From an uncultured Prevotellaceae bacterium (GTDB lineage: Bacteria; Bacteroidota; Bacteroidia; Bacteroidales; Bacteroidaceae), in NCBI GenBank assembly GCA_900318115.1, contig ONJJ01000031.1, positions 26,265 through 90,264 on the forward strand: 64,000 nt of DNA, given 5' to 3'. A model generated the notes under the pieces. The model had not been told where the DNA came from and searched no databases. It saw only the letters and a list, made by a program, of their open reading frames with translations. The position numbers were made by a program, and so were the translations under genes. How positions within the stretch are numbered: position 1 is the stretch's first letter; every line of letters begins with the position of its first letter. Positions 1-64,000 of the stretch are shown here, piece by piece.

Positions 1-880
1 TGTAGTACTTTTGGCCTTCCTCCACGCGGATGACGATATCCACGGAACTCTCGTCGTGGGGGCTCACGCTGTCATAAACGATGCGGGCATCGCGGAAGCC
101 GAGCTCGTTGTATTTCTCAATCAGACGTTCCTTGTCCTCCGTCCATTTCTTGTCCACGAACTTCTTGGAACGGAACCAACTGCTGATCTTTCCGCGTTCG
201 TGGGTCTTCTTGAAGGCACCGTTACGGAACAGCGTTCCCTTGATCTTCTTCAGGGGCAGGACATCGTTGCCAAGCACGTTGATGCTGTTGACCTTGACCT
301 TGTCTTTCTTATCAACATTCACATCGATGATGACCTTGCCCGGGTCGCTGACATCATCGTGCTGCACGAATTCGATTTCAGCATTCTTGTAGCCCTTGTC
401 GTCGAAGTATCGCTTACCCCAGATGCGTGCTGTCTGAAGTGATGTGGGCAGGAGCTGCATGTCCTTCACCAGGCCCAGCTTGCTCTCGAGGTCTTCGCGT
501 TCGCTCTTCTTGACACCATAGTAGTTGATCTGTGAGATGTGGGGGCGGGTGGCGAGCACGATGCGCAGGTAGATACTGTCGCCCACGATGCTGTCGGCTT
601 TGATTGAGACGTTGCTGAAGAGGCCGTGCTTCCAATAGCGCTGGGCGGCGCGGGTGATTTCCTCGCCAGGAACGGTGATGCGCTGTCCCTTCTGGAGTCC
701 GGACAGACCGATGAGTACGAAGTCTTCGTAGTTCTTCACTCCTTCCACCGCGATGTCGCCGATATAGTATTTCTGGGGCGTTCGCTGGTAGTCTATGACG
801 GGGTTGACGATGCGTTCCTTAACCTGAGCAAAAGCACTCAGCGGTAGCAGTAAGAATAATATGTAGAGTATTCTTTTCAT
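1..880 (-). CDS. bamA: BamA / Omp85 outer-membrane assembly factor, 3' part beyond window
   Basis: Reading the minus strand from the ATG at 880 gives an open frame of 293 residues to the window edge. It starts with a signal peptide ([19 protein letters not shown]) and continues with POTRA-type repeats, e.g. [20 protein letters not shown] near residue 40 and [12 protein letters not shown] near residue 190. BamA inserts beta-barrel proteins into the outer membrane; the POTRA domains lie in the periplasm and the barrel, missing here, would follow to the left. The start codon overlaps the uppS stop (ATGA), so the two are translationally coupled. The order DUF6089-like barrel, uppS, bamA is common in Bacteroidota. 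Family assignment is firm; only the N-terminal third or so is visible. Confidence 0.93.
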
Positions 881-1617
881 TCTTGTTCTTTTACTTGTTC
901 ACTGGTCTTGCCGAATCGGCGCTCGCGGTGCTGGTAGTCTGCTATGGCCAGATGTAGAGCTTCCTCGTCGAAGTCCGGCCAGAAGGTGTCGCAGAAGTAC
1001 AGTTCGGAGTAGGCAATCTGCCAGAGCAGGTAGTTACTCACGCGCTGCTCGCCTCCCGTGCGGATCAGCAGTTCCGGATCGGGCATGAAGCTGGTCTGCA
1101 GGTAACTGGCAACCATGCTCTCGTTGATGTCCCATTCGCACTTGCCGCTGTTGCAGGGTGCCTGCATGTCCACATAAATCTGTCGGCAGGCATTGGCGAT
1201 TTCCCATCGTGCGGAGTAGCTGAGTGCAACGACCATGGTCATCTTGTCGTTCTCGCAGGTGTTGCGCTCCACTTCTTCCAGGCGCCGGCGAACCTCCTGT
1301 GGCAGGCGTGCGCGGTCGCCGATGGCGCGGAAGCGGACATTGTTCTTCTGGAAGATCTCTTCCTCGAGATTCTTCAGGAACAGGTCCATCAGCGCTGCCA
1401 CCTCCTCGGCGGGGCGGTTCCAGTTCTCGGTGGAGAAGGTGTAGAGGGTCAGGTATTTCACACCCAGACGCGTGCATTCTTCCGTGATGCGTTTCACGGT
1501 CTCCACGCCCTGGACATGGCCTGCAGTGCGGGGTAGCCCTCTCTGTTTTGCCCAGCGGCCATTGCCGTCCATGATGATAGCGATGTGCTGGGGTATGCGG
1601 TTTCTATCTAATTCCAT
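877..1617 (-). CDS. uppS: Isoprenyl transferase (undecaprenyl diphosphate synthase)
   Basis: This 246-aa cytosolic enzyme adds isopentenyl units to farnesyl diphosphate to make the C55 lipid carrier for peptidoglycan and surface glycans. The family signature MDGNGRWA is at residues 16-23 and contains the Mg-binding Asp17. Further family blocks are [24 protein letters not shown] and [19 protein letters not shown]. Length matches the family. It lies 11 bp after the DUF6089-like gene and overlaps bamA by 4 bp, so all are probably one envelope operon. Nothing looks damaged. Confidence 0.97.
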
Positions 1618-1628
1618 GTTGCAGGAGT

Positions 1629-2351
1629 TCAGTTGTTACATTTTCTATATTTGGGCGAGATGTCGTAGGTCAGGAAGACGAAGAGCATCTGGTAGCAGTC
1701 TTTATTCTTGAACATTCCGCTCGTTATGCCGAGGGGATCTTTGAGTTTGGTCACGTCGGGGGTGTCGTCCAGCCGGTCGTTGGTGGTGAACCTGACGCTC
1801 CATTCAAGTCCGATGTTCAGGCGCTTGCGCAGCTTGTAGCGGAATCCCAGGCCGATGGGGATATTCAACCCCGCAGCAACGCTGCAGCCTCCGCCGAGTG
1901 CTACGGTCACGCCCGCGCCCGCCATCAAATAAGGAGTCCATCGCGAGAGTCCCTTGTAGCCAGCTCCCACTCCATACGCGAGGAAGTTGAACTCGAACTG
2001 CGCTCCGACGTCCACGATGTTGCGGCCAAAGTGGATGGGGGCCGCTGCAGCACCTCCCTCTGCGCTATGGCTGAGCGCGTCGGTGGGCACGAACTGCCCC
2101 TCGGTGTTTCCGCTGATGCGACCGAAGGCCGCGTTGGTCTTTATGACCATGCGCTGGTTGAGGTTCCTGCGCCAGATGAGTGTCCCGAGCACGCCGGGGT
2201 GAGTCATGAATCCTCCTCCGGCATCGCCGAGATAGCTGTCGATGCCCACGCCTCCACCTATCTCCTGCTGGTATTCCAGCAGGTCGCCCTCTTGAGCCTT
2301 AGCGGCGCAGACGACCAGGCAGGCGGTCAGTATGGCGAGCAGGCGTTTCAT
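1629..2351 (-). CDS. DUF6089-like small outer-membrane beta-barrel protein
   Basis: A 240-aa protein with a clear signal peptide ([20 protein letters not shown]) followed by glycine- and aromatic-rich alternating strands ([49 protein letters not shown]), the pattern of an 8-stranded-type outer-membrane barrel. Proteins of this size directly upstream of uppS and bamA in Bacteroidota are usually annotated DUF6089; I assign it by that context and by sequence pattern, not by a search. It starts 30 bp after the DUF6242-like lipoprotein gene and ends 11 bp before uppS. Its function is unknown; a role in outer-membrane biogenesis is only an inference from the neighbours. Confidence 0.8.
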
Positions 2352-2381
2352 CCTTGGTGCATCGTTTTCTGTGCGAGGTCA

Positions 2382-3755
2382 TCACTCGCCGATACTGTTC
2401 TTTTTGGCACACCACACTTGATTGCCGGCCACGACCCAGATGAATTCAGCCCTGCGGGCAACAGCCACAGCGCCTGTGGTGCCCTGGATGGCTGTGGGCG
2501 GCACGAAGTCGCTGCTGGTTTTCCAGGTGATGCCGTTGTCGTGGCTGACATAGGCTTTCTTCAGTGCTGTGGAGGTGTCGCTGCCGAGGAGGCTGCCCCC
2601 CATGGCCACGAGGCTGTTATAGTATTCGACGATGGTCAGATGGTGCTGTGCGGGCAGCAGATAGTCGTTGTCTCCTGCTTGGGCAAAGAGTGTCCATGGC
2701 TCGTTGGATCCTTCGAGCAAACTCCATACCGAGAGGGGTGCCGCGCCGCCAGAGACATTGTCCAGCAGTATCACGCGGCGGTTGCCGTTGTCCTGCTCGT
2801 AGGCCAAGGCGGCTGCGGGATGACCGGTGAAGCCACCTGCCTCCACTTCTATCGGTGTCCAGAATGTCCCGTCGGCGGAAGAGGCAATGATGGGTGCGCC
2901 GTCGGCATCGGTCGTGGTGACATAGAGGGCGGTCTCACTGGCAGCTATAAGATGTATAGGAGTGATTCCCTCCGTGCTCGCATCCTGCCAGGCTACGCCA
3001 TCGCTGGAGGTGTAGAGCTTCTGGTCGCAACTCATCCAGAACTTGCCGAGGAAGTCGTGAATCGTTTTCACTTCTGGTGCAGCGCCCAGTCCTGTGCATT
3101 CCAGTTCCGTCCACGTCTCCGCGTAGTACGAATTGGCTTTCTCGACAAAGACCTTGCCCGTGGCATCCTTGAAGAACACCATGGGTCCCTGTTCTACAAA
3201 CAGCAGGCGCGCCTCGTCAATCGCATCGCTGGACGGGCGGATATCAGCCATTCGAGTCCAAGAGAAGCCTTCGGGGTTGGAGGTGCGGACGTTCAGCTTC
3301 AGGGTGTAGTCGCGCGACGTCTTGCCGCTCGAGGAAAACACCCGGAAGAGAAGGGGCTCGGTGAAGTTGATGCTGTCTTTGGTGGAATAGGTCTTCCAAC
3401 TGGTGGTGTCGGCCACGGGAGCATAGACCAGGTTGCCCGTTCCGGTAACGGTCGCCAACACGGATTCCAGACGTGTGCCGATGGGCAGCGAGTCGCGGTT
3501 GGTGATGGTCTGTGCCCGCTGGTCGATGAGCAGTTTGTACAGCGAGCCGCTGAATGCCACGTGGTAGGTGCTGTCTTTGCCGTCAGACGCAGTCGCATGC
3601 AGGACGCGCTTCATCTGTCCGAGGCTGAATGCGCTGATGTAGCATTGCTCGCTGAGCACCACTTCTTCGCTGTCGCTGCTCCCGCAGGAGGCGACGCCGA
3701 GGCAGAGGGTCAGCAGCGCTGCCAAGATATAGTGAGTTCTTTTCATTTTCTTCAT
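2382..3755 (-). CDS. DUF6242-like exported lipoprotein
   Basis: The product from the ATG at 3755 (MKKMKRTHYILAALLT) is about 457 aa, with a hydrophobic signal and a lipobox ending in VASCGSS, so it should be a lipid-anchored envelope protein. The rest resembles the Bacteroidales DUF6242 group: an N-terminal beta domain (residues about 20-170) and a C-terminal part with repeated Trp/Gly strand pairs and SSDGVAW or SADGTFW turns, as in beta-propeller-like folds. A longer frame begins at 3785, but a TACTTTTG promoter box lies at 3775-3782, inside that extension, so the 3755 start is preferred. It is first in the run leading to uppS and bamA. Function unknown. Confidence 0.75.
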   Translation of the reverse strand: MKKMKRTHYILAALLTLCLGVASCGSSDSEEVVLSEQCYISAFSLGQMKRVLHATASDGKDSTYHVAFSGSLYKLLIDQRAQTITNRDSLPIGTRLESVLATVTGTGNLVYAPVADTTSWKTYSTKDSINFTEPLLFRVFSSSGKTSRDYTLKLNVRTSNPEGFSWTRMADIRPSSDAIDEARLLFVEQGPMVFFKDATGKVFVEKANSYYAETWTELECTGLGAAPEVKTIHDFLGKFWMSCDQKLYTSSDGVAWQDASTEGITPIHLIAASETALYVTTTDADGAPIIASSADGTFWTPIEVEAGGFTGHPAAALAYEQDNGNRRVILLDNVSGGAAPLSVWSLLEGSNEPWTLFAQAGDNDYLLPAQHHLTIVEYYNSLVAMGGSLLGSDTSTALKKAYVSHDNGITWKTSSDFVPPTAIQGTTGAVAVARRAEFIWVVAGNQVWCAKKNSIGE

Positions 3756-3774
3756 TTGTTGCTGAAAACGGACG

Positions 3775-3782
3775 CAAAAGTA
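3775..3782 (-). promoter_or_regulatory. Bacteroidota -7 box for the DUF6242-uppS-bamA run
   Basis: The minus strand reads TACTTTTG here, matching the TAnnTTTG consensus. The expected transcription start falls near 3768, giving a leader of about 13 nt before the ATG at 3755. No good TTTG is visible at -33, so strength is uncertain. Confidence 0.55.
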
Positions 3783-3842
3783 CATCTTTTCTTTCCACGC
3801 GCGAAATATCGCGGTCTGAAAAGTGACGAAAAACCTTGTTAA

Positions 3843-4742
3843 TTAGGCAAAATTAACGTGAACAGGGCGCCCTTTAGGTTCTGTTTTCAATTCAGGAGCC
3901 CTTACTCCGCAGTCCAGAAGTAGTTCTGAACGTTCGATGAACGCCTCGTCCCAGAGGTCTGCATCGATGAAGGATTGCAGTGTCCGGGCACCGCCTTCGA
4001 CGAGGATGGACTGGTAGCCGGCGATTTTTTCTTCCAGGGGCACGTCGTCCGAAGTGAGTACGATGCGCTCGGGGTTCTTGCCCGGCCACAGCCTGGTGGT
4101 CAGGCTCGGCTGATCCAGTTCCCAGGTGCGGCGTCCCACGAGAATAGCTTCGTGTGAGGCACGCAGCCGGTGCACCAGCGTCTGGGTCCAATCCGTGGAG
4201 AAGCGGACAGCCTCGCCGTCGGCTCTGCTCTGTCGCTCGCGGTCGATATATCCATCGGCGCTTTGTGCCCATTTCAGGGTGATAAAGGGGCGGTGCTTGG
4301 TGTGGAAGGTCATGAATTTACGGTTCAGCCACCAACATTCTCGTTCCAGCACGCCAACCACGACCTCCGCTCCGGCCTCGCGCAGTCGGCGAATGCCACG
4401 ACCGGCCACTTTCTCGTTGGGATCCAGGCAACCGACAACCACCCTGCGGAATCCTTTTTCCACAAGCAGTTCGGCACATGGAGGGGTCTTCCCCCAATGG
4501 GAGCAGGGCTCCAGACTGACATAAATCGTGGCTTCGCGCAGTAGCGATTCGTCCTCAGGACGCACGCTCCGGACTGCGTTTACCTCGGCATGAGGGCCGC
4601 CATACTGCCTATGCCAGCCCTCGCCAATGATCCGTCCTTCATGCACAATGACGGCTCCGACCTGGGGGTTGGGGGCTGTGGTGAATTCGCCGTGACGCGC
4701 CAATTGCAGGCAGCGCGACATGTATTTCTCGTCTTCTGTCAT
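3843..4742 (-). CDS. ribD: Bifunctional riboflavin deaminase/reductase RibD
   Basis: This 299-aa enzyme catalyses the second and third steps of riboflavin synthesis: deamination of the diaminopyrimidine, then reduction of the ribosyl side chain. The N-terminal deaminase half carries the zinc site: HAE with His51 and Glu53, and Cys80 and Cys89 in PCSHWGKTPPC. The C-terminal reductase half begins around residue 150 (RPFITLKWAQSADGYID) and has the LVEGGARTLQSFI block. It is somewhat shorter than the E. coli enzyme (about 367 aa), mainly in the reductase domain, as is frequent in Bacteroidota. It is divergent from prmC with 109 bp between them. Confidence 0.95.
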   Translation of the reverse strand: MTEDEKYMSRCLQLARHGEFTTAPNPQVGAVIVHEGRIIGEGWHRQYGGPHAEVNAVRSVRPEDESLLREATIYVSLEPCSHWGKTPPCAELLVEKGFRRVVVGCLDPNEKVAGRGIRRLREAGAEVVVGVLERECWWLNRKFMTFHTKHRPFITLKWAQSADGYIDRERQSRADGEAVRFSTDWTQTLVHRLRASHEAILVGRRTWELDQPSLTTRLWPGKNPERIVLTSDDVPLEEKIAGYQSILVEGGARTLQSFIDADLWDEAFIERSELLLDCGVRAPELKTEPKGRPVHVNFA

Positions 4743-4766
4743 TTCCTAAATTCTGGTGCCGTGAGG

Positions 4767-4774
4767 CAAAATTA
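4767..4774 (-). promoter_or_regulatory. -7 box of ribD promoter
   Basis: The minus strand reads TAATTTTG, fitting TAnnTTTG, 25 nt before the ribD start. No clear -33 TTTG is present at 19-21 nt upstream. Confidence 0.5.
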
Positions 4775-4814
4775 CTACTTTCTACTCTCTATGCTACATT
4801 TTGTAGCTCAATAC

Positions 4815-4847
4815 TTGGAGAACTCTCAAATTTAATCGCTATCTTTG
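4815..4847 (+). promoter_or_regulatory. prmC promoter placed almost on the start codon
   Basis: TTGG at 4815-4818, 21 nt, then TATCTTTG at 4840-4847. The prmC ATG follows only 4 nt later (4852). Because transcription normally starts about 6-7 nt after this box, the mRNA should begin at or next to the ATG and be leaderless. Confidence 0.65.
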
Positions 4848-4851
4848 CGCC

Positions 4852-5736
4852 ATGAATTATCGTGAACTCATCGCACAACTCACTCCGCAACGGGGAGTCG
4901 GCGAGGCCCGAGCCATCGTCCGAATGGTTATGGAAGAGCGCTTTGGACTCTCGCAAATGGATCTTTTGCTCGGCAAAGATACAACATTATCCGCAGATGA
5001 CCGCAAAGATTTCGAAAAAATTGCGGTCCGACTGCTTCGTGGGGAGCCTGTTCAGCACGTTTTAGGCTTCGCTGACTTCTGCGGCCACCGGTTTCGTGTC
5101 AATAACGATGTCCTCATTCCGCGTCCCGAGACGGAAGAACTGGTGCGGCGGGCTATAGCGGCGCTCGCAGATGCAGATTCTGCAAAGAAGGGGAGGGAAC
5201 ATACCGCTATCCTCGACCTGTGCACGGGCAGTGGCTGCATCGCCACCAGCCTGGCTCTTGCCTTCCCTCAAGCCCGCGTCGTCGGTGTTGACATCAGTGT
5301 TCAGGCACTGGCCGTGGCCCGGGCGAACGCAGCGCGTCTGGGTGCCTCGAATGCCGAATTTTTACAACAAGACATACTTCGCTGCTCCGAAGCCGATTCT
5401 GCATTTCCCTCTTCTCCCTTCGCCGTCATCACAGCCAATCCTCCATACGTCCGTGTTTGCGAATCCTCTGAAATGGAGCCCACGGTGTTGGATTTTGAGC
5501 CTCATTTAGCACTTTTTGTCCCTGACGATGATCCGCTGCTTTTCTATCGTGCCATAGCTTCCATCGCTCGTGGGCAATTACTGCCGGCAGGTCAGCTCTT
5601 TGCGGAGATTAATGCTGCACTTTGTGAAGAAACCCGACAGCTTTTCCTTTCTTCCGGCTTTGGCGACGTCCGCGTGCTTCACGACCAATTTGGCCGCCCT
5701 CGCATCTTGAGCGCAGCCTTTCAAGGGTCTATTTAA
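4852..5736 (+). CDS. prmC: Peptide chain release factor N5-glutamine methyltransferase
   Basis: PrmC methylates the glutamine of the GGQ motif of release factors, using S-adenosylmethionine. The 294-aa protein has the helical N-terminal domain, the RPETEELV block (residues about 91-98), the SAM-binding DLCTGSGCIATSLAL (about 121-135) and the catalytic NPPY at about 196-199. The ATG at 4852 is kept because the N-terminal sequence (MNYRELIAQLTPQ) looks like the family; the next Met would remove conserved helices. It converges on uxuA with only 7 bp between the stop codons and no hairpin. It is the only plus-strand gene in the first 16 kb. Confidence 0.95.
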   Translation: MNYRELIAQLTPQRGVGEARAIVRMVMEERFGLSQMDLLLGKDTTLSADDRKDFEKIAVRLLRGEPVQHVLGFADFCGHRFRVNNDVLIPRPETEELVRRAIAALADADSAKKGREHTAILDLCTGSGCIATSLALAFPQARVVGVDISVQALAVARANAARLGASNAEFLQQDILRCSEADSAFPSSPFAVITANPPYVRVCESSEMEPTVLDFEPHLALFVPDDDPLLFYRAIASIARGQLLPAGQLFAEINAALCEETRQLFLSSGFGDVRVLHDQFGRPRILSAAFQGSI

Positions 5737-5743
5737 GAGCCGG

Positions 5744-6937
5744 TTATTGTGCTATCGCAGCCAGCACTCCCTGCACTTGTGCCAGGGCAAAGGCACGTCC
5801 GAGGAAACTGTAGCCTGCATTATAGCCTCGCGCCTCGTCGCCGAGCATGGTCTTTCCGTGGTCCACGCGCATGGGTAATGCGGGATTCTCATGCTGGAAG
5901 ATACGGCATAGCTCGGGCACATTGGCGCGACCGCCGAGGTGGCTGGCTTCCGTGAAGTCGCCGTTGGGGAAGATGTGGCAGGACCGCAGGTGGACGAAAT
6001 GGGTGCGGCCCGCGAACTCGCGAGCCATGGCGACCACGTCGTTGTAGGCTCCTGCAGAGAGGCTTCCGGCACAGAACGTGAGGCCATTGTGGGGATTGTC
6101 CACGGCCGAGAGGAACCAACGGATATCCTCTGCCGTGCGGACAATGCGAGGCAAGCCCAGGATCTCAATAGGCGGGTCATCGGGGTGAACACACATATTG
6201 ATGCCACATTCCTCGCATACGGGCATGATGGCCTCGAGGAAATATTTCATATTCGCACGGAGCTGCGTCTTGTCGATACCCTCGTACTTGGCCAGCAGCT
6301 GATGGAAGAGCTCCAGCGGGTGTTCGTCGCCTTCGTGGAAATTACCGCTGACGAAGCCTTGGGTCTTGATGACGATGTTCTCCACGAGCTGGTGGTCACG
6401 TTCGGGGGAGCTGGTGCGCGCCAGTTCATCGACTTCAGCCAGGATGTCACGTCCCGTGCCCACCCCCTCCGGGAAACGGAAACGGGCCCATTCCTCGCGG
6501 GCGCCAGGGCGCTTGAGGATGCAGATGTCGAAGTATGCAAATTCGGAGTAGGAGAAGTAAAGGTTGTAGGTGCCGTCGGGGTTGGGATGCATGAGGTCTG
6601 TGCGCGCCCAGTCGAGGACGGGCATGAAGTTGTAGCAGACCGTGTGTATCCCTTCTGCAGCGAGGTTGCGCAGGCTTTGCTTGTAGATAGCAATCTGCTC
6701 ATCGCGGTCGGGACCGCCGTATTTGATGGTTTCGGTGACGGGCAGACTCTCTACCACGCTCCAGCGCAGCCCCGAGGCCTCGATGTATTCGCGGAGGTCG
6801 CGTATCTGCTCGCGCGTCCAGACCTCGCCGAGAGGTACGTCGTGCAAGGCGGTGACAATGCCTTCGACGCCAATTTGCCGGAGCATTCCGAGGGTTATCT
6901 TATCGTTCTTTCCGAACCAACGCCAAGTGAGTTCCAT
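5744..6937 (-). CDS. uxuA: D-mannonate dehydratase
   Basis: UxuA removes water from D-mannonate to form 2-keto-3-deoxygluconate in glucuronate breakdown. The 397-aa protein begins METLTWRWFG-like (MELTWRWFGKNDKITLGML), the usual start of the family, and has the metal-site blocks MCVHPDDPPIEILGLPRI, LTFCAGSLSAG and FVHLRSCHIFPNGDFTEASH. Length matches the family. It is the last gene of the run glmM-GH3-GH16-sulfatase-uxaC-MFS-uxuA, 22 bp after the transporter. The order transporter then dehydratase, with uxaC upstream, supports a complete uronate branch, though fructuronate reductase is not in this run. Confidence 0.96.
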   Translation of the reverse strand: MELTWRWFGKNDKITLGMLRQIGVEGIVTALHDVPLGEVWTREQIRDLREYIEASGLRWSVVESLPVTETIKYGGPDRDEQIAIYKQSLRNLAAEGIHTVCYNFMPVLDWARTDLMHPNPDGTYNLYFSYSEFAYFDICILKRPGAREEWARFRFPEGVGTGRDILAEVDELARTSSPERDHQLVENIVIKTQGFVSGNFHEGDEHPLELFHQLLAKYEGIDKTQLRANMKYFLEAIMPVCEECGINMCVHPDDPPIEILGLPRIVRTAEDIRWFLSAVDNPHNGLTFCAGSLSAGAYNDVVAMAREFAGRTHFVHLRSCHIFPNGDFTEASHLGGRANVPELCRIFQHENPALPMRVDHGKTMLGDEARGYNAGYSFLGRAFALAQVQGVLAAIAQ

Positions 6938-6959
6938 TTTTTTGTTTAGGGTTTAGGGT

Positions 6960-8387
6960 TCAAACTTCTACCTTCTTATATCGTGGCACGAGACTCTTCA
7001 TGCATGACCATGCGATGAGATAGGCTACAGCACAATAGCAGAAGACCATCATATAGCCAGCTTCCTTGCCTTCGAATCCGAGGAACTGGAAAGCAGCACC
7101 TTGGGCATCGCTGTAGTCGAAGAGCCAACCGGCACCTTTGTTGATGATGAACGAGGCGATGCCTCCGGTCATGGTTCCAATTCCGGTAATGGTGGCCACG
7201 GCAGACTTGGGGAACATATCACCCACCGTGTTGTAGAGGTTGGCAGACCACGACTGATGACCCGCACCGGCCAAACCGATAATGATGGCAGGCCACCACG
7301 CGCTCAGTTGTCCCAGAGGTTGTGCAAAGAGTGAGAAGACTGGCAGGAACGCAAAGAGTAGCATGGCGCGCAGGCGGCCGGAGTAAGCTTCCATTCCGCG
7401 ACGCTCCATGAAGTATTTGGGCAGATAGCCTCCGGCGGCGATGCTGACAATGGTCACAATCAGATAGACAATGAAGATGAGCGTGGCGCCCATCGTGGAA
7501 TCCGAGCGGTACCCGTACTGGTCGCTGAAGTAGGCGGGTGCCCAAAAGAGGAGGAACCACCAGACGCCATCCGTGAAGAACTTACCGCAGATGTATGCCC
7601 AGGTCTGGCGGAAGGTGAAGCAGCGGAAGAGGGAGATTCCTGCGGACTCCGAGGCTGGGGCGGAGGGAACTTCAGCCTCATCTTGGTTGATATATTCCAA
7701 CTCTGCCTGGTTCACGTGGCTACTCTTCTCCGGCTTCTCGTACATCGTGCCCCAGAAGCCCATCCATAAGAAGCCGAGGGCACCGATGATGATGAAAGCC
7801 CATTCCCAGCCGTAGGCTCGGGCCAGGAACGGAATCGTGACGGGAGCGACAAGGGCTCCCACGGAAGCACCGGAGTTGAAGATGCTGGTGGCCAGCGCGC
7901 GGTCTTTTTTAGGGAAATACTCCGTGGTTACCTTGATGGCGGCGGGGAAGTTGCCGCTCTCGCCAACGGCCAGTATCACACGGCAGGCCATGAATAGCCA
8001 CACCGAGGTCGAGGAGATGGCCAGTGCCATAGCGGAACCGCTCTCCACCAGGCGCATGGCTTCCAGACTCTCCAGCCCATGAATGTGCATGGTTAGCCAA
8101 CCGCAGCTGGCGTGCAGGCAGGCCCCCAGGCTCCAGACAAAGATGGCGATGAGGTAACCGCGTCGGGTGCCCACCCAGTCGATGAACTTGCCGGCAAAGA
8201 GGCTGACGAAAGCATAGAAGATGGAGAACGCGGCAGTGATGGTGCCGTAGTCAGAGTTAGACCAATGGAATTCGGGCGCGATGAAGTCCTTCCATGTCAG
8301 GGAGAGGACTTGACGGTCGAGGTAGTTGACCGTGGTGGCGAAGAAGAGGAGTGCGCAGAGGTACCAACGCCAATTACTCTTGTTCAT
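6960..8387 (-). CDS. MFS transporter, hexuronate (ExuT/anion:cation symporter) type
   Basis: A 475-aa polytopic inner-membrane protein with the MFS signature in the first half (NYLDRQVLSL, then GKFIDWVGTRRGYL after helix 2) and the family block CRVILAVGESGNFPAAIKVTTEYFPKKDRALATSIFNSGASVGAL, which is characteristic of the ExuT/GudP hexuronate and glucarate transporters. It lies between uxaC (42 bp) and uxuA (22 bp), so glucuronate or galacturonate is the likely substrate. The stated substrate is inferred from family and neighbours; related transporters carry other sugar acids. Confidence 0.88.
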   Translation of the reverse strand: MNKSNWRWYLCALLFFATTVNYLDRQVLSLTWKDFIAPEFHWSNSDYGTITAAFSIFYAFVSLFAGKFIDWVGTRRGYLIAIFVWSLGACLHASCGWLTMHIHGLESLEAMRLVESGSAMALAISSTSVWLFMACRVILAVGESGNFPAAIKVTTEYFPKKDRALATSIFNSGASVGALVAPVTIPFLARAYGWEWAFIIIGALGFLWMGFWGTMYEKPEKSSHVNQAELEYINQDEAEVPSAPASESAGISLFRCFTFRQTWAYICGKFFTDGVWWFLLFWAPAYFSDQYGYRSDSTMGATLIFIVYLIVTIVSIAAGGYLPKYFMERRGMEAYSGRLRAMLLFAFLPVFSLFAQPLGQLSAWWPAIIIGLAGAGHQSWSANLYNTVGDMFPKSAVATITGIGTMTGGIASFIINKGAGWLFDYSDAQGAAFQFLGFEGKEAGYMMVFCYCAVAYLIAWSCMKSLVPRYKKVEV

Positions 8388-8429
8388 ATCTATAGATTTA
8401 CTTATTTACGGATTCGCGAGGAAGTGACA

Positions 8430-9857
8430 TCACATGCCGAAGTAGCATTTGGCATTATTGTAGCAGATGTCCTCCACCATTTGGCGCACGCGCTGTTCTT
8501 CGTAACCGGTGAAGGGCATCAAGCCCTGTTCTATATCGTTGCCCAGCAGGTTGCACAGGGTACGGCGGAAGTATTCGTGGCGAGGGTAGGAGAGGAACGA
8601 GCGTGAGTCTGTGAGCATACCCACAAAACGACTGAGCAGTCCCAGCAGGGAGAGGGCGTTCATCTGGCGTTCCATACCGTCCTTCTGGTCGAGGAACCAC
8701 CAACCGGAGCCCCATTGGATCTTGCCTGCAACGGAACCGTCCTGGAAGTTCCCAAGCATCGTGGCTATCATCTCGTTGTCTGCCGGGTTGAGGTTGTAGA
8801 GAATCGTCTTCGCCAATCGTTCTTCGCTGTCCAGCAGGTCGAGGAAACGCGAGAGCTCGCGCGCTGTCTGCCACTGCCCGATACTATCGAAACCGGTGTC
8901 GGGACCCAGCTGCTGCATCATCCGGCTGTTGTTGTTGCGGAGTGCACCGTAGTGATATTGCTGCACCCATCCGGCCTCGGCATCCTGCACGGCGAAGAAG
9001 TAGAGCATGGCACTCTTGAACTTACGGATTTCCGTGGCCGAAAGTTCGTCTCCGTCATACACCTTATTAAATATTACGTCAATCTCTGTGTCCGTATAGG
9101 GGGTTGCATAGAATTCTTCCAGTCCGTGGTCGCTCAGTCGGCATCCTTCGGCGTGGAAGAAGTCATGGCGACGCTGCAGGGCATCGGTGAAATCACCGAA
9201 AGTGCGGATATCGATGTCAGCAGCTTCTGCAAGTCGGTTCACGTATTTGCGGAATGCTTCCGGCGACTCCACAGCCATCGCCTTATCAGGGCGCCAAGCG
9301 GGCAGCATCCGAGGTGAGTCGTTGCCAGACGATTTCGTTTGCTCCTTATACGCACGGTGGTGGTGAAGGTCATCTACGGGATCGTCCGTGGTGCAGACCA
9401 CTTCCACGTGGTAGTGGCGCATGAGTCCACGAGCCGTGAATGCGGGGTCGTTCTGCAACCTGTCGTTGCAGCGGTCGTAGATTGAACGGGCGGTCTGCGG
9501 GCTAAGGCAATCGTTGATGCCAAAGGCAGTCTTCAGTTCCAGATGTGTCCAGTGGTACAGCGGGTTGCGCAGGGTGTAAGGCACCGTGGCCGCCCATGCC
9601 TCGAATTTCTCCCAGTCCGAGGCATCGCCTGTGATGAGGCGCTCCGGCACGCCGTTGGTTCTCATGGCACGCCATTTGTAATGATCGCCGCCCAACCACA
9701 GCTCCGTGATGCTGCGGAAGCGATGGTCCTCATCCACCATGGCCGGATCGAGGTGGCAGTGGTAATCGATAATCGGCTGCGAGGCAGCGTGGCGATGATA
9801 GAGCTCCCGTGCGGTGTCTGTCTGCAACAGGAAGTCACGATCCATAAATGTCTTCAT
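8430..9857 (-). CDS. uxaC: Glucuronate/galacturonate isomerase
   Basis: UxaC converts D-glucuronate to D-fructuronate (and galacturonate to tagaturonate). The 475-aa product has the family's metal-binding start IIDYHCHLDPAMVDED, then ELWLGGDHYKWRAMR, and VVCTTDDPVDDLHHH further on, with length as expected. A longer frame starts at 9884, but the ATG at 9857 (MKTFMDRDFLL) gives the normal UxaC N-terminus and is preferred. It is separated from the sulfatase gene by 78 bp and from the transporter by 42 bp, all in the same direction. Confidence 0.96.
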   Translation of the reverse strand: MKTFMDRDFLLQTDTARELYHRHAASQPIIDYHCHLDPAMVDEDHRFRSITELWLGGDHYKWRAMRTNGVPERLITGDASDWEKFEAWAATVPYTLRNPLYHWTHLELKTAFGINDCLSPQTARSIYDRCNDRLQNDPAFTARGLMRHYHVEVVCTTDDPVDDLHHHRAYKEQTKSSGNDSPRMLPAWRPDKAMAVESPEAFRKYVNRLAEAADIDIRTFGDFTDALQRRHDFFHAEGCRLSDHGLEEFYATPYTDTEIDVIFNKVYDGDELSATEIRKFKSAMLYFFAVQDAEAGWVQQYHYGALRNNNSRMMQQLGPDTGFDSIGQWQTARELSRFLDLLDSEERLAKTILYNLNPADNEMIATMLGNFQDGSVAGKIQWGSGWWFLDQKDGMERQMNALSLLGLLSRFVGMLTDSRSFLSYPRHEYFRRTLCNLLGNDIEQGLMPFTGYEEQRVRQMVEDICYNNAKCYFGM

Positions 9858-9935
9858 TGTTGTATGCGGATTAACAATTAGCAATATCTTGATTCTCCCG
9901 AGGTCGCGAGTCCACGAAACGACGCGCGGAGGCGG

Positions 9936-11564
9936 TTATCGCTGTGGGTCGTCGTACTGAATCTGCAGTGCTTCGAGTCGGCGATGGAGCTGGCGCTGGA
10001 GTTCCTCATAACCGGGCTGGCCGTAGAGGTTGTGCAGTTCGTGGGGATCGTTCTTCAGGTCAAAGAGTTCCCAAGCGTTGACGTCATGCCCATAGAAGTG
10101 TATGAGTTTGTAGCGATCGGTTCGCAATCCGTAGTGGCGGCGCACCTGGTGTTCTGCAGGATATTCGTAGTAGTGGTAGTAGATGGCATCCCGCCAGTTG
10201 CGGATAGCCTTCTTGTCTTGTTCGGTAGCGGCCTTGCCTTTCAGCAGCGGCACCAACGAGACGCCTTGGATATCATCTGGAATCGTTGTTCCCGCCAGCT
10301 CGAGGAAGGTGGGCGCGTAGTCGATATTCTGCACCATCTCATCGATGTCTCCGCGACGTTCATAGCCCGCAGGCAGTCGCATCACGAGGGGCGTGCTGAG
10401 CGACTCCTCGTACATGAAACGCTTGTCGAACCAGCCGTGCTCGCCCATGTAGAAACCTTGGTCAGAGGTATAGACCACCAAGGTGTTGTCCAGCAGATGG
10501 CGGTCGCGCAGGTAGTCCAGCACGCGCCCCACCTGCACGTCGAGCTCGTGGACCACCTTGGCATAGTCGCGCATGTAGCGCTGGTATTTCCATTCCAGCA
10601 GTTCTGCATCCTTGGTTCCTGCCACGCTGCTGCAGGATTGCTTGGGCAGGAAGTCGTAGTCCGTGCCCCACTTCTGATAGAACTCGCGGCTCATGGGGAC
10701 ATAGAACTCGTCGTAGCGCTGGCGCTCGGCCTTGGAGAGGCGGCCTATCATATTTTGGTAGGAACCCGACAGGCGGGTGCGTGGCGTCTCCTCGGGCGAG
10801 ACGAACATCTTGGTGTCATAGACGATGTCCATATCTTTGCCTATTTCCATCTCGGTCTTGGCTGCTGCCTCGCGGGTGGCGTAGTTGTCGTGGAATGCTG
10901 CAGGCAGGTCGAAGGTCTTGTCCTCGTACAGGCGCAGGTCCTCCAGTGCTGGTAGCCAGGCGCGGTGGCACGCCTTGTGGTGGATGAAGAGGGCAAAGGG
11001 CTTGGAACTACCGGCGGCGGAGGCACTGGGGCGCTTCTCCAGCCATTCCAGTGCCTTGTCCGTGACGATGCGGGTGACATAGCCGCTGTCCGCGCTGCGA
11101 GTGCCGTCCATGTGAATGAAATCAGGATTGTAGTAGTCGCCCTGCCCTGGTAGGATTTCCCAGTAGTCGAAACCTGTTGGCTTGCTGACGAGGTGCCACT
11201 TGCCGATGAGGCACGTCTCGTAGCCTGCTGCCTGCAGCAGCTTGGGCATCGTCTGCTGCGAACCGTCGAAGATACCGTGTTCGTTGTTCGTGAAGCCGTT
11301 CTTGTGGCTGTGCTTACCGGTAATCATGCAGGCGCGGCTGGGACCCGACAGCGAGTTGGCGACATAGCTGTGGGTGAAGCGCACCCCATCCCGTGCTATA
11401 CGGTCGAGGTTGGGCGTTTCCACAAAACGGGTGTCGTAGCACGACATCATCTGTGCCGTGTGGTCGTCCGTCATGATATAGACGATATTCGGACGCGCTG
11501 CTTGCTGAGCCCAGGCGGAGGCATTGGCAGCCGCTAAAAGGAAAAGGGAAACATTTCTTTGCAT
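9936..11564 (-). CDS. Exported serine-type S1 sulfatase
   Basis: A 542-aa sulfatase of the alkaline phosphatase superfamily with a signal peptide (MQRNVSLFLLAAANASAWAQ). Metal residues appear in NIVYIMTDDHT near the N-terminus and TSDQGFYMGEHGWFDKRFMYEES later. The formylglycine motif is SGPSRACMITG with Ser73 where many sulfatases have Cys, so activation would need an AtsB-like radical SAM maturase, which is not in the window. It should act in the periplasm or at the surface to remove sulfate esters from a glycan. It sits with GH16, GH3 and uronate genes, which suggests a sulfated polysaccharide; the exact substrate cannot be read from sequence. Confidence 0.93.
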   Translation of the reverse strand: MQRNVSLFLLAAANASAWAQQAARPNIVYIMTDDHTAQMMSCYDTRFVETPNLDRIARDGVRFTHSYVANSLSGPSRACMITGKHSHKNGFTNNEHGIFDGSQQTMPKLLQAAGYETCLIGKWHLVSKPTGFDYWEILPGQGDYYNPDFIHMDGTRSADSGYVTRIVTDKALEWLEKRPSASAAGSSKPFALFIHHKACHRAWLPALEDLRLYEDKTFDLPAAFHDNYATREAAAKTEMEIGKDMDIVYDTKMFVSPEETPRTRLSGSYQNMIGRLSKAERQRYDEFYVPMSREFYQKWGTDYDFLPKQSCSSVAGTKDAELLEWKYQRYMRDYAKVVHELDVQVGRVLDYLRDRHLLDNTLVVYTSDQGFYMGEHGWFDKRFMYEESLSTPLVMRLPAGYERRGDIDEMVQNIDYAPTFLELAGTTIPDDIQGVSLVPLLKGKAATEQDKKAIRNWRDAIYYHYYEYPAEHQVRRHYGLRTDRYKLIHFYGHDVNAWELFDLKNDPHELHNLYGQPGYEELQRQLHRRLEALQIQYDDPQR

Positions 11565-11584
11565 TGACTGTGCATTCAGAGTTC

Positions 11585-12508
11585 TTATGGTTTTTGGAAG
11601 ACACGGACGTAGTCCACCTCCATCGTCACGGGCAGTGCCGACTCATCGACACCGTGCATACCGCCCCAGTCGCCACCCCAAGCCAGGTTGAGGATGAGGT
11701 AGAAGGGGTAGTGGAAGGGCCACTGATTGTGGAGGCTGCCCAACTGTTGCTTGGTAACAGCCAGTTGCTGTTGGCCGTCCACGTAGGTGGTGATGGCATC
11801 GGCCGTCCAGAGCAGGGCATAGACGTGAAAGTCACCCTCGGCGCGTGTGATGGTCATCGCATGGGTCTTCTGGGTGTTCTTGGTGTGGTTGTAGTCTTGT
11901 GTGTGAATACTCGAGGAGACTTCGTTGGGCACGACGCCCACCTCCTCCATGATATCGATCTCACCGCACTTGGGCCACGGGTTGGTGACCCAGTCGTTGT
12001 CCACAGGCATCATCCAGAATGCGGGCCAGGTACCCTTGCCGGCTGGCAGCTTGAGGCGTGCCTCGAAATAGCCATACTGCCACCCTTGATGCTCGTGGGC
12101 ATAGACTCGCCCGGAGTACACCTTGCCATTTTCCTTGAAGCAGTGGATCTGCAACGTCCCGTTGGTGACCTCTGTGACCAACTTTCCCGCAGGTGACTTG
12201 TGGTTGACGTAGTTCTGCAGTTCATTGTTCACCCAGTGGTCAGCCTGTACCTCATGGCTCCAGTCGCGGCTGTTGAGTTCAGAGCCCGTGTTGAATTCGT
12301 CGTTCCAGACCAATTTGTATCCTTCGATGGGGCATTTGATATCCTCGCCGCTCAGGGTGTCGGTCGGTTGGCTTTCTTCCTCCTCGGGCGTAGTGGGAGT
12401 ATTGGGCAGGGTGCGCTCCTCGTCGTCGCCTCCACAGGCAGCGAAGGAGCAGCACCCCAGCACAAATGCCAACAAAGTTGTCATGAAGCGGATGTTCATT
12501 GCATTCAT
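11585..12508 (-). CDS. GH16 endo-beta-glucanase, laminarinase-like lipoprotein
   Basis: A 307-aa protein with a signal ending in a lipobox (SFAAC, Cys25), then a short acidic/proline linker and a GH16 domain. The catalytic signature GEIDIMEEVG is at about residues 179-188, carrying nucleophile and acid/base glutamates. It is followed by SSIHTQDYNHTKNTQK and the C-terminal LNLAWGGDWGG and MEVDYVRVFQ blocks typical of the 1,3(1,4)-beta-glucanase subgroup. It should cut internal beta-glucan bonds at the cell surface. GH3 lies 4 bp upstream, so endo-cleavage and glucose release are co-expressed. Specificity within GH16 (laminarin, mixed-linkage glucan or a galactan) is inferred. Confidence 0.92.
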   Translation of the reverse strand: MNAMNIRFMTTLLAFVLGCCSFAACGGDDEERTLPNTPTTPEEEESQPTDTLSGEDIKCPIEGYKLVWNDEFNTGSELNSRDWSHEVQADHWVNNELQNYVNHKSPAGKLVTEVTNGTLQIHCFKENGKVYSGRVYAHEHQGWQYGYFEARLKLPAGKGTWPAFWMMPVDNDWVTNPWPKCGEIDIMEEVGVVPNEVSSSIHTQDYNHTKNTQKTHAMTITRAEGDFHVYALLWTADAITTYVDGQQQLAVTKQQLGSLHNQWPFHYPFYLILNLAWGGDWGGMHGVDESALPVTMEVDYVRVFQKP

Positions 12509-12512
12509 CTAT

Positions 12513-14894
12513 TTACTTGTTGGGAGTGTCCCAGACCTTGGTCTCTGTGCAGCGTAGTTCTGCCTTCAGACCTCCAATGGAGGCCACGAAGTCACCTTCT
12601 TCCAGACGCCACTTCATGTCAGCACCCACGAAGGCCAGGTCGCTGGCAGCCACTTGCAAGGCGACGGTTTGTTGCTCGCCGGGTTGCAACTCTACTTTCT
12701 CGAAGCCGCGCAGGCGGGCGTTGTCCGGAGTGAGGCTGGCCACGAGGTCGCTCACGAAGAGCAGTACGGCTTCCTTGCCCACGCGCTCGCCCGTGTTCTT
12801 CACGTCCACGCTGATGACGAGGCTGTCGGCTGCCGTGAACTCAGGTTTGTCCACGCGCAGGTTGGAGTATTCAAAGGTGGTGTAGGAGAGCCCGTGGCCG
12901 AAGGGATATTGCACGTCCATCACGGCGTCGTAGTTGTAGTTGCCGCCCATCTGACCCATGTTCTCGCAGGGCTTGTAGTCGTAGGTGACCAGCGCTCCTG
13001 CGTGCTTGGGATAGGTGAATGGCATACGGCCGCTGAAGTTGGCATCGCCAGCCAGCAGACGGGCCAGGGCTGTGCCGCCGTAGTTACTGGCGAGGAAGGT
13101 GTGGACGACGGCCTTGGCCTTAGGCTCGATAGCCTTGATGAGCCGCGGGCGTCCCTCGGCCAGTACGAGGACGATGGGTTTTCCTGTGGCGGCCAGGGCT
13201 TGTACCAGCTGTTGCTGGTTCTGGCTGAGGCTGAGGTCGTCGATGTTTCCCACCGTCTCGCAGTATGAGTTCTCACCCACGAACGCCAGCACGACGTCAG
13301 CTGCGCGTGCGGCAGCCACGGCGGCCGGGATGCTGGTGACCTCGTCTTCGTCGAAGTTCTGCTGGTTCCAGTGTACCCCCTCCACATAGTTTACTCGATC
13401 TTCGCCGAAGCGCTCGCGCAGGGCGGCGAGGAAGGTCTTGTAGTTACCCATCTGAGGAGCGAGCTCATTGGTGCGGTCGCCCTGCCAGGTATAGCTCCAT
13501 CCTCCGTTCTGGCCGCGCAGGTTGTCGGCGTTGGGACCGGTGACCAGGATGCGTGTGCCTTCCTTCAGGGGCAGGATGCTGTCCTCGTTCTTCAGCAGCA
13601 CCATGCACTCCTCGGCCATCGCCGTTGCCTCATCCGCAAATTTCTGGCAGGCAAAGTCGGGGAACTGCTGTGCCAGCTGCGCGGGATCGAGGTCCCACGT
13701 CTGCTTGTCCAGCATCCCCAGACGCACCTTCAGGCGGAGGATGCGGCGAACGGCATCGTCGATGCGCGCCATGGACACGCGGCCCTCGTCCACCAGCTCG
13801 CGCAGGTAGTCGCAGAACTCCACTTCATAAGGCACCATCGACATATCGATGCCGGCGTTGATGGCCAGCTCCACGGCGTCCTTCTTCGTGGCGGCGATGT
13901 GGTCACGCGTGCAGAGGTTGTTGATGTCGGCCCAGTCCGTGACAATCATGCCATCCCAATTCAGTTCGTCCTTGAGCCAGGTGGTCAGCAACTCGTAGTT
14001 GGCGTGGAAGGGCACACCGTCGTTCACGCTGGAGTTGACCATCACGCTGAGAGCTCCTGCCTCGATGGCTGCGCGGAAGGGTTGGAAGAATTTCTCGCGT
14101 AGCTCGCGGCGGGTGATGCTGCTGGGAGTGCGGTCCTTGCCCGTGCGGGGAACGCCGTAGGCCATGTAGTGCTTCAGGCAGGCTGCCACCTGCTGCGGAC
14201 CGATGTGGTTGGGGTCGTCGCCTTGGTAACCGCGCACGGCTTCCACGACCATCTGCTCGTTCAGATAGACGTCCTCGCCGTAGCTTTCCCACATACGGCT
14301 CCACAGAGGATTGCGCCCGAGGTCCATCACGGGTGAATAGACCCATGGAATCAGGCATGCCCGGCTCTCGTAGGCCGCAATCTCACTGACGCGGCGAGGA
14401 ATGGCACGGTTGAATGACGCGGCCTGTCCCACTTCCTGCGGAAACAGCGTGGCGCCCCACGTGTAAGAGGCACCGTGGATCTGGTCCACGCCGTAGATCT
14501 GCGGCACTCCGGCACAGGCTTCCATGGACATCTGGTTCAGCCGGCGGATGAGTGATGACCATACTTCCGGACGCTGGGCCACGCCCTTGGGCACATTCAG
14601 GATGGAGCCCACTTTATATTTATTGAACACGCGCGAGAGCGCTTCCTCATTCAGGGCGAAGGTGTCCTGACGGCTCATGTCCGTGATGACATCAATGGTC
14701 AGTTCGCACATCTGTCCGATTTTCTCGTCCAGAGAGAGTGCCTTCAGTGCCTCTTCCACGCGGGCTTCGACGTCCTTGTCCTGAGGAATGGCAGGATTCG
14801 AGGTGCGGCTCTGGCTCGGTTGGCAGCCGCAGAAGAGAGCCCCTGCTGCAACCATGGCGGCTGCGGCAGAGAGCAGGTGCAGGGAGTTCTTCAT
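12513..14894 (-). CDS. GH3 beta-glucosidase, probable lipoprotein
   Basis: A 793-aa GH3 enzyme with a signal ending near GALFCGC, so probably lipid-anchored or periplasmic. The TIM-barrel domain contains [20 protein letters not shown] and [11 protein letters not shown]; the nucleophile Asp is in [13 protein letters not shown] at about residue 319. The second domain carries the acid/base region [19 protein letters not shown], and the C-terminal fibronectin-III-like domain ends the protein ([23 protein letters not shown]). It should release terminal glucose from beta-gluco-oligosaccharides. It is 21 bp after glmM and 4 bp before GH16. Confidence 0.94.
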
Positions 14895-14915
14895 TTGTGC
14901 TTGTATTTTGGGGGA

Positions 14916-16304
14916 TTACTTGGTCATCGAGTACACCACGTCCATGATTTCCTTGCCGATGGCGTCGGCAGCTTCCATCGTGGCAGCTTCGGAATAGACG
15001 CGGATGATGGGCTCGGTGTTGGACTTGCGCAGGTGAACCCATTTGTCGGGGAAGTCGATCTTTACGCCGTCGATGTCGTTCACCTCCTCGTCCTTGTAGA
15101 GTTCCTTCACGCGGGCGAGGATGGCATCGACGTCCGTCTCGGGAGTGAGGTCTATGCGGTTCTTGGCGATGGCATAGGCGGGGTAGGTGGCGCGCAGCTC
15201 ACTGGTCTTCACGCCCTTCTTGGCCAGATAGGTCAGGATGAGGGCGATGCCTACCAGGGCGTCACGGCCGTAGTGGGCGGCGGGATAGATCACTCCGCCG
15301 TTGCCCTCGCCGCCGATGACGGCGTTTGTGGCCTTCATCTTCGTGACGACGTTGACCTCGCCCACGGCAGCGGCATTGTACTCGCAGCCATACTTACGGG
15401 TGACATCGCGCAGGGCGCGGGTGCTGGAGAGGTTCGACACGGTGTTGCCGGGGGTGTGCTGCAGGATGTAGTCGGCCACGGTGACCAGCGTGTACTCCTC
15501 GCCGTACATGGTGCCGTCCTCGCAGAACAGGGCCAGACGGTCCACATCGGGATCCACGACGAAAGCGATGTCGTAGCCGCCCTTCTGCATCAGTGCCTTG
15601 ATGTCGCCCAGGTTCTTCTCCAGCGGTTCGGGGTTGTGCTGGAAGTCGCCCGTAGGCTCGCCGTAGAGGCAGGTCACGGTCTCCACTCCTAACTGCTTCA
15701 GCAGCTTGGGCAGGATGATGCCTCCCACGCTGTTCACGGTGTCCAGGGCCACGCGGAACTTGCGGGCCTTGATGGCCTCGACGTCCACCAGCTCCAGGGC
15801 TTTCACCAGATCGATGTGGCGCTGGTCGTAGCTGTCGTCCTCGCGGTACTTGCCGAGGTGGTCCACGTCGGCGTATTCAAAGTCCTCGGCAGCAGCGATG
15901 CTCAGCACCTCTGCGCCCTCGGCAGCGTTCAGGAACTCGCCATCCTGATTCAGTAGTTTCAGGGCATTCCACTGGCGGGGGTTGTGGCTGGCGGTCAGGA
16001 TGATACCTCCGCAGGCACCTTCCATCGTCACCGCCAACTCCGTGGTCGGAGTGGTGGCCAGCCCGATGTTCACTACATCGAAACCCATACCCATGAGGGT
16101 GCCGCAGACGACGTTCTTCACCATCTCGCCCGAGATGCGGGCATCGCGACCGACCACAATCTTGTTGCTGTCCACCTTCGTGGTCCTGCGAATCAGGGTT
16201 GCGTAGGCCGAGACGAACTTGACGATGTCCAGAGGGTTCAAAGTGTCACCTGCGCGGCCACCTATGGTGCCGCGGATGCCGGAGATTGATTTGATGAGAG
16301 TCAT
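14916..16304 (-). CDS. glmM: Phosphoglucosamine mutase (alpha-D-phosphohexomutase)
   Basis: GlmM interconverts glucosamine-6-phosphate and glucosamine-1-phosphate for UDP-GlcNAc synthesis. The 462-aa protein has the phosphoserine loop TASHNP with Ser106, the Mg loop DPDVDRLA near residue 248, the sugar-binding GGEGNGGVIYP and the C-terminal phosphate loop RKSNTEPIIRVYSEA. It is the first gene of the minus-strand run that continues with GH3, GH16, sulfatase and uronate genes, with 21 bp to GH3. Some relatives act as phosphomannomutase or phosphoglucomutase, so the exact substrate is slightly open. Confidence 0.9.
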   Translation of the reverse strand: MTLIKSISGIRGTIGGRAGDTLNPLDIVKFVSAYATLIRRTTKVDSNKIVVGRDARISGEMVKNVVCGTLMGMGFDVVNIGLATTPTTELAVTMEGACGGIILTASHNPRQWNALKLLNQDGEFLNAAEGAEVLSIAAAEDFEYADVDHLGKYREDDSYDQRHIDLVKALELVDVEAIKARKFRVALDTVNSVGGIILPKLLKQLGVETVTCLYGEPTGDFQHNPEPLEKNLGDIKALMQKGGYDIAFVVDPDVDRLALFCEDGTMYGEEYTLVTVADYILQHTPGNTVSNLSSTRALRDVTRKYGCEYNAAAVGEVNVVTKMKATNAVIGGEGNGGVIYPAAHYGRDALVGIALILTYLAKKGVKTSELRATYPAYAIAKNRIDLTPETDVDAILARVKELYKDEEVNDIDGVKIDFPDKWVHLRKSNTEPIIRVYSEAATMEAADAIGKEIMDVVYSMTK

Positions 16305-16365
16305 TTTGATTACGATTTAAAGATTTACTATTTACGATTTTTATGTTTACTATTCATCATTATAC

Positions 16366-16391
16366 GATGTGTGAAGCTCATTTCACACATC
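16366..16391 (-). promoter_or_regulatory. Perfect 10-bp stem-loop at the 5' end of the glmM transcript
   Basis: GATGTGTGAA at 16366-16375 pairs perfectly with TTCACACATC at 16382-16391 around a 6-nt loop. With the -7 box at 16400-16407, transcription of glmM should begin near 16393, so this hairpin would form the very 5' end of the mRNA. It may protect the transcript or mark an operator; neither is shown. Confidence 0.5.
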
Positions 16392-16399
16392 TTTTGGGG

Positions 16400-16407
16400 C
16401 AAAGGTA
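16400..16407 (-). promoter_or_regulatory. -7 box of the glmM operon promoter
   Basis: The minus strand reads TACCTTTG, matching TAnnTTTG, about 95 nt before the glmM start. A matching -33 TTTG is not obvious. It is divergent from the box of the MG2 protein gene, 44 bp away. Confidence 0.6.
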
Positions 16408-16450
16408 GCGATTTTTTGTAACTAAACGTACAATGATGCGAAAAAAACAC

Positions 16451-16458
16451 TATCTTTG
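16451..16458 (+). promoter_or_regulatory. -7 box of the MG2-protein gene
   Basis: TATCTTTG, followed by the ATG at 16485. No clear TTTG lies 19-21 nt upstream. Confidence 0.6.
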
Positions 16459-16484
16459 TCGCCAGAAAACTGCATTTTGTCGTT

Positions 16485-19298
16485 ATGATACATCAAATCT
16501 TGCGTACGCGCGCGCTTCTTATTATATTTTTCTTCCTTCCTATCGTCGCTGCAGCGCAATCTGCTGCCACAGCAACTCCACCCACGACCGTGGAAGGGTG
16601 GGCGGAGCGCCTCACCCGATTCGGAAAGGCCATCCCCCAGGAGAAGGTCTATGTCCACATGGACAACACCTGCTACTTTCTGGGCGACACCATCTGGTAT
16701 GCTGCCTACACCCGCCGCACCGACAAGGACCTGCCCTCCGGCATCAGCCGGGTGCTCTACGCCGAGCTCTACAACCAGGACGGATACCTCGTGGAGCGCC
16801 AGCTGGTAGAGATGAAGGGAGGGCGCGGCAACGGCTGCTTCGCGCTGCCCGATACGCTCTACAGCGGCTACTATGAACTGCGGGCCTACACCCGCTGGCA
16901 GCTGAACTGGGGCCAGACGCAGCACCCCCACACGAAGTATGCCGAGGAGTGGTTCTTCAGTCGGGCTATGGCGCGTGAGTACTACCGCGACTACGACAAA
17001 CTCTATTCACGCGTGTTCCCGGTTTACGACCATCCCAAGAAAGCTGGAGAATACTACCACGACATGACCGTCCGTCCCCTGCGCCGCAACTACAAGGAGG
17101 ATCAGGAGGGCAAGGACGTGGTCATCGCTCTCTACCCCGAAGGCGGGCGACTGGTGGGCGGAGCAGAGTGCCGGGTTGCTTTCGAGGCCACGGACGACCG
17201 CGGTATGTGGCTGGAAGGCACCATGCAGCTGCGCGACAAGGACGGACAGACCATCTGCGAGGCACCCGTCGTCAACCGCGGACGCGGACTGCTGACTTTC
17301 ACCCCGCTTCCGGGCGCGAAATACGAAGCCCTCTTCACTGCGAAGGACGGGCGCACCGCACGAGCTACCGTCAACCGTGTGGCGGCCGATGGGGTTGCAC
17401 TCTCTGTCCAGCGGCAGGCCGACGCCTTCCAGGTGAAGGTTCAGGCGCAGGGCGAGGCTGGCAGTCGGGAACTCGGACTGACCATCATGCGTGAAGGCGT
17501 GGTTGAGGAGTTCCGCCCCGTTCAGAATGGCTCTGCCAATGAGTTTGCCAATCTCCCCATAGGCATCCACCAGGCCACGGTCTTCGACTCCAGCGGCCGC
17601 GTGTGGGCCGACCGTCTCTTCTTCGTCACCTCTTCCTCCCTCACCCAGCCCTCACTCGTCGTCGATGGCGTCAAGGCGCAGTACGCTCCCTTCGAGCAAG
17701 CCCGCCTCGACGTCGCGTGCCCGGCGGTCTCCCCGTCGGGAACGACTTCCCTCTCCCTCGCCATCCGCGATGCCGCCACGCAGGACTACACCTACGACAA
17801 CGGCAACATCCTGACCGAGATGCTCCTCTCGTCGGAAATCAAAGGCTTTGTGCCCCAGCCAGGCTACTTCTTCGAGCGCGATGACGATGAGCACCGTCAG
17901 GCTCTCGACCTGCTCATGCTCACTCAGGGGTGGCGCCGTTTCGACTGGCACACCATGGCCGCCCCCAAAGCCTTCGCCATCAGTCATCCTGCCGAGACAC
18001 AGACACCCATCCTCACCGGTGTGGTTCACAACTACACGGCCCAACTGGGGGAGGATGAGTTGCGTGATGCGGCACTGGCCGAGCACCAGCGTTTCATGGA
18101 AGAAGGCACGGGCGAGGACTCCGGCGAGGATTCCGACGATGGAGCACCCATGGAAGAAGGGGGCTTCAATAACGACGAGGTGTTCCAGGCCGCAGTCGAA
18201 AGTTCCAAGCACGACATCATCCGCAAAACCCAGTATGCGGCCAACGGCGAACTGGCCTCCAGCCGCTACTTCGAGGACGAGGGACGCCTGAAACGTGAGG
18301 TGCGCGTGCATGCCGAATTCGTACAAGAAGGCAGCCAGGGTATCATCGGCGACGCCGACACCCAGAAAGGACGCTTCCGCCTGCAGACACCTTATTTCTA
18401 TGGTCAGTGTGTGTTCTTCCTCGCTGCCTCCGACACCACCAAGTGGAAGGACGGACGCGAACCCGACTGGGTGACCGTGAATCCCGGCGAAGAGGACCTC
18501 TATCCTGACTTCTACGTCCGCCTCAGTTTCCCTTATCCGCGCTTTGTCAAGCCCTACGCCTTCTATCAGACACAACTCGCACCGGCTCCCGAGGGAATCA
18601 CCCAGGAACTGGACTTCCTGACCGAGGGCACCACCACGATGAAGGCTGTCAACGTCAGCGGGCGACGCCGTGGACTGCGACGTTTCGATGCCTCCAAGCC
18701 TGCCTTTGTCATCGATGCCTACCAGGCCTTCAACGAGGTGGCCGACGCTGGACTCAGCGTGGCTTGGTACCAGGGCCACAGCCACTTCATCAACGATGTC
18801 GCCCGCACCTACATCGGCGATATGAACATGAACCGTGCCTATCGTATTGAGCCCCGATACAACAGCCGCAACAGCTCCTACTACCATACCAGTGGCACCA
18901 TCGATACCTACAACCACCTGACCAACCTCGACAAGGTCTATGTTTACACCGACTACGCTCCGCGTCGCGAGGGGCTCAGCGCCTTCAGTCAGGACAACCA
19001 GCCCACCGTCAGCATCGATCTCCGCCGCTATGAGGACCAGAGCCAGCGTGTCACCTACCGCGACCGCCGCTACATCCTCCAGGGATTCAATATCGCTGAG
19101 GACTTCTACCATCCCAACTACAGCAACCCGCCGGCCGAGGGCCGCAAGGACTACCGCCGCACCCTCTACTGGAACCCGGACCTCCAGCTCGATGCCAACG
19201 GCCGGGCCCACGTTCAGTTCTACGTCGGCAGCAAGCCCACCACCATCGCTGTGGACGCACAGGGGCAGGCTGCGGACGGCACCCTCCTGACGAATTAA
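16485..19298 (+). CDS. Large exported protein with N-terminal MG2-like (macroglobulin) domain
   Basis: A 937-aa protein with a signal peptide (IIFFFLPIVAAAQS). Residues about 50-150 carry the Bacteroidota MG2-type pattern: IPQEKVYVHMDNTCYFLGDTIWYAAYTRR, then LYAELYNQDGYLVERQ and GYYELRAYTRW. The middle holds Ig-like beta domains and an acidic stretch near residue 545-560 (EEGTGEDSGEDSDDGAPMEEGG). Around 715-790 there is a Plug-like or carboxypeptidase-regulatory-like segment, and the end (GRAHVQFYVGSKPTTIAVDAQGQ) resembles the final beta domain of this family. It should be periplasmic or outer-membrane associated. Function is not established for the family; roles in surface assembly or protease defence are guesses. 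The gene 68 bp downstream is nahK-like. Confidence 0.8.
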   Translation: MIHQILRTRALLIIFFFLPIVAAAQSAATATPPTTVEGWAERLTRFGKAIPQEKVYVHMDNTCYFLGDTIWYAAYTRRTDKDLPSGISRVLYAELYNQDGYLVERQLVEMKGGRGNGCFALPDTLYSGYYELRAYTRWQLNWGQTQHPHTKYAEEWFFSRAMAREYYRDYDKLYSRVFPVYDHPKKAGEYYHDMTVRPLRRNYKEDQEGKDVVIALYPEGGRLVGGAECRVAFEATDDRGMWLEGTMQLRDKDGQTICEAPVVNRGRGLLTFTPLPGAKYEALFTAKDGRTARATVNRVAADGVALSVQRQADAFQVKVQAQGEAGSRELGLTIMREGVVEEFRPVQNGSANEFANLPIGIHQATVFDSSGRVWADRLFFVTSSSLTQPSLVVDGVKAQYAPFEQARLDVACPAVSPSGTTSLSLAIRDAATQDYTYDNGNILTEMLLSSEIKGFVPQPGYFFERDDDEHRQALDLLMLTQGWRRFDWHTMAAPKAFAISHPAETQTPILTGVVHNYTAQLGEDELRDAALAEHQRFMEEGTGEDSGEDSDDGAPMEEGGFNNDEVFQAAVESSKHDIIRKTQYAANGELASSRYFEDEGRLKREVRVHAEFVQEGSQGIIGDADTQKGRFRLQTPYFYGQCVFFLAASDTTKWKDGREPDWVTVNPGEEDLYPDFYVRLSFPYPRFVKPYAFYQTQLAPAPEGITQELDFLTEGTTTMKAVNVSGRRRGLRRFDASKPAFVIDAYQAFNEVADAGLSVAWYQGHSHFINDVARTYIGDMNMNRAYRIEPRYNSRNSSYYHTSGTIDTYNHLTNLDKVYVYTDYAPRREGLSAFSQDNQPTVSIDLRRYEDQSQRVTYRDRRYILQGFNIAEDFYHPNYSNPPAEGRKDYRRTLYWNPDLQLDANGRAHVQFYVGSKPTTIAVDAQGQAADGTLLTN

Positions 19299-19366
19299 AC
19301 TTCCGGCGACGCGCAATCCCGAAACATCGAAATCCCGAATAACCTTTAATTAAAATAAATTACCTC

Positions 19367-20455
19367 ATGGACCAGAAACTTCTTACCATCGTCGGCCAGT
19401 TCGCCATCCGTGGCACGGTCGCAGAAATCCGCCCTCTGGGCGAAGGCCTCATCAATGACACCCTGCTCGTCAAAACCGCTCAGACCGAAGCTCCTGACTA
19501 CGTGCTCCAGCGCGTAAACACCAATGTCTTCCCTGATGTGGACATGCTGATGAACAATATCCGCGCCGTCACGGGGCACATCCGCCAGAAGCTGCAGGCG
19601 CGCGGCGAAGAGGACATCGACCGCAAGGTCCTCACCTTCGTTCCCCTGAAGAGCAACCCCGCCAAGCTCTACACCACCGTTGATGGCGAGCCCTGGCGAC
19701 TCATGGTCTTCATTGCCGATGCCGTCACCAAGCAGGCTGTCAACCCCGAGTCCAGCGAAGCTGCCGGCGAAGCCTTCGGCGACTTCCAGGCCATGCTCGC
19801 CGACATTCCTGTACAGCTCGGCGAGACCATCAAGGACTTCCACAATATGGAATTCCGCCTCCAGCAGCTGAAGGAAGTCATCGCTCTCGACCCCGTTGGT
19901 CGCGTCGCCTCCGTGCAGCCCATCATCGATGAACTGCTCAGCTATGCCGACGAGATGACCCTTGCCGAACGCCTCGGGCGCGAGGGACGTCTGCCCAAGC
20001 GCATCTGCCACTGCGACACCAAGGTCAACAACATGATGTTCGACAAGCAGGACCGTGTGCTCTGCGTCATCGACCTCGACACCGTCATGCCCAACTTCAT
20101 CTTCTCCGACTACGGCGACTTCCTTCGCACCGCCGCCAACTTCACCGCTGAGGACGACCCCGACCTCTCCAAGGTGGGCTTCAACATGGAGATCTTCAAG
20201 GCCTTCACCCGCGGCTACCTCCGCTCCGCCAAGAGTTTCCTCACGCCTGTCGAGAAGGAATTGCTGCCCTACGCCGCCACCCTCTTCCCCTACATGCAAG
20301 CCGTCCGCTTCCTCTGGGACTACATCAGTGGCGACAAGTACTGGAAGTGCAAGTACCCCGAGCACAACCTCGACCGTGTCCGCAACCAGCTCGCCCTCTT
20401 CAAGAGCGCCTATGCCCTCAAGGACCAGATGGCCGCCTTCATCGCCGAGCAATAA
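19367..20455 (+). CDS. nahK: NahK-like N-acetylhexosamine 1-kinase (aminoglycoside phosphotransferase fold)
   Basis: A 362-aa cytosolic kinase. Catalytic block HCDTKVNNMMFD near residue 215 and the metal-binding DLDTVMP near 235 are the APH-fold motifs. Beyond the fold, long stretches match what I recall of Bifidobacterium NahK: VLQRVNTNVFPDVDMLMNN near the start and KYPEHNLDRVRNQL near the end, with almost the same length. NahK phosphorylates GlcNAc or GalNAc at C1, so the product could feed UDP-HexNAc or salvage, and glmM lies nearby. The match is from memory; other sugar kinases share this fold. A strong terminator follows at 20475. Confidence 0.72.
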   Translation: MDQKLLTIVGQFAIRGTVAEIRPLGEGLINDTLLVKTAQTEAPDYVLQRVNTNVFPDVDMLMNNIRAVTGHIRQKLQARGEEDIDRKVLTFVPLKSNPAKLYTTVDGEPWRLMVFIADAVTKQAVNPESSEAAGEAFGDFQAMLADIPVQLGETIKDFHNMEFRLQQLKEVIALDPVGRVASVQPIIDELLSYADEMTLAERLGREGRLPKRICHCDTKVNNMMFDKQDRVLCVIDLDTVMPNFIFSDYGDFLRTAANFTAEDDPDLSKVGFNMEIFKAFTRGYLRSAKSFLTPVEKELLPYAATLFPYMQAVRFLWDYISGDKYWKCKYPEHNLDRVRNQLALFKSAYALKDQMAAFIAEQ

Positions 20456-20474
20456 TCGAGGTCCTGCCCCCCAC

Positions 20475-20513
20475 CGCTGCCTGCATCGCGTTCTGGTGCA
20501 GGCAGCGTTTTTT
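20475..20513 (+). terminator. Rho-independent terminator after the nahK-like gene
   Basis: CGCTGCCTGCA at 20475-20485 pairs with TGCAGGCAGCG at 20497-20507 (11 perfect pairs), followed by six T. Confidence 0.95.
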
Positions 20514-20598
20514 CTTCGCCCCGAAGTAGATTCCGAGGGCTTTTTTGAGGCAAATATAGATGCTTCGGAGGGTGAAGAGTGATTTTTTTGCCATTTTG

Positions 20599-20630
20599 TT
20601 TGGTGGAATGAAATAAAAGCCCTACCTTTG
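20599..20630 (+). promoter_or_regulatory. Promoter of the tRNA-Leu/tRNA-Val unit
   Basis: TTTG at 20599-20602, 20 nt, then TACCTTTG at 20623-20630: a full match to the Bacteroidota vegetative promoter. The transcript should start near 20637, about 40 nt before tRNA-Leu. Confidence 0.85.
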
Positions 20631-20648
20631 CGCCGTCAAAAAGCCAAA

Positions 20649-20660
20649 AGGCGTACATCT
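20649..20660 (+). repeat. 12-bp copy of the tRNA-Leu 3' end and its flank
   Basis: AGGCGTACATCT here is identical to 20752-20763, which spans the acceptor end of tRNA-Leu and five flanking bases. It lies between promoter and tRNA, as would a scar left when an extra tRNA copy was lost by recombination. Confidence 0.6.
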
Positions 20661-20676
20661 GCCGCCTAAAACTGCT

Positions 20677-20758
20677 GCGCTTGTGGTGGAATTGGTAGAC
20701 ACGCCAGACTTAGGATCTGGTGCCGCGAGGCGTGTAAGTTCGAGTCTTATCAGGCGTA
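20677..20758 (+). tRNA. tRNA-Leu (anticodon UAG)
   Basis: Acceptor GCGCTTG pairs with CAGGCGT (two G-U pairs), D-arm TGGTGGAATTGGTAGACA, anticodon stem CCAGA/TCTGG around loop CTTAGGA (anticodon TAG), a variable arm as in class II tRNAs, and T-arm GTAAGTTCGAGTCTTAT. Discriminator A at 20758. The CCA end is not encoded. Confidence 0.96.
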
Positions 20759-20778
20759 CATCTTTGACATATTATCGA

Positions 20779-20852
20779 GTCGGCATAGCTCAGCTGGTTA
20801 GAGTATCACCTTGACATGGTGGGGGTCCTTGGTTCGAGTCCAAGTGTCGACA
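20779..20852 (+). tRNA. tRNA-Val (anticodon GAC)
   Basis: Acceptor GTCGGCA pairs with TGTCGAC, D-arm GCTCAGCTGGTTAGAGT, anticodon loop TTGACAT (GAC), T-arm CTTGGTTCGAGTCCAAG, discriminator A. The CCA is not encoded. It is 20 bp after tRNA-Leu and shares its promoter and the terminator at 20858. Confidence 0.96.
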
Positions 20853-20857
20853 CAACA

Positions 20858-20905
20858 AAAATCCGCCGCAGACATCATTCAGTGTCTGCGGCGGATTTCT
20901 TTTGT
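20858..20905 (+). terminator. Bidirectional terminator between tRNA-Val and nhaA
   Basis: A 16-bp perfect stem (20859-20874 with 20883-20898, core TCCGCCGCAGACA) with an 8-nt loop, A-rich on the left and T-rich on the right. It serves the tRNA unit and, on the other strand, nhaA, whose stop is 20 bp away. Confidence 0.95.
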
Positions 20906-20926
20906 CGGAGACCTTGCCGGAACTCC

Positions 20927-22294
20927 TTATTTCGCCACCTGCTTGGGCAGCGTGTAGTTCAGCATCAGGCTGCCCACGATGGCAGAGGCAATGGTGCCGC
21001 AGAGAATGCCCAGCTTGGCCTCGTTCAGCATGTCAGCAGCCTCCTGACCCAGATGTACAGGATAGCTCAGAGCAGCAATGAACATCGACACCGTGAAGCC
21101 GATGCCGCAGAGCATACACACACTGGCGAACGAACGCCAGTTGGCACCTTCGGGCATCTGGCACCAGCCAAGCTTGATGCTCAGCCACGAGAAACTCAGC
21201 ACACCAGTGAACTTACCAATCAGCAGACCCAGGAACACACCCAGTGCCACGCCGTGGAACAGACTCATGAAGCTCAGGTCCGTGAAGTCTACACCGGCAT
21301 TCGCGAAGGCGAACAGCGGAATCACGGCGTAGTTGATGGGGAGCGTCAGCTGGTCCTCGATGTCCTGCAGCGGAGAAATCAGGTAGTCTGATGCACTCTC
21401 GATGCGGCGCAGGATCTGCAACTCGGCCTTGTCGATGACCACCGGCTTGTTCTTGTCGGCCTCCGTGACCTCAATCTCGGGATAGCGGTTCACCAGGCTG
21501 CGGATGCGCTGGGCGTAGTAACGAGTGCCCTTGACCAGGTTGGCCGGGATGCAGAAGGCGAGCACCACACCGGCGATGGTGGCGTGGATTCCGGAGTTCA
21601 GGACCATATACCAGAGCACCATACCCAAAGCCATATAGAACGCCTTCAGGCGCACGCCCTTGAAGTTTCCATAGAGCAGGATGGCAACCACCGCGGCGGC
21701 TCCGATGAGGTACTGCCAGGCCAGGCCCTGCGAGTAGAAGATTGCAATGACGATGATGCCGCCGAGGTCATCCGCCACAGCCAGTGCTGCGAGGAAAATC
21801 TTCAGACCTGCCGGCACACGTTTGCTGAAAATCGACAGCACGCCCAGCGAGAACGCGATATCCGTGGCCATGGGGATGGCACAGCCGCGCTCCATCATCG
21901 GATGACCCAGACAGACGCAGAAGAACACCACCACGGGAAGCAGCATACCGCCGCAGGCACCGATGATAGGCAACAGCGCCTTCTGCCGCGACGATAACTC
22001 GCCGCACAGCACCTCGCGCTTGATCTCCAGACCCACGCTGAGGAAGAAGAAGAACATCAGGTAGTCGTTGATGAAATCCAACAGCGACATCGGATGACCA
22101 CCATGGCTGAACACATTAAACGAACCGATGCTCAGCGACACAGGCTGTTCCCACAGCCAGGCGTAAAAGTTGCGCGTGGCGGGGAGGTTGGCGAAGACCA
22201 GTGCCAGCACTGTGGCGCTAATCAGCAGGGCACTGGCACTCACATAACGGCGGATGAGGCCGCCTAAAGAAGAATCTTGTAAACTATCTGCCAT
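20927..22294 (-). CDS. nhaA: Na+/H+ antiporter NhaA
   Basis: NhaA exports Na+ in exchange for protons across the inner membrane. The 455-aa product has many hydrophobic helices and family blocks: NDYLMFFFFLSVGLEIKRE, GMLLPVVVFFCV, ATDIAFSLGVL with the catalytic-type Asp in MATDIAF, LAVADDLGGIIVIAIFY carrying the paired Asp residues, and PLFAFANAGVDF. The frame extends upstream to 22369, but that would include the promoter box at 22329-22336, so the ATG at 22294 (MADSLQDSSLGGLIRRYV) is chosen. It converges on tRNA-Val with a shared terminator. Confidence 0.96.
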   Translation of the reverse strand: MADSLQDSSLGGLIRRYVSASALLISATVLALVFANLPATRNFYAWLWEQPVSLSIGSFNVFSHGGHPMSLLDFINDYLMFFFFLSVGLEIKREVLCGELSSRQKALLPIIGACGGMLLPVVVFFCVCLGHPMMERGCAIPMATDIAFSLGVLSIFSKRVPAGLKIFLAALAVADDLGGIIVIAIFYSQGLAWQYLIGAAAVVAILLYGNFKGVRLKAFYMALGMVLWYMVLNSGIHATIAGVVLAFCIPANLVKGTRYYAQRIRSLVNRYPEIEVTEADKNKPVVIDKAELQILRRIESASDYLISPLQDIEDQLTLPINYAVIPLFAFANAGVDFTDLSFMSLFHGVALGVFLGLLIGKFTGVLSFSWLSIKLGWCQMPEGANWRSFASVCMLCGIGFTVSMFIAALSYPVHLGQEAADMLNEAKLGILCGTIASAIVGSLMLNYTLPKQVAK

Positions 22295-22328
22295 TTCTTT
22301 AAAAACTTTGTTTGAATGAATTTGGGCG

Positions 22329-22336
22329 CAAAGATA
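22329..22336 (-). promoter_or_regulatory. -7 box of nhaA promoter
   Basis: The minus strand reads TATCTTTG, 34 nt before the nhaA ATG. The -33 element is not clear. Confidence 0.6.
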
Positions 22337-22409
22337 CACTTTTTTTCCGTTCCTTGTTCCTTTCGGCACCGGAATTTAAGTATCTTTTCACTTTCGCATC
22401 CACTTCGCG

Positions 22410-22542
22410 CATGCAAAACAGAATTCCAAAAACCTTGCTAACCTTGCTAATTTCCTTAATTTCTGTTAAGGCGGCAGGCGCAGTGGCTTCGACAGACCTT
22501 GCCCGCCCGGCCCTTGTGCCGCTTGACAGTTCAAGAAGTCTC
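22410..22542 (-). repeat. Intergenic repeat copy A (TTAGCAAGG element)
   Basis: On the minus strand the core contains TTAGCAAGGTTAGCAAGG followed by TTTTTGGAATTCTGTTTTGC. The copy also matches copy B (23519-23648) over most of about 130 bp, including the CTTGTGCCGCTTGACAGTTC stretch at the phosphoribosyltransferase end. It lies just downstream of that gene's stop. No GC-rich hairpin is attached in this copy. Together with the nhaA box this accounts for the 270-bp gap. Confidence 0.85.
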
Positions 22543-22564
22543 AGGCGGTATCTTCGGAGCTGCT

Positions 22565-23368
22565 TCAGAAGGCATCAGCCATGAGGTCGTGGCGACCGAT
22601 GAGGCTGAAGATGCTGATGCGGTTGTCCTCGTTGAGGATGCGCAGGGTGCGCAGAATCTCACCGAGGGTGCTTCCGCTGGTGGTGACGTCGTCGATGATG
22701 AGCACGTTCTGCTGGCGGATGGTGGCGCACAACTCCTCGTCAGCCTTGGTCGCAAAGCGAAGGAACTGGGTCATGTAGGGGCGGAAGCGGCTTTTCTTGA
22801 CGTCGCGTGCGATGGTGAAGTAGTCCTTGTGGTGGATGAGGTCAAGCATCTGCTGGATGCTGTCGCGTACCTGCTGCTTCTGTGCCTCGGTGTAGCGGGG
22901 CCGCCCATTCTCAAGCACATCGTTGAGATATTGTTTTTCGTATGCCTGCATGTCGAACGAGATGTTCGTGGGCAGGTTTTTCAGCAGCTCGACCTCCTGC
23001 AGCATCGGCTGCGCGAAGCGGTAGATGTAGCGGAGCATGTATTGGTTGACCTGGCTCGACGACTCGGGCATGACCACGAGGTTGAAGTCGTAGAGGTTGA
23101 TGCGACGGTGGAGGCAGTCCACGGCTTTCTTGATGAACTGAGTCAGGTCGGGCTGGTCCTGCAGGCGGTCCGTGAACTTGACGTGATGGATGAAGGCGGT
23201 GCGGAGGGCGCCGCTTACCTCGTCGCCGAACTCATAGCCGTAGTAGAAGCAATGGCCGAAGGCCTCCACTTGATAGCCGTCGCCGGTGAGGCTGACGAGG
23301 TCGTCAACACCATCGTGCTCAAAGTCGAACACGAATCGCTGTGTCTCGTTGTCGAAGCTTACACCCAT
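22565..23368 (-). CDS. Phosphoribosyltransferase-fold protein
   Basis: A 267-aa cytosolic protein. Near the C-terminus NVLIIDDVTTSGSTLGEIL is the PRPP-binding loop of type I phosphoribosyltransferases, followed by FSLIGRH. The N-terminal 150 residues (DFNLVVMPESSSQVNQYMLRYI, then LLKNLP) are like those of the stand-alone Bacteroidota PRTase proteins annotated without substrate. The ATG at 23368 is preferred over 23479 because a full promoter lies at 23399-23429, inside the longer frame. It is flanked by repeat copies A and B. Which base it uses, or whether it is an enzyme, cannot be told. Confidence 0.8.
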   Translation of the reverse strand: MGVSFDNETQRFVFDFEHDGVDDLVSLTGDGYQVEAFGHCFYYGYEFGDEVSGALRTAFIHHVKFTDRLQDQPDLTQFIKKAVDCLHRRINLYDFNLVVMPESSSQVNQYMLRYIYRFAQPMLQEVELLKNLPTNISFDMQAYEKQYLNDVLENGRPRYTEAQKQQVRDSIQQMLDLIHHKDYFTIARDVKKSRFRPYMTQFLRFATKADEELCATIRQQNVLIIDDVTTSGSTLGEILRTLRILNEDNRISIFSLIGRHDLMADAF

Positions 23369-23398
23369 ATCTTGATGACTTTGATGTCGTTTCCGCCA

Positions 23399-23429
23399 CA
23401 AAAGTACATAAAATCGTGGAGATGACAAA
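23399..23429 (-). promoter_or_regulatory. Promoter of the phosphoribosyltransferase gene
   Basis: On the minus strand TTTG (23426-23429), 19 nt, TACTTTTG (23399-23406). Expected transcription start near 23392, 24 nt before the ATG. Confidence 0.85.
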
Positions 23430-23481
23430 AGAAATGCTGTTTTTTTCGTCGGAGGCGGGGCTGAAAAGGTTTTTTTCATCG

Positions 23482-23517
23482 AAAAAGACCGCGCCGTTAA
23501 GAGGACGCGGTCTGTTT
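23482..23517 (-). terminator. GC-rich hairpin downstream of hsdR and repeat B
   Basis: AGACCGCG (23486-23493) pairs with CGCGGTCT (23506-23513), with A-runs on the left and T-runs on the right, so it can act in both directions. In the minus direction it follows hsdR and repeat copy B. The same stem recurs at 35254-35281. Confidence 0.8.
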
Positions 23518-23518
23518 T

Positions 23519-23648
23519 GCAAAACAGAATTTCAAAAACCTTGCTAACCTTGCTAATTTCCTTAAAATGTGTTAAGCAGACAAGCCAGACTGCTTCAGCA
23601 GACCTTGCACGCTCGGCGCTTGTGCCGCTTGACAGTTCAAGAAGTCTC
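23519..23648 (-). repeat. Intergenic repeat copy B (TTAGCAAGG element)
   Basis: About 130 bp, nearly the same as copy A at 22410-22542, with core TTAGCAAGGTTAGCAAGG on the minus strand. It lies between the hsdR stop (23703) and the hairpin at 23486-23513. Confidence 0.88.
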
Positions 23649-23702
23649 TGGGAGAGGGGGAATCAAAGGGCTGTGGTAGGTGATTGGACCTGAGAGTTGA
23701 CA

Positions 23703-26700
23703 TCATTCTTCCAAGTGACTATCCGCTTTATATTCCACTTCTTCTTCTGCTGCCATGCTATATGACCTCTGCTGCATTTCGATGATATTTGTCGCGGGCT
23801 GCTTGGCGGCTTCTCGGACCATGGGTGTATAGCTTCCAATGATGCGCTTCCAGTCCATGATGCCCATATCCGGATAGCGCTCGCCGAATTGTTCCATCAC
23901 CTCGCGCTGAAGTTCTGCATCGGAGGTCGCTGGGTTCAGTTGCAGGCGGTTGTAGATGAGGTTGCGCACGTCGCGGTCATCTTCGATGCTGGCTAGCTTA
24001 CGCTCCACATAGTTCTCATCATCGTCAGCCCACTTGTTGCACTGAGCCATGACTGTTTCCAGGGCCTTCTCCTGTCCTTCGGGCGGATATTGGTATTTCT
24101 TTAGCAGTCGTTTTACCAATACGCGCATCTTCGCACGGGCAGACTCCTTGCGGTTCCAGTCGATGGTGCGATTGCGGCGAAGTTGTTCTGTCAGCTCACA
24201 GGTGAGTGCCACAAACTGTTCGTCGGTATAAGCCTCGCGGATGCCTTCTGGCGAAGACAAAGCATCGTAGAAAGCTTTTTCTTCAATGGTCAGTCCTAGT
24301 TTGTTGCTTTCTTCCTCGTTCCGCTTAATGTCCTCAGCCATCTTCAGCAGTTCCTCAATGACCTCCTCGTTGGTCAACATCCCTTTCAGGTAGTTGGAGA
24401 GAGCCATATTCAGCAGGTCGGAGAATTTCTTGCTCTGCACCACGTTGGTACGTTCAAAGCTGTGGATGCGTTCCTTCAGCAGGCGTTCCAGCAGTTTCAC
24501 GGCCAGGTTCTTCTCCTTCATTTTCCGTATCTCCTTCTGGAATGCTTCCTCAAAGAGCGAGAAGTTGGCTCCTTCCGACTTGAAGAGGTTGATGACCCCC
24601 TGGCTTTGGATGCTCTGCTCCAGGAGATGGCTGATGCGCTCGTTGATGTCCTGTTTGGTAATCTTCCCTTTCTGCGCCAGACGTGACAACAGCACACGCA
24701 CGGCATCCATGAAGGCCACTTCCTGTTTCTCTTGTGGCTCGGCCAACGAACGGCAAAGGGTCAGTGCATTGTGCAGCAGTTGACTCTCCTTCATGAAGTC
24801 CTTCATCTGCTCCGCACGCCCGGGAGCCAGCATGAAGTTGACGCCACCTTTGATTAACTGCGCTCTCTCTGGGTCTGTGCCAGCATAGAAGCCACTATAA
24901 TCAAAGCCGTACATCAGGTCACGGCATATCTCCAGCTTCTCTTGGAACTTTACTCGCGCCGTCTTGTTGATATCCGGGTCTCCAAACTGCTGACGGTCGC
25001 GCTGCGTGTAGTCCTGCATAGCCTGTTTCAGTGCTCCGGCAATACCTACGTAATCGACGATGAGACCGCCCTCCTTTTCAGGGAACACTCGATTGACACG
25101 GGCGATGGCCTGCATCAGGTTATGTCCCTTCATCGGCTTATAGACATACATCGTTGCCAGCGACGGCACATCGAAGCCTGTCAGCCACATATCCACCACG
25201 ATGGCAATCTTCATGGGCGACGCATCCTCTTTGAACAAGGCTGCATACTCCTTGTTCATCTTGGGCTGTATCACATCGTGCCACTCTTCCTTGTCCGTAT
25301 TGGCAGCACTGGCCACCACATGCACTTTCTCCGTCCATTCGGGGCGCAGTTCCAGTATCTTACGATATATCTTCACCGCCGCCTCCTTGTTATACGCCAC
25401 AATCATAGCCTTGCCCGTCAACTCCTGTTGGCGGTTCTTTTCATAGTGCTCTATGATATCGCGGCAAAGGCTGTCGATGGTATCAGGATGACAGAGTATC
25501 TGCTTGATGCCGCTGTTGTCCTGCCGTGCCTTATTGATTTGTTCTGGTGAGGCTCCTTCCTCTGCCAGTCGGTCAAACTCATCATCCAGTTTCTTTAGTA
25601 CCTCCTCATCCAGTTTCAGATTGACCACACGACTCTCGTAATAGACTGGTCGTGTGGCACCATCCTCCACGGCTTGCGTCATGTCATACACATCGATGTA
25701 GTCGCCGAATACCTCCTTGGTGTCGCGGTCGGCTTCACTGATAGGCGTACCCGTAAAACCGATGAACGACGCATGAGGCAGCGCCTCACGCATCAACAGC
25801 GCATAGCCTTTCTTCATGCGCTCGGCTTTCACGTCCCAATGTTCGTCACCATACTGTGAGCGGTGGGCTTCATCGGTGATGACGATGATGTTCTCGCGTT
25901 CTGATAGTAAGCCAGTTTCTTCCTCAAACTTCTGTATCGTCGTAAAAATGATGCCGCCCGTCTGCAGGTCTTTCAGTTTGCGCACTAGGTCCTCGCGTCC
26001 GGCAGTCTTGGTCAACTTACCTTTTTCGTTCAGGTCGAAGCCTACGCGCTGCGGCTCCTGACGCAGGAACTTCTGGCAACCGGCAAACTGCTCATACAGT
26101 TGCTGATCCAGGTCGTTGCGGTCGGTCACCACCACGATGGTGCACTGCGGGAACTGCTGAATCAGCCTGTGGACATAGAACACCATCGACAGCGACTTGC
26201 CGCTGCCTTGTGTGTGCCAGAACACACCAATCTTCCCATTGCCTCCAATCGCTTCGTGCGTCTTGGCAACAGCCTTGTTGACGGCAAAGTATTGGTGATA
26301 GGCTGCCATTATCTTTGCCGTGCGACCGTCTTTATGGTCGAAGCAGATGAAGTTCTGCAGGATGTCGATGAACCGTTCCCTGCGGAAGATGCCTTCAAAG
26401 AAAGTCTCGTAGTCAATGACCTCTGCCGATTCCGTCTTACCATCTCTCGACTTCCATTCCATATAGCGGTTCTGCTTGGCAGTGAGTGTTCCGGCTTTCG
26501 TGGTCAGCATGTCGCTGGTCACGGAGAAGGCGTTATAGACAAACAGCGAGGGACATTTCTGCTGATACTGCTTGATTTGCAGATAGGCATCATCTTCCTC
26601 CACATGATCGTTGGCAGGTGATTTCAGTTCTATCACCACCAACGGCAAACCATTCACAAAGACAATGATGTCGCAGCGTATCTTCTCTTTCTCTACGACG

Positions 26701-27077
26701 CGCCACTGGTTGCATACTTTGAACAAGTTCTGAGTGGGATGTTCGAAGTTCATCAGCCGCACAAGTGCCGTCTGGTTACGTCCATCAGCCACATACTTCA
26801 CCTCAACACCGTTTTGCAGGTAGTCCATCATCTGCTCATTGCGCTGTTCCAGCGTGCCCTCATTCACATGCGTCACAATGCGGTATGCCTCTGTCAGCAC
26901 CTCGTCGCTCATCTTCGAGTTCAGTTTGCGTAACGCCCGTTGCAGGTCAGCCCCATACCACGGTTCGCGGAAGTCTCGTTCCACGTCGTAGCCGCATTCA
27001 TACTGGTAGCCCATCCGCTTGAATAGGTCTATCAGCGTCTGCTCATAGCTGTCTTCTGTGAATTGGTTGATGCTCAT
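23703..27077 (-). CDS. hsdR: Type I restriction endonuclease subunit R
   Basis: The 1124-aa motor and nuclease subunit. The N-terminal nuclease domain has the PD-(D/E)xK signature DIIVFVNGLPLVVIELKSP around residues 135-155. The helicase part has Walker A in HTQGSGKSLSMVFYV near 290, DEAH in ITDEAHRSQYG near 400, GFTGTPISEADRDTKEVFGDY, and MWLTGFDVPSLATMYVYKPM in the second RecA domain. The C-terminal helical domain contacts the methylase. It overlaps hsdS by 4 bp (ATGA). Length and motifs look intact, but restriction depends on hsdS, which is frameshifted. Confidence 0.97.
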   Translation of the reverse strand: MSINQFTEDSYEQTLIDLFKRMGYQYECGYDVERDFREPWYGADLQRALRKLNSKMSDEVLTEAYRIVTHVNEGTLEQRNEQMMDYLQNGVEVKYVADGRNQTALVRLMNFEHPTQNLFKVCNQWRVVEKEKIRCDIIVFVNGLPLVVIELKSPANDHVEEDDAYLQIKQYQQKCPSLFVYNAFSVTSDMLTTKAGTLTAKQNRYMEWKSRDGKTESAEVIDYETFFEGIFRRERFIDILQNFICFDHKDGRTAKIMAAYHQYFAVNKAVAKTHEAIGGNGKIGVFWHTQGSGKSLSMVFYVHRLIQQFPQCTIVVVTDRNDLDQQLYEQFAGCQKFLRQEPQRVGFDLNEKGKLTKTAGREDLVRKLKDLQTGGIIFTTIQKFEEETGLLSERENIIVITDEAHRSQYGDEHWDVKAERMKKGYALLMREALPHASFIGFTGTPISEADRDTKEVFGDYIDVYDMTQAVEDGATRPVYYESRVVNLKLDEEVLKKLDDEFDRLAEEGASPEQINKARQDNSGIKQILCHPDTIDSLCRDIIEHYEKNRQQELTGKAMIVAYNKEAAVKIYRKILELRPEWTEKVHVVASAANTDKEEWHDVIQPKMNKEYAALFKEDASPMKIAIVVDMWLTGFDVPSLATMYVYKPMKGHNLMQAIARVNRVFPEKEGGLIVDYVGIAGALKQAMQDYTQRDRQQFGDPDINKTARVKFQEKLEICRDLMYGFDYSGFYAGTDPERAQLIKGGVNFMLAPGRAEQMKDFMKESQLLHNALTLCRSLAEPQEKQEVAFMDAVRVLLSRLAQKGKITKQDINERISHLLEQSIQSQGVINLFKSEGANFSLFEEAFQKEIRKMKEKNLAVKLLERLLKERIHSFERTNVVQSKKFSDLLNMALSNYLKGMLTNEEVIEELLKMAEDIKRNEEESNKLGLTIEEKAFYDALSSPEGIREAYTDEQFVALTCELTEQLRRNRTIDWNRKESARAKMRVLVKRLLKKYQYPPEGQEKALETVMAQCNKWADDDENYVERKLASIEDDRDVRNLIYNRLQLNPATSDAELQREVMEQFGERYPDMGIMDWKRIIGSYTPMVREAAKQPATNIIEMQQRSYSMAAEEEVEYKADSHLEE

Positions 27078-28338
27078 ATTGCGTTTTCTATTTCGTTTAC
27101 TTTTAGTTCGCCTGACATCAAGCGAGGAAGAAGGGTGTCGCGGAGTTGTGCAAGGCGGCGGGATTCTTTAAGCATATATCTTATTTCTTCAAATAGGGGC
27201 TTTGTAATTTTACTGAAGTCTGATATTACACTCGTTGGAGGCATAAGCAACTTCATCCCTTTTATCGTCTTTGAATTAACAGCTGTTGCAATAGATGAAG
27301 TGCTACCAAGATTTTCATATTTGTATTGCTTTAGATATAAATATAAAAACTCACGGTAATATTCGGCAGGAAGAATAAACCTTGCTATAGCTTCATTGCT
27401 AGTTAGCCGAGTATCGGCTATAGCAACCCTTCCAACAGTTAGTTTAAAACTAAGCAAAACTGTATCCTTTTCAACCATAATAATATTAAATCTATCTATC
27501 GCTTTATCTGTTAGATATACGCTGGAATCAGATATAAACATACCACATGAGCCCATATCAGCTATGGATACCCATACATTGTCTTTGTTAGAATCAGAAA
27601 ACCATTCTTGTTCTTTTCGTGGAGGTGTTTTCCCGATGTTTATTTCAAAAACGTCATTTGCTGTTTGTATGCTCCAAGTTCTAGGAATCATCCCCACTTC
27701 CGACTCCACAAAAGGTTGGTCACGGAAAGGCTCAAAGTCAACAACCACGACTTAAACAGAGCCTGTGCCTGCTGCTCTAAATTATCGTTTATCCGCCTGT
27801 TCACCTCGATTTTGTCATCAAGGGAATGAAGTATTTCCATAATTGCAGTTTGTACTTCCATTTTGGGAACAGGTACAAGAACCTCCTTAAATGTAGATGT
27901 CGGTCTTGCTAATGCAGGAACACCGACTTGTGAAGCATTTGCTAATAGCCTATACTGCCCCATCCTTGTATGGAAGTAGTATACAAAGAAATCAGGCCTG
28001 ATTACCTTACTTTTGACTGTTAAACGAAACTGACTGTTCCCTGTTAGGTATCTCTCATATTTAGAATCATTTGGGATATATGAGATTTGGCCAATTGTTC
28101 CTCTATGTGTAACTATTATGTCCCCCCTTTTGGCAACGCATCTTCCAAGACTCTCTGCCTTTTCTTTTGTAACATAATTGAAAGAATCCTCATTAAGTTT
28201 ATATGAGTTTAAATTAGACCCATTTAAGTATGGAACACCAGAATCAACATAATTGTCTCTTTTGATGTTTGATCCAAATGGCCCCATTGAAATATCTTCA
28301 ATAACTTCTGCGACTTTATATTCTTTCCACTCTTCCAT
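27074..28338 (-). pseudogene. hsdS: Type I specificity subunit, interrupted by a -1 frameshift
   Basis: The reading frame is in two pieces. The first (start 28338, MEEWKEYKVAEVIEDI) carries target recognition domain 1 and the central conserved helix EVQTAIMEILHSLDDKIEVN...QQAQALFKSW. It then leaves the frame at TGGTTGTTGAC (about 27742-27747). The second frame resumes with VVDFEPFRDQPFVESE, the usual next segment, then recognition domain 2 and the tail LRDTLLPRLMSGELKVNE. One missing base restores about 420 aa. The ATG at 28338 has a good site (AAAGGAG) inside the end of the DUF1016 gene; the second piece has only a GTG at 27748. The recognition domains are AT-rich compared with hsdM and hsdR. 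It could be a real mutation, two half-subunits, or a sequence error. Confidence 0.88.
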
Positions 28339-28342
28339 AAGC

Positions 28343-29377
28343 TCACTCTCCTTTGTTTTGCGCAAGGCGTTTCACCTCATTGATTTCTTGAATCAGCTGT
28401 TCTTGGGTTGGGAGGTATAGTTGATACTCGCTGGCAAGAATAGTTTTGTTATCTTCGGGCAATGTCATGCGTACAACCGTGTCGTTTTTGGCTGTGCAAA
28501 GAAGTATGCCGATAGTGGGGCTCTCATCGGGTAATTTAACGTTACGGTCGTAGTAGTTAACGTACATCTGCAGCTGCCCTAAGTCTTGATGGGTTAATTC
28601 GCCCGTTTTCAGTTCAATGACTACATGGCAGCGTAGCAGACGATTGTAGAACACCAGGTCGGCAAAGAATTCATCGTCTTCGAGCAAGAGTCTCTTTTGT
28701 CGGGCTACAAACGAAAAACCTTTACCCATTTCCAATAGGAAATCAGTGAGATGAGTGATGATGGCACCCTCTAAGTCCTTTTCATAGTAGCTGGCTTCTC
28801 GGTGCAAACCAAGGAATTCCAACACCATCGGGTCCTTAATGATTTCAGTTGGCTCCTCTGGTATGCGTTGCTGGCGTGCCACAGCTAGAACGCTCTCCTT
28901 GTCATTGCTCATGAGCAGACGTTCATAGAGCATAGAGTTAATTTGACGTTCCGTTTCACGTGCTGTCCAGGCGTTGTTTACGGATTCCAGTTCATAATAC
29001 TCGCGTTTGTCGGGGTCTGATATGGAAATAAGTAGCTTATACTGAGACCAATTCAATTGCGACCGCACTGTGGACGCAATTGGATAAGTCCTATAAAATT
29101 GACGTGCTCGCTCTAATTGCCGTACACCAAAACCAGTACCAAATTCTGGTTCAAGACGGTTGGCCAGCGTTCGAGTCAAGTAAGCACCATAGTCGGCGCG
29201 TTCCTTACCGTGTTGCTCTTCTTCAAAGATACGTTGTCCCAAGTGCCAATACATCTGAACACGACAGAAATCCACACTACGCACAGCATTACTACGGGCT
29301 GATTCTATAATCTGCCTGGCATCCGCATACAAGGATTCCAACTTTTGTTCGTTATTTATTATTTTCTTCTCTTCCAT
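28343..29377 (-). CDS. DUF1016 (YhcG-like) PD-(D/E)xK nuclease-family protein
   Basis: A 344-aa protein with the two-part DUF1016 layout. The N-terminal helical domain (YADARQIIESARSNAVRSVDFCRVQMYWHLGQRIFEEEQ) is followed by a C-terminal nuclease-like domain with FFADLVFYNRLLRCHVVIELKTGE near residues 235-258 (Asp, then ELK) and GQLQMYVNYYDRNVK. Such proteins are repeatedly found inside or beside type I restriction loci and mobile defence clusters; their own role is not settled. The gene overlaps the hsdS ribosome-binding site by the last codons. The sequence around its start codon is identical to that of the rhuM remnant at 34866-34889. Confidence 0.9.
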   Translation of the reverse strand: MEEKKIINNEQKLESLYADARQIIESARSNAVRSVDFCRVQMYWHLGQRIFEEEQHGKERADYGAYLTRTLANRLEPEFGTGFGVRQLERARQFYRTYPIASTVRSQLNWSQYKLLISISDPDKREYYELESVNNAWTARETERQINSMLYERLLMSNDKESVLAVARQQRIPEEPTEIIKDPMVLEFLGLHREASYYEKDLEGAIITHLTDFLLEMGKGFSFVARQKRLLLEDDEFFADLVFYNRLLRCHVVIELKTGELTHQDLGQLQMYVNYYDRNVKLPDESPTIGILLCTAKNDTVVRMTLPEDNKTILASEYQLYLPTQEQLIQEINEVKRLAQNKGE

Positions 29378-29387
29378 AAATGAGAAT

Positions 29388-30359
29388 TTATAGCATTATT
29401 TCACAAGAGCCGGTATGGCTCAGTTCTTGTATCTTGGTTTTCACATCTTCATTCCATTTAACAATGTCGGGACGATGTTCATCATCGAAGCAGGCTAATA
29501 TCTCATCCCGCATTTTAGGAACAAAGAGACCTTCTAAGATGTATAATTGTTCCTTTGCGAAGAACGACAAAGTATATTTATGAAGCCTCCGAATCAGCAT
29601 AAGAGCTTCGCTGACTACGCCATTGACGTTCTGCTCGTTCATATTCATTATAAGATTACTCATGCTTAACCCATGAGCATACTGCGAAATGTATGAGAGC
29701 AAATCAAAACCATTACAAGCATCTATCAGTTCATAGAGGTCTTGCCATTTATACTGATTACTTCCTTTTTTCTTGTAATATTTAAAATCTTTGAATTTCC
29801 AGTTTCGATCCTCTACTATTTTGTCGAATGCAGCTTTGTCTTGCTGTTCTAAAGGGGAGGCATCAAGCAAGTCCCGTGCTTCGCGAATCATGCGACGCCT
29901 GAGTTCTTGGTTGAAACGCGTTGCTTCGCCCAATGCCTCTAATTCCTCATCTGGTAGACAGCCCTCATTAATATTCTTGTCTGGCAGAACTTCTAAATTT
30001 CTTTCGCAACCATCTATCACATAGAGCGCATGACGCAGGATAAGGAGATCTTTATCGGGCTCTCTATAGATTAATTTGAATATAGCTACACAATCTCCCA
30101 GCATTCTTAAAATGCAATTAGCTGTAACATAGTCCTTGTGCTCTACAACAACTTTGAGAAAGGTGTCGAACGACTTCAGGCGTATATAACAGAAATGAGC
30201 CACGTAACCTTTCAAATCCTGAACGGAGGCATACCTATATAAATCGGTAATTCTCTTTACCGTATTCATATACATGTAAAAAGAATATAAGAACCGGTTA
30301 ATAGTTATATAACCGAATTCCTCTGTTCCGTCTATATGATATTTAGGCCCCATGTCCAT
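29388..30359 (-). CDS. Uncharacterised 323-aa helical protein inside the hsd operon
   Basis: I do not recognise this protein with certainty. It has no signal peptide or clear membrane segment and appears mainly helical, with a segment RLKSFDTFLKVVVEHKDYVTANCILRMLGDCVAIFKLIYREPDKD that recalls the DUF5677-type group only weakly. A charged middle (ELRRRMIREARDLLDASPLEQQDKAAFDKIVEDRNWKFKDFKYYKKKG) precedes ELIDACNGFDLLSYISQYAHGLSMSNLIMNMNEQNVNGV. Its ATG overlaps the stop of the 127-aa gene (TAATG), and DUF1016 starts about 10 bp after its end, so it is part of the hsdM-hsdS-hsdR transcript. A defence-related role is an inference from position only. Confidence 0.7.
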   Translation of the reverse strand: MDMGPKYHIDGTEEFGYITINRFLYSFYMYMNTVKRITDLYRYASVQDLKGYVAHFCYIRLKSFDTFLKVVVEHKDYVTANCILRMLGDCVAIFKLIYREPDKDLLILRHALYVIDGCERNLEVLPDKNINEGCLPDEELEALGEATRFNQELRRRMIREARDLLDASPLEQQDKAAFDKIVEDRNWKFKDFKYYKKKGSNQYKWQDLYELIDACNGFDLLSYISQYAHGLSMSNLIMNMNEQNVNGVVSEALMLIRRLHKYTLSFFAKEQLYILEGLFVPKMRDEILACFDDEHRPDIVKWNEDVKTKIQELSHTGSCEIML

Positions 30360-30742
30360 TACTTCTTTTTTGCTGCCTCAACAGCCTTCTCAAACTCTTC
30401 CTTCGAGCATGGCTTACGCAGAATCCAGTATGAACTGGTTTGAGAAGAACCAGTCCCTTGAAATGATGAGCCTTTAGACGTTGCACCATTTAAGTACATC
30501 TCCCAACCTTGAGAAATAAAATACATCAATGCGCCTGCGGGTGTTGAGAATCTCGCCTTTTCACCTTTATCATTACGCATTCGTTTTACTTCTATCCCAT
30601 CGTCATAATAAACTTTAAAGTCTTCTTTAGTAAAATCACCTTCAAAAGATACAATGTTGTAGAGGTAATACTGTTTCTCCTCCGACTGACAGAACCCAGC
30701 CAGGGGAATAAACAGTAAAAACATTAATAACAATTTCTTCAT
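30359..30742 (-). CDS. Small exported protein of unknown function in the hsd operon
   Basis: A 127-aa protein with a standard signal peptide (MKKLLLMFLLFIPLAGFCQ). The mature part has LYNIVSFEGDFTKEDFKVYYDDG and ALMYFISQGWEMYLNGA, a serine/glycine stretch (SKGSSFQGTGSSQTSS), then YWILRKP and a lysine-rich end. Small Bacteroidota envelope proteins with this pattern exist but I cannot give a function. It is strange to find an exported protein translationally coupled (TAATG) to a cytosolic-looking gene within a restriction operon. It may be a passenger or a phage-exclusion component; nothing in the sequence decides this. Confidence 0.72.
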   Translation of the reverse strand: MKKLLLMFLLFIPLAGFCQSEEKQYYLYNIVSFEGDFTKEDFKVYYDDGIEVKRMRNDKGEKARFSTPAGALMYFISQGWEMYLNGATSKGSSFQGTGSSQTSSYWILRKPCSKEEFEKAVEAAKKK

Positions 30743-30805
30743 AACTTCGTAATTATTGATTATAGTATAAATCGATAAATGGGTATTTATTCTTCTTTAT
30801 CAGCA

Positions 30806-30985
30806 CTATCTGGCAACAAATTTTGAACGCACTGCGTACAAAATTGTCTGAACGTTTGCAGTCTCGCCATTTCCCTTCAAGAAATGGTAAGCGTAGGCTT
30901 GCGCCTGGTCAATTATCAGACATGCATCATGAAACAGCACATTATTTTGCTGTTTAGCCATTATTATATTCTTGTCCTCTTCCAT
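30806..30985 (-). CDS. 59-aa ORF just after hsdM, possibly a DUF1016 N-terminal remnant
   Basis: An ATG 6 bp after the hsdM stop, preceded by AAGG, opens a frame of 59 codons ending at 30806. The product begins MEEDKNIIMAKQQNNVLFHD. The segment LFHDACLIIDQAQAYAYHFL resembles the start of DUF1016 proteins (compare LYADARQIIESARSNAV in the gene at 28343-29377), then diverges and stops. It could be a truncated DUF1016 gene or a small protein in its own right. Together with about 60 AT-rich bases it fills the 249-bp space between hsdM and the 127-aa gene. Confidence 0.45.
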   Translation of the reverse strand: MEEDKNIIMAKQQNNVLFHDACLIIDQAQAYAYHFLKGNGETANVQTILYAVRSKFVAR

Positions 30986-30991
30986 ACCTTA

Positions 30992-32503
30992 TCAAACATT
31001 GAATCCAATACTCCCTAACTGCTTTCGGATCTCCTCCTCCAGTCGGTGGCTCTCGGCAAAGAGTCCGCTCAGCTCCGATGTCAGCCGTTTCATCTTGTCC
31101 TCAAACGGCTCGCCGTCGTCTTCCTGCTCGGCAATGCCTACATATCGGCCAGGCGTGAGGATGAAGTCCTGCGCACGGATGTCGTCGGTGGTACGCACGG
31201 CGCAGAAGCCTTTCTCGTCTTCGAGTGTACCACTGCGGAACTGATTGAAGGTGTCTGCGATACGGGCGATGTCCTCCTGCTGCAACTCGCGCACGGCACG
31301 GGTCACCATCGTTCCCATCTGGCGAGCATCGATAAAGAGCGTCTTGCCGGGTTGCTGCTTGTTGCGCGTAAGGAACCAGAGTGATACGGGAATGCCCGTA
31401 GAGTAGAACAGCTGCGACGGCAGGGCGATGATGCCTTCCACCAAGTCGGCCTCAATAATACGCTGACGAATGTCTCCCTCGCCACCAGTCTGCGATGACA
31501 AGGCACCGTTTGCCAATACCAGACCAATGCGACCCGTAGGCGAGAGGTGGTGAATCATGTGCTGCATCCAGGCGAAGTTGGCGTTGCCGGCAGGCGGCAA
31601 CCCGAATTTCCAGCGTGGGTCTTTCTCCAACTTGTCCGCTCCCCAGTCGCTGAGGTTGAACGGCGGATTGGCCATGATGAAGTCGGCCTTCAGCGTGGGG
31701 TGCTGGTCGTTGAAGAACGTGTCGGCATACGACTGTCCGAGGTTGGCTTCCAACCCACGGATGGCCACGTTCATGTGCGCCATCTTCCAGGTGGAGGGGT
31801 TGGCCTCTTGGCCATAGACACTGATACCCGACAGTTCCTTCTGGTGGTTTTTGATGAACTTGGCACTCTGCACAAACATTCCGCCCGAGCCGCAGCAGGG
31901 GTCATAGACACGGCCTTGGAAGGGCTGCAGGATCTCAACGATGGTGCGTACGATGCAGCTGGGCGTATAGAACTCGCCAGCATTCTTACCTTCCATCGAA
32001 GCGAATTTCTGCAGGCAGTATTCATAGACGCGCCCCAACAGGTCTTTTTCATCGCCAGAGGCATACATCTCGATGTTGGAGAAGAGGTCAACCACATCGC
32101 CCAGGCGTCGCTTGTCCAACTCCGGACGGGCATAGTTGCCAGGCAGCACACCCTTCAACTTCGGGTTCTCGCGCTCGATGGCCAGCAGGGCATCGTCGAT
32201 GATTCGTCCAATCTCAGGTGTATGTGCCGACAGGCTGATGACATTCCATCGGGCTTCCTGCGGTACGAAGAACACGCCGTCAGCTTCATACTCGTCCTTA
32301 TCCTCCACATCGGCGTATTCATCTTCAGACAGTTCCTTGAACTTCACTTCAAACTTGTCGCTGATATACTTTAGGAAAATCAGGCCGAGCACCACACCCT
32401 CATACTCCGAGGCATTCAGGTTACCACGCAGTTTGTCGGCTGCTCGCCAAATCACCTCTTCAAACCCTATCGAGGTCGTATTTTCGTTCTTTTTCTTTGC
32501 CAT
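30992..32503 (-). CDS. hsdM: Type I DNA methyltransferase subunit M
   Basis: The 503-aa adenine-N6 methylase subunit. The N-terminal helical domain (FEEVIWRAADKLRGNLNASEYEGVVLGLIFLKYISDKFE) is followed by the SAM-binding GRVYDPCCGSGGMFVQS and the catalytic NPPF in FIMANPPFNLSDWG near residue 278. The end (RLEEEIRKQLGSIGFNV) matches the family. It is intact and is the first gene of the present hsd operon, but upstream it keeps only the 75-bp leader and not the promoter found at the relic copy (35156-35187). HsdM also needs HsdS to recognise DNA, so activity depends on the damaged hsdS. Confidence 0.97.
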   Translation of the reverse strand: MAKKKNENTTSIGFEEVIWRAADKLRGNLNASEYEGVVLGLIFLKYISDKFEVKFKELSEDEYADVEDKDEYEADGVFFVPQEARWNVISLSAHTPEIGRIIDDALLAIERENPKLKGVLPGNYARPELDKRRLGDVVDLFSNIEMYASGDEKDLLGRVYEYCLQKFASMEGKNAGEFYTPSCIVRTIVEILQPFQGRVYDPCCGSGGMFVQSAKFIKNHQKELSGISVYGQEANPSTWKMAHMNVAIRGLEANLGQSYADTFFNDQHPTLKADFIMANPPFNLSDWGADKLEKDPRWKFGLPPAGNANFAWMQHMIHHLSPTGRIGLVLANGALSSQTGGEGDIRQRIIEADLVEGIIALPSQLFYSTGIPVSLWFLTRNKQQPGKTLFIDARQMGTMVTRAVRELQQEDIARIADTFNQFRSGTLEDEKGFCAVRTTDDIRAQDFILTPGRYVGIAEQEDDGEPFEDKMKRLTSELSGLFAESHRLEEEIRKQLGSIGFNV

Positions 32504-32578
32504 ATCTGGTAGTTCTTATCTTTAGGAATCATCCCGCAGGAAGACGGGTAAGTCCCGCGTTTTCTGCGTGTCACGCGC
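32504..32578 (-). repeat. 75-bp hsdM leader, duplicated at 35079-35153
   Basis: The 75 bases before the hsdM ATG are identical to the 75 before the relic hsdM ATG at 35078. The minus-strand leader contains a short CCCG...CGGG stem. Identity stops abruptly at CACGCGC: beyond it the relic copy has the promoter, while this copy continues into unrelated CCAAAGGGGC sequence. It marks the duplication breakpoint. Confidence 0.9.
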
Positions 32579-32618
32579 CCCAAAGGGGCAGCAAGCATTA
32601 GGGCATGGATTATTTTAG

Positions 32619-32684
32619 GACACAGAGGCACAAAGACACAGTGCCGATTATTTTTTTTCTCTGTGCCTCTGTGTCTCTGTGTCT
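32619..32684. repeat. Imperfect inverted repeat of CACAGAGGCACAGAGACAC type
   Basis: GACACAGAGGCACAAAGACA on the left faces CTGTGCCTCTGTGTCTCTGT on the right around a T-rich centre. Similar low-complexity inverted repeats are scattered in many bacterial genomes. No gene is visible in the roughly 80 bp that follow, to 32762. Confidence 0.6.
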
Positions 32685-32762
32685 AATAAAGTGGACTCAC
32701 ACTTCCAGAAGTCACTGGCAAGCATTGGAGGCGGAGGATTTGCCATATTGGCAGCCCCTCCG

Positions 32763-32822
32763 CTATGACTGGTCTGTCAGCGTCTGCTCATAGCAGTTTT
32801 CTGTGAACTGGTTCGTGCTCAT
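32763..32822 (-). pseudogene. hsdR 5' relic (first 17 or so codons only)
   Basis: The minus strand reads MSTNQFTENCYEQTLTD, then two more codons and a stop. The intact HsdR begins MSINQFTEDSYEQTLID, so 13 of 17 residues agree. As in the intact locus, the ATG overlaps the stop of the previous gene (ATGA), here fic instead of hsdS. The rest of this second hsdR is gone. Confidence 0.85.
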
Positions 32823-33856
32823 ATCCCGTCTATCATTACTTTCCAATAGCCCGTCTTGTTGCTGCCGACACGTTCGATGAGTCCTACACCTCGAAGTACA
32901 GAGATGTGTTTGCGGGCCATACGGTCACTAATTCCTAATGTTTCTCCCAATTCTTGAGATGTTATGCCGGGTTTGCGTTTGATGCTCATAAACACATCCC
33001 ACACAGCATCCGACAACTCAGGGAATTTCCTCTTTATTTTATTAGGAACTTTATTAGGAACTTTATTAGGAATATTCGTGGGAACTTTATCAGGAAGGGG
33101 CTCCCCTTGGTGAGCCTTCAGCGTATGGAATATCTCCTTCAGCATGAAGTCGATGAACGGTCCCGACTGACCTGCGTTTGTGCTGGCAGTGATGGCATCG
33201 TAATAGGCTTGCTGATTGGCATAGACCATATTCTCTACAGGCAGGTGTTCAAACAGCGGATGCAGTTTGCCAAGAATCAGAGATTGCCACAGTCGTCCTG
33301 TACGACCATTGCCATCGATGAACGGATGGATAAACTCAAACTCATAGTGGAACACGCATGAACGGATGAGCAGATGATCCTTTGAATGCTTCAACCAGTC
33401 GAACAGGTCGCCCATCAGCAATGGTACTCGGTCGGCAGGAGGTGCCATGTGTACCAACCCCTTCTCGCCAAACACGCCCACGCCTCCGCGCCGATAGCGT
33501 CCTGCATCATCCACCAATGCCTGCATCATCACGCTGTGCGCCTTCAGTAGGTCTTTCTCTTTGAAGGCATCAAGTGTGGAGTAAAGCTCATAGGTAGCGA
33601 TGGCATTCTTTACCTCCTGAATCTGGCGGATTGGAGCCACCACGTTCTTGCCGTCGATGATGTCGCGCACCTCATCCTCGCTCAGTGTGTTGCCTTCTAT
33701 GGCCAGCGACGAGTGGATGGTCTTGATGCGGTTCGCCTTGCGGAGCCGAAGCCCGTCTTCCTGCTCCAGCCGGATGGCATAGCGCTCTATCTGACCGGAA
33801 ATCTCCGCTATCAGATTGATGGCTTCTGTACTTACTGTAAATGGCGGTATATACAT
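32819..33856 (-). CDS. Fic-family protein with C-terminal winged helix
   Basis: A 345-aa Fic protein, expected to transfer AMP or another nucleotide group to target proteins. The catalytic motif HPFIDGNGRTGR is at about residues 178-189 and is complete. An N-terminal inhibitory-type motif SSLAIEGN with Glu54 suggests self-inhibition. After residue 250 a linker of repeated VPNK units leads to a winged-helix domain (KPGITSQELGETLGISDRMARKHISVLRGVGLIERVGS). It has an AAAGGA site before its ATG, starts 20 bp after the hsdS tail relic, and overlaps the hsdR relic by ATGA. So fic was cargo between hsdS and hsdR of the lost system. It appears intact. Confidence 0.93.
   Translation of the reverse strand: MYIPPFTVSTEAINLIAEISGQIERYAIRLEQEDGLRLRKANRIKTIHSSLAIEGNTLSEDEVRDIIDGKNVVAPIRQIQEVKNAIATYELYSTLDAFKEKDLLKAHSVMMQALVDDAGRYRRGGVGVFGEKGLVHMAPPADRVPLLMGDLFDWLKHSKDHLLIRSCVFHYEFEFIHPFIDGNGRTGRLWQSLILGKLHPLFEHLPVENMVYANQQAYYDAITASTNAGQSGPFIDFMLKEIFHTLKAHQGEPLPDKVPTNIPNKVPNKVPNKIKRKFPELSDAVWDVFMSIKRKPGITSQELGETLGISDRMARKHISVLRGVGLIERVGSNKTGYWKVMIDGI
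33039..33074 (-). repeat. 12-bp tandem repeats in the fic linker
   Basis: Three direct units of TTATTAGGAACT type (33039-33050, 33051-33062, 33063-33074), followed by a degenerate one to 33095. On the coding strand they encode successive PNK(V/I) units. Being multiples of three, copy changes would lengthen or shorten the linker without breaking the frame. Confidence 0.85.
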
Positions 33857-33875
33857 ATTCTGTCCTTTCTTTATA

Positions 33876-33941
33876 TTATAACGTTACATCCCCCACTTTT
33901 ATTTTACCAGACATCAAGCGAGGAAGAAGAGAGTCTGCCAA
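33876..33941 (-). pseudogene. hsdS 3' relic (last about 20 codons)
   Basis: The minus strand encodes LADSLLPRLMSGKIKVGDVTL and a stop, matching the end of the intact HsdS (LRDTLLPRLMSGELKVNE). It begins exactly where the REP-transposase element ends (33943) and is followed 20 bp later by fic. It is what remains of the second system's specificity gene. Confidence 0.85.
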
Positions 33942-33942
33942 C

Positions 33943-34627
33943 GGCCTGAAAGGCCAAAGAGCAGTCAGCCCAGGGCACCGCCCTGGGTATCTGTAATGAC
34001 GCGCAACCTTCGCCCTGAAAGGGCAAAAGCATTCTGCCCCGATGGAATCAATCCGAAAACACATATTTCTCATCATATTCAATGTTATACAACTTCAAAA
34101 AACTGATGTATTCATCGCGGAACGACACCTTCTTGTGGTGCTCCGTCTGATTCATCACATATTGCCTCGTCTTCTCCACAACAGACTGACTGACAGAAAT
34201 TGCCGCATAGCCGCTCTGCCAAGCAAAACGATCATATTTCGGCGATAACGTTTTCACCCACCGGCTACTGTTACGTTTCATTTCTTCAACGACGTGCGCC
34301 ACCGATTCTGTTTTTGAAAACATCAGCAATACATGCACATAATTGCCAATACCACCAACGCACAGCACCTGACAACCGGTAGAGTTGACGAGCGACCCGA
34401 TATATTGATGCAGGCGCGGCAGATGCTCGTTCTCTATCTCTGGACTTCCCGTTTTTATATGGAAGATGATGTGAAGATATATCTTACATAATGATTGTGC
34501 CATATTGATATTGCTACAGGGCGTTACCCCGGGCTGGTTGCTTTTGCCCTTACAGGGCGGTTTTGTTTGATACGTGTTTTGACCTAGGGCGCTGCCCTGG
34601 GCTAACCGCAAATTGGCCTTTCAGGCC
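33943..34627 (-). mobile_element. REP-associated transposase element with palindromic ends
   Basis: The two ends are inverted copies. Left: GGCCTGAAAGGCC (33943-33955), AGCCCAGGGC.CCGCCCTGGGT (33965-33988), CGCCCTGAAAGGGC with AAAAGCA (34011-34031). Right, inverted: TGCTTTTGCCC with CAGGGCGG (34539-34560), CCTAGGGCGCTGCCCTGGGCT (34583-34603), GGCCTTTCAGGCC (34615-34627). Each block is itself palindromic, as in REP sequences mobilised by single-domain tyrosine (RAYT) transposases. The element separates the rhuM remnant from the hsdS tail. Confidence 0.8.
34048..34503 (-). CDS. RAYT / IS200-like transposase with altered HUH motif
   Basis: A 151-aa Y1-transposase-like protein starting at the ATG at 34503 (MAQSLCKIYLHIIFHIKTG). 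It has the usual later blocks EEMKRNSSRWVKTL, FAWQSGYAAISVSQS and RQYVMNQTEHHKK, which holds the catalytic-type Tyr, then EYDEKYVF. Where the family has a His-x-His metal site (commonly DHVHLL), this protein has NYVHVLL, so the first His is replaced by Tyr. That should weaken or abolish DNA nicking. A longer frame to 34611 runs into the palindromic end and is not used. Confidence 0.85.
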   Translation of the reverse strand: MAQSLCKIYLHIIFHIKTGSPEIENEHLPRLHQYIGSLVNSTGCQVLCVGGIGNYVHVLLMFSKTESVAHVVEEMKRNSSRWVKTLSPKYDRFAWQSGYAAISVSQSVVEKTRQYVMNQTEHHKKVSFRDEYISFLKLYNIEYDEKYVFSD

Positions 34628-34874
34628 GTCCTTGACGCGAAACAGACCTTTTGCCTTCCTGCTGAACTGTCAAGTATTCCTTGACTGTTGACGCCTGCTC
34701 CAGTTCACCTTCTTTAAACACATTGCTTACATGAAGGCTTACGTTTTGTTTGGTTGTCTGAAACAGTTCTACCATCTGAGCCTGTGTCAGCCACACCGTG
34801 TCATTCTCCAGTCGGACATCTATCTGTGTCTGTCCGTCCTCTGTCTGATATATGATAATGTCGTTCTCTTCCAT
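34602..34874 (-). pseudogene. Truncated RhuM-family gene
   Basis: From the ATG at 34874 the product MEENDIIIYQTEDGQTQIDV continues with NDTVWLTQAQMVELFQTTKQNVSLHVSNVFKEGELEQASTVKEYLTVQQEGKR, the N-terminal part of RhuM-like proteins (usually above 300 aa). After about 70 residues the similarity stops, and the frame runs into the REP element end. RhuM proteins are common passengers of type I restriction loci. The 24 bp around the start codon are identical to those of the DUF1016 gene in the intact operon. Confidence 0.85.
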
Positions 34875-34884
34875 AAATGAGAAT

Positions 34885-35078
34885 TTATATGTAAAATCCA
34901 ATACTCTCTGACTGTTTCTTAATCTCTCCCTCTAAGCGGTGGCTCTCGGAAAGAGAGCGCTCCGTTCCGTGGTCAGCCCGAACTTCCAGCATGGGCCTTT
35001 CTCCAGTTTGTCGGCTGCTCGCCAAATCACCTCTTCGAACCCTGTCGAGGTGGTATTTTCGTTCTTTTTCTTTGCCAT
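34885..35078 (-). pseudogene. hsdM relic with internal deletions
   Basis: The relic begins MAKKKNENTTSTGFEEVIWR, continues to AADKL, then jumps to EKGPCWKFGL. In the intact protein this corresponds to residues 1-25 joined to ADKLEKDPRWKFGL near residue 300. The jump is at a shared ADKL. A second join leads, in another frame, to SLSESHRLEGEIKKQSESIGFYI and a stop, matching the intact C-terminus (AESHRLEEEIRKQLGSIGFNV). So about 190 bp are left of roughly 1500. The coding capacity is lost. Confidence 0.9.
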
Positions 35079-35155
35079 ATCTGGTAGTTCTTATCTTTAG
35101 GAATCATCCCGCAGGAAGACGGGTAAGTCCCGCGTTTTCTGCGTGTCACGCGCTG

Positions 35156-35187
35156 CAAAGATAGGCACAAATCACGTCCCTCCCAAA
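35156..35187 (-). promoter_or_regulatory. Full promoter facing the hsdM relic
   Basis: On the minus strand TTTG (35184-35187), 20 nt, TATCTTTG (35156-35163). Expected start near 35149, giving a 71-nt leader to the relic ATG. The intact hsdM lacks this element at the equivalent place. Transcription could run through the relics toward fic. Confidence 0.8.
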
Positions 35188-35253
35188 TTTTTCATTGGAA
35201 AAATGTGGGGGAGGGGATTATGAGACGGAAAAAACGATGTTACTCCGAAAAAA

Positions 35254-35281
35254 AGACCGCGCCGTTGAGTGGACGCGGTCT
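35254..35281. terminator. GC-rich hairpin, same stem as at 23486-23513
   Basis: AGACCGCG pairs with CGCGGTCT around a GC-rich loop, with A-run left and T-run right. In the minus direction it follows the virE-like gene and repeat copy C. It separates that gene from the island. Confidence 0.8.
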
Positions 35282-35286
35282 TTTTT

Positions 35287-35345
35287 GCAAAACAGAATTC
35301 CAAAATCCTTGCTAACCTTGCTAATTTCCTTAAAATTTGTTAAGC
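35287..35345 (-). repeat. Intergenic repeat copy C (TTAGCAAGG element)
   Basis: On the minus strand the core TTAGCAAGGTTAGCAAGG is followed by ATTTTGGAATTCTGTTTTGC and then the hairpin. The outer part (35346-35390) is less conserved than in copies A and B. It lies 49 bp after the stop of the virE-like gene. Confidence 0.85.
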
Positions 35346-35393
35346 GACGGGTTCAGTTGCTTCGCCCGACTCGGCTGCTCTGGAGTCCTCCGG

Positions 35394-36761
35394 CTATCCC
35401 TCGTTTAAGGGCACGGCGTAGTAGCTGTGGTTGCGCTGCCCCTCCTTGCGCTCGAATCCCAGACGGCTGAGTGCAATGCCCAGCTGCACGCGGGTGGAGC
35501 TGTTCTTGCGGACGGCGGGATACGCCTTGGCGATGATGTCCAGGATCTCGTCGGTGCTCAGGTCGGGAGTGAACTCGTTCTCGCGAGGCAGGCGGAAGCA
35601 GGTGGTGACCATGGTCGCCAGATCCACGCTGTTCTGGTACCTGCGGTTGGCCTTCTGCAGGACCACGGACTGCTCGTCGGTCAGCCAGTAGCACTCGCCC
35701 AGAAGCAGTTCCGCGCGCAGCTGGGCGTAGAGCTGGTCGTACTCGATGGGTGTGGTGTTGTCGATGACCTTGCCGTCGGCCACCTCGATGCACAGATAGC
35801 GGCGGGAGCCCGTGGTGTCGTTCAGGGGGTGGCGGTTGTTGGTGGTGGCGGCAAAGCTGGCGTAGCGGCAGCGGTCGGTCTGGTTGGAACCCCAGATGCG
35901 GCGTCCGTTCACGCGTACCTTAGATACCATCTGCTTCAGCTCCGCCTGCTGGCTGGGGCGCACCTGGTCCAGCTCGTCGAGGTTCACCAGCAGGTTGTTG
36001 GTGAGTGCCATCTCCTTGTCGAACTTGTTGCCGAGGTTCACGTGGTCGAGGTAGTACTCGCGCAGGTGCTCCGGCAGCAGGCGGCGCAGGAAGGTGCTCT
36101 TGCCGCAGCCCTGGGCGCCGATGAGCGTCAGCACCAGCTCGTTGGCGTGGAGCTGGTTCAGCTGCAGCCAGTGGGCCACCATGGAGAGCATCCACACGTG
36201 AGCCCATGCTATCTGCTGGGCTGTGATGCCGGGGATGCGGAGCAGCAACTGCACCACGCGGTTGCGCCCGTCCCAACGGGGTAGGTTGTGGAGATACCCG
36301 GCGATAGGATTCCAGGCGGGGGTGGCGCTGCTGTAGATGCTGTCCTGGAGCTGGCTCTTCAGCCCTCGCTCCTTGGGCATCGCGCGGCGGGCAGCCACCA
36401 CGATGGAGTTGAATTCCATCTTGTCGAGGGTGTGCCAGGCGGCATCGGCACCGTCCTTGCGTGCGCGGACCTCTATCTTATCTGCCAAGACGTTGTAGCG
36501 GAACTCATAGTGTTCGCGCAGGAAGATCTCCGCAGGCAGCAGGTCGTCCTCTGCCTCTGCCTGCGTCTGTGTGTGCAGACCGTCGGTCTGGTGGTCGTTC
36601 AGCAGGATTGCATCCTGCTCATGTTTGTGCTGGCTGGTGCTCAGTCCGTTTTCGGACAGGCTTGCGGCCTGCTCATGTTCGTTCAGGCGAGCGTCCTGCT
36701 CTGCCTGCAGATCGGGGCACCTGGTGTCGCCGATCTTGGTTACTTTTTTTTCATGCATCAT
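35394..36761 (-). CDS. VirE/VapE-like P-loop ATPase (DUF3874-type C-terminus)
   Basis: A 455-aa protein. The N-terminal 75 residues are Gln/Glu/His-rich with a loose repeat (NEHEQAASLSENGLS, HKHEQDAILLNDHQTDG) and look disordered. Then comes the helicase-like domain: NPIAGYLHNLPRWDGRNRV, Walker A GAQGCGKSTFLRRLLP near residues 212-220, NLLVNLDELDQ as Walker B region, RCRYASFAATTN and GSRRYLCIEV. The C-terminal 120 residues fit the DUF3874 type. Such VirE-like proteins are frequently next to an HU-like gene in Bacteroidales, as here. Their job is not known; replication of mobile DNA or defence are both plausible. Promoter at 36834-36865. Confidence 0.85.
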   Translation of the reverse strand: MMHEKKVTKIGDTRCPDLQAEQDARLNEHEQAASLSENGLSTSQHKHEQDAILLNDHQTDGLHTQTQAEAEDDLLPAEIFLREHYEFRYNVLADKIEVRARKDGADAAWHTLDKMEFNSIVVAARRAMPKERGLKSQLQDSIYSSATPAWNPIAGYLHNLPRWDGRNRVVQLLLRIPGITAQQIAWAHVWMLSMVAHWLQLNQLHANELVLTLIGAQGCGKSTFLRRLLPEHLREYYLDHVNLGNKFDKEMALTNNLLVNLDELDQVRPSQQAELKQMVSKVRVNGRRIWGSNQTDRCRYASFAATTNNRHPLNDTTGSRRYLCIEVADGKVIDNTTPIEYDQLYAQLRAELLLGECYWLTDEQSVVLQKANRRYQNSVDLATMVTTCFRLPRENEFTPDLSTDEILDIIAKAYPAVRKNSSTRVQLGIALSRLGFERKEGQRNHSYYAVPLNEG

Positions 36762-36833
36762 AAATGATAAAAATTTAAAAGGTTAATAAATTGTGAACTC
36801 TGACCCGACACCCGCTGGTGCCGAAATCGAGTG

Positions 36834-36865
36834 CAAAGATACAAAATTTTTTGGCCCTTGTCAAG
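36834..36865 (-). promoter_or_regulatory. Promoter of the virE-like gene
   Basis: On the minus strand CTTG (36862-36865), 20 nt, TATCTTTG (36834-36841). Transcript start near 36827, about 66 nt before the ATG. Confidence 0.75.
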
Positions 36866-36961
36866 TGTTTTTGAAATATTATTTTCCCTTGATGCAGAGG
36901 CTCTTACGCCTCGATGCTCGGGCGGTTTTTCCGCGAAATATAAGATTTCGGAACCCGTTCC

Positions 36962-36993
36962 ATAAGTACTTAATTCGGGGTTTATAAGTACTT
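36962..36993. promoter_or_regulatory. Two palindromic ATAAGTACTT sites 22 bp apart
   Basis: ATAAGTACTT occurs at 36962-36971 and 36984-36993; the inner AAGTACTT is a perfect palindrome. The pair lies between the divergent virE-like and HU-like promoters, about two helical turns apart, as an operator might. The rest of 36866-37115 shows no gene. Confidence 0.4.
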
Positions 36994-37115
36994 GGAAGCG
37001 GAAGAATACTTTGCAGCCATACGCGATGTATGAAAACCGCGACGTGACGCAGAGCGTACGCGCCGTGGTTTCTGAGATTCGCGCCGTGCCATTAACATAA
37101 TTTAAGTTCCTGGAT

Positions 37116-37146
37116 TTTGTTGTCTCAGATGCTTTCCTTATATTTG
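37116..37146 (+). promoter_or_regulatory. Promoter of the HU-like gene
   Basis: TTTG (37116-37119), 19 nt, TATATTTG (37139-37146). The transcript should begin near 37153, so the tandem repeat that follows is inside a leader of about 160 nt. Confidence 0.85.
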
Positions 37147-37170
37147 CACCGTCAAACCTCCTTATGCTTC

Positions 37171-37302
37171 CCTCCGAGGTGCCTAAAACGCCCCGAAGGA
37201 GGGCTTCAAATAATCCGAGGAAGGGCTTTAGACGGCCTGAGGAAGGGCTTCAGAGAATCCGAGGGATGCCTTCAAACGCCCCGAAGGAGGGCTTCAAATA
37301 AC
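37171..37302 (+). repeat. Tandem 20-24 bp repeats in the HU-like leader
   Basis: Six imperfect units: 37171-37190, 37191-37214, 37215-37235, 37236-37258, 37259-37278, 37279-37302. The second and sixth are almost identical (CCCCGAAGGAGGGCTTCAAA). Most units contain GAGG or AGGAGGGC followed by TTCAAA or TTTAGA. The array is transcribed and ends 10 bp before the HU-like ATG. A 45-codon frame (37164-37301) crosses it but unit lengths are not multiples of three, so a coding purpose is doubtful. Confidence 0.8.
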
Positions 37303-37312
37303 GAGACAGATT

Positions 37313-37999
37313 ATGCTACAGTACTACAAACAGACGATCAAGGACCTGCGCAACCCGGACTCCGGAAAGGTGCGCGAGGTGTACAAGGTGCTGCTCAACC
37401 GCAGCGATTCCTCCGAAGAGTTCATGAGCCATGTGACCTACCACACCCGATTGGGAGCGGGAGTGGTGCAGGCGGCGCTGACGGAAGTGGCGGAGTGCCT
37501 GGCGGAGCGACTGGCGGAGGTGGGGAGCGTGAGCGTGCCGGGTATAGGCATCTTCAGCGTGGCCATCCGTCCGAAGGAGGGACGCGCCAAGGGGCTGAAG
37601 GACCAGACGGAGGAGGGGCGTGCCGCCACGGGAAAGGAGGCGGAGCTGAATGCGCGCAGCATAGAAGTTCATCACCTGAATTTCCGCCAGGACAAGGAGC
37701 TGCTCAATGATGTGCGCCGCCGCCTCAGTGGTGAGGGCAAGCTGGAAATGACTGGCGGCAAGGAGGGTGTGCCGCTCTTCCAGCCTCTGCTGTCCAGTCG
37801 CCGGGATCGCTTTGCGGCGGCGCGCGAGTACCTGGAAACCCACGGTTTCATGCGGGTGCAGGATTATGCGGCATTGACGAACCTCTCTCGGAGCCAGGCA
37901 CAGCGCGAGTTGCGACTGGCTGCCCAGCTGACGCACTCGGGCATCGTGGCATCGGGCAGGCGGAGTCACGTGGTTTACGTGCTGGCGAAGGGGGATTAA
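37313..37999 (+). CDS. HU/IHF-like DNA-binding protein with C-terminal winged-helix-like domain
   Basis: A 228-aa protein. Residues about 1-125 follow the HU-like pattern of Bacteroidales (YKVLLNRSDSSEEFMSHVTYHTRLGAGVVQAALTEVAECLAERLAEVGSVSVPGIGIFSVAIRPKEGR). After a short linker the C-terminal 70 residues (RDRFAAAREYLETHGFMRVQDYAALTNLSRSQAQRELRLAAQLTHSGIVASGRRSHVVYV) look like a winged helix. It is likely a nucleoid-type or regulatory DNA binder. It is divergent from the virE-like gene; the leader repeats may be its own target, which is a guess. Confidence 0.82.
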   Translation: MLQYYKQTIKDLRNPDSGKVREVYKVLLNRSDSSEEFMSHVTYHTRLGAGVVQAALTEVAECLAERLAEVGSVSVPGIGIFSVAIRPKEGRAKGLKDQTEEGRAATGKEAELNARSIEVHHLNFRQDKELLNDVRRRLSGEGKLEMTGGKEGVPLFQPLLSSRRDRFAAAREYLETHGFMRVQDYAALTNLSRSQAQRELRLAAQLTHSGIVASGRRSHVVYVLAKGD

Positions 38000-38000
38000 G

Positions 38001-38095
38001 AATTAAGAATTAAAAATTAAAAGAGAAGGAGAGGGAATTAAAAATTAAAAGAGAAAAATTAAAAATGAAATGAAAATTAAAAGTTCTGCAAGTAT
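38001..38095. repeat. AT-rich GAATTAAAAATTAAAAGAGA low-complexity run
   Basis: Directly after the HU-like stop the sequence repeats AATTAAAAATTAAAAGAG several times with small changes. No gene is present. The remaining bases to 38272 hold a short GCCCCGAAGGGGC palindrome near 38115 and nothing else I can name. Confidence 0.7.
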
Positions 38096-38272
38096 GTCAA
38101 CAGTTAGTAAGAGAGCGCCCCGAAGGGGCAATGAGATGTCAGCCCTTTCTTGAAGTGTCAAGCGTCTCTTCGAGCCGAGCGCAGGGCGTTATTTACTTGC
38201 GAAACTTCAGTTGTTCTAATAAACATCGAAGGTGATTATAAGGGCAAGAGGAGGGGGAGAGGCGTTTACATA

Positions 38273-38332
38273 ATTTAACAAAATTAGCAAGGTTAGCAAG
38301 GTTTTTGAAATTCTGTTTTGCATGCAAGGGGA
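38273..38332 (+). repeat. Intergenic repeat copy D (TTAGCAAGG element)
   Basis: Plus strand: TTAGCAAGGTTAGCAAGG, then TTTTTGAAATTCTGTTTTGC and ATGCAAGG. The orientation relative to the upstream gene (HU-like) is the same as for copies A, B and C relative to theirs. A half copy (TTTTAGCAATTCTGTTTTGC, then ATGCAA) follows at 38365-38390, directly before the next hairpin. Confidence 0.85.
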
Positions 38333-38390
38333 AGTGAGGGTCTGGTTTGTTCTTCTGGGCAGGTTTTAGCAATTCTGTTTTGCATGCAAA

Positions 38391-38422
38391 CAAGGGGCGC
38401 GAGTTGGTGTTCGCGCCCCTTG
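38391..38422. terminator. 12-bp perfect hairpin between HU-like gene and the 741-aa gene
   Basis: CAAGGGGCGCGA (38391-38402) pairs perfectly with TCGCGCCCCTTG (38411-38422) around an 8-nt loop. It lies between two converging genes and probably ends the long minus-strand operon. T-runs are short (TTTG on the minus side). Confidence 0.75.
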
Positions 38423-38460
38423 CTTGGTCGTATTGTTGAGGGAAAGATGTTTTTCGGGAC

Positions 38461-40686
38461 TTATTTCGTCTGGAAATCGACGTCGGCCTTGACTTCGCCG
38501 TTGATGTCGAATCCGCTGCGGACGTAGTCGTCGTAGTCCTTGTCGTCCTTGTATTTGCGTCCTTCCCACTCGTTCTTGACGGTGTTCAGGCTCTTGTCGT
38601 AGGAAAGCGAGACGGTGTAGGGCGCCATGTTGGTGGTGTATTCCTGATCTCCCATCTGATAGACGATGTAGGGGGTGAGCTTGATGTCGCGCTTGCTCTT
38701 CTTGCTCTTTTCGATGGACCACCTGACAGCGACGTCATCCTTGACCGGTGGGTCTGTGATCTCGTATTTCTTGCCGTTGACGAGGAATCCCCATCTCTTG
38801 ACTTTCTCGCGTCCTTCGAAGTGGACATAGGTGACGAAGTCGTAGTCGTAGTAGCACGTGTAGCCGCCATTGCGCATCTGCTTGCTCTGGTGCTCCCATT
38901 GGGCGGTCTTCTTCCAGTCGTTGATGAAGGCTGTGGGCGAGGTGCTGGTGAAGGGGAAGCGGCGCGTGTACATGACCTCTTCCTTGGGGAGCCCGGGCTT
39001 GACCATGGCTATTTCGAGGTCATAGATTTCGTCGCGTTGCAGGAGATTGCTGTTGATAGGGAAACTGAAGTGCAGCCCTTGGCGGAAGGTCGTGTACTGG
39101 TGCGGGTCGAACTCCACGATGGGCTCTGCCGAGGAATAGTTGTGCGGGAAGATGCGGTAGATGGGCCTGAAACCTATTCTCGTGCCTGTCTTGCTTCCAT
39201 TGGTGAGCACGTCGAAATCGACATTGAATTGGGGCACGCTGCCAGATTCCATGTTGTTGGCACAGACGATTCGCATGTTGTCGATGGACGGGTAGAATCG
39301 GAATTCCTGCTTGCCGAACTCCCAGAACTCGCTGCCGTTCTTCTGCCCAAAGGCTTTTGCGAGATAGTCCACGAAATTCCATTCCAGCGGATCGATTTTC
39401 TTGAAGAGGTCGAAGTAGAATATTCCATCGATGTTCAGGGGAAATCCGAACTTCCACATATCGTCGTAGCCATTGGTTTCGGTATCGATGGAGGTCATTA
39501 TCCTGGGGCCGCATGTAACTTGCGCTTTTACTCCCACTCGCGGTTGTTCCAAGGGCGAGCCAAAATACAGGTCTGCTGTCAGCCCGAGTTTGGCACTGAC
39601 GGAACCTCCCGCTTTTCCGTAGAATTCGGCGTAGTCCTCGGCGGGCGGCATCTCCTCGAAGGTCAGCTCTTTGTTATGGTTCTTGAAGGTGATGCCGTTT
39701 GACTTGCCTTTGACGCCATAGGCGGCACCGATGTCCGTGTAGAAGGTCTTGATCATCTTCACGCCAATCCTGCCATTGACTTCAGCGGAGAGCACCAGCG
39801 TAGGGTAGATGTCCAGGAAGATAGGTAATCCAACGGTGGCTCCGAGGGGAACGTGGAAAATCTTTTTGAAAAGCTCCTTCAGCTGCAGGAACTCGAAGAG
39901 GTCAAAATTGAGGGCGACGTTGCCATCGATGGTGATGTAATGGGTGAAGGTGGCTCCATTGGTAAGTTTCACGTCCAGGACATTGGTGTCTGTGTTGGTG
40001 TAAACGTGAACTTTGTTGATGGGCTTCCATCGAAAATCCAGGGTGATTCCCGCCGACCCCGTCACACTGAGCCCTTCGATGGCTTTGCTGGATATTCCGG
40101 ATGAAACGGTGAAGGTGAGTGTCGTGCCTCGCTCTTCGCCGCCGAGATCCTTGTCATCAGAGGCTGTGGCACGTGTGACCTTGACGCCGTTGCCGAGGTC
40201 CATAGAATCCTCGATGAGGGAGTCTGACAGCGCGGCGAATTCTCCCTCGAGTTCGAGGTGTGAGAATACCTCGTCGATGTATGCTCGCTTGATGCGTACT
40301 TCGTAGAGGGTGTTCTGGTGGGTTACGCTCACGACGTGGTGTGCGAGGCCGTAGGGGAGCTGGTTGCAGATGGGTCCTGCGAGGATCTGTCCGGCCACGG
40401 GCAGGAGGGCGTCGGGGGTGAAGTCCTCGAGGTAGAGGGTGCCGAGGGAGTAGTCGATGCCAGCGACGTAGGAGAGGAACTGCTCGTCGAGGACGCGTGT
40501 CTGGTCGGAGTACTGGTAGGAGGCTGTGTACTCGTCGGTCTGCTCGTGGATGTAGTTGGTGGTATCCGGCGCGGCCTCCTGCTTCTCGCTCTCGGGCCGC
40601 AGGTCGTTGTCGAGGAGGGTGCAGGAGGGCAGCAGCAGGCAGAGTGCCAACAGCAGCGGATATATGCGGGAAATGCGTGGACTCAT
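38461..40686 (-). CDS. 741-aa lipoprotein, last gene of the exported-protein operon
   Basis: Signal with a clear lipobox (LLLALCLLLPSC), so an outer-membrane or surface lipoprotein. The mature part is all-beta in appearance with no family I can name: GVKVTRATASDDKDLG, then a long middle (residues about 220-420) with strands such as TFTHYITIDGNVALNFDLFEFL and GGSVSAKLGLTADLYFGSP that recall parts of the 2720-aa neighbour (ADLYFG, LGIHINLGF type strands). Residues about 480-640 look like Ig-like domains (FNVDFDVLTNGSKTG). It begins 12 bp after the 245-aa lipoprotein gene. The shared strand style suggests the two proteins bind or resemble each other; this is inference. Confidence 0.75.
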   Translation of the reverse strand: MSPRISRIYPLLLALCLLLPSCTLLDNDLRPESEKQEAAPDTTNYIHEQTDEYTASYQYSDQTRVLDEQFLSYVAGIDYSLGTLYLEDFTPDALLPVAGQILAGPICNQLPYGLAHHVVSVTHQNTLYEVRIKRAYIDEVFSHLELEGEFAALSDSLIEDSMDLGNGVKVTRATASDDKDLGGEERGTTLTFTVSSGISSKAIEGLSVTGSAGITLDFRWKPINKVHVYTNTDTNVLDVKLTNGATFTHYITIDGNVALNFDLFEFLQLKELFKKIFHVPLGATVGLPIFLDIYPTLVLSAEVNGRIGVKMIKTFYTDIGAAYGVKGKSNGITFKNHNKELTFEEMPPAEDYAEFYGKAGGSVSAKLGLTADLYFGSPLEQPRVGVKAQVTCGPRIMTSIDTETNGYDDMWKFGFPLNIDGIFYFDLFKKIDPLEWNFVDYLAKAFGQKNGSEFWEFGKQEFRFYPSIDNMRIVCANNMESGSVPQFNVDFDVLTNGSKTGTRIGFRPIYRIFPHNYSSAEPIVEFDPHQYTTFRQGLHFSFPINSNLLQRDEIYDLEIAMVKPGLPKEEVMYTRRFPFTSTSPTAFINDWKKTAQWEHQSKQMRNGGYTCYYDYDFVTYVHFEGREKVKRWGFLVNGKKYEITDPPVKDDVAVRWSIEKSKKSKRDIKLTPYIVYQMGDQEYTTNMAPYTVSLSYDKSLNTVKNEWEGRKYKDDKDYDDYVRSGFDINGEVKADVDFQTK

Positions 40687-40698
40687 AGGTGGAGAGGA

Positions 40699-41436
40699 TT
40701 ATTGGAAGTCAACGTGTATGAGGTCGGATAGGGTGCCATGGGCTTCGCCGTCGAAGGTGATGGTGTCCGGTGACTCGTAGAGGTGGAGGGTCTGGCGATC
40801 GTAGAGGCGTAGCACGAATCGCTCGGGCTGCTGTTCCTCGTCGTTGGGATAGAGGGGGTCCTGGGGATGCAGTACGGGGTCGAAGGGCGGGTGGGGATTG
40901 TTGCGGCTGTGGATGCGCATTGCGGTGTAGGGTATGCCGTAGGCTTCCTTGGCCTCGCCCACTCCGCGCACCTCATCGTCGCAGAAGGCCGCCAGGAGGT
41001 GGTGGGACTGCAGGGGTTGGCCTTCGACGGTGACGTCGAGGTAGAGCATCATCTCGAAGGGGTAGTTGCCCTGGATGACGCTCCAGGGTCGCTGCACGGT
41101 GACGTGGCAGGTGTCGTAGATGCGTTTCTCCATGGAGATGGCGGTGAGCACGGTCTCGCCCTCGCCCACGGCCACGATCTCGTTGTCCTCGATGGTGGCG
41201 ACGTTGGGGTCGTCGGACATCCAGTAGAGGGTGGTGTTGCGGATGGTGTCGGGGTCGAAGATAGGTGTCAGCGTGGTGCGGTCGCCAATCATGAGCAGGA
41301 GCTCGTGGCGGTCCAGGGTCATGGTGGCTGGCGGCACCGTGGGCTCGAACGAGAACAGTTCTCCGCAGGACGTGAGTAGTCCTGCCAGCAGGAGGGCCAG
41401 CAGCGGCAACGTTCTATGTAGCTTCGAGTATTTCAT
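40699..41436 (-). CDS. 245-aa lipoprotein with one Ig-like (BIG2-type) domain
   Basis: Signal and lipobox LAGLLTSC, then an Ig-like domain of the BIG2 kind (residues about 35-115): MTLDRHELLLMIGDRTTLTP, TLYWMSDDPNVATIEDNEIVAVGEGETVLTA. The C-terminal half (VIQGNYPFEMMLYLDVTVEGQ, LLAAFCDDEVRGVGEA, RFVLRLYDRQTLHLY) resembles a segment of the 1020-aa protein at 53840 (NAYEFAAFVQGEVGDPQLRGIGEL), so the two may share a domain. It is 65 bp after the fibronectin-domain gene and 12 bp before the 741-aa gene. Confidence 0.78.
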   Translation of the reverse strand: MKYSKLHRTLPLLALLLAGLLTSCGELFSFEPTVPPATMTLDRHELLLMIGDRTTLTPIFDPDTIRNTTLYWMSDDPNVATIEDNEIVAVGEGETVLTAISMEKRIYDTCHVTVQRPWSVIQGNYPFEMMLYLDVTVEGQPLQSHHLLAAFCDDEVRGVGEAKEAYGIPYTAMRIHSRNNPHPPFDPVLHPQDPLYPNDEEQQPERFVLRLYDRQTLHLYESPDTITFDGEAHGTLSDLIHVDFQ

Positions 41437-41501
41437 TTAATGGAGTTTATGGGGCGGATGGGGTTTATGGGCTTAATGGGCTTAATGGGTTTTATGGGGG
41501 A
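41437..41501. repeat. TTTATGGG/CTTAATGGG low-complexity spacer
   Basis: The spacer between the 245-aa and 769-aa genes is built of short G- and T-rich units (GGCTTAATGGGCTTAATGGG). No coding frame is visible. Confidence 0.6.
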
Positions 41502-43811
41502 TTATGGGTTGGAGGGTGCGGGATCTTCTTTGGGCCGGCGGATGGTGATGACCTCCGAAGGCTGGCTTTCGCGTCCGTCGCGCGTCATGAGTTTGACGTA
41601 GAACTGGGCTTCCTCGCCGGGCTCGAGCAGGACGTCGGAGTAGGAGGTGTCGTCCTTGGTGGTGGTGGTGACGGCTCGGAAGAGGTCGTCGCCGGGTGCC
41701 ATGCGATAGACGCTGAAGTAGTAGTCCGTCTCCTTGACGTCGCTGACTTCCCATGCCAGTCGCGTCTCGCCCTTCTGGCGGTCGAAGTCACCGATGAGGT
41801 GGATGGAGCAGCGCACGTTGAGGGGCGGGCGGCGCTTGACGGTGTAGGCGAGGCTCATGCCGCTGCTGATGTCGGAGGAGTTGAAGGACTCCACGGCGTA
41901 GAGGTAGCGGTGCTCGCGGTTGTAGGTAGGCTGGTCGGTGTAGTTGACGAGGTTGCCGAGGGCCTTGACGGAGTCGGCGTCGAGGCGGGCAATCATCGTC
42001 CACCGTTTCTCGTTGTCGAGGCGGCGCCAGAGCAGGTGGTAGTCCATGAGTTCATCGGCTCCGACGACCCAGCGCATGTGTACTCCTTCGGGATCCACGA
42101 AGGCGCTGTCGAGGTGTGCCACGGTGGGCGGCACGAGGGTGGGGCGCTTGACCTGTAGGATGTCGCTGTAGGCACCCTCGTTGGTGGAGTAGTCCACCGC
42201 GCGTACCTTATAATAGATGTACTTCTGGTTGACGTCGAGTGCGAGGGTGTCGGTGAAGAGGGTGTCGCGCAGTCCGGCGGGGCTGAGGATGTGCCAGGCG
42301 TGGGTGGTGTCGTTGGCGAAGGCTACCTGGTAGTAGTCGATGTCGTCGGAGGGTGCGCTCCAGTGGAGGACGACGCGCCCGTCGGGGTTCACGTCGGCAC
42401 GCAGGTTGCGGGGCGGTGCTGGTGGCACCATGTCCTCGATACGTATCTGCACGGGCATGGAATGGCGCATGTTGCCGCTCAGGTCCACGGCGGTGACCAC
42501 GAGCAGTCCGGTTCGCAGTCCTGTGACTTCCACGGTGCAGACGGTGTCGGTGGGTGCTGCGAGGGAGTCCTCGGGCAGCAGGGGCAGCCACTGGTCGCCG
42601 GTGAGCTGCTGGTGGTGGTAGAGGGGTAGGAAGCCCTTGAGGTCGGCATCGAGGGTGTCGGTCTGCCAGGTGATGTGTGCGAAGATGCGCTCGCTCTCGG
42701 TGCGGTCGATCTCGATGTGCGCCACGGTGGGCATGGAGGGCGGAATGCGGTCGCCGATTTCCACGCGCACGGAGGGGGAGGGCTCGGTGAGGTCGCCGAA
42801 GGCATCGTGGGCGCGAACGCGGTACTCATAGGTGCCGGGCTGGTGGACGAAGTCGGCATAGAGGGCGATGTCGCGGGTCTGGTCGTCCTTGAGGAAGGGG
42901 ACGAAGGGGAGCTTGTTTGCGCGATGCCACTCGGTTCCGGCGGGAAAACCGCCGGACACACTGCCGGAGGATGATGATGAGGAGGAGGCGATGGCGGAAG
43001 AGGAGGCGCCGGGGAGGGGGGAGATGAGGCGGCGCTCGATCTCGAAGCTGGAGTAGTTGCGCTTGTCCCACTCGAGGTCCACCTCGAAGGTGCCTACGAT
43101 GCTGTCGCGGATGGTGACGTCGAAGGGTTCGGGGGTGTAGCGGGTGTTCTCGATGTCCTGGATGAAACCGGGCTGGAAGATGAGCATGGAGTCCTCGTCC
43201 CAGACGGTGGGCTGGAGGATGTACTGGTAGTGCTCGCCGCGCTTGACGTTGTGGTCCACGAATCGCATGGCGAGGTCCTCGGCGAGGTCACGGCGCCACT
43301 CGGTGATGAGCACTGCCATGCCGAATACCATGTTCTGCTCCTCGCTCAGCTCCACGAGAGCTCCCATGGTGCCGGGGCGGTTGCGTGTCTGGTCGGGCTT
43401 GGTGCGCCCGTCGCCCCAGGTGAGTTCTGCCACCATTCCTGCCAGGGAGTCGGCGGGATTGGTGTACTTGGCCAGCATCTGTTCCTTGGAGAGTGGCTTG
43501 AAGGCGTATGCGAGGGTGTCGAGTCCGTCGGGCGAGATGCGCAGGAGGTTGACACCTTTCTCGTTGAGGTAGCGCCATGAGACGAAGTCCTCTGCCGCCC
43601 AGCGCAGGACGATGCTGTCGCCGTAGGCTCGCGCCATGAGGTTCATCTTCGAGCGGACGAGGGGACGGTAGTTGGAGTTCTCGAGGCTGTCGACGTCTTC
43701 GAGCACGGAGTCTGCTGGCACCTCGGCGAGGGGCGCTTGGGCGGCGACTGCTAAGGGGAGGAATAGCAGGGCTGCCAGGACGGATAATATATGTCGTTTA
43801 GCGATACTCAT
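41502..43811 (-). CDS. 769-aa exported protein with fibronectin type III domains
   Basis: Signal peptide MSIAKRHILSVLAALLFLPLAVAAQ. Residues about 40-260 form an unassigned N-terminal domain (GDSIVLRWAAEDFVSWRYLNEKGVNLLRIS). A serine-rich linker follows near 265-290 (SSSAIASSSSSSSGSVSGG). The C-terminal 470 residues are repeated fibronectin-III-like modules with YEYRVRAHDAFGDLTEPS, PPAPPRNLRADVNPDGRVVLHWSAPSDDIDYYQV, KYIYYKVRAVDYSTNEGAYSD and YYFSVYRMAPGDD. It should be at the cell surface and bind something. It starts 15 bp after the end of the 2720-aa gene. Confidence 0.83.
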   Translation of the reverse strand: MSIAKRHILSVLAALLFLPLAVAAQAPLAEVPADSVLEDVDSLENSNYRPLVRSKMNLMARAYGDSIVLRWAAEDFVSWRYLNEKGVNLLRISPDGLDTLAYAFKPLSKEQMLAKYTNPADSLAGMVAELTWGDGRTKPDQTRNRPGTMGALVELSEEQNMVFGMAVLITEWRRDLAEDLAMRFVDHNVKRGEHYQYILQPTVWDEDSMLIFQPGFIQDIENTRYTPEPFDVTIRDSIVGTFEVDLEWDKRNYSSFEIERRLISPLPGASSSAIASSSSSSSGSVSGGFPAGTEWHRANKLPFVPFLKDDQTRDIALYADFVHQPGTYEYRVRAHDAFGDLTEPSPSVRVEIGDRIPPSMPTVAHIEIDRTESERIFAHITWQTDTLDADLKGFLPLYHHQQLTGDQWLPLLPEDSLAAPTDTVCTVEVTGLRTGLLVVTAVDLSGNMRHSMPVQIRIEDMVPPAPPRNLRADVNPDGRVVLHWSAPSDDIDYYQVAFANDTTHAWHILSPAGLRDTLFTDTLALDVNQKYIYYKVRAVDYSTNEGAYSDILQVKRPTLVPPTVAHLDSAFVDPEGVHMRWVVGADELMDYHLLWRRLDNEKRWTMIARLDADSVKALGNLVNYTDQPTYNREHRYLYAVESFNSSDISSGMSLAYTVKRRPPLNVRCSIHLIGDFDRQKGETRLAWEVSDVKETDYYFSVYRMAPGDDLFRAVTTTTKDDTSYSDVLLEPGEEAQFYVKLMTRDGRESQPSEVITIRRPKEDPAPSNP

Positions 43812-43826
43812 TGCATGTCTGTTTTG

Positions 43827-46800
43827 TTATTCAGCAGTATTGTTCAGCTCGTAATCCTTCTTCCAGGACTTCAGCGGCCAGTCGTTGTCGGATCTGTTGA
43901 AGGTTCTCTCCAGCACGTTCTTCTTGTAGCTTTCGCTCAGGTCAATGCAGTCGTAGTTCATCGTTTCGAGGTTGAACGCATTCACGCGATAGGCACTGAA
44001 CGTTATCGAAGCGATGCGTTCCATGGCCTCCTGCGGTGAGTACCTGTCGAAGGAGGAACTTTCGATCATTTCACTATTCGGATAATAGTTGCTCTTCTCG
44101 CGGGTGAACATATACCACATCTTCGTTGACCATTCCTGGTTGGTACGTGAGTTGCCTTTCAGCGACGGCATGGACTTGTTCAGTCCCTTTTCGTTGTTCG
44201 GGTCGAAGATAGAACCGAAGACCAGCGGATACTGATATACAGGAATCTCGATGCTGATCGGTGAGGTATCTTTGTAGTACATGTTCTTGTAGGAGAAGCG
44301 ATGTGTTGCGTACACTCCGCGGTAGCTGTTGTTGTATTCCTGAAGAGATTTCTTCAGGGTACTGTTGCCGTGATTCTTGTACAGGTATTTGTACCATGAA
44401 CCGGGGGCGTAACTATACGTCGTTCCGGGTTCATAGGCAGATGGTGCACCACCCAGATCCCTTCTGCGAGGGATTTCTTCTCCTGCTCCTTCCACCAGAT
44501 AGTAGACACCTATGAGGTTGAAGATGGCATTGAAATACCTACGTTTCTCAAATTTGGACGGAACGATCTGCGATGTGAGGTTGCTCTGTCCGCCGAGGAT
44601 CTTGTTGTTGCACCACTCATCCTCCTCGTTCTCGAAGAATGGCAGCGGATATTGATGACCTTCTGCTCCGAATGCCGAGCAATCGGGATCGTAGGAGAGC
44701 TTGCGGATGGGAGCTATGCCCTTGGAGATATTGTAGGGTTCCAATAGCTTGAAATTCCCGCTCCATACACCGCCACGGTCGCGATAGACGAGGGATTCGC
44801 TGACGGGAACGGCATCGCCATAGGCATCCTCACCTGTTTCGAAGGCGTAGTTCTTGATGGGATGACCACCGATGAAGAAGTAGTTGCCCAGATACGACAT
44901 ATAGATGTACGGGTTCAGCACGCGTACGGCTCTTCCGTCTCGTTTCTTCGTCTCCCGTGCGATCGATATGTCAGTTCCTTCGAGGTCGTTGTCGCTGTCC
45001 AAGAAGGTCACGTTGGATGGCCTGATGCCTATGAATGGCTTTGAGTATTCCGGGAAGTCCCGATCGGTGAGATACTTCGATATAGTGTTCTTATATCCTT
45101 TGAGCCAGTCGCCATCTACGGTTTTGACGGCAACATCCATGAGTTCGGCAATGGTGTCGATGACTTCTCGTGTGCGTGTGACGTCTTGATAGGTGGGCAC
45201 GGTCTGCTGTGAGGACTGACTGGCCGAGGGCGTTTTGCTTCTGCCGAGTAGCGAACCGCTTTCCAGAGGCTGACGTAAGCCAAGTCCCTGTTGATTGTCC
45301 ACCGTCTGGTAGCCCGTCTGCACCCGTTCGGTGTATTCCTCCGTGTGGGAGTTCTCGTAGGTGATGCTGATTCGGAACTGCTTGTCGCCCTTCGCGATAG
45401 CGTCCTCCGCCTGCTTCTCCCATCCGCTGGCGGTGGAAGGCACCATGTTGATGCAGTTGCCGTTCACAAGGTAGTCGTTCTCTGCCTCGCAGACGAGTGT
45501 GGACACCGTTTCATTATCCGTATCCTCTGTGGAGAAGAGTCGCCAGACGAGCCGTCCGTTCTGATAGAGGTTGCCACGGATATCGCTGTTCAGGGCGATG
45601 GTCGGATGGACGACGTCCTCGGGATAGGCGTCGACGTAGTCATACTTGTAGACGGTCTTTCCGGTCGTCTTCATGGCTCCCACCTTCTGGGATACCGTCA
45701 TGTTCTGGCCGAAGCCGGAAGCGATGTTGATGTCGGAGCCGCTTGAGGATGAGGAGGAGCGCGAGGTCACGGTCGTTCCACGAGCTGCGCTGCCGGTGGT
45801 CGGGGAAAGGGAGGAGGTGCGGACCTTGACCTGCGAAGCGGTGCGGTTGCTTTTCAGGTTGTTCCGCACGGAAGGATAGGCGATGGCGACATAGTCCTGC
45901 AGCGGAGCGGCATCGTCCACCTCCTCTCCCTGACCTGTGCGGAAGAAGTAGCTCTGGGTCTGTATCCACGGATCCTCGGTCCATCGGGAGCCCTGCCAAT
46001 CGGGTTCGGGATGGAAGGTTCTGGGATTCTGCTCCACACCCTTCACGATCTCCTTGGCCGTTCCCTTGACGACGATGGCGTAGTATTTGTTCTTCTTCAG
46101 GCTGCTACCTGCGATGGACAGCCCGTGGGACGTCTGGGAGAAGTCCTTCACGGAAATAGTCTTCCTGGTCCACCGTGCCCCTCTCTGCGGTACCAATCCT
46201 GAGATGACTCTCTTGTACTCGGACGAATCCGGACGGTAATCGAATTCATAGAGTTGTACACTGCCCTGGCGGCGGAAAACGAAGGTGCGCTTGGCCTGCA
46301 TCTCCAGCTGTTCGCGGTCGAAGGCATTATCCCTGTTGTAGCTCTCAAGGAGTTCGTTGAGGGAGTTCTCGTCGAGCACGCGGAAGTTGGCGTCCAGGGG
46401 AGCCTGGCTCTCGAAGCGCGGCTGAGCAATGAAGTCGGGATCCACGATGTCGGCTTTGTCTGCCCAACCCTCTTCCATCTCCGGCACACCGAGGGTGCAG
46501 TCGCCGAAGAGTTCGAAGTTGTCCAGCGGGTTGCCGTAGAAGATGCTGCATCGGGTGCCGCACTCGAAGCTGAAGCGGCGGTTGATGTTCACCAGTCCGC
46601 CCAGCAGCTTCAGCTTGATGCGTGCGTCGCCGATGAAGTAGTTGGGGTGGGGCAGTCCGCAGCGGAGCACGCCACCGATGCCGGCGTTGATGATGTCGAA
46701 ATCATGGTTCCAGAATCCGAGGTTGATATGAATGCCGAACTTGGCGGCGAGGTAGGCGTAGAGCTGTCCTTCGCCGTACCATCCGTTGTATCCCATGCGT

Positions 46801-49800
46801 CCGTCGGAGGTCTGGGGGCAGACGGGGTATGCGAGCTTGCGGATGCTGACGTCGAAGCCTGCATCGACACCCAGTCCGCCGTAGAAGATGCCCAGATCGA
46901 CATCGACGTAGCCATAGACCTCGGCGCCCATCATGAATCCGCCACCCGTCTCGGCGTCGGCAGCGAACATCTTCTTCGCTGCCTCGCGGGCCTTCTGGGC
47001 CTTGTAGATATCAGCACCTTGCATGCCGCCCTTGCTCTCGCCGTTGAGGAAGTTGGCGATGTTGGTGGGGATGGGGGGCAGTTCGCCGTCGTTGGGCAGC
47101 TCGTTGCCGATGCAGAGGTACATGTTGGCCCCTACCTTGACGCTGACGATGCCCGAGTCGAAGTCGATGAGGGTGAGCTTGCAGCGCTTCTCGAAGTCCG
47201 GTTCACCGAGGTAGACGTGCCATCTGCACTTATCCAGTTTCTTGCCGTTCTCCATGAAGGTGATCTTCAGGTCGAGGCTGATGCTGGCGCTGACGCCGGT
47301 GTTCTTGGTCTCGAAGTTCTCGGTCTTGTTCTCCTCCTTCTGCGGTTTGCTGGAGCCCTCGCCGGCTTTTACGCCCACGGCATCCGCCAGTCCGGCCTTG
47401 GCACCCTTGACGGCTTCCTCGTACTTGGAATTGAGTTTGGAGAGGTCTGAGGTGAGGTCGCCTGCGAGTTTGCTGACCTCCGCGGTGAGCGCCTTGTCCG
47501 CCTTCACGTCGGCGGTGACGTTCAGCTGGAAGTACTTATCCTGATCGGTGTGGACCCAGGCGATGGTGGCTTTGGCCTGTACCATTCCAGCAGCGGCATC
47601 GAGGTTACCGGTGAAAAGCATGGAGGTGAGGCGGTCGTTCTTGCGGTCGTAGACGGCGGTCATGTCGAAGGTAGCCTCCTTGACGAGCTCACCGTCGGTG
47701 GATTTCATGCCCAGTGCAGCCACGACACCGATGATGCCCTCCTGCGGGGTGGCCTTCTGCTCCTTGCCTTCGGAATCGACGTTGCGTGTGCAGTTGAAGT
47801 AGAACCCTGCCTCGATCTTTGTAATCTGTATGGGGTCGAAGCGCAGCGCCTCGCCGCCGGCGTCGGCGTGGAACCATCCGTAGGTGAAGTCGCCGTCGCT
47901 ACCCTTGTGGGTGTAGTAGCCGCCGTCGCACTCGATGTGGAAGAGGTCGCCGGGCATCTTGAAGTTCAGCATGCCGCTGTAGCCCTTCTCGTCGCCGTCG
48001 GAAGCAGTGAGTGTGCCGCTGATCTCGATGCCGGCGGCGTTGATGTCGAGGGTGGCCTCGCGGAACTCCGTTTTCTTATAGCTGAAGTTGAAGTTCTTGA
48101 TGTCCGCCGTGGCCATGATGGCGATGGTCGTAGTGGCATCCACGAGCGGTGAATCCTGCCCCTTCATGAGGAAGCCGATACGTCCTTTCAGCTCCAGGGC
48201 GATGTCGTTGCCGCTGTGGTCGAAGTGGTAATCCTCGAGCGCGAACTTGAAAGGACCTATCTGCTTGTCGAAGCTCGCCAGCGACCAGTTGCCGCAGTCG
48301 AAGTAGAAGTCCTCGCTGAGCTTGAAGGTGTCGTTCTTGAAGAGCACCTTGATGGCCTTGGTCGTATCCGCGGCGATGGCTGCCTGGTTCTCGTCGCGCG
48401 TCTTCTGTCCGTGGGTCCATTTCTCGTCGCGCGGGCAGTTGGCCAGTCGCATCTGTGTGAAGTGGATTCCCGGAATCTTCAGCTCGAACGGCAGGTTGGG
48501 AACGTAGTGCTTGATCTCGCTGTTGTAATGTGCCAACTGCTGGTTCTTCTCTTCGGCGGCGCTGATGGTCAGGTCGCCTCCCAGGCACAGCTCCACGCGC
48601 GTCTTGTAGTCCTGATCCTTGCCCTGGTCGATGGCCTCGAGGAGGAAGTAGGTCTGCTTGTTGTCGAGTGTGAGGTCGGCGAGGAAGAAGTCGAACTTCA
48701 GCTTGCCGTCGAGGGCATTCTTGTCGCCCTCCTCGTTGGCCTGTATCTTCAGCAGGAAGTCGAGTGCCCCGGGATTGTCGAGGTTCTCCTGCGGAATCAT
48801 GTTGCACTCGAAGGCGATGAAGTCCTCGGCAGCGGTCAGCGGCACGTGGACATCGCCTTCCATGCGTCCGCCCTTGATGGCGTTCTGCTGCAGTTCGAGT
48901 GCAATCTTCTTCAGGCGCATGGCCCATCCCCCTGCGGAGCAGTCCACGAGGTTGTCGAGTCCGAAGCTGCCGGTGACGCCGCTCTTGTCGAAGATCATGT
49001 CGGAAGCCGCAATCTCGAAGCGCTTGTCGCCATTCTTGAGGAAGCCCTCGGGCATCTGCATGGTTACCTTTCGGATGAAGAGGCCCTGCCATGCGTTGGG
49101 GCCGTACTTGCTGGGCGGCAGCTCGTAGGCATTCTCGTTCTTGGCGGCATCGAAGTAGTCGGCGGGGAAGGAGAGACCCTCGAGGTTACGTCGCTGGGAG
49201 TGGTCGTACCAGATGTCCTGAGCCGTGAATGTCCATCCCGGAAGGTCTTCCGCCTCGAAGGGATCCAGGCTGACCTTGCCCCACCAGTCTTCCCAGTCCC
49301 GCACCTGTGCTTCGATGGTGGCCTTGGGTTTTTCGCCCTCGATCTTCTTTCCCTTGTCGTTGCACTTGACGAGGTCGGGCAGCAGCATCTCTGCTTTCAG
49401 GGAGAGGAGGGAGATGGTGTCGTTCTCCCAGGTCATCATACATCCGTCCGAGGGGTTCTCGGTGTCGGTAGGTGCCTTGAATGTGAACTCGAATCCGCTG
49501 CTGCTCTCCTTCAGGGTGATGTCCTCCAGGAGGCAGATGTTGCCTCCGGCGGGGAGCACGCGGTCCGGATCCATACAGATTCTGGGTGCCCCGAACATGA
49601 GGATGTTGTTCTCCGTGACGTCGTTGTCCGGGAGGGAGAACATACCCAGCAGGTTCATCCACGCCCAGGTGGGGTGGAACTCCATGGAGATGAGTTGTAT
49701 GTCGATGGGCGACTTGTTGATGCTCTCGGGCAGCTGCAGGGGCATGAAGACTTCCACGTCGGGCATCTTGCCGCCCTCCATGGTCTTCAGGAAGTTGTCG

Positions 49801-51989
49801 TAGACGGCGTAGCCCTTGCGGACGTAGTCGTAGTATTTGGAAGCCTTGACCTTCTGCGCCAGGTTGTTGAGCTCGTTGCCGCCCTGGTCGGTGTAGGGCT
49901 TGACATAGGGTTTCAGCGCCTCGGGCGTGGCATAGCCGACGAGGTTGTTCAGTCCCCACTCGGTGTAGATATCATCGGGCACCCATTCGTCCACGGGGTT
50001 GTCGCCGTCCATGGTGGTGGCGCGTTCCTTGAGGTGTTCCCAGTTCGACTGTGTCTCGGTCTTCACCACACCCTCGTACATGATGTACTTGTCGTTGATG
50101 AAGATGTCGTCGAAGCGTACGCCGACCTTCACGGTCTGTCCCAGGGGTTTCCAGATGATCCATCCCTTGCCGCTCCAGGCTTTAGTCTTCTCGTCCACCA
50201 CCAGTTCGTCGCGCAGCAGCATCTCGTAGTTGCCGACGTACACGGTCTTGCCACGCATATCCTTGGCTGTGGCTTCGATGGGCACGCGGTTCTCCTCGAT
50301 GATGCCTCCGGAACAGCCGTTGCCGTAGAGCTCGCTGAGTTCATCGGTGTAGTGGAACGCCATCTCGTTCTGGTCGCCGTAGAAGCGCACGCTCTTCTCG
50401 TTGATGCACTCCGGCACGACGCGCAGCAGCAATGCCTGTCCCACGTAGACTTGATTCTTCAGGGTGTCCCAGGGGATGTAGTCCTCCAGCAGGTCCACGC
50501 CGTTCTTCTGTTTGTTCAGCGCCTTCAGGGCCTCGTCGGCTCCGATGTCGCCCTTGGCTACACCTTTATATATAAGGCCCTGCTCCAGCGCCAGTTCCTT
50601 GGTGGCGTACTTGGAGAGGTCATAGAGTTCTGCCACGTAGCGGAACTTCAGGGAGTCCTGGCGCAGTCCCTTGCCGCCCACGAATCCCGGGCGCTCCCAG
50701 GCGGAGCGGACGCTGCTTTCCCAGAAGAGCGCCTGCTTGGTGTTGCCGTCGAAGTCCGGCTTGGTCAGCTGCGGGTTGCGGAAGACGTAGAGGGAGTCGT
50801 TCTCGCCTACGACGTCGTCCACGCCGTTCATGCGCAGTTTGTAGCTGTCCTCGTCTTCCTCTTCCTCATCGTCCTCGGGGACGTATTCGTCGTCGTCCTT
50901 CTTCTCGTCGGTCTTCTCCTCGTCGGTCTCCTCCTCTTCTTCCACCTCCGGGAAGACGGGCTCTTCGGGCTTCATCTGCGGTGTGAAGATGAGCACCTGG
51001 CTCTTGCCCTGGTTCTCCACCATGAGGTAGGACATGGCGTCGGCATTGCTGCGCGCTGTGACCTGTGCCACATAGACGTGTTTGTCCAGGAGGCGCTTGA
51101 TGGCGTTCTGGCCCAGTATGCACTGCGGCGTGGAGAGTCCCTTCACCTCATAGATGACGGGGTTGTGGTTCATGGCCTCGTCGGGTGCCTGCTGCGAGAG
51201 CTTTTCCTTGATGGTCAGGGTATAGGTGTAGTTGACTGCAGCACGTGTGCAGTTGACCACGGGCTCTGTCCACGTGAAGACAGGATTCATCAAGGGTAAT
51301 TGAATGGCTTTCAGGTTCTGCAGCTCGGTGACTCCCAGCATATCTGTGGGTGCTGAGAACTGTGGTGCCTGGGCTCGATAGCACACCTGGAAGGAGTTGA
51401 AACCCGTTTCGTCGGGGTTGCTCAGACCTATGGGGGTGTCGATCAACCCGTGCTGGTTGATCAAGCTCTGGTCCCACTTGTAGGCAGAGATGCTGACGCG
51501 GTACTCGCCTTCGGGCAATAGTCCGTAGTCGGAGGTTCCCACGGTGGAAAAGAGGTCGGCAGAGAAACGCATGGCCGAGAGCGGCACGTGGTTGAAGAAG
51601 CGCTTCATGTCCTCGCTGGTGAGGGCCAGCGTCTGCTTGCCGCCGACGACGAAGGGAGTGCCGGGGTACTCGGGGGGCGAACTGACGGACAGCGAGGCGG
51701 GCATGCCTGCCACGTCTGTCACTTGTTCCAGCTGGATGCAAAGATAGAAGACTTGGTTCTGGTCGGTCTTGTTGGTGACGGAGATGTTGAAGTACCTGCC
51801 GGGATTCTGCAAGTAGTCGCCCACCTGCGGCGGCAGCACGTTCTGGGTCGGCGTCACCGAGATGGAGAAGCAGTCGTTCTGCGCCACAGCAGCCAGCGGC
51901 GCGATAAACCACAGCAGGCTGCAAAGCCACAGGCCCACTGGTGCCAATGCGGACAGACGTAAGTACCTATTGTTTCTTCTTTGTTTCAT
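43827..51989 (-). CDS. Giant 2720-aa exported surface protein
   Basis: Start overlaps the barrel gene by 23 bp. A signal segment (SLLWFIAPLAAVAQ, about residues 24-37) leads to an N-terminal beta domain, residues about 40-190 (ISVTPTQNVLPPQVGDYLQNPGRYFNISVTNKTDQNQVFYL), of the size of the TANFOR (about 147 aa) domain known from Tannerella; this match is from memory. Residues about 343-380 are a very acidic linker. A long middle (about 400-1900) is made of alternating beta strands ending in aromatic residues, e.g. GALDFLLKIQANEEGDKNAL and RIKLKLLGGLVNINRRFSFE. A coiled part lies near 1490-1540. A Ser/Thr-rich stretch occurs near 2065-2090. No enzyme motif or T9SS-type tail is seen. Function unknown; it is the centre of the operon. 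Confidence 0.8.
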   Translation of the reverse strand: MKQRRNNRYLRLSALAPVGLWLCSLLWFIAPLAAVAQNDCFSISVTPTQNVLPPQVGDYLQNPGRYFNISVTNKTDQNQVFYLCIQLEQVTDVAGMPASLSVSSPPEYPGTPFVVGGKQTLALTSEDMKRFFNHVPLSAMRFSADLFSTVGTSDYGLLPEGEYRVSISAYKWDQSLINQHGLIDTPIGLSNPDETGFNSFQVCYRAQAPQFSAPTDMLGVTELQNLKAIQLPLMNPVFTWTEPVVNCTRAAVNYTYTLTIKEKLSQQAPDEAMNHNPVIYEVKGLSTPQCILGQNAIKRLLDKHVYVAQVTARSNADAMSYLMVENQGKSQVLIFTPQMKPEEPVFPEVEEEEETDEEKTDEKKDDDEYVPEDDEEEEDEDSYKLRMNGVDDVVGENDSLYVFRNPQLTKPDFDGNTKQALFWESSVRSAWERPGFVGGKGLRQDSLKFRYVAELYDLSKYATKELALEQGLIYKGVAKGDIGADEALKALNKQKNGVDLLEDYIPWDTLKNQVYVGQALLLRVVPECINEKSVRFYGDQNEMAFHYTDELSELYGNGCSGGIIEENRVPIEATAKDMRGKTVYVGNYEMLLRDELVVDEKTKAWSGKGWIIWKPLGQTVKVGVRFDDIFINDKYIMYEGVVKTETQSNWEHLKERATTMDGDNPVDEWVPDDIYTEWGLNNLVGYATPEALKPYVKPYTDQGGNELNNLAQKVKASKYYDYVRKGYAVYDNFLKTMEGGKMPDVEVFMPLQLPESINKSPIDIQLISMEFHPTWAWMNLLGMFSLPDNDVTENNILMFGAPRICMDPDRVLPAGGNICLLEDITLKESSSGFEFTFKAPTDTENPSDGCMMTWENDTISLLSLKAEMLLPDLVKCNDKGKKIEGEKPKATIEAQVRDWEDWWGKVSLDPFEAEDLPGWTFTAQDIWYDHSQRRNLEGLSFPADYFDAAKNENAYELPPSKYGPNAWQGLFIRKVTMQMPEGFLKNGDKRFEIAASDMIFDKSGVTGSFGLDNLVDCSAGGWAMRLKKIALELQQNAIKGGRMEGDVHVPLTAAEDFIAFECNMIPQENLDNPGALDFLLKIQANEEGDKNALDGKLKFDFFLADLTLDNKQTYFLLEAIDQGKDQDYKTRVELCLGGDLTISAAEEKNQQLAHYNSEIKHYVPNLPFELKIPGIHFTQMRLANCPRDEKWTHGQKTRDENQAAIAADTTKAIKVLFKNDTFKLSEDFYFDCGNWSLASFDKQIGPFKFALEDYHFDHSGNDIALELKGRIGFLMKGQDSPLVDATTTIAIMATADIKNFNFSYKKTEFREATLDINAAGIEISGTLTASDGDEKGYSGMLNFKMPGDLFHIECDGGYYTHKGSDGDFTYGWFHADAGGEALRFDPIQITKIEAGFYFNCTRNVDSEGKEQKATPQEGIIGVVAALGMKSTDGELVKEATFDMTAVYDRKNDRLTSMLFTGNLDAAAGMVQAKATIAWVHTDQDKYFQLNVTADVKADKALTAEVSKLAGDLTSDLSKLNSKYEEAVKGAKAGLADAVGVKAGEGSSKPQKEENKTENFETKNTGVSASISLDLKITFMENGKKLDKCRWHVYLGEPDFEKRCKLTLIDFDSGIVSVKVGANMYLCIGNELPNDGELPPIPTNIANFLNGESKGGMQGADIYKAQKAREAAKKMFAADAETGGGFMMGAEVYGYVDVDLGIFYGGLGVDAGFDVSIRKLAYPVCPQTSDGRMGYNGWYGEGQLYAYLAAKFGIHINLGFWNHDFDIINAGIGGVLRCGLPHPNYFIGDARIKLKLLGGLVNINRRFSFECGTRCSIFYGNPLDNFELFGDCTLGVPEMEEGWADKADIVDPDFIAQPRFESQAPLDANFRVLDENSLNELLESYNRDNAFDREQLEMQAKRTFVFRRQGSVQLYEFDYRPDSSEYKRVISGLVPQRGARWTRKTISVKDFSQTSHGLSIAGSSLKKNKYYAIVVKGTAKEIVKGVEQNPRTFHPEPDWQGSRWTEDPWIQTQSYFFRTGQGEEVDDAAPLQDYVAIAYPSVRNNLKSNRTASQVKVRTSSLSPTTGSAARGTTVTSRSSSSSSGSDINIASGFGQNMTVSQKVGAMKTTGKTVYKYDYVDAYPEDVVHPTIALNSDIRGNLYQNGRLVWRLFSTEDTDNETVSTLVCEAENDYLVNGNCINMVPSTASGWEKQAEDAIAKGDKQFRISITYENSHTEEYTERVQTGYQTVDNQQGLGLRQPLESGSLLGRSKTPSASQSSQQTVPTYQDVTRTREVIDTIAELMDVAVKTVDGDWLKGYKNTISKYLTDRDFPEYSKPFIGIRPSNVTFLDSDNDLEGTDISIARETKKRDGRAVRVLNPYIYMSYLGNYFFIGGHPIKNYAFETGEDAYGDAVPVSESLVYRDRGGVWSGNFKLLEPYNISKGIAPIRKLSYDPDCSAFGAEGHQYPLPFFENEEDEWCNNKILGGQSNLTSQIVPSKFEKRRYFNAIFNLIGVYYLVEGAGEEIPRRRDLGGAPSAYEPGTTYSYAPGSWYKYLYKNHGNSTLKKSLQEYNNSYRGVYATHRFSYKNMYYKDTSPISIEIPVYQYPLVFGSIFDPNNEKGLNKSMPSLKGNSRTNQEWSTKMWYMFTREKSNYYPNSEMIESSSFDRYSPQEAMERIASITFSAYRVNAFNLETMNYDCIDLSESYKKNVLERTFNRSDNDWPLKSWKKDYELNNTAE

Positions 51990-53691
51990 CTTTGATCTTG
52001 CGCTTTATTTGGAGAAGGCTGAACGTGTAGGTGTAGCTCAGTCCTATCTGGGTCTCTGTGATGTTGTACATCTCGTCGTTGCCGGTGAAGTTCACGTCGT
52101 TGGAGCGTGCCACACTGGCGTTGAGGCTGAAGGTGTGGTACTGCTTCAGGGTGTAGCCGGCAGATAAGTCACCGCCGAGCGACATGTTCTCGCGCACGTG
52201 GCGCATCTTATTATAGATGATGTTCAGGTTGGCTTGCACGTGGAGGTTGCCTTCCTCGAAGAAGGAGCGTCCGGCACTGAACGTCAGGATGTCGCTGGTG
52301 TAGCGGGTGTTGTAGCCTCGTGACTGCTGATGGTGGAAGCTGGCGCCGAAGTCTGTGCGCCAGGGCTCCACGGTGAGGGAGTAGGTGGCGCCGGCGGAGT
52401 TGGTGCTGACGTCGGACATGCCCGTGGCGAAGCGGTTGAGGTCCTTGTTCATGTTCCAGCCGCCGGAGAGGGAGATGGTGTGGCGCAGGTCGTCTTCGCC
52501 GAAGCTGTAGCCGGCGGAGGCACCGATGCTGTGCATGATGCGGTTGACGCGTGTGGTGTCGTTCACGCGGGCCATGCCGTCGTACTGCCGCTGCAGGTAG
52601 CCGTTGTAGCGCAGGTTCAGCGACACCTTGCCTATGCGTGTGCTGGCATTGGCGTTATAGACAAAGCCCTTGGTGGTAAAGAGCTGCTTGCCCGAGAGGT
52701 TGTCCGACTGGAGCGAGAAGCTGCCAGAGAGGCTTACCTTGCGGAAGAGGTGCGTGCCGGCCGTGACGCCCAGCGACTGGTAGTTGTTCGACATGTAGTA
52801 GGCGCCCAGCGAGGTGTAGTCGGGCTGCACGATGCGGTAGCTGAGGGAGGCATTGATGCCGCGCAGCGAGAAGTTTACGTTCGCGTCGCCCGCGAAGCGC
52901 ACGTTGGAGGTGTACTTCGCGTCGAAAATCTTGTCCCAGCGCTGCAGCTTGTCGCTGGGCACGCTCTCTGCGCGGGTGTCGGAGGTAAAAAGGGATGTGG
53001 CAGCGTTGGCCGTGAGGCTGAGCCACTTGGTGATGCGTGCGTGGCCACGGAGACCCAGCACGAGGTTGCTCTGCGGGTTCACGCGCTGGCGCCAGCTCTC
53101 GTCGATACTCGAGAGGGCATCGTAGGCGCGCAGGAAATAAAGGTCGAGGTAATAGTCGTTGGAACCGTAGCCAACCTTCAGGCCCCATGCCAGACGCTTG
53201 TACTGAGGAGCCCGGGCATGAGGATCTTCGGGATTATCGTTGATGGCGTTGCGCAGGCGTCCGTAGAAGATGCCGCCGCGCAAGCGCTTGCCCTGGTATT
53301 CCACGCCGACTCCATTGAACGACATATTCATCACGTAGGGGCTGAAGGCCATGCTGCTCTGTCCGAAGTAGCCGTGCCACTCCTTGTAGGTGGGCGAGAG
53401 GTTCAGCGAGAAGTGAGGATAGTTGAAACTGAAGTCGCTGTTGGAATAGAAGAGCGAGAAGGGCATGGAAATACCATATACGGACACGTTCAGGTTCGCC
53501 CAGATGGTGCTCTGGAAGGGTGAACTGTACTGGTAGCCCGTGGAATGGTAGAAGGTGTTGGTCGTTCCTATAGCGCCTGAGATCACCAGCGGATCGCTCT
53601 TGGCAATCTGCGCAATGTCCTGTGCCATGGCTCCCGAGAAAGGAACTACGGACAGGGCAATGGATAGGATGAGGCGGCGGAACTGCTTCAT
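51967..53691 (-). CDS. Outer-membrane beta-barrel protein of the exported-protein operon
   Basis: The ATG at 53691 (MKQFRRLILSIALSVVPFSGAMAQ) gives a signal peptide and a 574-aa product; the frame is open further up, but those extra residues are not signal-like and cross an inverted repeat. The mature protein is a long series of amphipathic strands (YGISMPFSLFYSNSDFSF, GVGVEYQGKRLRGGIFYGRLRN, SLSGSFSLQSDNLSG, TISLSGGWNMNKDL), typical for a large outer-membrane barrel, with no plug domain. The end is basic (KRKIKDETKKKQ). It overlaps the start of the 2720-aa gene, so the two are made together. It may be the membrane anchor or export pore of that protein; this is inference. Confidence 0.78.
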   Translation of the reverse strand: MKQFRRLILSIALSVVPFSGAMAQDIAQIAKSDPLVISGAIGTTNTFYHSTGYQYSSPFQSTIWANLNVSVYGISMPFSLFYSNSDFSFNYPHFSLNLSPTYKEWHGYFGQSSMAFSPYVMNMSFNGVGVEYQGKRLRGGIFYGRLRNAINDNPEDPHARAPQYKRLAWGLKVGYGSNDYYLDLYFLRAYDALSSIDESWRQRVNPQSNLVLGLRGHARITKWLSLTANAATSLFTSDTRAESVPSDKLQRWDKIFDAKYTSNVRFAGDANVNFSLRGINASLSYRIVQPDYTSLGAYYMSNNYQSLGVTAGTHLFRKVSLSGSFSLQSDNLSGKQLFTTKGFVYNANASTRIGKVSLNLRYNGYLQRQYDGMARVNDTTRVNRIMHSIGASAGYSFGEDDLRHTISLSGGWNMNKDLNRFATGMSDVSTNSAGATYSLTVEPWRTDFGASFHHQQSRGYNTRYTSDILTFSAGRSFFEEGNLHVQANLNIIYNKMRHVRENMSLGGDLSAGYTLKQYHTFSLNASVARSNDVNFTGNDEMYNITETQIGLSYTYTFSLLQIKRKIKDETKKKQ

Positions 53692-53720
53692 GGGTAGGAT
53701 CGTAGATTGATTCATCAGAT

Positions 53721-53828
53721 CACGGATTACGCGGATAAACACGGCTGCATATCTTTCTTTCCTGCTGGATAGCATTCTCATTCACGCGGTCGAGGAAGGA
53801 CATTCCCGTGTGGTCCGCGTAATCCGTG
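53721..53828. repeat. Inverted repeat CACGGATTACGCGGA between the 1020-aa and barrel genes
   Basis: The arm at 53721-53744 (CACGGATTACGCGGATAAAC plus ACGG) and the arm at 53806-53828 (inverse of CACGGATTACGCGGACCACA plus CGG) are complementary, with a 61-bp spacer. Sequences of the GATTACGCGGAT type are widespread in this phylum. It could slow transcription between the first and second gene. Confidence 0.7.
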
Positions 53829-53839
53829 TCCTTACATTA

Positions 53840-56800
53840 TTATTTACGCACCACCTTGCGGACGGATCCGTCGGAGAGGCGCTGGATGCTGATGCCGCGC
53901 TGGCTGCCGCTGATGCGACGACCGCTGAGGTCGAAGGACTCGGTGGCTGCGGCGTCGGTGCTGAGGCCCTGGACGCCGGTCACGATGGTCTTGCCCTTCT
54001 GCATCTTCAGGGGCTGGCGCACGGTGCCGAGCATGCTCTGGAACGGCACGCTCTCGTTGATTTCGCAGAGGTCGCGCGTGTCGTTGTCATAGAGCTTGAA
54101 GGTGATGGTCTCGCCGGCCTGACCGTGGACGGTGATGAAGAGCTTGCCCTGGACGGCAGCACCCTGGCCGCGGCACTCGTCGCCCACGAAGGCGAAGACA
54201 CGGCAGTTGTCCACGAAGGGAACGTTCTCCAGCTGGGCAACAATCGTCATGTTGTCGCGGAAGCGGGAAGGATCGTAGGTGAAGAGCGCGTAGTCCGGCA
54301 GACGACGGGCAGGAGCCGTGTAGGTATAGCGGTCGTGGTCGTCGGGCAACGTCAGTTCGTTGACAAACGGCAACGTACGGCCTTCACTGCCGGCGTTGTA
54401 GAACATATAGCCCTGACCGCACTTGAACTCCTCGAGCGTTCCAATCCAATCGCCATCTTCGAATTCGACAAAGCCGTCTGCGAAGGATACGATGCGGTCG
54501 CCATTCTCAAAGGCCATCTCGGTGAAAACCAGATTCAGCCAACGGTCGAAGAAGAAGGGGTTGGGAATCCAGTTCCAGCCTGCGCGCAGGGTGATGTCCG
54601 GAACCTGACCCAGCTGACCTGAGGTGAAGATGTATTCGTTAGCTTCGGGATTCTCGTTCATCTTCAGCTTGAAGCATGTGTTCTGGCTGATGAGGTGATT
54701 ATCGCCGAAGTAGCCATACTGCGGGTCGTTGTAGAGCTGTTCGCTCTGCGTACGGATTTCGATGAGGTCGTCGCCATAGATGTTGTAGAGACCTGCATCG
54801 ACGGGACTGCCAAATGGGATGGTCTGCCACTGCCAACCGCCGGTGAAGCTGTGGCGATAGCCAATCTGAATCGGGTCGCTGGTAATAGCCAGACCGTCGG
54901 CTGTGCCGTCGTCGTAACGAACTTGGACGAGGACGGAGCCGGGGATGCGGGGATGTACGTCGCAGACGACATTACCCTGATTGTCTAAGGCGAGGTCGCA
55001 GTCATCCTTGATGCCCAGAGGATCCCAGGTCTCATTGCCGCTGTAGATGGCAGTGACCACGAACTTGCTGAGGTCGGTGTCGAACGAGGCTCCGGAGGGA
55101 ACGGGCTTGATGGTGAAGGTGGCATCATCGCCTGCCACGAAGTTCGTCGGGAATTCCAAGGCGAGGCCAGAAAGCCCCTCGGAGATGATGAAGTCGAAGC
55201 TGGCACTCTTCATCGTGACGTGGTCATCACCCGTTGGATCAAAGGTGGCTGCGAGGTAGTCCTTTACTTTAATGGTGGCTGTGATGGTTGCGGTTCCAGC
55301 CTTGTAAGCGATGAAACCAGCGTTCTCCTCGGTTGCGGTGGTGGGGTCGTCCGGCATGAGATAATTGACCACGGTAGGATCGCTGGACACGATGGAGAAA
55401 TAGAGGTCGTGCATATAGGCCGCGGTGGTGGGAAGCATCACGAAGGCCTCGTCCATGTTAAATAATGTGGTGATATTCTTGGGGAACTCCGTCACGGATA
55501 TATTATAAGAAGGAGTCGGAGCCACAATATCCGTATAAGCCGAATATACGCGGACATAGACGTTGACACTCTTGGTCGGGTCAGATAAGGAAGTGACCTT
55601 CAGGACTTCTGTAATGGCGTTGCCTGCAAGAGCTGTAATCTTCCCGTCAGTACCTATGGAGACAGCACGGGTTTCAGACTCGGGAATGGCATATTCTATC
55701 TTCACCGCTTTGTTCGTGGCGTTGGCCGGCTCAATGTTGAATGCTAATCCGTCAACGAAGTACGGCGTGAGGTCGTCACCGGGAAGACATTCAATATAGG
55801 TGATGTCGGATGATTCGGGATGGAAGATGAATTGCGAAGTAATACCCGTTACAGGCTGGGCAACATGAACTGTCACGTTGATGGGGGCTATGGCCTCACG
55901 AGCCGTTCCCGTATGATCTACGATGGTACCTGTCAGAACAGCATCGCCCACGGCATACGCTTCAGCGAGCAAGACCTTGGCATTGATGCCGACAATCTCC
56001 TCGTTCGCAGAACTCCACACGATCCTATCGGTAGAATTGGAGGGGGTGAGGGCGAATGCAGCGCCCAGCTGGTTGTTCAGTCGTTCGTTGTCGCCGACGT
56101 TGACCGTTATTTCAGTCAGATATTGCTCAATAGCGGTGGCTGGTTGAAAGATACGAATCGTGTTATAGGTTGATATGTTACCAGCTGTTGCTGTCAGGGT
56201 AAAGCCTTCGGCGTTAGGAGCCACTGCTTCCATCACACTGCCGTTCAAAGTGACGCAGTTGATTCCATCGGGCAGTTGGAAGGAGATGTTGGATGGAAGG
56301 GAGGCAGTGGAAGGATAGGGATTAAGGTAGTTCTTCAGGTCAACCTCCTCTCCTACGTTCAGGTCTATGTTATTCAGGGATAAGCTGGTGAGGGGATAAA
56401 GATCAAGGTGGAGAGGGTTGGACGGGATACCGGGGTCGATCGTTTCTCCCGTGAATACTGGAATTTCTTGCTCTACAGACAGCTCGTACTCGATTTGGGT
56501 GGTCTTGTCAAATGCCTTGAAGGAAATAACGCTGCCGTTGTCTTGAGGAAGCGTGCCTTCGATACGGAAGCGAATCAGATAAGCTTCTACAGGGGAATTG
56601 GTATTCTGGACCAGCTCACCTATGCCACGGAGCTGCGGATCTCCCACTTCTCCTTGGACGAAGGCTGCAAATTCATAAGCATTCAAGTCTGAAAATGCGT
56701 TGATGGTCTGATTGGCATCTGGAGTGACCACAATCAAATCTGAATAGACAAAAGTCTCGTGTTGATACTGGCCTCCGGTATAGGTCCAGTGATTCTCCGG

Positions 56801-56902
56801 AATGAGCACGGGTTCTGTGGGCAACGGGTCTGGCTCTGGTTGTGCCCAAGTAGCTGAAGCCATCGTCAGCAGGGATAGTGCGAAGAGTAATAAACGTTTC
56901 AT
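53840..56902 (-). CDS. 1020-aa exported multi-Ig protein with T9SS-like C-terminus
   Basis: Signal peptide MKRLLLFALSLLTMASATWAQ. A first domain (residues about 35-150) is like that of the 245-aa lipoprotein. The middle holds several Ig-like/BIG2-type domains, e.g. LNPYPSTASLPSNISFQLPDG, FALTPSNSTDRIVWSSANEEIVGINAKVLLAEAYAVGDAVLTG and FNIEPANATNKAVKIEY. From about 690 on there is a segment with ITLRAGWNWIPNPFF. The last 75 residues (MQKGKTIVTGVQGLSTDAAATESFDLSGRRISGSQRGISIQRLSDGSVRKVVRK) fit the type A sorting signal pattern of the type IX secretion system. It is the first gene of the operon, after the paired repeats at 57006-57045. Target unknown. Confidence 0.82.
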   Translation of the reverse strand: MKRLLLFALSLLTMASATWAQPEPDPLPTEPVLIPENHWTYTGGQYQHETFVYSDLIVVTPDANQTINAFSDLNAYEFAAFVQGEVGDPQLRGIGELVQNTNSPVEAYLIRFRIEGTLPQDNGSVISFKAFDKTTQIEYELSVEQEIPVFTGETIDPGIPSNPLHLDLYPLTSLSLNNIDLNVGEEVDLKNYLNPYPSTASLPSNISFQLPDGINCVTLNGSVMEAVAPNAEGFTLTATAGNISTYNTIRIFQPATAIEQYLTEITVNVGDNERLNNQLGAAFALTPSNSTDRIVWSSANEEIVGINAKVLLAEAYAVGDAVLTGTIVDHTGTAREAIAPINVTVHVAQPVTGITSQFIFHPESSDITYIECLPGDDLTPYFVDGLAFNIEPANATNKAVKIEYAIPESETRAVSIGTDGKITALAGNAITEVLKVTSLSDPTKSVNVYVRVYSAYTDIVAPTPSYNISVTEFPKNITTLFNMDEAFVMLPTTAAYMHDLYFSIVSSDPTVVNYLMPDDPTTATEENAGFIAYKAGTATITATIKVKDYLAATFDPTGDDHVTMKSASFDFIISEGLSGLALEFPTNFVAGDDATFTIKPVPSGASFDTDLSKFVVTAIYSGNETWDPLGIKDDCDLALDNQGNVVCDVHPRIPGSVLVQVRYDDGTADGLAITSDPIQIGYRHSFTGGWQWQTIPFGSPVDAGLYNIYGDDLIEIRTQSEQLYNDPQYGYFGDNHLISQNTCFKLKMNENPEANEYIFTSGQLGQVPDITLRAGWNWIPNPFFFDRWLNLVFTEMAFENGDRIVSFADGFVEFEDGDWIGTLEEFKCGQGYMFYNAGSEGRTLPFVNELTLPDDHDRYTYTAPARRLPDYALFTYDPSRFRDNMTIVAQLENVPFVDNCRVFAFVGDECRGQGAAVQGKLFITVHGQAGETITFKLYDNDTRDLCEINESVPFQSMLGTVRQPLKMQKGKTIVTGVQGLSTDAAATESFDLSGRRISGSQRGISIQRLSDGSVRKVVRK

Positions 56903-56976
56903 AATCGTGGGGTATTTAAGGATGAATAATTATTGCATTTGCTGGATTTCGCATGGTTTGGGGAGTTTCCACGCTG

Positions 56977-56984
56977 CAAAGTAC
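56977..56984 (-). promoter_or_regulatory. Weak -7 box before the 1020-aa gene
   Basis: The minus strand reads GTACTTTG, one base short of TAnnTTTG, and there is no TTTG at -33. The proximal direct repeat (57006-57024) ends 21 nt upstream of it, where the -33 element should be. This fits an activator-dependent promoter. Confidence 0.45.
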
Positions 56985-57005
56985 GTTATTTCTTCGCGTA
57001 TAAGG

Positions 57006-57045
57006 GTTGTCAAAAAGCGCAAAAAAGTTGTCAAAAAGCGCAAAA
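57006..57045 (-). promoter_or_regulatory. Two 19-bp direct repeats with 21-bp period, likely regulator site
   Basis: GTTGTCAAAAAGCGCAAAA occurs at 57006-57024 and, identical, at 57027-57045. A 21-bp period places both on the same face of the helix, as in the paired half-sites of AraC-type activators. The neighbouring gene codes for such a regulator. Confidence 0.65.
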
Positions 57046-57071
57046 CCTGTTTAAAATGTACAAAAAGCCCA

Positions 57072-57118
57072 CAAAAAAGAGCCGCGTGACAACTACAGCG
57101 TTTGTTGTCCCACGGCTC
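57072..57118 (-). terminator. Terminator of the TPR-AraC regulator gene
   Basis: On the minus strand GAGCCGTGGGACAAC (57104-57118) pairs with GTTGTCACGCGGCTC (57079-57093) with two mismatched positions, followed by TTTTTTG. It separates the regulator from the promoter of the 1020-aa gene. Confidence 0.85.
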
Positions 57119-57168
57119 ACAAGTTCGAATGTTTGTCTATGCCCCGGCGTACTCCAAGGGGCGTCAGT

Positions 57169-58857
57169 CTATGTCTTGGTGTACTCCGAGGGAGTGACAC
57201 CATACCTATTCTTGAATGCTCGGGTGAAGTTCGATTTGTCCTCGAAGCCGCAGCGCAGTCCCACTTCTTGGATATTCAGTTCGGGGTGCTTGTCCAGCAG
57301 GTCCTTGGCTTTCTCCATGCGCAGTCGCATGAGGTAGGCCTGGGGCTTCTCCTGCACGAGTTCCGTGAACTTCCGTCGGAAGCTGGTCATGCTCATGCAC
57401 ATCTCCTGTGCCATGGCTGCTACGTCGATGCGTCCCTCGTCGATCTGCCGGTCCACAATCTCCTTCACCCTGTTCAGGAACTCGCGGTCGTGGGGAAGCA
57501 TGGTGTCGTCGTCAGAATCGGTGGAGGCTGCCATCGAAGCATCCACCAGCTTATCGCCCGATTGTTGGCTGCTGAGTTCCTCGAGGCTGTCGGTCAGCTG
57601 ATTGAACTGCAGCTCGAACTCGCGTGTGCGGCGACGCAGTCGCCAATACTGCCATCCGGCAATGCAGCCCAGCAGCAGCGCGACGAGGAGTCCGATATAA
57701 TAATGTTTGCGTGCGCGCGCACGATGTTGCTCGGTTTCGGCCTGCAGCTCGGCGTTCTCCAAGAGGGCGCTCTGCTCGCCCATGGCGGCAGCCACCTGGC
57801 TGCTGTAGAGGCTGTCTTTCAGGAAATTGTAGCGGGCGAAGTGCTCCTGAGCCACGTCGGGGAGCGAGTCGTGGAGGGATTTGTAAAGACCCAATCGGGT
57901 GTGCAGCTCATTGTAAACATCGCCCATGGCCTGGAAGATCTGCAGCGCTGTCTGGTAGTAGCGGGCGGCGGTGGCAGGGTCCTCGGCGTGCATGGAGAGT
58001 TCGCCCATCTTGTTGCAGGCTATTCCCAAGGAGTGGTAGTCGCCGGAGCTCTGCAGCACGGGTATGGCAGCCTTCAGGCACTCGCGTGCCTCGTCCAGTC
58101 GATCCAGTCCCACGAGGGCTGCCGCCATCTGTGTCTGCCGCACTGCCACGCGGTCGGCGTTGCCCAGTCTGGCATCGATGTCCCGGGCCCGGGTGGCATA
58201 CTCGAGTGCTTTCTCCTGTTCGTCCAGGGCATGGTAAACGTCAGCGGCCGTGCCGTTGAGGATGGCCAGACGCCTTTGGTTCCCAGCCTTCTCGCACGCT
58301 TCGATACCTTTCAGCACATAGGGCTCGGCCTCTTGCGGCAGGTTGGCACTGATATAGATGCCTGCCAAGGTGTTCAGGCTGGCACTGATGCGGTCGTTGT
58401 CGCCACTCTTCAGGTCCAGCTCGTAGCATCGTTTGGCGTAGTCGATAGCCTTCGGTTGGTCGCCTAAGCGGACATAGTTCAGTGAGAGGAGGCTGAGGCA
58501 GTCTGCGGCAGCATCGCCATGGTAGAGTGGCAATGCCTGGAGGCAACGCTCCACGGATTCCTGATAGCGCTGTCCGTCATAGAGCAGTTCTCCTGCCCAG
58601 TAGCATACCTGCTGGCGCACGGAGTCGGAGGGGGTGTCGACGCCAAAATGCACGGTTTCATCGATGAATCCGATGGCTTGCAGCTGTTGGAAGAAGTCGT
58701 TTGCCACAGAGAGACGGAGCACATCGTCCTCCGCGGCATCGAACTGTGCGAGGAGCGTCAACGGGTCCTTGGTTGCCTCGTCTGCCAGCACCAAGCGCGG
58801 CAGGAGGGAGGTGAGGAAGGACAGGAGGAAAAGAAAGTATAGTCTGTGCTGCTTCAT
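57169..58857 (-). CDS. Membrane-anchored TPR protein with cytosolic AraC-type DNA-binding domain
   Basis: A 562-aa regulator. After a signal-like segment (LYFLFLLSFLTSLLPRLVLA), residues about 30-370 form tetratricopeptide-like helical pairs in the periplasm (ADCLSLLSLNYVRLGDQPKAIDYAKRCYELD, GELSMHAEDPATAARYYQTALQIFQAMGD). A transmembrane helix near 386-406 (YYIGLLVALLLGCIAGWQYW) is followed by a coiled linker and, from about 460, an AraC/XylS domain (IDVAAMAQEMCMSMTSFRRKFTELV, IQEVGLRCGFEDKSNFTRAFKNRYGVTPSEY). It should sense something in the periplasm and bind DNA from the membrane. The operon downstream is the likely target. No kinase domain is present, unlike hybrid two-component systems. 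Confidence 0.9.
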   Translation of the reverse strand: MKQHRLYFLFLLSFLTSLLPRLVLADEATKDPLTLLAQFDAAEDDVLRLSVANDFFQQLQAIGFIDETVHFGVDTPSDSVRQQVCYWAGELLYDGQRYQESVERCLQALPLYHGDAAADCLSLLSLNYVRLGDQPKAIDYAKRCYELDLKSGDNDRISASLNTLAGIYISANLPQEAEPYVLKGIEACEKAGNQRRLAILNGTAADVYHALDEQEKALEYATRARDIDARLGNADRVAVRQTQMAAALVGLDRLDEARECLKAAIPVLQSSGDYHSLGIACNKMGELSMHAEDPATAARYYQTALQIFQAMGDVYNELHTRLGLYKSLHDSLPDVAQEHFARYNFLKDSLYSSQVAAAMGEQSALLENAELQAETEQHRARARKHYYIGLLVALLLGCIAGWQYWRLRRRTREFELQFNQLTDSLEELSSQQSGDKLVDASMAASTDSDDDTMLPHDREFLNRVKEIVDRQIDEGRIDVAAMAQEMCMSMTSFRRKFTELVQEKPQAYLMRLRMEKAKDLLDKHPELNIQEVGLRCGFEDKSNFTRAFKNRYGVTPSEYTKT

Positions 58858-58876
58858 TGGCTTAGCTTCATTGGTT

Positions 58877-58914
58877 TAAAAAAGGTACCCGCCCGTAACT
58901 TACTACAGGCGGGC
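58877..58914 (-). terminator. Terminator downstream of mdh
   Basis: On the minus strand CCCGCC (58908-58913) and GGCGGG (58888-58893) pair, extended by GTA/TAC, followed by TACC and a run of T. The following 58915-59055 shows no gene. Confidence 0.8.
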
Positions 58915-59055
58915 ACAAAGGTTCAATAGTTTGCACCTTTTCTCGCCATGGCTGCATTTGAAGTAAGCTTCATGCAGCTCATCTGGCTTATCGAATAGGT
59001 TCTTACGTGAGAGGCCTGAGAATCCTCAGAACCTCTTTCGACGTGTTCTGCTCAT

Positions 59056-60042
59056 TTAGAGGTTGGGGTTGTCCTTGCCCCAGTCCTCTACGGCGGGAAT
59101 GATGCCGAGGCTGATGATCTCGTCGCGCATCTTCTGCAGGTGCTCGTAGGAAGCCTGCAGGGCAGCCATCTCTTCAGCAGTTCCCTCGGGAGCGGTGAAG
59201 TGTACGCCGTCCTTGTCGATGACGCTGGGCATGGCCATCATCACGTTCTTGAAGCCGAACGCGTTGACATAGCAGCCGGCAGGCCAGGTGAAGGGTTCGC
59301 CGCCCATGGCGCCCTCGATCATCTTGACAGCCTGGTAAGCGGGGCTCTGGAAGGAACTGCGGCCGCGCAGCTTGATGATGTTGCTGCCGCCCTGGGTGGT
59401 CATGTGCTTGATTTCAGCCCAGCGCTCGGCGGACAGGGGCAGTTCGGAGAGGGGCTTGCCGTCGATGAGTGCCTTGCTGGCGAAGACGGCCATCTGCTCG
59501 CCGTGGCCACCATAGGTGTAGGCGTTGGTGACCTTGTCCTGCTGGACGCCGAACTCCTGGGCCAGCTGCTGCTGCAGACGGGTGCTGTCGAGAGCTGCGA
59601 GGGAGGTGAGCTGGTTGGGCTTCAGACCGGAGTGGATGAGAGCGGTCAGGGCGGTGACGTCAGCGGGGTTGAAGATGACGACGACGTGCTTGACGTCGGG
59701 ACAGTACTTCTTGATGTTCTCGCCGAAGTCGGCAGCAATCTGGCAGTTGCCTTTCAGCAGATCCTCACGCGTCATGCCTTCCTTGCGGGGAGCGCCGCCG
59801 GAGGAGATGATGTACTTGGCACCGGTGAAGGCCACGGCGGGATCTACGGTGTAGGAGATGTTGGCACCGGGGATGGCGCAGTGGCACATCTCGTCATAGA
59901 CACCATGAACACCGGGCTCATAGATATCATACAGGCAGATGTTGGGAGTCAGACCCAGCATCAGCACACTCTGGACCATATTGGAACCGATCATGCCGCC
60001 GGCACCAACAATCACAAGCTTGTCGTTCGTTAAGAATTTCAT
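59056..60042 (-). CDS. mdh: Malate dehydrogenase
   Basis: A 328-aa NAD-dependent enzyme, malate to oxaloacetate. The nucleotide-binding loop GAGGMIGS is at 13-20, with Asp in LYDIYEPGVHGVYDEM. The substrate-binding ARGs expected in APRKEGMTREDLL and the region FNPADVTALTALIHSG are present, as are STRLQQQLAQEFGV and the catalytic His in YTYGGHGEQM near 180. It belongs to the Bacteroidales type that is more LDH-like in sequence. It stands alone, divergent from pepP, with its own promoter and terminator. Confidence 0.93.
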   Translation of the reverse strand: MKFLTNDKLVIVGAGGMIGSNMVQSVLMLGLTPNICLYDIYEPGVHGVYDEMCHCAIPGANISYTVDPAVAFTGAKYIISSGGAPRKEGMTREDLLKGNCQIAADFGENIKKYCPDVKHVVVIFNPADVTALTALIHSGLKPNQLTSLAALDSTRLQQQLAQEFGVQQDKVTNAYTYGGHGEQMAVFASKALIDGKPLSELPLSAERWAEIKHMTTQGGSNIIKLRGRSSFQSPAYQAVKMIEGAMGGEPFTWPAGCYVNAFGFKNVMMAMPSVIDKDGVHFTAPEGTAEEMAALQASYEHLQKMRDEIISLGIIPAVEDWGKDNPNL

Positions 60043-60097
60043 TCGTTTTAGGGCTTTAATTGTGAATAAGTTTATGTGTTATTGAGTTATTGCAGGG

Positions 60098-60105
60098 CAA
60101 AAGTA
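60098..60105 (-). promoter_or_regulatory. -7 box of mdh promoter
   Basis: The minus strand reads TACTTTTG, 56 nt before the mdh ATG. The nearest TTTG lies 24 nt upstream, a little further than usual. Confidence 0.65.
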
Positions 60106-60146
60106 ATCTTTTTTTATGGATTAAGCGCACAAAAAGACAAAAACTT

Positions 60147-60177
60147 TTTGTAAAATGGCCTGAATGGCGTATTTTTG
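60147..60177 (+). promoter_or_regulatory. Promoter of the aminopeptidase P gene
   Basis: TTTG (60147-60150), 19 nt, TATTTTTG (60170-60177). Transcript start near 60184, 26 nt before the ATG at 60210. This excludes the longer frame beginning at 60090. Confidence 0.85.
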
Positions 60178-60209
60178 CAAAGCAGAAAGAGCAAATACAC
60201 CTTAAAATT

Positions 60210-62045
60210 ATGACGAAAGCAGACATTATTACGCGAAGAGTGGAGTCCTTGCGCGCTTGGATGCGCAAAGAGGACATCGCTGCTTATATTTTTCCCAGCA
60301 CCGACCCCCACAGCGGCGAATATGTGCCCGACCGATGGAAGGGGCGTGAGTGGATTTCCGGCTTCAATGGTTCGGCCGGCACGGCGGTTGTTACCCTGAC
60401 CAGTGCCGGCCTCTGGACGGACAGCCGCTACTGGCTGGCCGCCGAGGAACAGACAGCAGGTACCCCTTTCGAAGTGATTCGTTGTGGACGCAATGTGGCC
60501 ACGGCCGAGGAACTGGCCGCATGGATAGAGAGCCACGAGGCAGAACGCGGGTCGGAAGCTGTCGTGGGCTTGGATGCAAGGTCCAACACCACGGAGAGCG
60601 TGGAGGAGATGAAGGAACAGCTGGCGCTGCGAGGATTCAGCATCGTGGACGTCGATCCGCTGGTAGATCTCTGGGAAGACCGGCCGGAAGTGCCGCAGGC
60701 ACCCATAGAAATACAGCCTTTGGAACTGGCAGGTCGAAGCGTAGCCCAGAAGTTGGACGACATCCGTGGAGAACTGCGTAGAAATCGTGCCGACGCCCTG
60801 GTGGTCAGCCAGCTGGATGAAATCGCCTGGGCGCTGAACCTCCGCGGCACGGACGTCCACTGCACACCCGTCTTTGTCTCGTACCTGCTCGTCCTGCCAA
60901 AGAAGGTGTTGCTCTATGTGAATCGTAAGAAGGTAACGCCGGAAGTTGCCGCTTACCTCCGGGAGAACGGCATCGTCGTTCATCCCTACGATACCTTGGA
61001 AGCCGACCTGGTAGATAGTCAGGTCGACGGCGTATCGCTGAAGTCGCTTGCCATTCAGTTCGACCCTGCAACGACGAACTATTCTATCTGTGACGCCCTG
61101 GCAGCTTGGAATGCCAAGGTTGTGCGCAAGACATCCCCCATCATGGCTCTGCGCGCCATCAAGAACGAGGCCGAAATAGCCGGCTTCCGCCGTGCGATGC
61201 TGAAGGACGGCGTGGCGATGGTGAAGTTCCTGAGGTGGCTGGAAGAGCAATCCCAGGTCCTCCCGGAGGCCGGGAGCATGGAGCTCACAGAACTCTCCGT
61301 GGATAGGAAGCTGACTTCGCTGCGCGCAGAGCAGGAAGGCTTCCGCGACATTTCCTTCGATACCATCGCGGGCTATGGCGCCCATGCCGCTATCGTCCAC
61401 TACGAGGCAACGCCCGAGACGGACGTCCCCCTGAAGCCTCAGGGACTGCTGCTGCTGGACAGCGGAGCGCAATATCAGGACGGCACCACGGATATCACCC
61501 GTACCATAGCCCTGGGGCCGCTGACAGAGCAGGAGAGGCGCGACTACACCCTCGTGCTGAAAGGACATATCCGTCTGGCAACGGCCGTGTTCCCCAAGGG
61601 AACGACAGGCACACAGCTGGACGTGCTGGCACGCTACGCCATGTGGCAGGACCACAAGAACTATGGTCACGGCACGGGACATGGTGTGGGTAGCTACCTC
61701 AGCGTCCATGAGGGACCTCATCAGTTCCGCATGAATTGGATGCCCGCCCAGCTGCAGGCTGGAATGACCGTCACCATCGAACCCGGAATCTACATCGCAG
61801 GCAGCCACGGAGCCCGCACGGAGAATACCATGCTCATCGTTCCTGACAGCGAGGATGGCTGGATGCGTATGGAACCTCTGACGCTCTGTCCTATCGACAC
61901 GACACCCATCGTATGGGAGATGATGGCGCCAGACGAGATAGAATACCTTAATAATTATCACGCTCACGTGCGCGAAGCTCTCCTTCCCCTGCTTCATGAT
62001 GAAGCAGACAGAGAGTTCCTGAAATTAAAGACAGAAAGGCACTAA
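60210..62045 (+). CDS. pepP: Xaa-Pro aminopeptidase (M24B, long eukaryote-like form)
   Basis: A 611-aa metallopeptidase that removes N-terminal residues before proline. Two creatinase-like N-terminal domains (residues about 10-310, with GFNGSAGTAVVTLTSAGLWTDSRYWLAAEEQ) precede the pita-bread catalytic domain. Metal ligands are visible in LLLDSGAQYQDGTTDITRT (Asp near 415 and 426), HGTGHGVGSYLSVHEGPH near 486, TIEPGIYIAGSHGARTENTMLIV (Glu near 522 and 536). The three-domain length matches the longer APP1-like type. The start at 60210 follows the promoter position. Probably cytosolic. Confidence 0.94.
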   Translation: MTKADIITRRVESLRAWMRKEDIAAYIFPSTDPHSGEYVPDRWKGREWISGFNGSAGTAVVTLTSAGLWTDSRYWLAAEEQTAGTPFEVIRCGRNVATAEELAAWIESHEAERGSEAVVGLDARSNTTESVEEMKEQLALRGFSIVDVDPLVDLWEDRPEVPQAPIEIQPLELAGRSVAQKLDDIRGELRRNRADALVVSQLDEIAWALNLRGTDVHCTPVFVSYLLVLPKKVLLYVNRKKVTPEVAAYLRENGIVVHPYDTLEADLVDSQVDGVSLKSLAIQFDPATTNYSICDALAAWNAKVVRKTSPIMALRAIKNEAEIAGFRRAMLKDGVAMVKFLRWLEEQSQVLPEAGSMELTELSVDRKLTSLRAEQEGFRDISFDTIAGYGAHAAIVHYEATPETDVPLKPQGLLLLDSGAQYQDGTTDITRTIALGPLTEQERRDYTLVLKGHIRLATAVFPKGTTGTQLDVLARYAMWQDHKNYGHGTGHGVGSYLSVHEGPHQFRMNWMPAQLQAGMTVTIEPGIYIAGSHGARTENTMLIVPDSEDGWMRMEPLTLCPIDTTPIVWEMMAPDEIEYLNNYHAHVREALLPLLHDEADREFLKLKTERH

Positions 62046-62112
62046 AAGTCTGGAAGTCTATAAAGTCTGGAAGTCTATAAAGTCTGGAAGTCTATAAAGT
62101 CTGAAAGAGTAT
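62045..62112. repeat. Four 17-bp tandem repeats (AAAGTCTGGAAGTCTAT)
   Basis: Units at 62045-62061, 62062-62078 and 62079-62095 are identical, the fourth (62096-62112) differs at a few bases. They begin at the last codon of pepP and fill the space to the next gene. A short GC-rich inverted pair (CCTCC...GGAGG) follows near 62126-62143. Confidence 0.9.
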
Positions 62113-62180
62113 AATCATTCAAATAACCTCCACCCATCCGGAGGTTCTTCCCTCGGAGGAGGGAGTGGGGTGGGTTCCTT

Positions 62181-62750
62181 ATGGCAATCGTAAAAATAGT
62201 CAAGGGCTTGAAGCCCAAATTCGGAAAACATTGTTATCTGGCGGATGGCGCAGTCATCATCGGCGAAGTGACGCTGGGTGACGATGTCACCATCTGGCCG
62301 TGTGCCGTCCTGCGTGGCGACGTCCATTATATCAAGATCGGGAATCGCTCGAATATCCAGGATAACTCCTGCGTCCACACCCTCAACGGGAAAGCACCTG
62401 TGGAAATTGGTGAGGACGTGACGGTGGGGCACAGCGTCACCCTGCATGGTTGCACCATCCTCGATGGCGCCCTCATCGGAATGGGAGCCACCGTGCTGGA
62501 TCATGCCGTAGTCGGACGTGGAGCCATCGTGGCGGCAGGAGCGCTGGTGCTCAGCGGCACTCATATCCCTGACGGAGAACTCTGGGGTGGTGTGCCGGCG
62601 AAGTTCATCAAACGTGTAGATCCAGAACAGGCGCAGGCCTTGAACAAGACCTACGCCTCTCATTACATTGAATATTCAGACTGGTACCGCGAGGCGGACC
62701 GCAATCCGGCGAACACGCAGAACGTCCTCAACGGCGAGGACTACGTCTGA
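62181..62750 (+). CDS. Gamma carbonic anhydrase-like left-handed beta-helix protein
   Basis: A 189-aa protein with hexapeptide repeats (AVIIGEVTLGDDVTIWPCAVLRGDVHYIKIGNRSNIQDNSCVHT) of the gamma-CA/YrdA type. Three His expected to bind metal are visible in CVHTL, VTVGHSVTLHGC. The C-terminal helix follows (VPAKFIKRVDPEQAQALNKTYASHYIEYSDWYRE). Members act as carbonic anhydrases or as related acyltransferase-like proteins; activity is not certain. It is 135 bp after pepP with tandem repeats between them. Confidence 0.92.
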   Translation: MAIVKIVKGLKPKFGKHCYLADGAVIIGEVTLGDDVTIWPCAVLRGDVHYIKIGNRSNIQDNSCVHTLNGKAPVEIGEDVTVGHSVTLHGCTILDGALIGMGATVLDHAVVGRGAIVAAGALVLSGTHIPDGELWGGVPAKFIKRVDPEQAQALNKTYASHYIEYSDWYREADRNPANTQNVLNGEDYV

Positions 62751-62783
62751 ATAGTTATCGGGTTCTTTTTATAGACCCCACTC

Positions 62784-63599
62784 TTACATAGCAAACACAT
62801 TGAAGCCGCCATCCACCACGGCTACCGTGCCCGTGACGAAACGCGAGGCCTCTGAGATGAGGTAGTGGATGGTGCCGCACAGCTCCTCCGGCTCGCCCAT
62901 ACGACCGAAGGGCGTCTGACGTATGACGTCCTGTCCGCGTTGGGTGTAGCTGCCGTCGGGGTTTGTCAGCAGTGAGCGGTTCTGTTCGGTGATGAAGAAA
63001 CCGGGAGCGATGGCGTTCACGCGGATGCCCTCGCCAAATTTCTTGGCACACTCCGTAGCCATGTAGGCCGTGAAGTTGGAGATGCCCGCCTTGGCGGCAG
63101 CGTATCCACAGACGCGTGTCATTGGGCGGAAAGCAGCCATCGAGGAGAAGTTGACAATGGCTCCATGCCCCTGCCGGGCCATCGGGTGGAGGAATACTTG
63201 GGTGGGGATGACGGTCCCCGTCAGGTTCAGGTCCAGAACGGTCTGAAACTGAGCCGGGTCGAGGTCGAAGAACGTCTTGTCGGGGGCGATGGTAGCTCCC
63301 GGCATATTGCCTCCGGCTGCATTCAGCAGGGCGTCGATGCGGCCATATCGGGCAAGGATCTCATCGCAGTTCTGCTGCACCTTGGCCACATCGAGGACGT
63401 TGGTCTCCAGGAACAGGGCTTCGCCTCCGGCTTGGGTGATGTCTGCCACGATGGCTTCGCCCACCTCGCGCTTGCGCCCGAGGATGACCACCTTGGCTCC
63501 TTCGGCGGCGAGGTATTTGGCAATAGCCCGACCCAGCACGCCTGTGCCGCCCGTGATGACCACTACGTGGCCTTGGATGTCAAATAGATTCTGTTTCAT
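62784..63599 (-). CDS. SDR-family D-mannonate oxidoreductase (fructuronate reductase) candidate
   Basis: A 271-aa short-chain dehydrogenase: TGGTGVLG at 16-23 binds the nucleotide, NAAGG in the middle, and Ser-Tyr-Lys catalytic residues in IVNFSSMAAF and YAAAK. The stretch ATECAKKFGEGIRVNAIAPGFFITEQNRSLL is characteristic of the SDR proteins annotated as mannonate oxidoreductase in Bacillus (YjmF) and Bacteroidales. That activity would supply the missing step between uxaC and uxuA found at 5.7-9.9 kb. The precise substrate is inferred from family and genome context. It converges on the gamma-CA gene with 33 bp between, and starts 50 bp after greA ends. Confidence 0.8.
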   Translation of the reverse strand: MKQNLFDIQGHVVVITGGTGVLGRAIAKYLAAEGAKVVILGRKREVGEAIVADITQAGGEALFLETNVLDVAKVQQNCDEILARYGRIDALLNAAGGNMPGATIAPDKTFFDLDPAQFQTVLDLNLTGTVIPTQVFLHPMARQGHGAIVNFSSMAAFRPMTRVCGYAAAKAGISNFTAYMATECAKKFGEGIRVNAIAPGFFITEQNRSLLTNPDGSYTQRGQDVIRQTPFGRMGEPEELCGTIHYLISEASRFVTGTVAVVDGGFNVFAM

Positions 63600-63649
63600 A
63601 GTTAGTCGCTTGAATCTTGTTGTGGATTTGCGGAAAATGTTGTGTGCTT

Positions 63650-64000
63650 CTAAGCATCGATGGTGATGCTGTCGATGCGCAAGCGTAGTAGTCCTGCGGG
63701 GACATGCACCTCCACCACGTCACCCACGGCCTTGTTCAGGAGAGCTTGGCCGATGGGTGACTTGATGGAAATCTTGCCTTCACGGAGGTTGGCTTCGTGG
63801 GGACTGGCGATGGTGTAGGTCATGTGGGCGTTGTTGTTTAAGTTCGTCATCTCCACACGGCTGAGTAGTTGTACGGTGTCGCCGCTAAGTCGAGAGGTGT
63901 CAAGCACGCGAGCGTGGGCGAGCACGCGCTGTTTGAAGCGGATGCGTCCGAGCAGTCGTCCTTGTTCTCGCTTGGCAGCGTGGTACTCAAAGTTCTCGCT
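63650..64000 (-). CDS. greA: Transcript cleavage factor GreA, 5' end beyond window
   Basis: The minus-strand frame is open from the right edge to 63650 (116 codons visible). It begins SENFEYHAAKREQGRLLGRI, the N-terminal coiled-coil region of GreA, and continues with the C-terminal FKBP-like domain (VLDTSRLSGDTVQLLSRVEMTNLNNNAHMTYTI, IGQALLNKAVGDVVEVHVPAG). GreA rescues backtracked RNA polymerase. The first roughly 40 residues lie outside. The SDR gene follows after 50 bp. Confidence 0.93.
   Translation of the reverse strand, partial: SENFEYHAAKREQGRLLGRIRFKQRVLAHARVLDTSRLSGDTVQLLSRVEMTNLNNNAHMTYTIASPHEANLREGKISIKSPIGQALLNKAVGDVVEVHVPAGLLRLRIDSITIDA

What the first reader, a model, noticed from the sequence alone, without database searches (positions are those of the whole stretch)
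38461..58857. A 20-kb regulated operon of giant exported proteins with no recognised function
Six exported proteins (1020, 574, 2720, 769, 245 and 741 aa) are encoded on one strand with overlaps or gaps of 12-150 bp. Seen: signal peptides or lipoboxes in all, an all-beta barrel overlapping the 2720-aa gene, Ig-like and fibronectin domains, a T9SS-like tail on the first protein only, and a TPR-transmembrane-AraC regulator upstream. Inference: a surface machine or adhesive structure in which the barrel anchors the 2720-aa protein and two lipoproteins complete it, turned on by a periplasmic signal. The 245-aa and 1020-aa proteins seem to share a domain, and the 741-aa and 2720-aa proteins share a strand style, which argues for one system and not a random cluster. 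A TANFOR-type N-terminal domain may be the only named part.
Basis: partly seen in the sequence, partly recalled or inferred. Interest (0 to 1): 0.75.

Follow-up and report, generated by a model that had tools for sequence, protein, structure and literature searches.

The report
Giant outer-membrane TANFOR surface operon
Six neighbouring genes in a gut Bacteroidota genome form one conserved cell-surface system whose giant protein joins two parts that many relatives keep as separate neighbouring genes, which suggests that a little-studied toxin-associated domain belongs to a larger outer-membrane machine.

Summary
In detail: six exported proteins lie on one strand in the order and sizes stated. 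They are one system, not a chance cluster. The order A(1020)-B(barrel)-C(2720)-D(769)-E(245)-F(741) recurs in rumen and gut Prevotellaceae and Bacteroidaceae; C-D, with B nearby, recurs in Flavobacteria, Cytophagia, Chitinophagales and Saprospiraceae. The rest of C is a separate conserved beta-rich core. Of 64 C loci examined, 25 carry TANFOR on the same frame, as here; 23 have a separate TANFOR gene within 25 kb, always on the same strand; 16 show none. B is a predicted ~24-26-strand outer-membrane barrel of MtrB/usher size. Only A carries a T9SS-type tail; E and F carry lipoboxes. I infer that B anchors or exports TANFOR-C with D, while T9SS adds A. The published toxin reading of TANFOR proteins is not met here: no toxin domain found, no immunity gene after C, no swapped tails. 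Function at the bench is untested. Novelty: new variant of a known kind.

The parts
57169..58857 (-). R: TPR - transmembrane - AraC-type regulator, 562 aa
   Evidence: Pfam HTH_18 9.9e-23, TPR_12 2.9e-21; a frame matching its profile lies near A in 15 of 32 testable loci; the transmembrane stretch is read by eye
57006..57041 (-). Exact 15-bp direct repeat (57006-57020 and 57027-57041), starts 21 bp apart, between R and A; candidate AraC-type operator (inference)
   Evidence: 0 of 60 shuffles reach it
53840..56902 (-). A: 1020-aa exported protein with a T9SS type-A-like C-terminal tail and Ig-like (Big_2, sub-threshold) regions
   Evidence: tail motif in 49 of 57 A-family proteins; TIGR04183 in 12 of 25 A tails at E up to 0.1
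53843..54052 (-). Region of the T9SS-like sorting tail of A
51967..53691 (-). B: predicted outer-membrane beta-barrel of about 24-26 strands, 574 aa
   Evidence: AlphaFold2 pLDDT 86.1, pTM 0.72; Foldseek best hit MtrB 6r2q_B TMq 0.55, then FimD/PapC ushers
43827..51989 (-). C: 2720-aa exported protein, TANFOR-type N-terminus fused to a conserved beta-rich core and a further tail
51426..51857 (-). TANFOR-type domain of C (about residues 45-188)
   Evidence: hhalign of the C N-termini against 11 TANFOR domains 99.0%, E 3.5e-18, 98.8%, E 6.4e-17 without the one row that lies on a C fusion; TIGR02542 17.2 bits on the N-terminal piece, cut-off 67
46275..49787 (-). Conserved beta-meander core of C (residues 735-1905)
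   Evidence: 76-sequence alignment; AlphaFold2 pLDDT 75.7, pTM 0.48
43830..45842 (-). C-terminal tail of C (about residues 2050-2720), no known domain, no sign of swapping between close relatives
41502..43811 (-). D: 769-aa exported fibronectin type III protein, partner of C
   Evidence: Pfam fn3 1.5e-09; follows C in 45 of 48 and 21 of 21 testable loci; distance correlation with C 0.91
40699..41436 (-). E: 245-aa lipoprotein sharing a domain with A
   Evidence: lipobox LTSC; hhalign with A 98.4%
38461..40686 (-). F: 741-aa lipoprotein
   Evidence: LPSC lipobox read from the sequence; lipobox in 27 of 30 F relatives; present in 28 of 29 testable loci

Best explanation
The operon encodes one cell-envelope display system of the TANFOR kind. 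SHOWN by sequence and comparison: C and D, usually with B (a predicted large outer-membrane barrel), form an inherited core; C in this lineage is a TANFOR domain fused to a core that many other Bacteroidota encode apart from it; A alone has a T9SS-type tail; E and F are lipoproteins. INFERRED: all six are exported by Sec; A leaves through the T9SS and sits on the surface, in the place that a SprB-repeat protein holds in some other lineages; C, which has neither T9SS tail nor lipid anchor, is held in or passed through the wide barrel B with D as its Fn3 partner; E and F fix the assembly to the outer membrane. The fused TANFOR-C protein would be a permanent part of the surface structure and not a released toxin. 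R would adjust expression.
For: Operon order: in 57 rumen/gut loci B lies upstream of C in 48 of 50 testable, D downstream in 45 of 48, A in 46 of 46, E in 30 of 33, F in 28 of 29; in 23 distant loci D follows C in 21 of 21 and B directly precedes in 9 of 20. TANFOR link: hhalign 99.0%, E 3.5e-18 with 11 TANFOR domains, 98.8%, E 6.4e-17 with 10, leaving out one that proved to lie on a C fusion; a single-sequence search with the 10-domain profile hits C in 41 of 57 rumen/gut loci. Fusion logic: of 64 C loci in 41 genomes TANFOR is on the same frame in 25 and within 25 kb in 23 more, all 23 on the same strand; chance about 2.2. B: 64 of 71 B loci lie within 25 kb of C or TANFOR, 110 of 112 pairs on one strand, chance at most 4.8; in the order sample B is in 28 of 32 genomes with C and 29 of 263 without, Fisher p 2.8e-19, uncorrected for kinship. 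Division of signals among the six. B model of MtrB/usher size. C and D evolve most alike, r 0.91. T9SS (SprA) is in the window's genome.
Against: No physical contact or localisation is shown. The C-core model has pTM 0.48 and no global fold match (TMq at most 0.15 among the 50 hits listed), so its place in or through B is open. The window's own C is among the more diverged: it is hit by the 11-domain TANFOR profile (E 1.1e-4) but not at E 0.001 once the C-fusion row is left out. T9SS is not specially linked: by my comparison of the lists, SprA is in 16 of 19 C carriers against 154 of 201 family genomes; G303 (100% complete, two operons), G301 (99%) and G425 (86%) show no SprA match. In 16 of 64 C loci no TANFOR was found, 7 of 71 B loci and 16 of 75 TANFOR loci stand apart. 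No regulator of type R was found near A in 17 of 32 loci.
Confidence: 0.5

Rival explanations
1. Polymorphic toxin: C is a TANFOR toxin in the sense of Jana et al. 2020, delivered to competitors with a toxic C-terminus, T9SS being the exporter.
For: TANFOR-type N-terminus; T9SS-type substrate beside it; TANFOR genes of other Bacteroidota sit in the same kind of neighbourhood: 11 of 12 fetched TANFOR loci (of 16 places found) have a B, C or D neighbour; the paper reports SprB, Fn3 and T9SS-tail enrichment near TANFOR genes (PMC7073777).
Against: No Pfam match in the C tail; in the 7 close pairs complete to the end the last 200-column bin stays 77-100% identical; D follows C in 45 of 48 loci, so an immunity gene directly after C is not seen; no T9SS tail motif on C, 0 of 58. 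Pfam also found nothing over cut-off in 8 other TANFOR tails, so this test is not very sensitive.
Confidence: 0.2
2. Conduit: the long amphipathic beta-meander of C is a lipid or glycan groove (LptD, TamB or apoB-like) that feeds the wide barrel B.
For: C strands have one hydrophobic and one polar face (+1.41 / -0.87, against +1.02 / -0.95 in the barrel B); the Foldseek list has SlpA, LptD and apolipoprotein B-100 among its first 20.
Against: Those hits have TM-scores (by query) of at most 0.15, and any meander sheet may give them; no AsmA, TamB or LptD Pfam match in C; among the genes matched in the operon none is a lipid or glycan synthesis gene.
Confidence: 0.15
3. Gliding-like or adhesive system: B, C and D are a platform for a surface adhesin (SprB-repeat protein elsewhere, A here), used for attachment to plant fibre or host.
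For: SprB-repeat proteins beside D in L087, L079 and L093 (3 of 10 neighbours scanned); Ig-like and Fn3 content; rumen and gut provenance of the close relatives.
Against: A has no SprB repeat; B is not in the PorP/SprF family, whose only hit in the window's genome is on another contig; no adhesion assay exists.
Confidence: 0.15

Closest known systems
TANFOR-containing polymorphic toxins of Bacteroidetes (TIGR02542; Jana, Salomon and Bosis 2020, PMC7073777)
   Same: N-terminal TANFOR-type domain after an export signal; Fn3 and T9SS-substrate neighbours; large size; T9SS-bearing host
   Different: TANFOR is fused to the C core; no toxin domain, immunity gene or swapped tail found; barrel B and core C are not among the enriched neighbours of the paper's Table 1 (its supplementary data were not seen)
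SprB/SprF gliding adhesin operon (sprCDBF) of Flavobacterium
   Same: T9SS-exported surface protein beside an outer-membrane barrel (recalled, and passages); SprB-repeat proteins occur next to D in three distant relatives
   Different: B is a 550-600-aa barrel outside PorP/SprF; A lacks SprB repeats; kinship of C or D with SprC or SprD was not tested
Large outer-membrane barrels: MtrB and FimD/PapC ushers
   Same: Predicted strand number and size of B; Foldseek TMq 0.55 to MtrB, 0.43-0.47 for the better usher matches
   Different: About 10% identity, no usher or MtrB family match, no chaperone or cytochrome family among the seven proteins

Membership tests
TANFOR-containing polymorphic toxins | TANFOR domain over the curated TIGR02542 cut-off (67 bits) | tested here: not met
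   12.6 bits on the whole protein, 17.2 bits on the N-terminal piece; note that 0 of 24 genomes searched reached the cut-off
TANFOR-containing polymorphic toxins | N-terminal domain homologous to TANFOR | tested here: met
   hhalign 99.0%, E 3.5e-18; 98.8%, E 6.4e-17 without the C-fusion row
TANFOR-containing polymorphic toxins | C-terminal toxin domain | tested here: not met
   no Pfam match in the 670-aa tail at E 0.05; Pfam only, a novel toxin fold cannot be excluded
TANFOR-containing polymorphic toxins | polymorphism: swapped C-termini between close relatives | tested here: not met
   14 closest of 92 pairs examined, 7 complete to the end: last 200-column bin 77-100% identical, single bins dip to 60-70% but homology is never lost
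TANFOR-containing polymorphic toxins | downstream immunity gene | tested here: not met
   D follows C by 15 bp in the window and within 500 bp in 45 of 48 testable relatives
TANFOR-containing polymorphic toxins | T9SS substrates nearby and T9SS in the genome | tested here: met
   A tail by motif and relatives; SprA on G000:C34
T9SS type A substrate (protein A) | C-terminal sorting domain TIGR04183 / PF18962 | tested here: inconclusive
   window copy gives no hit; 12 of 25 aligned tails hit TIGR04183 (best 2.7e-6), 10 of 25 hit PF18962 (best 3.3e-4), at E up to 0.1; tail motif in 49 of 57
SprB/SprF (PorP-like) adhesin pair | barrel of family TIGR03519 beside the adhesin | tested here: not met
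   the one hit in the window's genome is on contig C52, not here
SprB/SprF (PorP-like) adhesin pair | SprB repeats in the exported protein | tested here: not met
   no PF13573 in A
Chaperone-usher system | usher and chaperone families | tested here: not met
   no such Pfam match in the seven proteins

The most novel reading that the evidence does not exclude
B, C and D are the missing machine of the TANFOR proteins: a Bacteroidota-wide outer-membrane export-and-display apparatus, separate from the T9SS, whose cargo is the TANFOR protein. In the rumen Prevotellaceae cargo and machine have fused into one 2,400-5,000-aa polypeptide.
Probability: 0.3. Interest if true: 0.85.

Novelty: new variant of a known kind. 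Interest (0 to 1): 0.6.

Why it matters
How TANFOR proteins leave the cell is open: the 2020 paper only speculates that T9SS does it. The linkage found here names concrete partners (a large barrel, a giant beta-rich protein and an Fn3 protein) and a natural fusion that ties two of them together, which makes the question directly testable in Flavobacterium relatives. It also gives a family definition to proteins of about 1,400-5,000 aa that the public models used here leave almost unannotated.

Tried and rejected
Random cluster: rejected by conserved order, strand and co-occurrence. SusCD-like uptake locus: no such family in the seven proteins. Kinship of F with C, of D with C and of B with C: hhalign 1.6%, 0.4% and 1.3%. 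T9SS co-occurrence as support: uninformative within the family, 16 of 19 against 154 of 201. A DUF6603 hit in C (E 0.011, below cut-off) was not pursued; no paper in the library mentions that family. PHROGs hits to E, D and A lie over their Ig-like and Fn3 stretches and are not taken as phage kinship. phmmer of C against PDB sequences gave one weak hit to a designed fusion, E 0.0058. A scan for a Bacteroides-type -7 box (recalled consensus) placed none upstream of A. The whole-genome pattern search for the direct repeat used a spacing wrong by one base and says nothing.
Full report
WHAT IS THERE. On the - strand, downstream of a TPR-AraC regulator (R, 57169-58857), lie A (1020 aa), B (574-604 aa), C (2720 aa), D (769 aa), E (245 aa) and F (741 aa), with gaps of 12-148 bp (from the 574-aa start of B) and one 23-bp overlap. 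Pfam recognises the regulator domains and Fn3 in D over cut-off; the other Pfam and NCBIfam hits to A-F are below cut-off, including TANFOR on C at 12.6 bits. The window lies in a 3.33-Mb draft genome that holds two further C copies, on C17 and C40. The C17 copy is an A-F operon with a divergent regulator, although its F frame is short (437 aa).

ONE SYSTEM. A search with C found relatives in 32 of 295 order genomes (26 of 184 genera) and in 19 of 201 family genomes (8 of 30 genera). Twenty family neighbourhoods were fetched. In 18 C is of the long type, and the order A-B-C-D-E-F recurs on one strand as far as each stretch reaches, except that frames cut by the stretch end in the F place of L070 and the E place of L078 were not matched; the other two (L079, L080) have a short C with D and other neighbours. 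A scan of named genomes found at least 551 relatives, of which the best 80 were kept. The first 57 (L101-L157) are mostly Prevotella, Prevotellaceae and Bacteroidaceae MAGs, many from ruminants. Where the contig allows a test, B adjoins C in 48 of 50, D in 45 of 48, A lies upstream in 46 of 46, E downstream in 30 of 33 and F in 28 of 29. In the 23 more distant loci (two of them rumen Bacteroidales, the rest Flavobacterium, Aquimarina, Galbibacter, Reichenbachiella, Chitinophagales, Saprospiraceae and others) D follows C in 21 of 21 and B directly precedes C in 9 of 20; A, E and F were not detected. C-D distances correlate at 0.91, C-B 0.82, C-E 0.82, C-A 0.75, C-F 0.70, with 0 of 300 permutations as high in each case; shared descent alone can give such values.

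WHAT C IS. The N-terminus of C aligned with 26 long-type relatives matches an alignment of 11 TANFOR domains found with TIGR02542 with 99.0% probability, E 3.5e-18 over 140 columns. One of the 11 (L194) proved to lie on a C fusion; without it the match is 98.8%, E 6.4e-17. Searched singly, the 11-domain profile finds the window's C at E 1.1e-4 and C in 40 of 57 rumen/gut loci; the 10-domain profile finds C in 41 of 57, but not the window's own at E 0.001. The TIGR02542 model itself hit 1 of 27 members, the window, at E 0.0037. So by the curated cut-off C is not a TANFOR protein, while by profile homology its family is. In two distant loci, L162 and L175, TIGR02542 finds the domain directly on C (E 2.5e-7 and 1.8e-8). 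The rest, residues 735-1905, is a separate conserved core (76 sequences). In 41 genomes chosen for having C, 64 C loci were compared with 75 TANFOR places: 25 C are fused (frames of 1,594-4,431 aa), 23 have a separate TANFOR within 25 kb and always on the same strand, and 16 have none; 35 of the 39 unfused frames are 1,396-1,723 aa. Chance predicts about 2 of 64. Of 12 TANFOR neighbourhoods fetched (of 16 places), 11 hold B, C or D, the exception being L214; L217 and L218 look like two copies of one stretch, and L220 is itself a TANFOR-C fusion. Thus the window shows a fusion of two proteins that in many relatives are separate neighbours, the usual sign of joint function.

THE BARREL. B is modelled at pLDDT 86.1, pTM 0.72, with about 24-26 strands by my count of the listed elements. 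The best PDB match is MtrB (6r2q_B, TMq 0.55), followed by FimD and PapC ushers: barrels wide enough to hold or pass a protein (general knowledge). B occurs in 41 of 41 of these genomes; 64 of 71 B loci lie within 25 kb of C or TANFOR (46 both, 11 TANFOR only, 7 C only), 7 near neither; 110 of 112 pairs are on one strand, against at most 4.8 loci expected by chance. In the order sample B is in 28 of 32 genomes with C and 29 of 263 without (Fisher p 2.8e-19; C was sought with one sequence and B with a profile, and kinship is not corrected for). B is not a PorP/SprF barrel.

SORTING SIGNALS. A T9SS-tail motif is found in 49 of 57 A and in none of 50 B, 58 C, 47 D, 36 E or 30 F; lipoboxes in 26 of 36 E and 27 of 30 F, against 0 of 57 A, 1 of 50 B, 3 of 58 C and 1 of 47 D. 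Twelve of 25 A tails hit TIGR04183 at E up to 0.1, the window's own not. Of ten neighbour proteins other than B, C and D scanned with Pfam, three carry SprB repeats (L087, L079, L093, all beside D); the T9SS tail is over cut-off in one of them, L093. Others were a SusD-like protein, a tricorn-type protease and a cellulase.

CORE STRUCTURE. The C core is predicted as a long meander of amphipathic strands (pLDDT 75.7, pTM 0.48). Foldseek lists SlpA, LptD and apolipoprotein B-100 among the first 20, but with TMq of at most 0.15 among the 50 listed, so no fold is assigned.

MECHANISM. Shown: gene order, linkage, domain make-up, signals. Inferred: A leaves by T9SS; C, lacking a T9SS tail and a lipid anchor, is held in or passed through B; D assists; E and F fix the assembly to the membrane. 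The toxin reading was tested and several of its features are not met: no toxin domain, no swapped tails in the 7 complete close pairs, no immunity gene directly after C. Pfam also saw nothing over cut-off in eight other TANFOR tails, so a new toxin fold is not excluded.

REGULATION. A frame matching the R profile lies near A in 15 of 32 testable loci (122-951 aa, some probably fragments or other TPR proteins). An exact 15-bp repeat with a 21-bp step lies between R and A in the window. Twelve of 48 regions upstream of A show a repeat of at least 12 of 14 matches at steps of 19-23, eight of them at 21; L064 and L104 are the same contig by length. This is a lead only.

AGAINST. SprA is no commoner in C carriers than in the family (16 of 19 against 154 of 201, my comparison); G303, G301 and G425 lack a match, although the A proteins of G303 keep the tail motif. 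Sixteen of 75 TANFOR loci have neither B nor C near, and 16 of 64 C loci have no TANFOR found. The structural placing of C is unproven.

LITERATURE. Of three papers holding the word TANFOR, one treats it: Jana et al. 2020 (PMC7073777; parts 1-3 of 6 read, and passages). It reports enrichment of SprB, Fn3, PKD and the T9SS tail and speculates on T9SS export. PMC11796102 mentions the word once and was not opened; the third is about smartphone sales. Searches for TANFOR, SprB and related terms (listings only) showed me no account of B or C; subscription journals are largely not held. PMC12635249, PMC9870892 and PMC5879114 were seen as passages only.

Noticed in passing
G000:C17:1-20000 (L061) and G000:C40:84679-92285: Two more copies of the system in the same genome: C17 carries all six genes and a divergent regulator (its F frame is short, 437 aa); C40 holds at least B and TANFOR-C.
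   Followed up: partly
L073-L076 and L078 (C frames of about 3,600-4,790 aa, some cut): The longest C proteins carry extra copies of the TANFOR-like stretch (profile positions about 24-125) ahead of the core.
   Followed up: no
L102/L138 (same isolate): B is much more alike between two operons of one genome (61%, rank 2 of 47) than C (35%, rank 30 of 51) or D (31%, rank 41 of 43), as if barrels were homogenised or shared.
   Followed up: no
G303: A 100% complete genome with two operons and T9SS-tailed A proteins shows no SprA_N match.
   Followed up: no
L175 / G506, titled Armatimonadetes: A MAG titled Armatimonadetes holds 8 B matches, 7 TANFOR matches and a SprA match; probably a mislabelled or mixed bin.
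   Followed up: no
window 26001-32000: G+C falls to 0.42-0.48 against 0.50-0.62 in the other 2-kb bins, which suggests acquired DNA.
   Followed up: no
window 34048-36761: By eye from the translations, a REP-type transposase-like frame (34048-34611) and a VirE-like P-loop ATPase frame (35394-36761) lie just outside the operon; names recalled, not searched.
   Followed up: no
L217 and L218 (G503:C28, both ends): The same D - large protein - TANFOR - small genes block appears at both ends of one contig in opposite orientation, a recent duplication or an assembly artefact.
   Followed up: no
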